Source: an uncultured Bacteroidales bacterium
GTDB lineage: Bacteria; Bacteroidota; Bacteroidia; Bacteroidales; Bacteroidaceae
Assembly: GCA_945833885.1 (NCBI GenBank)
Contig: CAMAFY010000030.1
Location: 1-35,061 of the forward strand
DNA: 35,061 nucleotides
Direction of reading: 5' to 3'
Within the stretch, counting starts at the first letter, position 1; each line of letters starts with the position of its first letter. The notes under the pieces are model-generated. The model ran no database searches. It was given only the letters and a program-made list of their open reading frames with translations, and had not been told where the DNA came from. A program made the translations under genes and the position numbers. Positions 1 to 35,061 of this stretch are shown here, one piece after another.

Positions 1-132
1 GAAGGTGGTAGCGGCTCCACGGGCGAAGGCTCTGGCGAAACTACCGAAGGCGGTGGCGGCACTACCGAAGGTGGTAGCGGCTCCACGGGCGAAGGCTCTG
101 GCGAAACTACTGAAGGCAGTGGTGGCACTACC
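1..132 (+). repeat. 66-bp tandem coding repeat in Gly-rich linker
   Basis: Bases 1-66 and 67-132 are nearly identical copies, and a diverged third copy begins at 133. Each copy encodes three shorter units of 8, 7 and 7 residues of the type EGGSGSTG / EGSGETT / EGGGGTT. The array continues past the left edge, so copy number is unknown. Such linkers change length by slippage. Confidence 0.9.
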
Positions 133-1968
133 GAGGGTGGTGAAGGTACAGGCGGAAGTGGCGGTTCGGAAGGCTCGGAGGGTGAGACCACCACTCCTGA
201 TGAACCCGAAAATCCCGACGGACTTCCTATAATCTTCAAGGGGAAAAGCCTCAAAATATTCTTTGATAATGTTGACGCCGAAGGCTTTGTCAGCAAAGAA
301 CCCGACGTGCTCCGACGCGTGAAACTTACGGTAGAAGGCAACGTCACGATGGATGATTGCTCCTTCGACCTCGCGTTTGGCACGGCAGAAACCGACAACG
401 CGGAGTGGAACGTCAAGACGCTTTATGTGCCCGACGCCTATCCCCTCGACCACAGTTGTCTGCAAGTTGAACCGGCACCGACTGATGCCCTCGAATCGTA
501 TACCGCCCTTCAGGAGGTAAAACTCACGTTTGACGGTTTCACAACATTTGCCCTTGATGCCGAACGTGGCACATATTTACAGGCCACTCTCTGCAAGGAC
601 GGGCAACCGCTTTACGAACTTCAGCCCGAAAACTATTCTTATGAAGGCAATGTCCTTACGCTTCGTTTCCCCGTAACCGAGGCGGACATCATCGTGCCGA
701 ACGACAGTGAAATCTCACAAACCCGATTCTCCCTGCTCGTCGATGGCTATGTTTTCCTCGACGAATCCAAATATGTCCTCTCCTTAGTGGAGGATCCTGC
801 AACGGCCGAAGGTGAAGTTGCCTATTCCACCTCTGCCGCTTGGCAGTTGCCGGTACGGAAGATGCCCGTTCCGACGGCCGTCACGGTAACACCCGGTGAC
901 GTGACTTCCTATACCGACCTTTCGCAAATCGTCATCAGTCTTTCCGGCATTACGGACCTGGCATTTGATGACAGTGCTGAAAATACCCCCGTCGCACGGC
1001 TTATCCTCAATGAAAAAGTCATTGCCGACGGCACATTATCGATAGGAGATGAAGGAGTCGTATGCACGTTCTCCGAACTCTCACCTGTCGATTTCGCCCT
1101 TATCTCCGACGCCAGCGATGTTGCGTATGCCGTTGACCTGCAAGTTGAGGCCGACTTGTTGCTTCGCACGGCAGAACTGGAGAATTCCTACCCCTATCAT
1201 CTCAGCATTTCCGCTGATGCCAACGCTACAACGTGGAACGTTCCCGTGACGGTTTATCCCAACCCTGTTGTCAGCGTGAGCACGCCCCTTGCTGAAACTC
1301 CTGTGAAATATACCGATCTCCATGAGATTCTTCTGACTCTCGACGGTTTCAAAACGCTCGAACTCAACGGTTTTGCCGAGGGAAGCGTCGTCCGTGGCGA
1401 CAATTCCACCACCGTCTACCGCTTTGACGCCGGAAAGTGCAGCGTCGACGGTATGCAACTTCGGATAGACCTGTCGGAACTTGCGCATACCGCTGTGGTG
1501 GTGACGCCGGAATACACCGAAAGTACCATCTCGCTGGCCCTGCATTTCGATGCCGACATCCTGCTCGACGGCATGCCTTACCGCCTTGTGCTGAACGGTA
1601 GCGAGGACAATGCCGAATGGAAGGTCGAGGCCATCGTCATCCGCGATATGCCAGCGCCCGTCGTCAGTTATGCCTATGGCGTACTTTCTATGTCGAACGG
1701 CATAGAAGGCGCCACTTATCACTACACTATTACCAGCGATGACCACGAGGCTACGGGCAACGTGACGCTCGAAAAGAACGGCGTCACGGGATTCGGACAG
1801 GCGAGAATCAAACAATTCTTTACCATTGAGGTGTATGCCAGTGCCGAAGGTTACAACGATTCGGAAACCGTAACCTATTATCTTGACTTCAGCGGCGAAT
1901 ATCCTGAGGTATATCAGGGGGAATCGGCCGATGGAACTGTCTATTTCGCACCGAGAACACGCCGATAA
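1..1968 (+). CDS. Large repeat-containing surface/secreted protein, 5' end outside window
   Basis: The reading frame is open from base 1, so the N-terminus is missing; 655 codons are visible. An internal GTG at 307 is in the same frame and is not the true start. Residues 1 to about 66 form a low-complexity linker of Gly, Glu, Thr and Ser built from a 22-residue repeat. Three related beta-rich segments follow, each opened by a similar motif (ESYTALQEVKLTFDGF near residue 165, SYTDLSQIVISLSGI near 302, KYTDLHEILLTLDGF near 437), so the spacing is roughly 130-140 residues. The last 80 residues (YHYTITSDD, IEVYASAEGY) resemble the chitobiase C-terminal-like beta domains seen in Bacteroidetes surface proteins. 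I see no clear T9SS sorting domain; the protein ends in APRTRR. An extracellular or adhesin-like role is inferred from composition only. Confidence 0.8.
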   Translation, partial: EGGSGSTGEGSGETTEGGGGTTEGGSGSTGEGSGETTEGSGGTTEGGEGTGGSGGSEGSEGETTTPDEPENPDGLPIIFKGKSLKIFFDNVDAEGFVSKEPDVLRRVKLTVEGNVTMDDCSFDLAFGTAETDNAEWNVKTLYVPDAYPLDHSCLQVEPAPTDALESYTALQEVKLTFDGFTTFALDAERGTYLQATLCKDGQPLYELQPENYSYEGNVLTLRFPVTEADIIVPNDSEISQTRFSLLVDGYVFLDESKYVLSLVEDPATAEGEVAYSTSAAWQLPVRKMPVPTAVTVTPGDVTSYTDLSQIVISLSGITDLAFDDSAENTPVARLILNEKVIADGTLSIGDEGVVCTFSELSPVDFALISDASDVAYAVDLQVEADLLLRTAELENSYPYHLSISADANATTWNVPVTVYPNPVVSVSTPLAETPVKYTDLHEILLTLDGFKTLELNGFAEGSVVRGDNSTTVYRFDAGKCSVDGMQLRIDLSELAHTAVVVTPEYTESTISLALHFDADILLDGMPYRLVLNGSEDNAEWKVEAIVIRDMPAPVVSYAYGVLSMSNGIEGATYHYTITSDDHEATGNVTLEKNGVTGFGQARIKQFFTIEVYASAEGYNDSETVTYYLDFSGEYPEVYQGESADGTVYFAPRTRR

Positions 1969-1997
1969 TCTCAACGTAATTTTCAAGAATCCCCTAT

Positions 1998-2107
1998 AAG
2001 AATTTCAGGAATCTCTTTTAAGAATTTCCGGACTCACCTTTGAGTATTTCCGGAATCTCTTTTAAGAAATACAGGAATCTTCTTTAAGAATTTCCGGAAT
2101 CACCTTT
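1998..2107. repeat. Array A: five tandem 22-bp units
   Basis: Five consecutive 22-bp units start at 1998, 2020, 2042, 2064 and 2086. The core is AAGAATTTCCGGAATC with CCGGA or CAGGA at the same offset in each unit (2006, 2028, 2050, 2072, 2094). There are no spacers. The array fills most of the gap between the upstream surface-protein gene and serS and ends 23 bp before the serS ATG, so it would lie in or near the serS leader. Confidence 0.92.
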
Positions 2108-2130
2108 GAAAACATAATCTTTTACACTAT

Positions 2131-3450
2131 ATGCTGACCATAAAACAGATTGTAGACGACAAAGAAGCCGTCATCCGCGGACTGGAAAAGAAGCATTTCG
2201 CTGACGCCCGCGCCACGATAGACAAAGTACTTGAAATCGACAACCGCCGCAAGGTGGCTCAGATGGAGAAGGACGCCGTATTGGCAGAACAGAACAAGAT
2301 TGCCAAAAGCATTGGCCAACTCATGAAGCAGGGCCAGCGCGAGGAGGCGGAAGTTCAGAAGGCGCGTGTGGCAGACCTGAAGGTGCGCTCCGCACAACTT
2401 GAGGATGCCATGAAGCAGGCCGAGAATGAGCGCACACAACTCCTCTATACCATCCCTAATGTTCCATACGACCTTGTTCCCGAAGGCGTTACCGCCGCTG
2501 ATAATCTTGTGGTTAAGAGCAATTTGCGCGAATGTCGCGAGGGAGACTGCGTAGGAAACTGGGATATTAACCCGGATGTTGAGAGCGCACGTCTGCCACA
2601 TTGGGACCTTGCACGCGAATATGACCTCATCGATTTCGACCTTGGTGTGAAGATCACCGGTGCCGGTTTCCCCGTCTACAAAGGTTATGGTGCGCGTTTG
2701 CAGCGTGCCCTCATCAATTTCTTCCTTGACGAGGCACGTGCTGCGGGATATACCGAAATCATGCCTCCGACAGTTGTGAACGAAGCCAGCGGATATGGTA
2801 CGGGACAACTCCCCGACAAGGAAGGCCAGATGTACCATTGCGACCTCGATAATCTTTATCTTATTCCTACGGCAGAGGTTCCCGTGACGAACATCTTCCG
2901 CGATGTCATCCTCGAAGAGAAGGAACTCCCCGTGCGTTGCTGCGCCTATACCCAGTGCTTCCGCCGCGAGGCTGGCAGTTATGGCAAGGATGTGCGTGGC
3001 CTGAACCGCCTCCACGAGTTCTCGAAGATTGAGATTGTACGCATTGACAGCCCCGAACATTCCGATGAGAGCCACAAGGAGATGCTCGCTCATGTGGAAG
3101 GCCTGCTCCAGAAACTTGAACTTCCCTACCGAATCCTCCGTCTCTGTGGCGGCGACATGAGTTTCACCGCAGCCCTTTGCTACGACTTTGAGGTGTATTC
3201 CGAGGCCCAGCACCGTTGGCTTGAGGTAAGTTCTGTCAGCAACTTCGACAGTTATCAGGCCAATCGTCTGCACTGCCGCTATCGCCGTGCTGAGGACAAG
3301 AAGATAGAACTCTGCCACACCCTTAACGGTTCCGCCCTTGCTCTCCCGCGCATCGTTGCCGCTCTTCTTGAGAACAACCAATGTCCCGAGGGCATTCGTA
3401 TCCCCAAGGCCCTTCAACCTTACATGGGAACGGATATGATTACCAAGTAA
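2131..3450 (+). CDS. serS: Serine--tRNA ligase
   Basis: Class II aminoacyl-tRNA synthetase of 439 residues that charges tRNA-Ser (and tRNA-Sec where present) in the cytoplasm. The N-terminal 110 residues are charged and helical, as expected for the antiparallel coiled-coil arm that contacts the tRNA variable loop. Class II motifs are present: motif 1 region PPTVVNEASGYGTGQLP, the TAEVP serine-site signature, motif 2 around CFRREAGSYGKDVRGLNR, and motif 3 LNGSALALPRIVAALLENNQ near the C-terminus. Length is only slightly above the usual 420-430 residues. The ATG at 2131 gives the standard MLxIKxI-type N-terminus. A 22-bp repeat array lies directly upstream and a strong terminator follows, so the gene is probably transcribed alone or as the end of a unit. 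Confidence 0.98.
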   Translation: MLTIKQIVDDKEAVIRGLEKKHFADARATIDKVLEIDNRRKVAQMEKDAVLAEQNKIAKSIGQLMKQGQREEAEVQKARVADLKVRSAQLEDAMKQAENERTQLLYTIPNVPYDLVPEGVTAADNLVVKSNLRECREGDCVGNWDINPDVESARLPHWDLAREYDLIDFDLGVKITGAGFPVYKGYGARLQRALINFFLDEARAAGYTEIMPPTVVNEASGYGTGQLPDKEGQMYHCDLDNLYLIPTAEVPVTNIFRDVILEEKELPVRCCAYTQCFRREAGSYGKDVRGLNRLHEFSKIEIVRIDSPEHSDESHKEMLAHVEGLLQKLELPYRILRLCGGDMSFTAALCYDFEVYSEAQHRWLEVSSVSNFDSYQANRLHCRYRRAEDKKIELCHTLNGSALALPRIVAALLENNQCPEGIRIPKALQPYMGTDMITK

Positions 3451-3471
3451 ATCTGCCGGATATAACAGAAC

Positions 3472-3512
3472 AATCCCCTGGCTACCGCGAAGGTAACCAG
3501 GGGATTTCTTTT
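3472..3512 (+). terminator. Rho-independent terminator after serS
   Basis: A 15-bp stem (AATCCCCTGGCTACC at 3472-3486 with its partner at 3492-3506, one mismatch) has a 5-base loop GCGAA and is followed by a T-rich run. It lies 22 bp after the serS stop codon. Confidence 0.88.
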
Positions 3513-3523
3513 GGATTTCTTTT

Positions 3524-3699
3524 CCGGATGTCTTGTTTTCTCTCCGGATGCTTTGGATGATTTACTGGAATTTTTAGCAGTTTTTCTCCGGATGCTTTGG
3601 ATGATTTACCGGAATTCCTTGCTAATGTACTCCGGATGCTTTGGGATTATGCCCCGGCAGAGTGCGGGTTGGTTTCCGGACGTTTTGTGATTTCCGGAT
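3524..3699. repeat. Array B: 44-bp repeats with CCGGA every ~22 bp
   Basis: CTCCGGATGCTTTGG recurs at 3542, 3586 and 3630, exactly 44 bp apart. Between them a second CCGGA/CTGGA falls near the midpoint. CCGGA-type cores are seen at 3524, 3544, 3565, 3588, 3609, 3632, 3654 (CCGGC), 3676 and 3694, so the spacing is 18-23 bp and mostly 21-23. The array occupies the gap between the convergent serS and FHS permease genes, downstream of the serS terminator. Confidence 0.85.
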
Positions 3700-3743
3700 A
3701 AACCATCAGTATTTGTTCTTGCTATTTACGGCCTTTCGGGGAA

Positions 3744-5006
3744 TCATTTTCCGCGATGGCAGACGTAGAGGGCGTAGAGCATGACGGCAGCGTAGCCGAG
3801 GAGGGGTACCACAAAGGCGGTGGACATGTCGAGAACATCGGAGCAATAGGCCATAAGGAACGTTCCGATGGCGCCACCGATGGGGGTCATCATCATGAAC
3901 GATGACGCACGTTTGGTGTCGGTGGCCGAGAATCCTTTCAGGCAAATGGCGAAGATGGTGGGGAACATGATGGCCTCGAAGGCGTAGATGGCCAGCAGGC
4001 AGGCGATGCTGAGCATAGGAACACCGAGCATTCCTCCGATGTCGCACATTACGCCTGCGCTTGTCAGCACCGTTCCTATGGCGCATCCCAGCAGGTAACG
4101 TTCGGCACGCACCATGCTCATGGCAAAACTTCCGAACACGCGCGCGAGCATAAAGATGAGGAGACCTCCCATGGAGAGAATCTGTGCCGCGTCAAATTTG
4201 TCAAACGAATGCACGTCGGTCATGTAGTTGACAAAAAGACTGTTGATGGCAATCTCCGATATCTCGTAGCAGAGGAGTGCGAGGATGCCGAGTACGAATG
4301 CGCGGCGTTTCCACACGCTGAACAGTCCGTCCGCAGTATTCTGCCCCTCTTCCAGGGCGTCATCCTCGCGGATTTCGGGAAGTTGTACGCGGAGGAAGAG
4401 GAAAGCCACAACAACCACCATCGCGCCCATCAGACAATAGGGCAGCGAAAGCGAGGGATTTTCGCCGAAAAGCATGTATCCGCCAATCATAGGACCTACG
4501 GTACAGCCCAGACCATTGAAACTTTGGCTCAGGTTGAGGCGGCTTGCCGCCGACTCTTTCGCGCCCAACGAGGCGGAATATGGGTTTGCCGCCGTCTCGA
4601 GGAACGCCAATCCGCATCCTAAGACGAAGAGTGCGCTGAGGAAAATCCAGAACGGGTTGATGCTGCTGCCGGGGAGCAGTTGTCCCTCTGCCAGCATTTC
4701 ACCGGGAACAAAGGCGAAGGCGCCGATGGCAAAGAGCGTGAGACCGAGGACCACACCCCGACGATAGCCCCAGCGGGCAATGACAAGTCCGGCGGGAATA
4801 GCCATCAAACAGTAGGCGACGTACACAGAAAACTGTACCATCGACGACTCTGTGCGGCTGATATCGAGGACCTCCTGAAAATGTTTGTTGAGGATGTCGA
4901 GTACGGAGCGGGCAAATCCCCAGAGGAAGAACAGGCTGGTGATGAGGATGAACGGCACCATGTAACCCTTTCCTACAAGACGCGTTTTCGTTGACGTTGT
5001 ATTCAT
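3744..5006 (-). CDS. FHS-family (FucP-like) sugar:H+ symporter, MFS
   Basis: A 420-residue, 12-helix major facilitator protein of the fucose-galactose-glucose/gluconate:H+ symporter (FHS) family in the inner membrane. The first helix reads FFLWGFARSVLDILNKHFQ, matching the FucP first-helix signature. Asp37 and Glu137 (in AFLETAANPY) line up with the two acidic residues essential in E. coli FucP (Asp46, Glu135). A charged cytoplasmic loop (residues about 210-230) separates the two six-helix halves. Substrate cannot be fixed from sequence; fucose or another hexose is likely. It starts 48 bp after the M13 peptidase stop on the same strand, so the two are probably co-transcribed although their functions are not obviously linked. 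Confidence 0.9.
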   Translation of the reverse strand: MNTTSTKTRLVGKGYMVPFILITSLFFLWGFARSVLDILNKHFQEVLDISRTESSMVQFSVYVAYCLMAIPAGLVIARWGYRRGVVLGLTLFAIGAFAFVPGEMLAEGQLLPGSSINPFWIFLSALFVLGCGLAFLETAANPYSASLGAKESAASRLNLSQSFNGLGCTVGPMIGGYMLFGENPSLSLPYCLMGAMVVVVAFLFLRVQLPEIREDDALEEGQNTADGLFSVWKRRAFVLGILALLCYEISEIAINSLFVNYMTDVHSFDKFDAAQILSMGGLLIFMLARVFGSFAMSMVRAERYLLGCAIGTVLTSAGVMCDIGGMLGVPMLSIACLLAIYAFEAIMFPTIFAICLKGFSATDTKRASSFMMMTPIGGAIGTFLMAYCSDVLDMSTAFVVPLLGYAAVMLYALYVCHRGK

Positions 5007-5054
5007 GGTGTTTTACGGAGTATGAAAGTGGATGAATGTCCTGTAATCAACGGG

Positions 5055-7079
5055 TTACCATACCATGACGCGGTTCTTGGGAGCCACGTAGAGGGGTGCG
5101 TTCTTCTTGATGTTGAAGGCCTTGTACCAGGCGTCGATATGCGGGAGAGCGCCATTTACGCGCCAGCGTCCGATAGAGTGGGGGTCGGTCTTCGTCAGTT
5201 GGCGGATGCTTTCCTCGCGGGCGTTGTTCGCCCAGATGAGGCCGTAACTCAGGAAGAACCGCTGGTCGGGGGTGAAACCGTCGACCGTCTTCAGCGGGTT
5301 CTGCTGCATCACATTGTGCAATGCCTGATGAGCGACCATCAGACCTCCGTGGTCCGCAAGATTTTCGCCGAGTGTGAGTTCGCCGTTGCACTTCAATCCG
5401 GGCAAAGCCTCGAGGTTGTTGAAGTAATCCACCATCTTCTGCGTGCGTTCCTTGAAGCGTGTGGCATCCTCTTCCGTCCACCAGTTGTTGAGATTGCCGT
5501 CCTTGTCGTACTTACATCCCTGGTCATCGAAGCCATGTGTCATCTCATGACCGATGACAACGCCGATGGCGCCATAGTTGGCAGCGTCATCTGCCTCCGG
5601 ATTGAAGAAGGGTGGTTGCAGGATTCCTGCGGGGAAGCAGATCTCGTTTGTGGTAGGATTGTAGTAAGCGTTGATGGTTTGGGGCGTCATCAGCCATTCA
5701 TCGCGGTCGACGGGCTTGTTGACGTGCTGGGAAATGTGGTGGTCGGTGCGCCATCCTGCGGCAGCCATGATGTTCTCATAGTAACTCTTCTTCTCGTCGA
5801 TGACAAGTCTTGAATAGTCCGTCCACTTGTCGGGATATCCGATTTTGACGTAGAATGTGGAGAGTTTCTCGTGGGCTTTCTCCTTGGTTGCCGCGCTCAT
5901 CCAGTCCTGAGCGTCGATGCGTTGTCCGAGGGCAATGGCTAATTGGTTGACAAGTTCCTTCATACGCGTCTTGCTGCTCTCGGGGAAGAAGCGCTCGACG
6001 TAGATCTTTCCGACGGCTTCTCCGAGCACATTGTCGACAATGCCCACGGCACGCTTCCATCTTGGGCGGTCCTGCTCCGAGCCTTGCAGTGTTTTGCCAT
6101 AGAAACCGAAGGAAAGCGCGCGGAAATCGTCCGACATATAGTTGGCGGCATCGTCGATAAGGCGGAAGGCGGTAAAGTGTTTCAGGTCGTCGAGTGTTGC
6201 ATCGGCAAGCATCTTCTCCAAAGCATGGAGGGGCTCAACCTGGCCCACCACCACTTCCGTAAAGGCAGGATAACCCTCCATAAGGAAGTAAGTGCTCCAG
6301 TCGATGCCGGGGAAATCGGTGAGAAGTTCGGCATACGACATCTTGTGGTAGTTGGCTTCGGGGTTGCGGAGTTGCACAGCCGAATAGTTGCTTTCGGCCT
6401 GGCGGGTCTCCAGGCTGAGGATGGCCTCGGCCTTCTTCTGTGCTGAAGCCTCGTCGTCGCCGGTCATCACGAAGAGTTTTGCCACGTATTCGCTGTAGGC
6501 TGTGCGGATTTGCTCCATAGCCTCGTCCTTTTCGAGGTAGAAACTCCGTTCTCCCAGCGTCAGATGGGGCTGGAAAATCTGCACGATGTTCTGCTTTGCG
6601 TTCTTTTCATCGGCACCGCAGTAGGAGGAGATGAGCCCGGGAACGCCCAAACGGCTCAGACGGCTTTGGAGGACAAACAGTTCCTTCTTGTTCTTCGCCG
6701 CATAGATGTCGCTGAGGATTTGGCGGATAGGCTCGAAACCCTCGGCATTCAGGCGGGCGGAGTCCATGGCCAGACGGTAGAGACCGCCGATTTTCTGCTC
6801 CAGCGAGCCCTCGGCAGCCTGTTGTTTCGACAGGTCGAGGATGATGTCGCGCAGACGTTCCTGATTCGTTTCGTTGAGTTTGTTGAAGTGACCGTAGCGG
6901 CTGTGTTCGGGGGTGAGGGGATTTGCAGCCATCCAACCTCCGCCGGAATACTGGAAAAAGTCCGTTCCGGGCTTTGCCGAAAGGTCCATGTTAGCACAGT
7001 CGATGCCGGTGCTCAGACCCTGTGCCATGCAGGATGTGGAGAGCATGGCCAGAGCGGGAATGATTTGTTTCAGTGTCAT
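5055..7079 (-). CDS. M13 family (neprilysin/PepO-like) zinc metallopeptidase
   Basis: Exported zinc endopeptidase of 674 residues that should cleave oligopeptides in the periplasm or at the surface. An N-terminal signal peptide (MTLKQIIPALAMLSTSCMAQ) is followed by the M13 N-terminal signature DFFQYSGGGWM (residues 40-50). The catalytic domain carries NAYYNPTTNEICFPAGILQPP (470-490), the zinc site HEMTH at 511-515, and GENLADHGG at 571-579, which supplies the third zinc ligand Glu572 and Asp576. It ends in VMVW, the expected Trp terminus. Length and motif order are normal for the family and no active-site residue is missing. The adjacent Cys17 makes a lipoprotein possible, but the lipobox is poor. 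It is followed at 48 bp by the FHS permease. Confidence 0.95.
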   Translation of the reverse strand: MTLKQIIPALAMLSTSCMAQGLSTGIDCANMDLSAKPGTDFFQYSGGGWMAANPLTPEHSRYGHFNKLNETNQERLRDIILDLSKQQAAEGSLEQKIGGLYRLAMDSARLNAEGFEPIRQILSDIYAAKNKKELFVLQSRLSRLGVPGLISSYCGADEKNAKQNIVQIFQPHLTLGERSFYLEKDEAMEQIRTAYSEYVAKLFVMTGDDEASAQKKAEAILSLETRQAESNYSAVQLRNPEANYHKMSYAELLTDFPGIDWSTYFLMEGYPAFTEVVVGQVEPLHALEKMLADATLDDLKHFTAFRLIDDAANYMSDDFRALSFGFYGKTLQGSEQDRPRWKRAVGIVDNVLGEAVGKIYVERFFPESSKTRMKELVNQLAIALGQRIDAQDWMSAATKEKAHEKLSTFYVKIGYPDKWTDYSRLVIDEKKSYYENIMAAAGWRTDHHISQHVNKPVDRDEWLMTPQTINAYYNPTTNEICFPAGILQPPFFNPEADDAANYGAIGVVIGHEMTHGFDDQGCKYDKDGNLNNWWTEEDATRFKERTQKMVDYFNNLEALPGLKCNGELTLGENLADHGGLMVAHQALHNVMQQNPLKTVDGFTPDQRFFLSYGLIWANNAREESIRQLTKTDPHSIGRWRVNGALPHIDAWYKAFNIKKNAPLYVAPKNRVMVW

Positions 7080-7143
7080 GTTGTGGGATAATCAGAAAGT
7101 AGTGATAGTCCTTTCAGAAAAATGTTTATGAAAAAGTTGTGGT

Positions 7144-7170
7144 AAAGGTGGCCATTCCACCTTTTTTTAC
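7144..7170 (+). terminator. Small hairpin followed by T-run (weak)
   Basis: AAAGGTGG at 7144-7151 pairs with CCACCTTT at 7157-7164 around a 5-base loop and is followed by more T residues. No plus-strand gene ends here, so this may instead be a leader hairpin in the M13 peptidase transcript, whose start codon lies about 65 bp away. Confidence 0.25.
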
Positions 7171-7245
7171 GGTTGTTTGTGGCTGTTTTACGGTTGTTCG
7201 TGGCAATCTTCAAATATGGTAGAGCGGAATATGCCAAAAGCATAT

Positions 7246-7393
7246 TTGAATTTTCCTAAAAGAAATCATAGGATTTCCTAAGATTTTCCATAGGATTTCC
7301 TAAGATTTTGCTAGGATTGCCTAGGAATTACATAGGTTTTCCTAGGATTTTCCTAGGGTTTACTAAAAAAATCCATAGAATCTCCTAAAAGCC
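7246..7393. repeat. Array C: about thirteen tandem 11-bp units
   Basis: The unit TAGGATTTTCC, or a close variant such as ATAGGATTTCC, TAAGATTTTCC or TAGGATTGCC, repeats head to tail with a length of 10-11 bp (starts at 7246, 7257, 7268, 7279, 7290, 7301, 7312, 7322, 7332, 7343, 7354, 7364, 7375). Alternating units are more alike, giving a 22-bp higher period. Many junctions form the palindrome CCTAGG. The array lies upstream of the M13 peptidase start and 24 bp from array D. Confidence 0.88.
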
Positions 7394-7417
7394 ACACGCA
7401 GAAAACCCTAAAAAAAA

Positions 7418-7527
7418 GTGCGGCACTTTTGATATGGTTCTGCGGCAGTTAACCGTGTGAAGTGCGGCAGTTTCCGTTGCGTTTTGCGGTAGTTTCCGTT
7501 GCGTTTTGCGGCAGTTCTTTCGGGGCG
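7418..7527. repeat. Array D: five tandem 22-bp units
   Basis: Units start at 7418, 7440, 7462, 7484 and 7506, each beginning with (G/C/T)TGCGGCAGTT or a one-base variant. The third and fourth share TTTCCGTTGCGTT. The sequence is unrelated to arrays A and C but has the same period. The last unit ends one base before the ABC-F stop codon at 7529-7531. Confidence 0.9.
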
Positions 7528-7528
7528 T

Positions 7529-9481
7529 TCAATCCTCCAATGCTTCGAGTGCCAGACTCCAGGCATCCTCCGCCTCACTGAGTTCCTTTTTCAGTTCGCC
7601 ATATTTTGTGCAGAGCGCCATATCGGCAGCCCCCTCGGGCGTTGAAAGTTGTGCCTCGATGCCGGCAATGGCGTCTTCAAGGTCCTCAATCCGCTTTTCG
7701 GCATCCTTCACCGCCTGTTCAAGTTTCCGCCGTTGTCGGGCGATTTCCTTCTGTTCGGCATACGATATTGCGCCCTCCGACGGTGCCGCCTTCTCGGCAA
7801 CCGCGGCATGTGCCTTGCCTGCCGCCGGTGTCACGCGCGTCTGTTCTTGCAGTGTATGCAGCGCATCCAGGGTGTCGATGTCCTTTTTCTGGAGGAAATC
7901 GTAGATGCCTCCGATATGTTCGCGCACCTTTCCGCCGCCGAACTCATAGACCTTCGTAACCAGTCCGTCGAGGAATTCGCGGTCGTGGCTGACGATGATG
8001 ACCGTACCGTCGAATGCCAGGATGGCCTCTTTCAGCACATCTTTCGTGCGCATGTCGAGGTGGTTGGTCGGCTCGTCGAGGATGAGTAGGTTCATCGGCT
8101 CCAGAAGCAGGCGAATCATGGCGAGTCGGCTGCGTTCACCTCCCGACAACACCTTCACTTTCTTCTCCGAAGCCTCGCCGCCGAACATGAAGGCACCGAG
8201 GATATCACGGATCTTCAGGCGGATATCGCCCCTTGCCACGTAGTCGATGGTGTCGAAGACGGTGATGCTTTCATCGAGCATCTGGGCCTGGTTCTGGGCA
8301 TAATACCCGATTTCCACGCCGTGTCCGATGGTCAGTGTGCCGTCGAAGGGAATTTCGCCCATGATACATTTCACGAGCGTCGATTTGCCTTCGCCGTTCC
8401 TTCCTACGAACGCCACCTTCTCGCCGCGGCGTATGCGCATGTCAACATCGCTGAACACGCAGTGCTCGCCGTAGGTTTTCCCCACGCTTTCGCAGATGAC
8501 GGGGAAGTCGCCACTGCGCTGGCAGGGCGGAAACTTCAGGTGAAGGCTGGCGTTGTCCACCTCGTCAATCTCGATGGGCACCATCTTTTCCAACTGTTTG
8601 ATGCGGCTTTGCACCTGCACGGCCTTGGTGGGCTTGTAGCGGAAACGCTCTATGAAGTCGCGGATGTCGGCCATTTCCTTCTGCTGGTTCTCGTATGCCC
8701 TCAACTGAGCCTCGCGGCGTTCGGCGCGCAAGCGGACATATTCGTTGTAGGGCACGCGGTAGTCGATGACTTTTCCGCATGATATTTCCAGTGTGCGTTG
8801 GGTGACATTATTGATAAACGCGCGGTCGTGCGAAACAAGTATCACGGCGGCGCTGCTGCGGGCGAGGAACTGTTCGAGCCAACGTATGGACTCGATGTCG
8901 AGATGGTTGGTGGGCTCGTCGAGAAGCAGCACGTCATGGCGCGCCAACAGCAGTTTTGCCAGTTCGATTCGCATGCGCCATCCGCCGGAAAACTCCCGCG
9001 TGGGGCGGTCGAAGTCCGAGCGTTCGAAGCCCAGACCCTGAAGGGTGCGTTCAATTTCAGCGCGATAGTTCTGCGCCCCCATCAGTTCCAGACGCTCGTT
9101 TTCGCGGGTGAACGCCTCTACAAGTTCCATATATTCCGGCGAGTCATAGTCCGTCCGCTCCGCCATTTCGTTGTGCAGCGCCTCCACGTGTGCCTGCAGT
9201 TCGTGGATGTGTCCGAAGGCCTTTTCCGTTTCGGCCACAAGGGTAGTGTCGTCCGAAAGCACCATGACCTGCGGCAGATAGCCCACACTCACATCGCGTT
9301 GCATGGCAACGTTTCCGGAGGTGGGGCCTTGTTCGCCGGCAATGATTTTGAGCATCGTAGATTTTCCTGCGCCGTTCTTGCCCACAAGTGCGATGCGGTC
9401 GCGCTTGTTCACCACGAAACAGGCATCGGTGAAGAGGGGACGTGCGGAAAATTCAACGGAAAGATGTTCTATGGATATCAT
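7529..9481 (-). CDS. ABC-F family ATPase (YheS/Uup-like)
   Basis: Soluble duplicated ABC protein of 650 residues with no membrane domain. ABC-F proteins bind the ribosomal E site and act on translation or antibiotic protection. First ATPase domain: Walker A GKNGAGKST (34-42), signature FSGGW (164-168), Walker B LDEPTNHLD (187-195). Second domain: GRNGEGKST (360-368), LSGGE (445-449), LDEPTNHLD (468-476). The interdomain linker, about residues 235-310, is charged and helical, as expected for the P-site interaction motif. Residues 576-650 form a C-terminal coiled coil. I chose the ATG at 9481 (MISIEHLSVEF) because it starts directly with the first beta strand; a start at 9547 would add 22 unrelated residues. 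No feature marks it as a resistance determinant, so a housekeeping role is likelier. Confidence 0.95.
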   Translation of the reverse strand: MISIEHLSVEFSARPLFTDACFVVNKRDRIALVGKNGAGKSTMLKIIAGEQGPTSGNVAMQRDVSVGYLPQVMVLSDDTTLVAETEKAFGHIHELQAHVEALHNEMAERTDYDSPEYMELVEAFTRENERLELMGAQNYRAEIERTLQGLGFERSDFDRPTREFSGGWRMRIELAKLLLARHDVLLLDEPTNHLDIESIRWLEQFLARSSAAVILVSHDRAFINNVTQRTLEISCGKVIDYRVPYNEYVRLRAERREAQLRAYENQQKEMADIRDFIERFRYKPTKAVQVQSRIKQLEKMVPIEIDEVDNASLHLKFPPCQRSGDFPVICESVGKTYGEHCVFSDVDMRIRRGEKVAFVGRNGEGKSTLVKCIMGEIPFDGTLTIGHGVEIGYYAQNQAQMLDESITVFDTIDYVARGDIRLKIRDILGAFMFGGEASEKKVKVLSGGERSRLAMIRLLLEPMNLLILDEPTNHLDMRTKDVLKEAILAFDGTVIIVSHDREFLDGLVTKVYEFGGGKVREHIGGIYDFLQKKDIDTLDALHTLQEQTRVTPAAGKAHAAVAEKAAPSEGAISYAEQKEIARQRRKLEQAVKDAEKRIEDLEDAIAGIEAQLSTPEGAADMALCTKYGELKKELSEAEDAWSLALEALED

Positions 9482-9617
9482 TCTTTTCTGTGGAGATGTT
9501 CTGAGGCCTTCCGCCTTTTCCACCCTGTCGCACCTGCCCTCTGGCAAAGTCAGCGGACAATGTATTTTGCAGAATCTGGGGGAAACACCGGGAAAGGCCT
9601 CTGCATAATTTTGCGCG

Positions 9618-9625
9618 CAAAGTTA
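9618..9625 (-). promoter_or_regulatory. Possible -7 box for ABC-F gene
   Basis: On the minus strand this reads TAACTTTG, a match to TAnnTTTG, about 137 bp before the chosen ABC-F start. I see no well-spaced -33 element, so the call is weak. Confidence 0.3.
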
Positions 9626-9706
9626 CAAAATCCTTTTTAGTAATGCCCCTTTACAAGACAAAATGGCTGAAAAATCAAAAAAAGTGCGTATAATCTTCCG
9701 ATTTTG

Positions 9707-9737
9707 TTGGAAAATTGCAACATTTGTGTTAATTTTG
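9707..9737 (+). promoter_or_regulatory. Bacteroidetes-type promoter for M23/LysM gene
   Basis: TTG at 9707-9709 (part of a TTTTGTTG tract) is followed after 20 bases by TAATTTTG at 9730-9737, matching the TAnnTTTG -7 element. The predicted transcript would start about 25-30 bases before the ATG at 9772. Confidence 0.6.
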
Positions 9738-9771
9738 CCGTGAACTTTTCAGCAAATCTCTCGTTTTTACT

Positions 9772-10779
9772 ATGCATTCCACTTCACGTTTCCCCCATAT
9801 CCTCCGTTTTTTCCTCGTTTTCGTCCTTGCTTTCGTACTCGCACCACGGAACATCTATGCACAGGACCTGATAGCACGCCAGGCACCCGTTGACCGCCGC
9901 GTGAAAGCCATCGACAGTGTGGCCATCAACCGCGTTCTCAAGCGCCGCCAACGCGAGGATTTCGAGATGGGAGACCTCTATTCTTCGTGGAATACCGAGA
10001 GCGTTCATTGCTACGCCAACAGTCAGTTGCCTGAAAAGTTCCGCATCGACCTCCGTGGCTTTGCCATGCCCACCCCCAGCCGCATCGTAACATCGAACTT
10101 CGGTTACCGCCCTGCTTTCGGTCGTAACCACAAGGGTATCGACGTGAAGGTTTATATCGGCGACACCATCGTCAGCGCCTTCGACGGCAAAGTCCGCATT
10201 GTCAAGTACGACCGCGGCGGATATGGAAAGTACATCGTCATACGTCATAACAACGGATTGGAGACCATCTATGGTCACCTCAGCAAGCAAATCGTGAAAG
10301 TGGGCGACGTCGTCCGTGCCGGAGAGCCCATCGGACTCGGTGGAAACACGGGTCTCAGCACCGGTTCGCACCTGCATTTCGAAACCCGTCTTCTTGGTGA
10401 GGCCATCAATCCCGCCCTCCTTTTCGATTTCGCCAATCAGGATGTGACGTGCGATTTCTACGACTATATCAACCCCAACTACAACCCGCTTCGTGGAAAC
10501 GGCGGGAACGCACCTGCTTTGGCACAACTTTCCGAGGGCGAGGCCGGCGCGGAAAACCTGCAGCATGACGAGGCCGTGCAGCCCGAGCAACGTCAGGCGG
10601 AGACGCGCTCCTCCGCGAAGAGCAGCCGACAGGGCAAGGGTAAGGTCTACAAGGTGCGTAAGGGCGACAGCCTTTCCACCATTTCCAAGCGCACGGGTAT
10701 CTCGGTTCGCGAACTCTGCCGACGCAACAACATCAGCAAGCGTTCGAGATTGCAGATCGGTCAAATCCTACGTTACTGA
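9772..10779 (+). CDS. M23 family murein endopeptidase with C-terminal LysM
   Basis: Exported peptidoglycan hydrolase or divisome-type factor of 335 residues. A hydrophobic signal sequence (residues 11-30, ending NIYAQ) directs export. The M23 lytic domain spans about 100-215: SNFGYRPAFGRNHKGID holds zinc ligands His120 and Asp124, IYGHLS holds His169, and GSHLHFE supplies His200 and His202. All catalytic residues are present, so it should be an active metallopeptidase and not an EnvC-like activator. A Glu/Gln-rich linker (250-288) leads to one LysM motif (VYKVRKGDSLSTISKRTG onward, 292-335) that binds glycan chains. It has its own promoter, diverges from the ABC-F gene and is followed by a terminator. 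Confidence 0.95.
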   Translation: MHSTSRFPHILRFFLVFVLAFVLAPRNIYAQDLIARQAPVDRRVKAIDSVAINRVLKRRQREDFEMGDLYSSWNTESVHCYANSQLPEKFRIDLRGFAMPTPSRIVTSNFGYRPAFGRNHKGIDVKVYIGDTIVSAFDGKVRIVKYDRGGYGKYIVIRHNNGLETIYGHLSKQIVKVGDVVRAGEPIGLGGNTGLSTGSHLHFETRLLGEAINPALLFDFANQDVTCDFYDYINPNYNPLRGNGGNAPALAQLSEGEAGAENLQHDEAVQPEQRQAETRSSAKSSRQGKGKVYKVRKGDSLSTISKRTGISVRELCRRNNISKRSRLQIGQILRY

Positions 10780-10860
10780 TTCTTCCCGCGATAACGGACA
10801 TCATTGTCTTTTGCACATCGTCCGTTCGTCTTCCAATACCGCCATGTCGCGATATGGCTG

Positions 10861-10908
10861 AAAGGTTCCATCTGTGCCGCAAGTCCTGTGCAGATGGAAC
10901 CTTTTTTT
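10861..10908 (+). terminator. Rho-independent terminator after M23/LysM gene
   Basis: AAAGGTTCCATCTG at 10861-10874 pairs with CAGATGGAACCTTT at 10891-10904 around a 16-base loop, followed by a run of T. It lies 82 bp after the stop codon. Confidence 0.88.
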
Positions 10909-12050
10909 CTGCGCATATCCAAGTGATGCCTGTGTGTGTTCTTGGGGAATAATCCCCGAATATCGGCATCCCGCTACTGTTCAGTCCGTAAAGCCTCCAT
11001 CATTGTCAGAGCCACAGTAGGCTGGCAATCATTGTTCCTGCAATCGCATGGAGGAGGTTTCCGCCTTATCCGCAGAACCTTTATCCCGAACATTCCCGCA
11101 AGCCGTACATATTATATTTGAAGCCCCCGCTTCAAGTATCGGATTCAGTAAAACTGCATCCGCCTCCTGATGGTGTAACATCCGCCCCTTGACGACGCGA
11201 TGACCGCCTCTCAGCAGAAAAAAGTTTGGCATGATGCGGATTTGCAGGCGCTCCTGGAAAAGCATCGGACGGAAAGGCGGCAAGTCGTCCACTCCAACGC
11301 CCTTCCCCCATCTTCGGATGCCCTTCGGAAGGCGTGCGGAATGTTGCATAGCAAGTATCCGTAAATCTCCGCACGTTTTTCACGTAAAAAATGCGGAAAA
11401 ATCGTGATATTCTTGTACATTACGAGAGTTTGTTGTACCTTTGCCTCGTAAACAAGAGAGTTTATGTGATGCAAAGGCTTCAGAAGAGCGCGTTGTCAAG
11501 GCAACCACCTCGTGCCAGCGCATTTCGATGGTTTGTACGGCGGAAAAAATGAGCGGGCTCCCCTCCATTGTTCCACGGGGCTATGCCACCGTCCGTCGCT
11601 ACAATATCGTACTTGATATACGCAGGCTGTGCTGGTCAGATTGGGATACTCATCAATAAATACCAACAACCGAGAATGCATGCCGTCCAATGGCGGGCCG
11701 GCGCTACGCTTTAAATGCAGCGCGGAAGACCGGATTACAAAGGGCGGTGAGCGCTCAAATCTTATCTTACTCGGAGTTGTCATCATCTTTACCAGTACAG
11801 CCTTTTTTATATACTTCCGTCAAGGTGGAGGCAACCCATTGGCCTTGTCAGGTCTTCTCCCTCTTCCCTTTGTCCGGATTCCCTGTGAACAAGGGAGAGG
11901 AATGCTCTCTGTACGTCCGGATTGACAGGGAATTCCTCCGGAAGATGACAGGAAGACTATAAATGCCGCCCCACAAAAACAACCGGAAACCTCGGCGGTG
12001 ATTAACGGAAACCACCGCAAAACTCCCCTCGTAACACCAACCCATAGGAT
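10909..12050. other. 1.1-kb stretch without a convincing protein gene
   Basis: No open frame here resembles a known family. The longest candidates are short: 11441-11659 (72 codons, overlaps the promoter), 11629-11925 (98 codons, with one hydrophobic segment LILLGVVIIFTSTAFFIYF) and 11690-11962 (90 codons). The last two overlap in different frames. A near-perfect promoter at 11413-11443 points into 11450-11800, where several short palindromes occur (for example GCGCT/AGCGC around 11710-11730). I looked for RNase P, tmRNA and SRP RNA signatures and saw none. The region may encode an unrecognised non-coding RNA or small protein, or be a gene remnant. Confidence 0.5.
11413..11443 (+). promoter_or_regulatory. 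Strong Bacteroidetes-type promoter with no assigned gene
   Basis: TTG at 11413-11415, exactly 20 intervening bases, then TACCTTTG at 11436-11443, a full match to TAnnTTTG. Expected transcription start is near 11450. The nearest recognised plus-strand gene begins 600 bp downstream, at 12051. Confidence 0.6.
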
Positions 12051-13403
12051 ATGTTCGTACTCACACCCATGCAGGAGGAAGCCGTGAAACGCATCGGCAA
12101 CAAGGACAATGTCCTTCTGCTTTCCCCCACCGGAAGCGGCAAGACCCTTGCTTTTCTTCTCCCCATCCTCGACATGCTGAAGCCCAGACTTCCGCATCTT
12201 CCTCTCGCTGACGAGGCGTCGCCTCTCGCCGTCATCGTTGTTCCCAGCCGTGAACTCGCCTTGCAGATGGAGCAAGTGCTGAAGGAGCAGTTGGCGGAGC
12301 AGGGGAAGGACGTCAGGGGAGTGGCGGTATATGGCGGACGTCCCGCAATGTCCGAACACCGGACGCTGAAGGGGGTGATGCCGCACATCGTCTTTGCCAC
12401 GCCCGGACGCCTGCTCGACCATATCGCCAAGGGGAATCTGAGGATAGAACGTACGCAGGTCTTGGTCGTCGATGAGTATGATAAATGTCTGGAACTCGGC
12501 TTCCGTGACGAAATGGACAGTGTTGCCGACCGCTTTGTCCGGTGTCCGCAGGTGGTTCTCACCTCTGCCACGCGTTTTGCCTCCGCCGATGAGGGGACGA
12601 ATGCCGGAGATGCCGCCCCGTGTCCGCGGCTCCTCGAAAGGCGCACCTTTGCCACCATCGATTATCTTGCGGAGTCGGCAGACCTGAAAGCCCGCATCGT
12701 CACCAGCGTTGTGCCGTCGCCCGAACGCGACAAACTGACAACCCTCGGGCAACTGCTCAGCACCCTGAAGGGCGAACAGAGCATTGTCTTCGTCGCCCAC
12801 CGCGAGAGTGCCGAACGCATTGCTGCCTTCCTGCGCGAAAAACGCTTCGATGCCGTCGTCTATCATGGCGGAATGGAGCAGGATCGGCGCGAACGCGCAT
12901 TGGCACGTTTCCGTGCCGGAGCCAGCAACGTCCTTGTAAGCACCGACCTTGCCGCGCGAGGTCTCGACATTCCTGCCGTGGGCATCGTCATCCATTACCA
13001 TCTTCCTGCCGACGAGGCCGCCTATACCCATCGCACAGGACGCACCGCACGCTGGGATGCTACGGGAGAAACCTGTCTGATTGTTGGCCCCGACGAGCAG
13101 GTTCCGCCTTACGTGAAGCCGGAAACCACCAAGGATGTCAGCCACGAAACCATCAAGCCCACCCACCCCGAATGGACATTGGTATACATCGGACGCGGCA
13201 AGAAGGAGAAAATTTCCCGAGGTGATGTGGCGGGATTCCTCTGCAAGAAGGGCGGACTCAACGTCCGGCAGATAGGAAAGATCGTAGTCGCCGACCATGC
13301 CGCTTTTGTGGCTGTGCAGCGGAGTGTGGTGAAAAATCTCCTCCAACGTGTGGCTGGCGAGAAAATCAAGGGTATGAAGACCATCTTTGAGGAAGTCAGA
13401 TAG
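12051..13403 (+). CDS. DEAD-box RNA helicase, DbpA-like, motif II DEYD
   Basis: ATP-dependent RNA helicase of 450 residues, probably acting in ribosome assembly. Motif I SPTGSGKT (25-32), PSRELA (65-70), ATPGR (116-120), motif II DEYD (141-144) in place of DEAD, SAT (172-174), STDLAARGLD (297-306) and HRTGRTAR (327-334) are all visible. The last 75 residues (WTLVYIGRGKKEKISRGDV, IGKIVVAD) look like the DbpA RNA-binding domain that recognises 23S rRNA. The protein begins directly at the Q motif (LTPMQ), so the usual upstream aromatic residue and 15-20 leader residues are absent. An in-frame TAG at 12045-12047 rules out a longer ATG-started form. The final part of the preceding unassigned region is its only leader. 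Confidence 0.9.
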   Translation: MFVLTPMQEEAVKRIGNKDNVLLLSPTGSGKTLAFLLPILDMLKPRLPHLPLADEASPLAVIVVPSRELALQMEQVLKEQLAEQGKDVRGVAVYGGRPAMSEHRTLKGVMPHIVFATPGRLLDHIAKGNLRIERTQVLVVDEYDKCLELGFRDEMDSVADRFVRCPQVVLTSATRFASADEGTNAGDAAPCPRLLERRTFATIDYLAESADLKARIVTSVVPSPERDKLTTLGQLLSTLKGEQSIVFVAHRESAERIAAFLREKRFDAVVYHGGMEQDRRERALARFRAGASNVLVSTDLAARGLDIPAVGIVIHYHLPADEAAYTHRTGRTARWDATGETCLIVGPDEQVPPYVKPETTKDVSHETIKPTHPEWTLVYIGRGKKEKISRGDVAGFLCKKGGLNVRQIGKIVVADHAAFVAVQRSVVKNLLQRVAGEKIKGMKTIFEEVR

Positions 13404-13480
13404 CATCGAAACATCGTGAAATCCGGGGCGGATAACGCATCTTCCACCATGCCTGTGCCCCATGAAATATCAGAAATACC

Positions 13481-13987
13481 ATGAATATCAAAGTGAAAGA
13501 CAGTGTCCTTGCCGCAGCAGCGGAGGAGGGAATGGATGCCTTCATCGAGGTTGTCGTCAAAGGTTTCAAGGAATTTGTCGGCACCGACGAGTTGACTCAG
13601 GAAGCCATGCAGGCACTTACCCCCGACCAGATTACGCTCTGGGGTTACCTTATCCTGCGCGACGAACTCTGCGATGGCGGTTTCATACAGTTGATTCACA
13701 ACGGCTATGGCCCCTTCTTCTTCCTGAATCCCTTCGCAAAAGCAATGCGCCTGTGGGGATTGAAGGATTTCTCGAAGTTCATCTACCGTGCCCGCGAACT
13801 CTATGATACGCATCACGAGGCGATAGAACGGGAGATGGACTACGACGAGTTCATGGCGCTTTACGAGCAATATCCGGAATTTGAGGACCTCGATGACGAG
13901 TTTATCTGCATGGAAGAGCAGGTGACGGGACGTGTGGCCGCCTATCTCGACGACCATCTCCTCGAATTTATCGACATCCTTAAATAG
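13481..13987 (+). CDS. DUF4375 / DMP19-like protein
   Basis: A 168-residue acidic, all-helical cytoplasmic protein. The central stretch LTPDQITLWGYLILRDELCDGGFIQLIHNGYG (residues 46-77) matches the conserved core of the DUF4375 family, whose characterised member is the Neisseria DNA-mimic protein DMP19. The C-terminal half is rich in Asp and Glu (residues 105-145), consistent with an acidic surface. It follows the helicase by 77 bp and precedes smpB by 95 bp on the same strand. Family assignment is from recognised pattern; DNA mimicry in this member is only inferred. Confidence 0.75.
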   Translation: MNIKVKDSVLAAAAEEGMDAFIEVVVKGFKEFVGTDELTQEAMQALTPDQITLWGYLILRDELCDGGFIQLIHNGYGPFFFLNPFAKAMRLWGLKDFSKFIYRARELYDTHHEAIEREMDYDEFMALYEQYPEFEDLDDEFICMEEQVTGRVAAYLDDHLLEFIDILK

Positions 13988-14082
13988 GTGTTGTTGAGGA
14001 ATATTCCGGCCACTGAGCCTGAAAAATGTAGAAATGATGCGGGCGGAATACTGGTATTCTGCCCATAAACGTAAAGGAAACA

Positions 14083-14553
14083 ATGGCAAAAAAAGCATTG
14101 AAACCGGCAAAAATCAACATACAGAACAAGCGAGCAAAGCATGATTACCTCGTCATCGACAAACTAATGGCTGGTATTGTGCTGACCGGTACGGAGATAA
14201 AAAGCATACGTGCCGGCAAGGCATCGCTGGTTGACACCTTCTGCTTCGTAATGGACGGAGAGATGTGGGTGAAGAATATGTACATAGCACCCTATGAAAT
14301 GGGTAGTTACAACAATCATGCTTCACGCCGCGACCGTAAACTCCTGCTCAACCGCAAGGAAATCCGCAACCTCCAGAACGACGCTTCGTCGCCCGGATAT
14401 ACGATTGTGCCCCTGCGCCTCTTTGTCGACGACAACGGCAGGGCAAAACTCGACATCGCTTTGTGCAAGGGTAAACGCGAATTTGACAAGCGTGCCTCGA
14501 TGCGCGAACGCGATGATAAGCGCGAGATGGACCGCATCCGCAAGAGTTTCTAA
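14083..14553 (+). CDS. smpB: SsrA-binding protein SmpB
   Basis: Small basic RNA-binding protein (156 residues) that carries tmRNA to stalled ribosomes for trans-translation. Family landmarks are intact: [12 protein letters not shown] near the N-terminus, [19 protein letters not shown] (31-49), [19 protein letters not shown] (71-89) and the basic C-terminal tail [22 protein letters not shown], which enters the decoding centre. Length is normal. No tmRNA gene is seen in the window. The gene lies 77 bp before metH on the same strand. Confidence 0.97.
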
Positions 14554-14630
14554 GGCAGGCTCCACGCCGAGCCCCGCATGTATTTCAAGGCGGTTGCCCG
14601 TTTTTCCACCCGAAGACCACAACCTATCAG

Positions 14631-17450
14631 ATGACCATTCACGAAGACCTTTCCCGACGTATTCTCGTTCTCGATGGCGCCATGGGCTCACTTATTCAGG
14701 CCTATGGCCTTGAAGAGCGTGATTTTCTGTGGAATGTCGATGGGAAGTATACCGATGTTCCACCCCAAAAGGGCAACAACGACGTACTCGTTTTGACGCG
14801 CCCCGATGTCATCAGCGACATACATCGACGTTATCTTGACGCCGGTGCCGACATCATTACTACGAACACCTTTTCCGCACAACGCATATCCCTCGCCGAT
14901 TATCATTGCCAGCATCTTGTGCATGACATCAACTTTGCCGCCGCCCAACTGGCACGCCGTGCCGCAGACGACGCCATGACGGGGGACGAAGGCCGGCATT
15001 GCTATGTTGCCGGCGACGTCGGACCTACGAATACCACGGCATCCATCTCCCCAGATGTCGATGACCCTGCCGCGCGAGCCGTCAGTTATGATGAACTTTA
15101 TGCCGCCTACCGCGAACAGATAGCGGCACTCGTGGAGGGAGGTGTTGACCTTCTCCTCGTGGAGACCGTCTTCGATACCCTCAATGCCAAGGCTGCCCTC
15201 CACGCCGCCCACGATGTGTTTGCCGATATGCAACGCTTTCTGCCCGTGATGGTCAGCCTGACCGTCAACGACCGTGGAGGACACACCCTGTCAGGACAGC
15301 GCATCGCTGCATTCCTCACCAGCATCGCCCATGCCGATGTCATGAGTGTGGGGCTCAACTGCTCGTTCGGAGCGACGGAAATGATTCCTTTCCTTCGCGA
15401 AATGTCGCGTTCAAGCCGCAGCGCGGTGTCGTGTCATCCCAACGCCGGACTGCCGGATAGTCTGGGACGTTACACGCAGACACCGGAGGAAATGGCGCTT
15501 GCCGTCAGACAATTTGCCGAAGAACGCCTCGTCAACATCGTAGGTGGATGCTGCGGAACCACGCCCGAACACATCGCTGCCATTGCCGAAGCCGTCAGGG
15601 GTATGGCACCCCGCGAGACAAAGTGCGGAGAACATCAGGCGATGCTCGAACTTTCCGGACTCGACCGTCTGACGCTGACACCGGAAATGCGCTTCATCAA
15701 CGTCGGCGAGCGCTGCAATGTGGCGGGAAGCCGGAAGTTTCTCCGCCTCATCAACGAGAAGTCGTATGAGGAAGCCTGCACCATTGCCCGGCGCCAGGTG
15801 GAGGACGGTGCTATGGTTCTCGACATCAATCTCGACGATGGTCTGCTCGATACAGAGGTGGAGATGGTGCATTTCCTCAGGATGCTCGGAGCCGACCCCG
15901 AGGTTGCCCGCGTGCCTTTCATGATTGATTCCTCGCGATGGGAGGTCATCCGCGCCGCTTTGAAGTGCTGTCAAGGGAAATGTATCGTCAACAGCATATC
16001 ACTTAAAGGCGGCGAGGACGAGTTTCTGCGCCGTGCCCGCGAACTTCGTACCCTCGGAGCGGCGGTGGTGGTGATGGCTTTTGACGAGGAAGGCCAGGCA
16101 ACCACCTTTGAACGCCGCACGGAAATCTGCCAACGGGCCTACAATCTCCTTACCATCCAGGCGGGAATACGCCCGGAAGACATCATTTTCGACCCCAATA
16201 TTCTTGCCATCTGCACAGGTTTCGCCGAGCATCGCACGTATGCCCTCGACTTTATACGGGCTACGGAGTGGATACGCACAAATCTTCCCGGCGCACACGT
16301 CAGTGGTGGTGTCAGCAACCTCAGTTTTTCGTTCCGTGGAAACAACTTTTTGCGTGAAGCCATGCACGCCGTTTTCCTCTATCATGCAATGAAGGCAGGT
16401 ATGGATATGGCAATTGTAAACCCTTCATCCAAAGTCACTTATAGCGATATTCCTGAAGAATTGTTGAAATTGCTTGAGGCCGTCATCCTCCAACCTTCGG
16501 AACAGGTGGAAGAAGCCCTTGTGGCGTATGCCGAAAGCATGGTGAAGGACGACAAACAACAGGCTTCCGCTACCATCGGACGCGCTGAAACGTGGCGCGA
16601 AGCACCGCTTGAGGAGCGTCTGGACCATGCCCTTCTGAAGGGAATCGCCGACCATCTTGAGGAAGACCTCCGCGAAGCCCTCGGCGTTTATCCCACGGCG
16701 GTGGAGATTATCGAGGGCCCGCTGATGAAGGCTATGGAACATGTGGGCGAACTCTTCGGTGAGGGTAAGATGATGCTTCCGCAGGTGGTGAAGACAGCAC
16801 GGACCATGAAGAAGGCGGTGACCTTTCTGCAACCCTTCATCACTGATGCTGGTGGCGGAGAAGTGCCGCAAGAAAGCCGCCATGAGGGCGTGTTCGTCAT
16901 GGCAACCGTGAAGGGCGACGTCCACGACATCGGTAAAAACATCGTCAACGTTGTCCTCGGCTGCAACAAGTTCCGCACCATCGACCTCGGTGTCATGGTA
17001 CCTGCCGAGGCGATTGTGGAGGCTGCCGTCAGGGAGGGCGCGGATTACGTCGGACTTTCCGGACTTATCACCCCGAGTCTTGAGGAGATGGTCAATACGG
17101 CACGTGCCATGCAGGCGGCAGGACTGACACTTCCCATCCTCTTGGGCGGTGCCACCACCTCGGCGCTCCATACTGCGCTGAAGATAATGCCGGTCTACGA
17201 CGGTCCTGTGCTGTGGGTGAAGGATGCCAGTCAGATGGTTCTTGTCGCTTCACGCCTGAAACCCTTGGTGAAGTGCCTACGTGCTGCCGGCAACGACCGC
17301 CAGGCCTGCCTCAAAGCCATTGCCAACGACCCCTATGTCACGGCATGCCGTGCGGAATATGCCGCACTTGCCGACGAATACCACGCCCGCGAGAAATCGC
17401 CCCAGCGCACCATTGCCGATGCCAGGGCCAACAAACTCAATCTTTTCTAA
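14631..17450 (+). CDS. metH: Cobalamin-dependent methionine synthase lacking the reactivation domain
   Basis: Transfers a methyl group from 5-methyltetrahydrofolate through cobalamin to homocysteine. Domains in order: homocysteine-binding barrel (about 1-325) with zinc ligands Cys244 (GLNCS) and Cys307-Cys308 (GGCCGTTP); pterin-binding barrel (about 350-620; [19 protein letters not shown]); cobalamin cap and B12-binding domains (about 640-890) with DVHDIGKN, where His765 is the cobalt ligand. The protein ends at residue 939, whereas E. coli MetH has about 1227 residues; the C-terminal AdoMet-binding activation domain is absent. The end is clean, so this looks like a natural architecture and not a frameshift. 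A separate reactivation protein is expected elsewhere. The downstream flippase starts 57 bp later. Confidence 0.97.
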
Positions 17451-17507
17451 GGTCTTTACGCTCTCTCTTTCCCGAAAACAAGCGGAATCCACAACCTGTC
17501 ATACACC

Positions 17508-19043
17508 ATGTCACCGACCAATATTTCTATAAATAACAGAAGAATAGCCAAAAACACTATTCTAATGTATTTGCGGATGTTGGTGACTATGGTCGTCACC
17601 TTGTATACATCCCGGGTGGTTCTCAACACTTTGGGCATAGAGGATTATGGCATTTACAATGTTGTGGCGGGTGTTGTCGTCCTGTTCTCCTTCATCAATA
17701 ATGCGATGTCAACGGGTACGCAGCGCCATATCTCTTATGAACTCGGGAAGATTGACGGACGTGTGCCGCGCATTTTCAGCGCATGCCTCAGGATTCATCT
17801 TGTACTTGCTGTTCTGGTGGTTGTTCTTGGTGAGGTTATTGGCCTATGGTTTTTGAATAACGGACTGAACATTCCGTCTGAAAGATTGTATGCCGCCAAC
17901 GTGATTTTCCATATCGCGCTCATCACTTGCTTCATTGGCATTGTCAAGACGCCATACGATGCTGCGGTCATTGCGTATGAACGGATGTCGTTTTACGCCT
18001 ATATGAGTATTTTTGATGTGCTTGCGAAACTGTTGATGGTGTATGTTTTGATGGTGATGCCCTATGATAAATTGATTTTGTATGTCCTTTTTATTCTATT
18101 TGTCAGTGCTGTTGGTTTTTTAATACAGGTTTATTATGCGCATCGACGCCTTGCCGGAATAGAATTGGTTGCCGTTCGGGACAGGAAACTCTATAAATAC
18201 CTCTTATCCTTTTCGGGTTGGACCTTGTTTGGAAGCACAACTGGAATGCTCGAATCGCAGGGTTTGAATGTGATTGTCAACATTTATTTCGGTGTTGTCC
18301 TCAATGCTGCGGTAGGAATTGCCAATCAAATCCGGGGTGTGCTCGGGCAGTTCGTTTCCGGTTTCCAACAGGCACTTAACCCTCAACTTGTCATGTCGGA
18401 GTCTTCAGGCGACAGATTGCGGCAGTTTGATTTGATTTTCCGTTCGGCAAAGTTCTCGTTTTTTATCTTGTTTGCCCTTTCGTTGCCCATCATGGCCAAT
18501 CTCCGGCCGATACTTTTCCTGTGGCTCGGACAGGTTCCGGAGTATACAGTCGCTATATGTATGCTTGTTATCGTCTCCCAACTCCTTGAATGTCTGTCTT
18601 CGCCACTGTATACCACGATATTCGCTATTGGAAAAATCAAGACCTATCAGTGCATCGTTTCCCTGTTGCGTACGCTCAGTGTTGTTGCGGCATTTGCCAT
18701 CTGCTATTTGGACATCGAGCCTTATATGGTCTATCTTATGCCGTGTGTTGTGGCATGTCTTCTGCTTCTTTATCGTATATGGTTTATTAACAAGGAGATA
18801 TCGCTGCCGTTGGTTTCGTTTTTGCGGCGGGTGGTTTTGCCAATACTTGGAGTATGCGTCGTCACGGTCATACCCGTCTTGGTGTATAGGTGGTATATGC
18901 CTGCGGATGATTCGCTGCTGCGTTTGTTTTTCGAAACCTGTTTTATAGCAATCTATACGCTTTTTGCCATTTTCTTTATTGGCATCACATCCTCCGAACG
19001 GGCTGTAATCCTTCAACAATTCAGGAAAATCATAAGGAGATAA
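17508..19043 (+). CDS. Polysaccharide flippase, Wzx/MOP superfamily
   Basis: Integral inner-membrane protein of 511 residues with 12-14 predicted hydrophobic segments, of the MATE/MOP type that flips undecaprenyl-linked oligosaccharide units to the periplasm. The N-terminus (NTILMYLRMLVTMVVTLYTSRVVLNTLGIEDYGIYN, residues 16-51) is typical of the Bacteroidetes Wzx-like lipopolysaccharide proteins. Base composition becomes clearly more AT-rich here than in metH. It is the first gene of a polysaccharide group and is separated by only 4 bp from the next gene, so they should be translated from one mRNA. Confidence 0.9.
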   Translation: MSPTNISINNRRIAKNTILMYLRMLVTMVVTLYTSRVVLNTLGIEDYGIYNVVAGVVVLFSFINNAMSTGTQRHISYELGKIDGRVPRIFSACLRIHLVLAVLVVVLGEVIGLWFLNNGLNIPSERLYAANVIFHIALITCFIGIVKTPYDAAVIAYERMSFYAYMSIFDVLAKLLMVYVLMVMPYDKLILYVLFILFVSAVGFLIQVYYAHRRLAGIELVAVRDRKLYKYLLSFSGWTLFGSTTGMLESQGLNVIVNIYFGVVLNAAVGIANQIRGVLGQFVSGFQQALNPQLVMSESSGDRLRQFDLIFRSAKFSFFILFALSLPIMANLRPILFLWLGQVPEYTVAICMLVIVSQLLECLSSPLYTTIFAIGKIKTYQCIVSLLRTLSVVAAFAICYLDIEPYMVYLMPCVVACLLLLYRIWFINKEISLPLVSFLRRVVLPILGVCVVTVIPVLVYRWYMPADDSLLRLFFETCFIAIYTLFAIFFIGITSSERAVILQQFRKIIRR

Positions 19044-19047
19044 CAAT

Positions 19048-20568
19048 ATGACTCAGGAACAATACTGCAAACTTGATAATTGTTATTTCAAGTTTTCTAT
19101 GGATGACCGGTGTGTCGAGGAGGTCGTAGAGGCACGTACGCTTCTGGGCTCCCATCGTTTTGATCTTTATGGTATATTGTTTTATATTGATCAGAAGGTA
19201 CAAAAAGTCGCCGACCTCGGTCTTGCCAAGGATGTTTATTTGGAACGTACTCGTGCCATGACCGGTTTCAGGCTGGCGGAGATTGGCAACGAGAACAAGG
19301 CTTCGTTTGATGATTTCCTGCACGTTCTTGACCATTTGATATCGGATTTTCAAGACGGGACCTATGACGACTCAAAGACATTGATACCCGTTGACAAGAA
19401 AGGCGAGCCGATAGATGGGGCACACCGCATTTCGTGTGCAGCCTATTTCAACAGGAAAGTCAGGGTGCTCCGTTTCCTTGACCGAGAAGTCACGCCCTAT
19501 AACCATGAGTATCTGAAGCGCGAAATGCTACCTTCGGGCTTCGGAGATTGGATGGCGCTCGAGGCATTAAGGTGGCATGACGATGTTTATGCCCTGTTTC
19601 TTTGGCCAAAGGCTTTCAGAAAGTCTGACAAATTGCAGGAAGCCTTGCAGATGATATCAGCCCATTCGGATGTGCTTTACGAAGTTCAATACCGCCTTAC
19701 CCATGGTTCCATACGGAATCTGATGATACAATTGTATGGACACATGGATTGGGTAGGCTCCATTGACGATGGTTATGCTAACATTACGGGGAAAGTTGAC
19801 GAGGTTTGGGATGAGAACGGGAAAGTGCATGTCGTCCTCATACGTGCGAAGAGCAGTGGAGAGGTGTTGGAACTTAAATCAAAAATACGTGGATTGTTTG
19901 GTATCGGTCTTGCATCTATCCACAGCACGGACAATATCCGCGAGACAAAAATGGCCATGAATGCCTTGCTTAACCCAAATTCCCGCCATTTCCTTCAGCA
20001 TGCAAACGTGACACGCTACAAGAAATCGTTCAAAATTTTCTCCCGTTTCTCGGACATTCTCGATAAAGAGGGCTTTGATTCGAGCGAGTTTATTGTGGAT
20101 TCGAGCATGGCTTTGAGCATATACGGACTGAGGCCTGCCGTTGATTTGGATTACTGTTGTCTGCACAAGTGCAAAATCAAGCGGTATCCTTCCGGTGAAA
20201 ATATAGAAGAACATGATGAAATCCAGCAACAGTTTTATACAATTCCTGTGCAGGATTTAATTCTTAATCCTCAGCATTATTTTGTCTTTAGCGAAATAAA
20301 GATTGTTGCTCTTCGGGATTTGCTCCATTTCAAGCAGAATCGTTACAGGGTACATCACGAACCAAAAGACGCTGAAGACATTAGAATGATTCAGGCCGTA
20401 CTGAAAGACGAGGGTAAATTCCGGCAGCAATTTTATCGTATCTGCGTGATGTTTAAGAGGAGGAACCGCCTTTTTAAGCAGTCTGCATACGTCGCTCTTA
20501 TAACATTCAGCAAGAAAATTCACGTCTATGAATTGTTGCGAAAAGTAAAAAGGCTGGTGATGGGATAG
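19048..20568 (+). CDS. ParB-like domain plus nucleotidyltransferase-like domain protein in polysaccharide locus
   Basis: Soluble 506-residue protein that I cannot assign to a named enzyme. Residues about 105-145 (LIPVDKKGEPIDGAHRISC) resemble the ParB/sulfiredoxin N-terminal fold, where the IDGxHR motif binds nucleotide. A middle segment (240-315) has IRAKSSGEVLELKSKIRGLF and SIHSTDNIRET. The C-terminal part has DSSMALSIYGLRPAVDLDYC (351-370) and, at 415-447, SEIKIVALRDLLHFKQNR followed by KDAEDIRMI, a pattern seen in nucleotidyltransferase-fold proteins (Gly, then Arg and a DxD pair, later a Lys-Asp/DI helix). It lies 4 bp after the flippase and 94 bp before a GT4 gene, so a role in transferring a sugar or phospho-group to the glycan is plausible. 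Function is inference. Confidence 0.6.
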   Translation: MTQEQYCKLDNCYFKFSMDDRCVEEVVEARTLLGSHRFDLYGILFYIDQKVQKVADLGLAKDVYLERTRAMTGFRLAEIGNENKASFDDFLHVLDHLISDFQDGTYDDSKTLIPVDKKGEPIDGAHRISCAAYFNRKVRVLRFLDREVTPYNHEYLKREMLPSGFGDWMALEALRWHDDVYALFLWPKAFRKSDKLQEALQMISAHSDVLYEVQYRLTHGSIRNLMIQLYGHMDWVGSIDDGYANITGKVDEVWDENGKVHVVLIRAKSSGEVLELKSKIRGLFGIGLASIHSTDNIRETKMAMNALLNPNSRHFLQHANVTRYKKSFKIFSRFSDILDKEGFDSSEFIVDSSMALSIYGLRPAVDLDYCCLHKCKIKRYPSGENIEEHDEIQQQFYTIPVQDLILNPQHYFVFSEIKIVALRDLLHFKQNRYRVHHEPKDAEDIRMIQAVLKDEGKFRQQFYRICVMFKRRNRLFKQSAYVALITFSKKIHVYELLRKVKRLVMG

Positions 20569-20608
20569 ACTGAAGCAAAATTACGTATTTTGTTTACTAA
20601 CTTACAAT

Positions 20609-20636
20609 AAAAGTTATACTGTAAATATTAACTTTT
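20609..20636. other. Perfect 8-bp inverted repeat upstream of GT4 gene
   Basis: AAAAGTTA at 20609-20616 and TAACTTTT at 20629-20636, separated by 12 bases, lie in the 94-bp AT-rich gap between the ParB-like gene and the first glycosyltransferase. Possible operator or weak hairpin. Confidence 0.4.
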
Positions 20637-20662
20637 GTGTCTAATTTAGGAATGTTGAATCT

Positions 20663-21835
20663 ATGAACATCCTCTTCTACTTCATTTCTCAAATAAATCC
20701 TCGGAGCGGAGGAACGGAGCGGGTTGCGGACAATGTGGCGCACGCATTGCTCGAAAGGGGGCATAACGTGTTCTATATGTCACGCACAAAAGTGCCGGGA
20801 GATTACGATGTTCCTTGTTTCTTCCTGCCCGATTCTGTCGGGATTACGCAGCGGAACATTGAATATATCAACAGTTTCTGCCAGGAAAACCATATTGATG
20901 TGATTATCAATGAGGCAGGAAATACAGATGATATATATCTGGTGAGCAGGGAGCATATCCATGACGTCAGGATCATTACTGAACTTCATTTCTGCCCTTA
21001 TCAGAATTTCAGGTATTATTATCGCGGCGTCCACCTGCCTTTGAGTATGAAACATCCGATAACAACGGTTGTGAACCTTATGAAATGGATGAAGACACCG
21101 TTCAACCGCAGGATGCACTGGAAAAATATGGTTGCCCGTTACAGATATATGTACGACAATTCTGACAAGGTTGTGGTGCTCAGTCCTTCATATATCGAAG
21201 AATTTGTAGATATAGCAAGGCTAAAAGACAAGGACCGTTTGTGTTCTATCTACAATCCCAATACGTTTCTCCCGTCTTCTGCCCCCCTTATGAAGGAGAA
21301 AATGGTGCTATCCATAGGAAGACTGGATTTTTCCCAAAAGAAAATCGATTACCTGTTGAGAATTTGGAAAAAGGTTCAGCCGAAACATTCGGATTGGATT
21401 TTGTCTGTTTGCGGTGACGGTCCTGCCCGTTCATATCTTGAAAATCTTGCAAAAAGTGAGAGAATTGCCGGTGTCCGCTTTGAGGGCAACGTCAGTCCGC
21501 AGGCCTTTTACGAGCGTGCCAGCATCATGTGTATGACATCCATCTACGAAGGCACCCCGATGGTCATCATCGAGGCCATGCAATGCGGTTGTGTTCCTAT
21601 GGTTTACGACACCTATGCGGCTGCACGCGATATGATCAGTGACGGCACGGATGGCATTGTAGTTCCGCCATTCGACGAGGAAATGTACGCAGAGAAGTTG
21701 GCTTATCTGATGGATAACGAGGACGTAAGGTCGCGGATGAGGCTCGAAGCCGTGAGGTCAAGCGCAAGATTTGAGCGCGATGTCATCATCGACCAGTGGG
21801 AACATTTGATATCACCGTCACCTATTAGTAAGTAG
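20663..21835 (+). CDS. Glycosyltransferase family 4 (GT-B fold), copy 1
   Basis: Retaining GT-B glycosyltransferase of 390 residues, probably using a nucleotide-sugar donor at the cytoplasmic membrane to extend a surface glycan. The N-terminal acceptor domain opens with MNILFYFISQ and the glycine-rich SGGTERVADNVA (15-26). The C-terminal donor domain holds SIGRLDFSQKKID (217-229), CGDGPARSYLE (250-260) and the EX7E motif from Glu296 to Glu304 (EGTPMVIIE). It shares overall layout and many motifs with the glycosyltransferase at 22628, so the two are paralogues. Sugar specificity cannot be read from sequence. Confidence 0.92.
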   Translation: MNILFYFISQINPRSGGTERVADNVAHALLERGHNVFYMSRTKVPGDYDVPCFFLPDSVGITQRNIEYINSFCQENHIDVIINEAGNTDDIYLVSREHIHDVRIITELHFCPYQNFRYYYRGVHLPLSMKHPITTVVNLMKWMKTPFNRRMHWKNMVARYRYMYDNSDKVVVLSPSYIEEFVDIARLKDKDRLCSIYNPNTFLPSSAPLMKEKMVLSIGRLDFSQKKIDYLLRIWKKVQPKHSDWILSVCGDGPARSYLENLAKSERIAGVRFEGNVSPQAFYERASIMCMTSIYEGTPMVIIEAMQCGCVPMVYDTYAAARDMISDGTDGIVVPPFDEEMYAEKLAYLMDNEDVRSRMRLEAVRSSARFERDVIIDQWEHLISPSPISK

Positions 21836-22443
21836 CAAAACTGATTTCAAAGTTCATTATCTCTTCAAAAAAATAAAGGAATGATGCCGTTTCTTACATC
21901 TGTCTTGCGGAGAAAATCACGCAAGGTGTAGGTTTATCCTACATTTTCAAAGCATTCCACACACTGTCTTACACGGAAGGATTGCCAGTATAAACAGATG
22001 ATTTCTGTGTTTTGTGCAGAGTGTGTAGGAGAAAAATGGAAAATATAATATAGGAGAGCGGAACATTGTGATAAACAATAGTAGAGAAAACTTGTTTACT
22101 CTGCCGAGCGATGAAAATGTCGGAATAAAACAACGTCTTTTATTTCACGGCATTTCCTCCCCAAAACATCCGATGTTTGTACCTCAAAGTTCCGTTCTTT
22201 TGAATGGAAAATGCCGTATTTTTGACTATGATTCTATACATGTTGTAGAGTTGTTAAGGAAATTGTTTAGACATTTTTTTGTCGTTTAATATTCGTTTCA
22301 CCTTCACCTGCATAGCGAATATCTGGTGTGCAAAGATTTTTGACTAAGGATTGAAGCATTATTATTGATAAAGGAATGACAAATGGCAACATATTTCTCG
22401 GGCGAATAACATACTCTTGAAACGTAGAAAAGGAAACAATAAT
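21836..22443. other. AT-rich 0.6-kb gap between glycosyltransferases
   Basis: No plus-strand gene is convincing. A small hairpin (TGTAGG/CCTACA, 21927-21943) occurs early on. A 63-codon minus-strand frame at 22267-22458 has a hydrophobic core (MLPFVIPLSIIMLQSLV) and could be the tail of a lost membrane or glycan gene, but I cannot assign it. The decayed acyltransferase just downstream suggests this gap is also gene debris. Confidence 0.45.
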
Positions 22444-22631
22444 ATGACAAACATACATACAAGTACTATTGGACGGCGATTTGAATACATTGACCTATTA
22501 AAAGGTTTCACCATCATTGGAATGTTTATCTATCTTTTGCATTAATCGTTTTGCTGGAGTTCCCCTTAATTTATCTGTTTAACCATTACTTGCCCTGGTG
22601 TATTGGCAAAAGAATAAATAACAAGCCATGA
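22444..22631 (+). pseudogene. Acyltransferase-3 (OafA-like) remnant with large internal deletion
   Basis: From ATG 22444 the frame reads 33 residues ending FEYIDLLKGFTIIGMFIYLLH, the N-terminal first-helix signature of membrane acyltransferase-3 proteins, then stops at TAA 22543. A second frame (shifted by two) from about 22539 reads ALIVLLEFPLIYLFNHYLPW followed by CIGKR, which looks like the last helix and tail of the same family, and ends at TGA 22629. The family is normally about 330-380 residues, so some 280 residues are missing at the junction near 22535-22545. The TGA overlaps the next gene's ATG as ATGA, suggesting the intact gene was translationally coupled to the glycosyltransferase. 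It probably once O-acetylated the glycan. Confidence 0.75.
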
Positions 22632-23713
22632 CCCCCAATATCTTATTTTTCTGTCCGAGAGAGGTAAATGCTACGATGGGTGGCATAGAACGTGTTACGG
22701 ATTCATTGGCACGATATTTGATAAAAGAAGGCTATAAGGTTGTGTTTATGTCTGTGGAACGCACATGTGGTGATGAGTATGATTGTGTGGCGCCACAGTA
22801 TTTTACGCAGGATTCCGGCAATGAACAATGGATATTGCAGGTCATCCGGCAAAATAAAATCACGATTGTCATCAACCAAATGGGCTTCTTCTCCTATTGT
22901 CCCAAGTCATCTCTGCCTGCTGATGTAAAAGTGATTACAGTTATGCACGACTCCTATTATGCCATGTACCAAAGGTTGCAACTGAACTTCCTGAGGAAAT
23001 GGAATTGGAAACGTGTAGTCGGCAACGCAATGAGAAGCGCCTATGGTCAGAGTGATAGGATTGTTGTCTTTGTACCACCGTTCATAAACGAGTACCGTTT
23101 TTTCTGTCCTTACGCCAAGGACGATAAGTTTGTTGTGATACCCAATTTCAATTCTTTTGAGAATCCGCGTTCTATCACCAAAGAGAAACGGTTGCTATGG
23201 GTGGGGCGTCATGCTGAATGGAACAAACGTACCTCTGATATGCTTAGGATTTGGAGTAAATTGGAGCCGTTGTTTCCCGAATGGTCTATTGACATCTTGG
23301 GTGACGGACCCGATGAAGATTCCATTAAAAAACTCCATGAAAAGTTGAAACTTCAGCGTTGTAATCTTTGTGGCACAAAAGATCCCAAGCCTTTTTACGA
23401 GAAGGCTGAAATAGTCTGCATGACATCTGCTTTCGAAAGTTTTGGTATGGTACTGACAGAGGGTATGCAGCATGGATGTGTGCCTATGGCATACGACTCA
23501 TATACTGCAGTACGTTATATAATTCACGACGGAAAAGATGGGTTGTTGATACAACCGTTTAATACGGATGATTATGCAGACAAGTTGGCTTTTTTGATGC
23601 AGAACGAGGAAGAACGCAGGCGAATGTCTGCCGCAGCACGAGATGCTGCGAGGCAGTTTGATGCGGAGAATATCTTGCCAAAGTGGAAGGATTTAATGGA
23701 AAGTATGCAGTAG
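22628..23713 (+). CDS. Glycosyltransferase family 4 (GT-B fold), copy 2
   Basis: GT4 enzyme of 361 residues, paralogous to the one at 20663. It has the N-terminal glycine motif MGGIERVTDSLARYL (17-31), donor-site LLWVGRHAEWNKRTSD (189-204), LGDGPDEDSIK (224-234) and the EX7E motif Glu270 to Glu278 (ESFGMVLTE). The product of this region, DGKDGLLIQPF (301-311), matches DGTDGIVVPPF in copy 1. The ATG overlaps the stop of the acyltransferase remnant, so its expression may now depend on readthrough of debris upstream. It is the last gene of the polysaccharide group and is followed by a bidirectional terminator. Confidence 0.92.
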   Translation: MTPNILFFCPREVNATMGGIERVTDSLARYLIKEGYKVVFMSVERTCGDEYDCVAPQYFTQDSGNEQWILQVIRQNKITIVINQMGFFSYCPKSSLPADVKVITVMHDSYYAMYQRLQLNFLRKWNWKRVVGNAMRSAYGQSDRIVVFVPPFINEYRFFCPYAKDDKFVVIPNFNSFENPRSITKEKRLLWVGRHAEWNKRTSDMLRIWSKLEPLFPEWSIDILGDGPDEDSIKKLHEKLKLQRCNLCGTKDPKPFYEKAEIVCMTSAFESFGMVLTEGMQHGCVPMAYDSYTAVRYIIHDGKDGLLIQPFNTDDYADKLAFLMQNEEERRRMSAAARDAARQFDAENILPKWKDLMESMQ

Positions 23714-23840
23714 GACTATAAATTCCTTTGCGGATATGATAGAGAAACGTTTTGAATAAATCTGTAATATGCGAGTTTAACTCTAAAGATACAAAGTGTC
23801 TTAGGTTTCTATCAAGGCATCCCGGACGGTAATATACAAA

Positions 23841-23890
23841 AATCCGCCTCTACAGTATGGTGTTGCTGTGGAGGCGGATTGTTTGTTTTT
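23841..23890. terminator. Bidirectional terminator between polysaccharide and T9SS groups
   Basis: AATCCGCCTCTACAG at 23841-23855 pairs with CTGTGGAGGCGGATT at 23866-23880 (one wobble) around a 10-base loop. A T-rich run follows on the plus strand, and the preceding A-run gives a T-run on the minus strand. It sits between convergent genes. Confidence 0.88.
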
Positions 23891-23979
23891 GACGCGTTAT
23901 GCAGTAAAAGGGTGGGGGATTGTTGGTTTATCCCACCCCGAGGTTTGCTGAGCGGAGTGCTTAGTGCTGCAATTTCGAA

Positions 23980-24156
23980 TCCAACGTTTTCGTTATGCCA
24001 GAAGAGTAGTGCGGAAACAAGTGAAAATTGTTTGCGTTATGACGTGGCGAAAAAACGAAGGAGGAAGTCCAACGTTTTCGTTATGCCAGATGGGCAGTGC
24101 GGAAACAAGTGAAAACTGTTTGCGTTATGCCGTGGCGAAAAAACGAAGGAGGAAGT
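23980..24156. repeat. Array E: 88-bp tandem duplication
   Basis: Bases 23980-24067 and 24068-24155 are direct copies with only a few differences; both begin TCCAACGTTTTCGTTATGCC and end ACGAAGGAGGAAGT. Inside each copy CGTTATG recurs after 44 bp, so the underlying period is 44 bp. The second copy runs up to the stop codon of the M6 protease gene. An earlier hairpin (GGGTGGG/CCCACCC, 23910-23938) lies just upstream. Confidence 0.92.
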
Positions 24157-27077
24157 TAGGGTTTCACGGTGATTTTCCGGGGAGTGCCGTCGTCGGTGGT
24201 GACGATGTAAAAACCAGGTTGCAGCGCGAGGGGCATGCCGTTGTAGTTCCCGCGGAACATCTGGCGACCGCCGGCGTCGACAATGTCAAGATGTCCGGTG
24301 TATCCCTCGATGATGAGGCCCGAAAGTGATGCCCGTATGCTGAACTTTCCGGCAGCGGCATCGGTGGTGGCAGCGTCAATGCCGTCGACGGTGAGGCTGA
24401 CGTTCAGGTCAACGGCCTCCGATTCGTTGGCACCCTTGTAGAGATTGGTGATGCTATAGGTGTGGGTTCCCGCTTCCGGAGCCTCATCCACATAGCAGGT
24501 GTTGCCGGTAAAACCAAGGAAATTGCCGTCGCGGTACACACCAAAGCCAATGGGGTAGCGGAGTTCCGTGTCGGGATCTTCGAGGATGTCGGAAACGAGA
24601 ATCTCGCTTGCCGTCGTGGGAGCCGTGGGTGCTGCCATCGTAAAGCGTAGGTAGTAGGTGCCGGAACATTCCTCATCTTCCTGCCAACCATTGCCGTCGA
24701 TGTTTATCCAATTGCCCATTCCGAGGCCATCACTTGAAGAATCGTACATAATGTTCATGGTTCCGCGCTGCGATTCGCAATGAAGTCCTATCCAGAGTTC
24801 CTCCTGGTCAGCGATTTCCACCGCCTTCGTCAGCAGAATGTCGTTCCACATGAAGTTGCCGAACTCCTTGATGGTGCGCTCAGATACGATGCGCGGATTC
24901 AAGCCTCCCGCATCAGCCTGCCAGACACGCAACGTAATGACCGCCTCCTGAGGGCCTGCGCAGGGCAGGAATCCCACACGTCGGATCTTGTAGCCACGCA
25001 TGGTGACGAGGTCGTCGGCGGTGAAACGGTGAACGTAGTCAAGGCTTTCAATGCCGTTGTATTCGCTTTCCTCATATCGGTCGGTGCTCTCCATGCGTGT
25101 CAGTGTCGTGGGCATGGTCCAGTTCAGGCGCACGGTTGGTGTTTCGTTGCCCTCGATGGTAGCCTCGGTGGTGGTAATCATGTTCTGGGGAATGCGCACG
25201 GTGGTGGAGAGATACGGCGAAAGGAGTCCGGAAGCATAGGCGGCATCGATGCGATAGGTGATGCTTTTGCTGCTGCCTGCGTCATTGTCGGTATACTCCA
25301 GTCCGTCCACGCGTGCCATCCATTCGCCGTTTCGGTAGAGATTGTAGCCTGTCGGTTCGCCCATCTCCCGTTCTTCGTCCGTCGTAGGTACGGGCTTCTC
25401 CCAACTGATGCTCACCTTTCCGCGCGAGGCATGGGCCTCGAAACTTGCGGGAGGCGGAGGAATGGTGCCGGTGATGAAGTCGAAACTCATGGTTCCGTTG
25501 GCATTCGTGGCGATGTTTGCCAATGCCTTGTAGGAATATCGCCCCTCGCGCGACTTGGCCGACGGCAATGTCTGGTCGCTGAAGGCGTCGTGGCCGCTCG
25601 AAGTGCCGTAGAGTGCCGTGGCAACATTGATGTCGCCGTACGAGGATACCTTGGAATCGGCATCGCATGCGGCATCTCCGCACACCATGTATATACCTTG
25701 CGGGTGCGTAACGTTGATGGTGTTCCAATACATGTTGTCACGCAGTATCTGTTCATCCACATGATAGATGATCATTCCGCTACCTGGCACTGAGGCATGG
25801 AAGGCATTGTCGTGCTGTTGTCGGTTCTCCAGGATGAAGTATTCCCCAGGAACGGTGGTCTCCATGCGGTAAGCCACCGGTGCGGAACCTGCGGATTCCA
25901 TAGCGTCGACGCGGCATGCTGTGTCGAGCAGAGTGGGGGTTATCCATCCCATCTGTATCTTTTGCCATGCGTTGATGGGGGCCGGGGTGTCGCCGAGGTC
26001 GCCGTTCCAGGCTCCGCTGCCGAGGAGATCCCAACGTCCGGTGCCGCAGTATTCACCGCCGGATTCGGAATAATCCGTGTCGTAGAAGTCTGGCGAACCG
26101 AGGTTGTGCCCGAATTCGTGACAGATGACGCCGATGGTCGACATGCGTCCTGTGGTTCCGAGCAACTCAGGCTCCATGGTATAGCGCCTCACCTGCACAC
26201 CATCGAACTCCATTCCCGTGATGGTGCTGGAGTGAGACCAGATGTCTGAGGCGCTACCTGTGATTTCCTGACCCGGACCTTGGTGTATAACGGCCAGGCC
26301 ATCCAGGATGCCGTCGCCGTCGTTGTCGAAATCGTTGAGGTCGATCTCCCCGTCGATGGCTTCAAGGGCATCGGAAATCATTTGGATGGCACCGTCAGAG
26401 CCGTAGAGGGTCTTTGAATAAGGGAGGGTTATCCAGCGTGTGACGGTGGTGGTGATGTCGAGTTTTCCGTACGATTCATTGAGGTAATAATCGCGGAAAC
26501 TCCCATATCCGCCGTAGTCCTTGCCGTTCATCATCTCCTCAAAGTCGTGCTGCGTGTAGGTGGTCTGCGTGTCTGCGAAGTTGACGAGCAGGATGAGCAG
26601 GCGGTGTTTGCCCTCCGTCGGGAACGAATTGTCAATCTGCAGCGTCGGGTCTGCGGCACGTTGGGGGCGGCTGGCGGTGCTTTCATGGTCATTGTCCGGC
26701 ATCTGTCGCATCCGCACGAGGGCTTCGGTACGCATTTCACGGAGTTGCGATTCCGGGAATCCGAGGTGCGGCACGATGCCATCAGCCTCCGCTTGGGCCG
26801 ATGAGCCGGAATATCGCAGGTTTGACGGTGAAAGCCGGCCGTCGCTACCGAGAGTGGCAAAAGACCACCAGCCATCCGCGTCGCGGAGCAGCGTATATCC
26901 GTCGGGAGTCTCCCCCCAATGTGCGAACTCGTCGCCGTGAAGCCGGAGTTCAATGGCGGTACCGTCGGGTTGAAGGACGGTGATGATGCCTGGCCATGCC
27001 GGTACTGCGTTGAGTTTCAGCAGACCTGCCGAAAGCGTCAGCAGGATGAGAATAAGGAATCTTCTATAAGAAAACAT
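24156..27077 (-). CDS. M6-family (InhA-like) metalloprotease with Fn3 and T9SS sorting domain
   Basis: Secreted zinc protease of 973 residues. I chose the ATG at 27077 (MFSYRRFLILILLTLSAGLL) because it starts with a clear signal peptide; the frame is open for 90 more codons upstream, but that stretch is Ser/Pro/Arg-rich and gene-free in character. The M6 catalytic domain (about 155-500) holds HEFGH at 320-324 with GSPD ending in Asp330, i.e. HExxHxxGxxD, and an acidic DNDGDGILDG loop (251-260) that likely binds calcium. An Fn3 module follows (about 555-635, SWEKPVPTTDE, YNLYRNGEW), then a beta-sandwich, and a second Fn3-like unit near 840-880. The last 75 residues, ending GFYIVTTDDGTPRKITVKP, fit a T9SS type A sorting domain. 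It starts 46 bp after the PKD protein gene, so they are probably one operon. Confidence 0.92.
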   Translation of the reverse strand: MFSYRRFLILILLTLSAGLLKLNAVPAWPGIITVLQPDGTAIELRLHGDEFAHWGETPDGYTLLRDADGWWSFATLGSDGRLSPSNLRYSGSSAQAEADGIVPHLGFPESQLREMRTEALVRMRQMPDNDHESTASRPQRAADPTLQIDNSFPTEGKHRLLILLVNFADTQTTYTQHDFEEMMNGKDYGGYGSFRDYYLNESYGKLDITTTVTRWITLPYSKTLYGSDGAIQMISDALEAIDGEIDLNDFDNDGDGILDGLAVIHQGPGQEITGSASDIWSHSSTITGMEFDGVQVRRYTMEPELLGTTGRMSTIGVICHEFGHNLGSPDFYDTDYSESGGEYCGTGRWDLLGSGAWNGDLGDTPAPINAWQKIQMGWITPTLLDTACRVDAMESAGSAPVAYRMETTVPGEYFILENRQQHDNAFHASVPGSGMIIYHVDEQILRDNMYWNTINVTHPQGIYMVCGDAACDADSKVSSYGDINVATALYGTSSGHDAFSDQTLPSAKSREGRYSYKALANIATNANGTMSFDFITGTIPPPPASFEAHASRGKVSISWEKPVPTTDEEREMGEPTGYNLYRNGEWMARVDGLEYTDNDAGSSKSITYRIDAAYASGLLSPYLSTTVRIPQNMITTTEATIEGNETPTVRLNWTMPTTLTRMESTDRYEESEYNGIESLDYVHRFTADDLVTMRGYKIRRVGFLPCAGPQEAVITLRVWQADAGGLNPRIVSERTIKEFGNFMWNDILLTKAVEIADQEELWIGLHCESQRGTMNIMYDSSSDGLGMGNWINIDGNGWQEDEECSGTYYLRFTMAAPTAPTTASEILVSDILEDPDTELRYPIGFGVYRDGNFLGFTGNTCYVDEAPEAGTHTYSITNLYKGANESEAVDLNVSLTVDGIDAATTDAAAGKFSIRASLSGLIIEGYTGHLDIVDAGGRQMFRGNYNGMPLALQPGFYIVTTDDGTPRKITVKP

Positions 27078-27123
27078 GATGATGTTGGGTGCTGTGAGTG
27101 TTGTGTGGGGCGGAGATTGTGGT

Positions 27124-29478
27124 TTAGCGCAACACTTTTGCCGTTCCGGCTTTGGCGTTGACGAAGAAAGTGCCGTGCTTTCCGCTGCCGAGTGCGACGT
27201 GTGTGCTGCCCTCCTCCGCCTTTGCGGATGCCACCAGGCGTCCGTCGGCAGAGTAGACGCGGACATTCTCACCCGCTTTTGTGCCGCTGACGTTGAAACC
27301 GTTGGGCGTGGGCTGTACGGCAAATACGGTGTTGCCCTCCATGTCAAGGGCGATGCCTACGGTGCTGCCCGTGTTCAGCCATACGAGTGTCCATAGTCCG
27401 TAGCCTTGAAGTTCGGGGTTGAGTTGGTCCACCGTGGTCCATTCGCCTGCCGTTGCCGTGCAATCTTCAGGAAGTTCCGTAGGATTCACCAGCAACGTGG
27501 TACATTTCGACGCATGCTTCACAGCCTGGAAGCCTGCATACGTGCGTCCGGCATTCGGATCTTCGATGTTGATGTCGATGTCGTCGCCATATTCGAAGGC
27601 AATGTAGCAAGGTCCGCTGACGCTGATGGGCTCCGGGAGGATGATGTTGCGGGGCTCGCCGTATCCGATGCCGATACCGCTTGTGCCGAAGACGCCGGAA
27701 AGCGTGCTGTCGTAACGGCCGAACACCTTCGTCTCATCAAGTTTTCCATCCGTCTCGCCATAGACAACGAGGCTGAATTTTGCCGCCAACTGCTCTTCGC
27801 GGCCGTTGTTCTTCACCTTGAAGTTCAGATGTGTGAGGATGACGTTGAGCATGGTTATTTCCGCCGTCATCCCATCTCCGAGTGCCAGACGTTCGGCAAT
27901 TCTGCGGTAATAGTGGTTGGGACCTGTGATATAATCGTATTCATCGGTGCTGAATGCAGGGAGGTTCTCACGGTTATAGAAAACATCCTCGTTGCTGCTC
28001 GACGACACTCCGAAACTGCCTTTGTCGTAGTCGGCATAGTCAACCACCACCTCGCGGATGGCAGTCCGCTCGCCGGCGCTGTTGCTTGCACGGAGCATGA
28101 TGGTGAAGATGCCGCTCTCCTTGAAGGAAATTGTGGGCTCTGCCGCCGTAGCATCGGAGAAACTGCATTCGCCGCCCGTGGCTGTCCACTCATAGTCCGT
28201 AGCATATTCCGAGAAATTGTGGAGTTTTATCTCCTGACCGGGGAAGACAATCATCTGACCATTGGAGAAATCGTAGATATGGCTGAGCGTAAAGTCGGCC
28301 TTTGGTTTAAGTACGAGTCCATCAGCCGTGATGAGAACATCGTCGATTGCCACATATCCCGACATAATCTCCTCGCTCGAAACGGCGAAAGAGAAGCAGT
28401 AGGGGCCGCTGACCTGCGGGGTGAAGTGTACACTGACCTGTTCCCAGTCTTCGGATGTCGGAGTATTCCGTTGCAGAAGTGAGATGTGGAAGTCGCCTTC
28501 CTGCTGTGTTCCTACGGTAATGTCCAGCGCGGGCGTAACTTCTGTCAGACCTTCCTCGATGTGGATATAGGCAGAAAGTTCGTAATCCTTGCCGGCCTCG
28601 AGCATAAAGAACGGAGTATAGAGGCGTTCGTCGCGGATGTTCGTGCCGTCACCTGCGGCAATGGCGTAATAAGTTCCGGTGTGTGCGGGCAGGGCTTCCA
28701 GATATGCGGTGACGAAGGGCACGGTTCCGGTGGAGAACCAGTGCTGTGGCACGTAACTGTCGCCGAGATAATTGTCGTTTTCGTTGTCGAAAGATTCCAG
28801 ATAGGGCGGCGTCATGGCATTCTCTTCGTTGTCGGCGTCGGGCTCGAGTGTGGATGTGTCGGGCTCCGTTCCTCCGCCTTCGCCTGCCGTTTCGCCGGTG
28901 ATGCAGAAGTCATCGAGCGACACGGAACCGCAGGATGCCAGGCTGGTCTCCAGGAGAAGTTCAAAGCAATAGTCGCCAGTCTCTTCGGGGGTGAAGGTGA
29001 AAGTGCAGAGTGTCCACTCCTCAAAAGCCTTCTTTTCCGTCTCGCCGCAGCAGACAACGATGGCGTCATCGCGCTGTGCGCTGTTGGCATTCACCACAAT
29101 CTTGTTGGTTCGTACAAAGTTTGGTGTGCCGCCTGGCGCAAAAAGATAGAAGGAAAGCGTACACGGGCGTCCGGCAGCCAGATGTTTCATTGGGGTATAT
29201 ACGCGTTCGTCGCGCGAGGATGTCGTGGTATTGGTGATGGTGCCAAAGACATAGGAGCCGGAGTGCGACAGTGTGCCGTTCTCAGAGGCGCGCATTCGGC
29301 TGAAAGCAAAGGTTCCCTCCGACAGCCAGCCGTCAGGAACATTGCTATCAATGGTGAAATGAGTGGCGTCGTCGAAGTTTTCAATGATCTCAAAAGCCTC
29401 GTTTCCTTGTGCCCAAACCGTGATTTGCGGCATGCAGAGGCAGAGAAACAGCAGTAGAATTCTGTTCAATTTTTTCAT
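27124..29478 (-). CDS. T9SS-exported protein with jelly-roll and PKD domains
   Basis: Secreted protein of 784 residues. The start at 29478 (MKKLNRILLLFLCLCMPQITVWAQ) gives a clean signal peptide; an upstream ATG at 29538 would add 20 polar residues. Two homologous jelly-roll, cleaved-adhesin-like units span about 25-195 and 222-388; both contain DERVYTP/DERLYTP and end in SLDDFCI/AIDDVLI. A PKD-like domain (392-480, ATDYEWTATGGECSF) comes next, then a unique beta domain (500-700), and a C-terminal T9SS type A sorting domain (NGFNVSGTKAGENVRVYSADGRLV onward). No catalytic motif is evident; binding or adhesion is inferred. It precedes the M6 protease by 46 bp. Confidence 0.9.
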   Translation of the reverse strand: MKKLNRILLLFLCLCMPQITVWAQGNEAFEIIENFDDATHFTIDSNVPDGWLSEGTFAFSRMRASENGTLSHSGSYVFGTITNTTTSSRDERVYTPMKHLAAGRPCTLSFYLFAPGGTPNFVRTNKIVVNANSAQRDDAIVVCCGETEKKAFEEWTLCTFTFTPEETGDYCFELLLETSLASCGSVSLDDFCITGETAGEGGGTEPDTSTLEPDADNEENAMTPPYLESFDNENDNYLGDSYVPQHWFSTGTVPFVTAYLEALPAHTGTYYAIAAGDGTNIRDERLYTPFFMLEAGKDYELSAYIHIEEGLTEVTPALDITVGTQQEGDFHISLLQRNTPTSEDWEQVSVHFTPQVSGPYCFSFAVSSEEIMSGYVAIDDVLITADGLVLKPKADFTLSHIYDFSNGQMIVFPGQEIKLHNFSEYATDYEWTATGGECSFSDATAAEPTISFKESGIFTIMLRASNSAGERTAIREVVVDYADYDKGSFGVSSSSNEDVFYNRENLPAFSTDEYDYITGPNHYYRRIAERLALGDGMTAEITMLNVILTHLNFKVKNNGREEQLAAKFSLVVYGETDGKLDETKVFGRYDSTLSGVFGTSGIGIGYGEPRNIILPEPISVSGPCYIAFEYGDDIDINIEDPNAGRTYAGFQAVKHASKCTTLLVNPTELPEDCTATAGEWTTVDQLNPELQGYGLWTLVWLNTGSTVGIALDMEGNTVFAVQPTPNGFNVSGTKAGENVRVYSADGRLVASAKAEEGSTHVALGSGKHGTFFVNAKAGTAKVLR

Positions 29479-30092
29479 AACAGGGATGTTTTTGGGCTGA
29501 ATGTCGAAGGTGTGTGGGTTTCGCCGGGGATAATTCACGAAAAAAGAACGGGATAAGGTCGTAGAAAGAGTGGAGTCTCCTTTTCCCGCCTTCCCTTTAT
29601 TTCTTCATTTAAGGTGGGGGCTACAAATCACACCCGCGAATCTTATTGCTTGTATTTTGGGGGCGCTTTTGCCGCCTTTCGGTTGTTTTCGGCTTGGAAT
29701 CCCTGTTCTTTCAGTCATATAGCACGGCTATATTGAACTTCGTTCGACGTTTTTTCCACTCGGCAAAGCAAATAGGTTTACTCTGCTCTCGCTTATTTTT
29801 AACGTTCCCTTACAGAAATTCTCATCTCGAAAAGCAACTCGAAATCCAGCAATGTTTATTCATAGAGCCCACCTTAAGTGGATTTTTCTATAAGAAACGG
29901 CGAAATGTCACCTTCAGGATAACAGGAGGATTTGCGGCGGTGACTTATGGTGTGCACCGGAAAGTGTTGCACCTGAACGGTAAAAGCCTTCCTGTTGAAT
30001 CGCTTGTTTGTTTAGTTTTCTGTTGGATTGTATTGCTTGTTATTGTTTAGTCTTCCATTTCTGGTATTGCGGACAATGGAGTAATGGGAGGT
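29479..30092. other. Gene-free gap containing a long-spaced inverted repeat
   Basis: A 134-codon plus-strand frame (29646-30050) has no family likeness and odd composition; I do not call it a gene. TTAAGGTGGGGGCT at 29609-29622 and AGCCCACCTTAA at 29866-29877 form imperfect inverted repeats (two extra bases in the left copy) 243 bp apart, which may bound a small MITE-like element or be chance. I found no clear TAnnTTTG promoter for the minus-strand gene starting at 29478. Confidence 0.4.
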
Positions 30093-31016
30093 TCATTCTT
30101 GGAAATCGATTTCCGAAAGCGTGAATTCCTTTTCCAGTTTCATGTCGTAATTGAAGCGGAACATCGATTCCCGCATCACCCGTTTCCCATTGTCCGTGAT
30201 GAAGGAATAGCGATGGCGTACAACAATGGACGAGGTGTACCAGTCGGTACTCCAACGGCCTTCAGGCTTGTAGTCCGCATATTTTTTCTTGCAGTGGCGC
30301 TGCACGTTGTCCTTGATGTCGTTGTTGCTGATGAAGCATCGCGCGGCCCCGGCCTTGATGGTCGCAATCATGCCCAGCACATCCTTGTCGCTGAGGGTCT
30401 TGGCATCGGTGGCGCAGAAGTGGAGCGAGGAGTTTGCGTAGACATAGAACACACGGATGATGAGGTTTTTGCGGGTCCATACCTGCACGAAACTGTCGTT
30501 CATGTCTATCACGGGCGAGGATTTGAATCCGCCTTTCGTGGCATTGCCCATGAGTTGTCCGATGATTCGTCTTGCTTCCACGCTGTCAGTTTTTGACAGG
30601 TGGTAGACATATTCCACGCTGCTTACGGGAAGTGTGTCGGGAATGACCGTGCCGATGTTGATGAGCGACGTGTTGTTGACAATCATGTTTGAGGGAAATC
30701 TTTTGGGGTCGGAGAAGACAATGAGTTGTCCGTTCTCGATCTTTCCCTGTCCTTTGTCGACGATGCTTTGGGCATGCGCCATAAATTCGGCATGGGTTTG
30801 TCCGAATTTGAAGTCGAGTGGTAGGGTGTTGAAACTGCTGTCGGCCATGTTCGCAGCCATGATAAGGTAGGCTGCCGTGTCCACATTCTGCAATGTCTGC
30901 TCAAGCGTGAGGGGCTTGGCGGCGTTTTCTTCAGAATTTTTGTGGTTGGAATGGCAGGCTGTGAATGCCAGAGACAGGGCTGAGCAGAACAATCCTATGG
31001 TTATTATCTTTTTCAT
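30093..31016 (-). CDS. Predicted lipoprotein, function unknown
   Basis: A 307-residue protein with a signal sequence and a lipobox-like end (MKKIITIGLFCSALSLAFTAC), so probably lipidated at Cys21 and anchored in the envelope. The mature part begins with a short polar linker (HSNHKNSEENAAKP) followed by mixed alpha/beta sequence with no repeats or catalytic signature that I recognise. Features visible include IENGQLIVFSDPKRFPSN (93-110) and a basic segment QRHCKKKYADYKPEGRW (residues 245-261). It lies between the WYL regulator and the T9SS cargo genes on the same strand but with gaps of 321 and 614 bp, so it is probably its own transcription unit. Confidence 0.8.
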   Translation of the reverse strand: MKKIITIGLFCSALSLAFTACHSNHKNSEENAAKPLTLEQTLQNVDTAAYLIMAANMADSSFNTLPLDFKFGQTHAEFMAHAQSIVDKGQGKIENGQLIVFSDPKRFPSNMIVNNTSLINIGTVIPDTLPVSSVEYVYHLSKTDSVEARRIIGQLMGNATKGGFKSSPVIDMNDSFVQVWTRKNLIIRVFYVYANSSLHFCATDAKTLSDKDVLGMIATIKAGAARCFISNNDIKDNVQRHCKKKYADYKPEGRWSTDWYTSSIVVRHRYSFITDNGKRVMRESMFRFNYDMKLEKEFTLSEIDFQE

Positions 31017-31337
31017 TTCTATGGTGTGGAGCCTGATGCGTGTCTTTTTTTGTTAGATTCCATCCTCCGTTTTCTCTCGAGGGCTTGTCGTTAGCGTGTT
31101 ACACTTGCTTCGTCTCTGCCCGTTTGGCCTGACGAAAACGTTGGATTCCTTTGATTTTCCTTGCCGGAATTACAGTCGTTTTCCGGGGAAGGGAATGCTG
31201 TGGATGAAGGGGAGTGGCGAACTCCGCGGCTTGATTCTACGGAGATTTTGAGTGGAAAAGAGGCCGTAAGACGCTGAAACGTATCCTAAACCAACCCAAA
31301 ACATTTGCGGTGGCAATTTACAGAACCCACCCATCAG
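31017..31337. other. 321-bp gap, nothing assigned
   Basis: No open frame of note and no clear TAnnTTTG element for the lipoprotein gene. GGATT/CCGGAATT/CCGGGG elements at 31142-31180 have about 20-23 bp spacing and faintly recall arrays A and B, but there are too few copies to call. Confidence 0.4.
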
Positions 31338-32297
31338 TCATTGACTTCCGCAGAGCGAGGGGTCGTAAAGTTTCAGAGCGTCGAGGATAAGTTCGTGCAT
31401 TTCATCTACCACCCATGAAGGTTCTATCACTTTCAGGCGGTCGCCCTGGGAGAGAACCTGGTGGAAGAAGTCGATGGTGGGCCTCAGGCAGACCTCAAAG
31501 TCGGTATATTCCGCTGTCTCGTTCACAATCCGCTGGGAATGATGCAGGGGAAGGTCCTGCAGATAATGGCGTGCCATGCCGTATGCCCTCACGATGACAG
31601 GCTCGGGGTCCGTGGCATTGTCGATGTAGGCTCCGAATGCGTTGCTGAAATATTCGTGGGCATCGAATCCTGCTTCCATCTCAAACAGGCGGTCACCTAA
31701 GGTAAGATCGCGGATGCGGTCAAAGGCGAACATGTGGAGACACGCCTCGCGGTTGCTGAAAACATCGTCGTTGTTGCCGTAAATGTAGTATTTCCCCAAC
31801 AGATACCAGCGGCTTTTGAAGTACTTTACGCAGTAAGGTTCTATCTCATATTGCTTCTTTTCCTGCTGTCCATACTTCTGATAGGTGAGGAAAAGGCAGA
31901 GGTTGGAGTGCATGGCCTCGAAGATTGTCTTCAAGTATTCCACGTGTATGGGGATATGGTCGAGCATGATCCGATGCTGCAATGCCAGTTCTCCGCTGAT
32001 GATGTGTCCGATGGAGAAGGCCGAAAGCATCCATGCCTGCACGGTGTCCTTTTCGAGGATTTCCTCATTCTTTATATAATATTGGAAGCCTGTTCCCCGT
32101 TTACAGGCGATTTCAATGCCGAAGATGTCGTGGATAGCCTCGCGGTAACGGGTAAAAGTGGAGCGCGAAAGGGGCTGTCCGTCGCCAAGTCTGTTCTTCT
32201 GCCATTGCAGACTCAGTTCCTTTAACGGGACAAGACGGTCGCGACGGAGCGTTTCTATAATCCAAATGTATTCGCGTAGAATGGTACTGGTTTTCAT
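31338..32297 (-). CDS. WYL-domain transcriptional regulator
   Basis: Cytoplasmic DNA-binding protein of 319 residues. The N-terminal 70 residues form a helix-turn-helix (LSRSTFTRYREAIHDIFGIEI, 43-63). The WYL ligand-sensing domain lies at about 120-200 with IEPYCVKYFKSRWYLLGKY (152-170) and the closing FAFDRI (190-195). The C-terminal WCX-type domain occupies 230-305 (VIVRAYGMARHYLQ, VLSQGDRLKVIEP). WYL proteins sense small molecules or nucleic acid and regulate defence, stress or metabolism. It has a good promoter, divergent from that of the small T9SS protein gene at 32488, so it may control that gene or itself. No defence gene is nearby. Confidence 0.9.
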   Translation of the reverse strand: MKTSTILREYIWIIETLRRDRLVPLKELSLQWQKNRLGDGQPLSRSTFTRYREAIHDIFGIEIACKRGTGFQYYIKNEEILEKDTVQAWMLSAFSIGHIISGELALQHRIMLDHIPIHVEYLKTIFEAMHSNLCLFLTYQKYGQQEKKQYEIEPYCVKYFKSRWYLLGKYYIYGNNDDVFSNREACLHMFAFDRIRDLTLGDRLFEMEAGFDAHEYFSNAFGAYIDNATDPEPVIVRAYGMARHYLQDLPLHHSQRIVNETAEYTDFEVCLRPTIDFFHQVLSQGDRLKVIEPSWVVDEMHELILDALKLYDPSLCGSQ

Positions 32298-32321
32298 GTT
32301 TTATATGCGCATAATCAACGG

Positions 32322-32353
32322 CAAATGTACTGATTTCAGGGCTAAAAGGCAAA
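32322..32353 (-). promoter_or_regulatory. Promoter of WYL regulator gene
   Basis: On the minus strand TTTG (plus 32350-32353, CAAA) is followed after 20 bases by TACATTTG (plus 32322-32329), a full match to the Bacteroidetes consensus. Expected transcription start is about 18 bases before the ATG at 32297. Confidence 0.65.
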
Positions 32354-32424
32354 TATTGCGGTACAAAAAGGGTAGAAAATCTTAAAAAGTGCACGCTTTT
32401 TTCTCTTTCTGCGGTTTATTGTCG

Positions 32425-32432
32425 TATATTTG
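32425..32432 (+). promoter_or_regulatory. -7 box for small T9SS protein gene
   Basis: TATATTTG matches TAnnTTTG and lies 56 bp before the ATG at 32488. A -33 element is not clear; T-rich sequence is found around 32395-32410. Confidence 0.5.
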
Positions 32433-32487
32433 CCGCACAAAATCTCGAAAATTCACATAGAAATTATCAATAATTCTTAAAAAGCAG

Positions 32488-32967
32488 ATGAAAAAAAGCC
32501 TTTTTGCAATTTTGTCCTTTGCCTTCTCTTTTGCCGCAATGGCACAGAATGCCGCCTGCACATTGGTGGTCACCGACCGTCAGGGCGGGTCATGGGCCAT
32601 GGCTCTTTCGGAGGTCAACCGCATTGCGTTGGGTGGCGAGAGCCTTGACATCCATTGCATTTCGGGGCAACCGATAACGTCGTTTGCCTATGCCGATGTC
32701 GCCCACATCCAGTTTCCTCTGGATTATGCGGGCATTTCCACCCCTCTGTTGCAGGCCCGGATGCTGAAAGCCACCGTCGTTGGCGACGAACTCCTCGTTT
32801 CGGGACTTGACGAAAGCCGCAGCCTTCCCGTCGAGGTCTACGATGCCCGTGGACGTTTGCTCAGCCGTTCCAGCCTCCGTGGTGCGGGAAGCGTCGACAT
32901 CTCGGCCCTCATTCCCGGTGCATACATCGTTAAAGCCGATGCGCAGACCGTGAAATTCCAAAAGTAA
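32488..32967 (+). CDS. Small secreted protein with T9SS sorting domain
   Basis: A 159-residue protein with a signal peptide (MKKSLFAILSFAFSFAAMAQ) and a mature part of about 139 residues. The last 70-75 residues (LLVSGLDESRSLPVEVYDAR, SVDISALIPGAYIVKADAQ, VKFQK) have the T9SS type A sorting-domain pattern of GxYxVx and a terminal basic strand. That leaves only about 65 residues of passenger sequence (NAACTLVVTDRQGGSWAMAL), which is short for a T9SS substrate. It has its own -7 box and diverges from the WYL gene. Confidence 0.82.
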   Translation: MKKSLFAILSFAFSFAAMAQNAACTLVVTDRQGGSWAMALSEVNRIALGGESLDIHCISGQPITSFAYADVAHIQFPLDYAGISTPLLQARMLKATVVGDELLVSGLDESRSLPVEVYDARGRLLSRSSLRGAGSVDISALIPGAYIVKADAQTVKFQK

Positions 32968-33199
32968 ATCCGTACAATTCCATTCGTGAATCCTGGCGGA
33001 ATCCTTTGCTGCCGGCCGTTCTATACGCCTGGGGAATCAGCAGGGACAGGTGCTGAAAACCGTATTTTGCGCTTCCAGCAATCTGTCTTCCTCCCTAAAA
33101 CTACCTGTGGCAGGAAAAACGTCACCCTCAATAATACGTAACATACTCGGTGGTGATTTATGGAAACCACCTGCAAAAACCTTTGAAAATACAAATAAG

Positions 33200-34546
33200 A
33201 TGAAACATATTTTCCGTTCCCTTACCCTTTTTGCCCTGAGTCTCACATGTGGGCTCAGCGCTTTCGCACAGACCAACCCCAACCGTATGCTCGTCAACTC
33301 CGAAGCCGGCTATAAAGGTTTCCTGGTTGAGCGTGTGCAGGACATCACCTTCGCCACCGTGGAAGGCGAGGTTAAGGCCGATGTGGAGGTCAAAAGCGTC
33401 GATGAAGAACTGATTGTCGTCAGCATTACGCGCAGCGAAGCCTGCCAGGGTTTCCGTCTTTCCGTCATGCCCGCCACGGTTGCCGACACCTATTATCCGC
33501 ATCCCGACTACATGATTCAGAAGATTGAGTCTGAGGAACCCACACTCTATTATCAGGACTTCCCCGATGGCCAGATTTCCGGCGCCGTATTGCAGGACAA
33601 TACCAAGTACAGTGTCGTCACCGTCGGCTACGATCAGTATGGCATCGCCTGCGGTCTTTGCCGTGCGGACTTCACCACTCCCCGCGCAGACATTGTAGGA
33701 TCGCCCAAGGTGACCACCACCGTTAAGGAACTTGACAAGTATACCTATACCCTTCATTGCGAGCCCAATGCCGATGTTGCCGGCTATGCCATCGTGACGG
33801 CCGAAAAGGGTGTGTGCCAACAGCAGTGCGCCATGTTCCATTTTGCCAACTTCGGTGACATGGTACGCACGTGGGGCATCGTCAGCGAACCGGCAGAAGC
33901 CCGCGATTTCACCTTCAATGACCGTCAGCCCGGCACCGATTACGAGTTCTTTGTGCAGGCTTGGGATGCCCAGGGAACGTATGTCGACTGCGACACCATC
34001 AGCATTCACACCCCGGGTCTCGGTGACAGCGGCGATGCCTACGTGGACATCACCCTCGGAAACTACGTACTCGCTGATTGGGGTGGCGAGATGCTCCCCT
34101 CGCAGTTCATCACTTTCACCCCCAACGAGCATACTTCGGCCTACCGTTATTCCGTATATTATGCCAAGAGTACCGGCGACTACATAGGATATGACGACTA
34201 CAAGGACGAGATTCAGCAGGAACTCTGCTCCGAAGCACCCATGGCCGGCATGGCAAATTGGTTCTTCTATGAGCCCTTGACCACCGACTTCCAACTCAAT
34301 CCCAACACGGAATACGTGGTCATTGCTGCCGGAAAGAACGGTGATGGTGTGTGGGGAAAAATCAATGAATACCGCTTCACCACACCTTCCTCGCCGTCTT
34401 CCGCAAGCCCCGTCATGGTGAAGTCGGCCTCTGTCACCTCCGAATCCGGCATCGTCCAGCGTCCTTACAGCCCCGCTGTGCGCAACAGCAAGGGCGACGT
34501 CAGCGTACGCTTGAAGTCAAAGGGCCTTGTGCTGAGCGCAAGATAA
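33200..34546 (+). CDS. Secreted Fn3-like repeat protein
   Basis: A 448-residue exported protein. I chose the ATG at 33200 (MKHIFRSLTLFALSLTCGLSAFAQ) for its signal peptide; the frame is open from 33050, but the extra 50 residues look non-coding. The mature protein contains beta-sandwich segments of Fn3 character, each with a typical late-strand pattern: YSVVTVGYDQYGIACG (residues 144-159), TDYEFFVQAWDAQGTY (about 245-260) and NTEYVVIAAGKNGDGVWG (about 366-383). No catalytic motif is visible. The C-terminus (SVRLKSKGLVLSAR) is Ser/Arg/Lys-rich and not a clear T9SS domain, so the export route beyond Sec is uncertain. It follows the small T9SS protein by 232 bp. Confidence 0.85.
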   Translation: MKHIFRSLTLFALSLTCGLSAFAQTNPNRMLVNSEAGYKGFLVERVQDITFATVEGEVKADVEVKSVDEELIVVSITRSEACQGFRLSVMPATVADTYYPHPDYMIQKIESEEPTLYYQDFPDGQISGAVLQDNTKYSVVTVGYDQYGIACGLCRADFTTPRADIVGSPKVTTTVKELDKYTYTLHCEPNADVAGYAIVTAEKGVCQQQCAMFHFANFGDMVRTWGIVSEPAEARDFTFNDRQPGTDYEFFVQAWDAQGTYVDCDTISIHTPGLGDSGDAYVDITLGNYVLADWGGEMLPSQFITFTPNEHTSAYRYSVYYAKSTGDYIGYDDYKDEIQQELCSEAPMAGMANWFFYEPLTTDFQLNPNTEYVVIAAGKNGDGVWGKINEYRFTTPSSPSSASPVMVKSASVTSESGIVQRPYSPAVRNSKGDVSVRLKSKGLVLSAR

Positions 34547-34796
34547 GCGTTCCGGCAGCGCAAGACATCCGTTCGGGGAACCGCCATCCTACGGTTCCCG
34601 AGGCTTTTCAACGCGTCTTGAAAACATACGACGGCCGCCCTCGACATAGAGCGTGGCCGTGCATGATGCAACGGGAACCAGCGACCGGAATGGAATAGGG
34701 CCGTGTTTCCTTGAAGACATCATTGCACCCCTGCCTTTCCGTCTCCGTCGTCGCATATCCGTTCTTCGCTGTCGTCCTTCGGCAGCACGATAAAAA
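34547..34796. other. Non-coding region after Fn3-like gene
   Basis: No gene recognised. A short hairpin GGGAACCG/CGGTTCCC (34576-34599) followed by a weak T-rich tract may act as a first terminator for the Fn3-like gene. Beyond 34843 the window holds only another terminator and a repeat up to its right end. Confidence 0.45.
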
Positions 34797-34843
34797 GCGC
34801 CGCAACATCCCTTTGATCGGGGAATGTTGCGGCGCATTCTTTT
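34797..34843. terminator. Strong bidirectional terminator
   Basis: GCGCCGCAACATCCC at 34797-34811 pairs with GGGAATGTTGCGGCGC (34820-34835, one bulged base). A T-run follows on the plus strand and an A-run precedes it, so it can terminate from both sides. Confidence 0.85.
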
Positions 34844-34953
34844 TGACTGTATTCCAATGGTTTATGGACGTTTGTCAAATATTCACTTTAACCCGATTCG
34901 CACCGGGTCAATCCCATTGCCGATAGGGTGGAATGAAAGGTTCGTGACACCAT

Positions 34954-34992
34954 AAAAAACTACGGAATCCCCGAAAAAGGGAATTACGTAGT
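34954..34992 (-). terminator. Minus-strand terminator for a gene beyond the right edge
   Basis: ACTACG at 34959-34964 pairs with CGTAGT at 34987-34992, and AAT-CCC pairs with GGG-ATT inside (one mismatch, one bulge). Six A residues at 34954-34959 become a T-run on the minus strand. This suggests a minus-strand gene ends to the right of the window. Confidence 0.5.
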
Positions 34993-35006
34993 CTCTATCA
35001 TAAACC

Positions 35007-35061
35007 TCCGATGTTCACGCCCGAAACCTTTGGGGTTTGTGGTTGAAAGTTCCGATGTTCA
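35007..35061. repeat. Array F: start of a 44-bp repeat, cut by window edge
   Basis: TCCGATGTTCA occurs at 35007-35017 and again at 35051-35061, exactly 44 bp apart. At the half period CGAAACC and TGAAAGT are also aligned. Only one full unit is visible. Confidence 0.6.

Follow-up and report, generated by a model that had tools for sequence, protein, structure and literature searches.

Dyads about two helical turns apart are a feature of cooperative operator arrays of the ArgR, Lrp/AsnC and ParR types, where they are bound by cooperating dimers, and repeats of 24–48 bp separated by spacers make up CRISPR arrays. The closest known form to the arrays considered here is the REP/BIME class of intergenic palindromes. 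REPs are described as palindromes of 20–40 bp, tagged at one end by GTAG or CGTC, and REPs with stems of just 5 bp, as well as CGTC repeats in Bacteroidetes, are also reported (PMC3733652); BIMEs are described as regularly spaced palindromes in alternating orientation (PMC2817692). BrickBuilt, a MITE of Porphyromonas gingivalis, is presented as a single 23-nt repeat (PMC4596501). An 11 bp periodicity has been noted in many bacteria (PMC4132750), Synechocystis is reported to have helically phased A-tracts that line up with its start sites (PMC9825172), and the −7 box of Bacteroidetes promoters is given as TAnnTTTG (PMC7366714).

The window (the whole stretch of DNA analysed, 35,061 bp) is contig C30 of a 3.11 Mb draft genome, G000, of an uncultured Bacteroidales bacterium. 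We describe in it, and in related genomes, intergenic arrays that share a 22 bp spacing. Like cooperative operators, the arrays have dyads about two turns apart, and here their binding is putative; they differ in comprising hundreds of sites at functionally unrelated genes and in having dyads that are wholly different between species. Dyads of 15–17 bp with linkers of 6–7 bp distinguish them from CRISPR arrays. With REP/BIME and RAYT systems they share high-copy, species-specific intergenic palindromes in regularly spaced groups of mixed orientation, but cores of 15–17 bp (an 18 bp pattern in genome G116), a centre spacing of 21–23 bp and, in genome G113, phasing to promoters set them apart. 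A promoter-aligned A/T phase of about 11 bp recalls phased A-tracts and UP elements, from which the arrays differ in having hundreds of copies of sequence-specific dyads, set at every other turn. Among the papers listed in searches of the open PMC literature, none describing species-specific 22 bp dyad arrays in Bacteroidaceae (Prevotella/Bacteroides) came to light. With moderate confidence, we interpret the arrays as helically phased rows of sites near promoters, cooperatively bound by a putative protein.

Arrays in the window

An initial annotation of the window had listed six intergenic arrays, regarded as unrelated in sequence and sharing one spacing. These were recovered by TRF and a lag detector at slightly shifted positions (given here without strand), and periods of 22, 44 and 88 bp confirmed that arrays of different sequence follow a 22 bp ruler; another array, at 22164–22222, had been missed. 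Between a gene ending at 1968 and serS, which starts at 2131, about six 22 bp units of the form TTTCmGGAATC-nnCTTTAAGAA occupy 1981–2112 (TRF, lag detector and sequence). A 44 bp (2 × 22) array with CCGGATG/CCGGAAT motifs was placed at 3535–3644 (or 3537–3644) by TRF and the lag detector, and weaker related sequence reaches to about 3699. The array at 7252–7388 (TRF and lag detector), to which a period of 11 bp had been assigned, is mainly a CCTAGG/AGGATTTCC array of period 10–11 with a 22 bp component at 7252–7309; arrays resembling it are present in L011, L013 and L015. Two copies of an 88 bp (4 × 22) unit, detected by the same two methods, lie at 23980–24156; they belong to a dispersed family, of which at least 51 matches were counted in G000.

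The commonest repeat of G000 is a 15 bp dyad, AAANNNCGGNNNTTT (for example AAAGTGCGGCACTTT), and three arrays in the window belong to its family. In the 22 bp array at 7415–7516 (core matches; 7441–7516 by the detector) a perfect AAAGTGCGGCACTTT stands at 7415–7429 and the other units are degenerate. The core scan placed three cores at 22164, 22186 and 22208 (22164–22222), exactly 22 bp apart and separated by 7 bp linkers that differ in sequence. At the contig end (35002–35060), where a period of 44 bp alone had been reported, the scan gave three cores 22 bp apart, starting at 35002, 35024 (7/9 fixed bases) and 35046. Several array sequences in the window do differ, as the initial annotation held, but those at 7415–7516 and 35002–35060 are related through this core. 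Single cores in the window numbered 18 among the matches listed, against about six expected in shuffles; these are weak evidence, and it is the groups at 22 bp that carry the signal. Away from the arrays, a scan with Rfam (six sources) gave only a Bacteroidales-1 RNA, at 11625–11808.

A 22 bp ruler across the genome

G000 was sampled as the window plus 20 stretches (409 kb in all), nine of them picked for repeat hits and 11 not. The lag detector called 86 arrays, coding and noncoding, in this sample and none in one block-shuffled copy of it; 56 of the 86 had a period of 22 (31 arrays), 44 (15), 66 (six) or 88 bp (four). Intergenic autocorrelation peaked at lags 22, 44, 66, 88 and 110. The 11 stretches unselected for repeats peaked equally (z 18.7 at 22 and 18.5 at 44), lags 22 and 44 persisted after the detected arrays were masked (z 15.3 and 11.2), and of the 198 noncoding stretches that were 80 bp or longer, 60 exceeded a z of 2.33 at lag 22. 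These results demonstrate that the ruler is genome-wide. The lack of such a peak would, according to the initial annotation, have refuted its proposal, which therefore stood this check. The A/T spectrum of the arrays had an 11 bp excess in G000 (z 3.4) and none in 80 named Bacteroidaceae-like loci (z 0.7).

At one mismatch or fewer, AAAGTGCGGNACTTT occurred 340 times in G000 (189 forward and 151 reverse) and its reversed control not at all. Spacing was assessed for neighbouring pairs within 100 bp among cores with at most four mismatches (n = 112): 74 pairs lay exactly 22 bp apart, seven at 44, two at 21 and one at 23. The linkers between cores spaced at 22 bp are 7 bp long and vary in sequence. 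Orientation, judged from the CGG centre of this nearly symmetric site, was the same in 50 of the 74 pairs and opposite in 24; the spacing must therefore have some cause besides tandem copying. Most single matches at up to four mismatches are due to chance, and 59% of the 427 matches fall inside called ORFs. Perfect dyads (19/115 against 12.5 expected with independent half-sites, p 0.023) indicate that the half-sites are nearly, yet not fully, independent, with covariation slightly above independence.

Other arrays have near-identical units of arbitrary consensus (17973–18137 in L012, 14701–14864 in L016 and 3148–3214 in L014), and arrays palindromic at p < 0.05 numbered 11/56 in G000 and 15/33 in relatives; the many that lack a palindrome are a point against the binding-site reading set out below. 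Because many arrays combine near-identical units with the absence of a dyad, we conclude that local duplication also contributes.

Distribution and species specificity

At the 80 named loci, which lie around serS, 22 bp arrays were the commonest noncoding class, with a period of 22 (28 arrays) or 44 bp (three) in 31 of 74 noncoding arrays; intergenic lags of 22 and 21 were both prominent (z 14.1 and 13.2). Same-genus genomes (20 stretches) peaked at lag 21 instead (z 12.7), and among their 29 noncoding arrays six had a period of 21 and three of 22. Twelve other families of the order (20 stretches, 273 kb) yielded five noncoding arrays, one of them of 22 bp, and no peak at lag 22 (z 0.9). Ten stretches from other families of the class contained four noncoding arrays but not one of period 22, and their peak at lag 21 was modest (z 5.1); no arrays were found elsewhere in the phylum (10 stretches) or in 50 kb of E. 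coli. Among the families sampled, 22 bp arrays are thus rare or absent outside the Bacteroidaceae-like set.

The dyad sequence is species-specific in four genomes (G000, G113, G117 and G116). Of the 40 other same-genus genomes, 39 had the G000 core at background (at most three matches); G102 alone departed from this, with 48 core-variant matches, mostly AAGGTGCGGTACTTT among the matches listed. There were 168 sites of AAAGTTGTACAACTTT in G113, as compared with at most four in four other genomes, and 96 of AATNGTCNNGACNATT in G117, as compared with 3 to 12 in five others. GTTTCCNNNCNNGGAAAC was found 38 times forward and 39 times reverse in G116, against eight or fewer per strand in five others. 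Many of the G113, G117 and G116 dyads were spaced at 22 bp.

Anatomy of the element in G113

G113, to which named locus L056 belongs, is a Bacteroidaceae assembly obtained from horse faeces, and 593 kb of it was analysed. Of its 30 stretches, 16 were chosen for their nearness to listed family A sites, which inflates the density of that family, and 14 were not. We found 65 clusters of three dyad families (picked/other stretches: A, 24/5; B, 10/7; C, 5/14), of which 55 contained exactly three dyads. All 49 family A spacings were 22 bp and all 63 spacings of families B and C were 23 bp, which counts against a single fixed spacing. The linkers were 6 bp long and varied, with a mean identity of about 0.6 as compared with 0.36–0.38 for shuffled letters, and the middle dyad carried a mismatch in 31 of the 55 triples. 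Triples were flanked on both sides by outward-facing arms with a 22 bp period (107 arms; 105 in a second set), common to all three dyad families and fading with distance. A model of the right arm scored +27.6 on left arms read outward and −39.2 on their reverse complement.

These spacings bear on a mutational ruler, by which replication or repair would tandemly duplicate about two turns of any intergenic DNA to leave neutral arrays. Such a process suits the many arrays of near-identical units and arbitrary consensus exemplified at L012, L016 and L014, and the higher-order periods of 44, 66 and 88 bp are such as unequal exchange yields. We consider it unlikely to be the general explanation: core arrays that hold 22 bp despite differing linkers and flipped orientation are not made by duplication, all 112 G113 spacings kept the value of their family without departure, and the phase to promoters in the same genome, described below, also argues against it.

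Phasing to promoters

Context in G113 was counted for 51 of 57 clusters of at least two dyads, those with both neighbours, on crude ORF calls. In 42 of 57 cases TAnnTTTG was present in the interval from the element to the start codon; 11.4 kb of such intervals contained 47 boxes, whereas 3.5 kb of dyads contained none. Triple-to-box distances were grouped about 11 bp apart, with a peak period of 10.7 (R 0.57, equalled by 0/5000 jittered sets). When gene calls were set aside, 47 outward and seven inward boxes were found within 220 bp, and the outward boxes gave R = 0.60 at 11.0 bp (0/3000 nulls). The phase was retained when boxes with similar surroundings were removed (n = 26, R 0.58, p = 1.5e-4) and when each distance was counted once (n = 35, p 1.0e-4). 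Distances to start codons had no 11 bp phase (R11 0.17), nor had boxes beyond 200 bp (n = 8), and family B alone was weakly phased (n = 11, R 0.29). The seven inward boxes also leaned to one phase (p 0.021), and two of the seven control words had low p values: TA..GTTT (p 0.011, n = 7) and TTTG (p < 0.001), the latter itself contained in the box.

This phase between array and promoter was seen in G113 alone. With few cases, it did not show in pooled relatives (p = 0.28 with n = 9; p = 0.36 with n = 19) or in G114–117 (p = 0.87 with n = 6), and 4/25 core arrays in G000 faced promoter words, too few for a phase test. Core-to-box phases in G000 (22 outward, p = 0.0054; 11 inward, p = 0.0012) were discarded because cores of one array are non-independent and because the core itself spells TAnnTTTG, which accounts for the five boxes found at a distance of 24 bp.

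A/T content was examined separately, at ORF-linked boxes only, de-duplicated and with boxes in or beside arrays dropped. It was phased at about 11 bp to the box from −12 to −110 in all five Bacteroidaceae sets, namely G000, G113, G114–117, the same-genus genomes and 79 named loci (P ≤ 0.0015 throughout). The two sets outside the family, one from other families of the order (n = 54) and the other from the class and phylum (n = 50), had no such phase (nearest P 0.066). In G000 (n = 34 clean promoters) the phase extended through −240 to −110 (P = 0.003; 0.0005 with arrays masked) and −370 to −240 (P = 0.009; 0.0175 with arrays masked). In these two far intervals it was weak in the named loci (P 0.035 and 0.33) and in same-genus genomes (P 0.033 at period 10.1, then 0.75), and absent from de-duplicated G113 (P 0.31 and 0.21) and G114–117 (0.13 and 0.39). 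A promoter phase of about 11 bp of the kind known from phased A-tracts is thus a property of the G113 elements, and in G000 the A/T phase reaches −370 (n = 34).

The A/T phase near the box in five Bacteroidaceae sets, and in neither outside set, is what would be expected if intrinsic DNA shape were all that mattered, phased A/T tracts curving DNA or positioning plectonemes close to promoters, RNA polymerase alpha subunits reading the nearest tracts and a dedicated protein playing no part; the phased A-tracts of Synechocystis (PMC9825172) offer a precedent. Species-specific dyads of 15–17 bp, and a repeat of 22 rather than 11 bp, are left unexplained by shape alone. The alpha subunits would not be expected to reach to −240, where phase was still found in G000. 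As an account of the arrays, shape alone is therefore improbable.

Comparison with dispersed repeats

If the arrays were dispersed REP/BIME- or MITE-like repeats, the spacing would be the anatomy of a copied element. The initial annotation had held that the arrays are not copies of one element, which is too strong for the 88 bp family, with its many matches in G000, and for the G113 triples, which are scattered and share their arms. Regular spacing of palindromes in alternating orientation is itself characteristic of BIMEs (PMC2817692), and intact Y1 genes are present in same-genus genomes G102 (one, alongside its 48 core-variant matches) and G010 (four). Elsewhere, in incomplete genomes, G000 gave one unusual Y1 match, about 510 bp away from the closest core, and G113 gave one that is interrupted by a stop and whose 3.2 kb locus contains no core; G114 gave none. 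A tag at one end was not seen either. None recurred beside the cores of G000 (115), G113 (177) or G116 (5); GTAG/CTAC sits at the centre, not the end, of 51/51 family B cores in G113, and CGTC/GACG is internal rather than terminal in the four G117 cores seen. A RAYT is accordingly an unlikely driver in G000 and G113, where neither a transposase gene nor a tag was found beside the cores, and membership of REP/RAYT is not supported. More generally, unrelated sequences within and between species obey the same ruler, which rules out one mobile family as the explanation of everything, and a phase to promoters is unexpected for a mobile repeat. We regard dispersed repeats as a distinctly doubtful explanation of the spacing.

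A relation to Porphyromonas MITEs, suggested in the initial annotation, was not borne out. The tandem units of about 23 nt in BrickBuilt, also from a Bacteroidales bacterium, resemble the arrays, but BrickBuilt is one element with a leader, tail and terminal repeats, described as a single 23-nt repeat (PMC4596501), whereas here many unrelated sequences, mostly of period 22, share a ruler. Two published BrickBuilt terminal repeats matched the window at best in 10/12 bases, at four places and with no chance baseline, one of the four being inside the 35002–35060 array.

A role for RNA-level hairpins in untranslated regions, as terminators, stabilizers or small RNAs, is very improbable: the palindromic cores of these intergenic arrays could form short stems, and a terminator-like hairpin preceded the element at only 5/38 G113 gene ends (crude finder), so that the elements may be transcribed, but half-site covariation is slight, the middle dyad is often mismatched, the −7 box lies downstream of most G113 elements, the window array at 3535 comes after a 15-pair hairpin (3472–3506, from a scan with no overall excess over shuffles), and Rfam, with six sources scanned, gave no family at any array, a known RNA being rejected on the same scan.

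Proposed rows of binding sites on one helix face

The exact spacing, drifting linkers, flips in orientation and unrelated dyads, together with the promoter phase in G113, make binding on one face of the helix the best explanation of the arrays. They agree with the length-based constraint proposed in the initial annotation, for which two-turn helical phasing had been suggested: 22 bp is kept while linkers change and orientation flips, and other species follow the same ruler with other dyads. A candidate dimeric DNA-binding protein, or a family of them, would occupy the rows, its dimers lying on one helix face and each taking up two turns (22 bp, or 21 in certain relatives). The dyad recognized would differ between species, and several might coexist within one genome. 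Rows may extend partly through local duplication and dispersal, with selection preserving the spacing while linkers drift. Once occupied, they would shape the DNA 5′ of promoters by bending, wrapping or forming a boundary, and for this reason their helical angle relative to RNA polymerase would have to be correct. The protein, the oligomeric state given to it and an influence on transcription are all putative, deduced from the arrangement of the sites.

A broader and more tentative extension, possible though somewhat unlikely, is that Bacteroidaceae have a sequence-specified chromatin. A rapidly changing species dyad code would be read by one or more fast-evolving putative architectural proteins, which would start from a core of three to five dyads and assemble outward into the mirror-image arms, a dimer occupying every two turns; the helical angle between this assembly and the adjacent promoters would be constant. 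If so, a major family of gut bacteria would order its intergenic DNA by species-specific arrays on a common helical ruler. DNA geometry, a protein and promoter activity would then be linked in a way that is testable genome-wide, and a DNA-binding protein would have co-evolved rapidly with hundreds of sites.

The genes downstream of the G113 elements are informative in this respect. Of 52 listed, 20 were scanned and 19 had a Pfam match; their functions are unrelated, with nothing evident in common, and control of a single regulon was rejected. Such unrelated functions favour a general architectural role for the elements.

Further repeats in the window's genome and in relatives

The arrays of CCTAGG type, with a period of ~10 bp and multiples of 20, 30 and 40 bp, constitute a second spacing class within the draft genome of the window. 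One lies in the window itself (7252–7388), and others were found in further stretches of the same genome, at L011 2529–2609, at L013 12336–12410 and at L015 9742–9816 and 10824–10951.

Two cores (the 15-bp dyad) of this genome, at L013 ~15640–15700 and L015 ~190–250, were flanked by mirror-image AAACATCGGACTTCTTTG arms. They resemble the architecture of the Bacteroidaceae relative G113, in which mirror-image arms face outward from triple dyads.

Among the 80 Bacteroidaceae-like loci around serS, period-14 arrays, most of them heptamer repeats, were the second commonest class (11 of 74 noncoding arrays; L036, L049, L055, L069, L074, L102, L108 and others). Repeats of 85 bp were present in same-genus genomes (L153, L154 and L158), those of at least two genomes having a GCGCAAGGCGAGAG-like stretch in common. 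The same-genus genome G102 carried 48 matches close in sequence to the window core, mostly AAGGTGCGGTACTTT among the matches listed; some were paired at a distance of 72–73 bp.

Other features of the window

A coding 66-bp repeat occupies the contig start (1–141), with Gly, Ser and Thr abundant as judged from the letters. Between two glycosyltransferase genes, 22430–22620 holds a short remnant that, read by eye, resembles the start of a membrane acyltransferase. A Bacteroidales-1 RNA was matched on the forward strand at 11625–11808 (Rfam, 94.5 bits); the Rfam description suggests that it is a 6S RNA of Bacteroidales.
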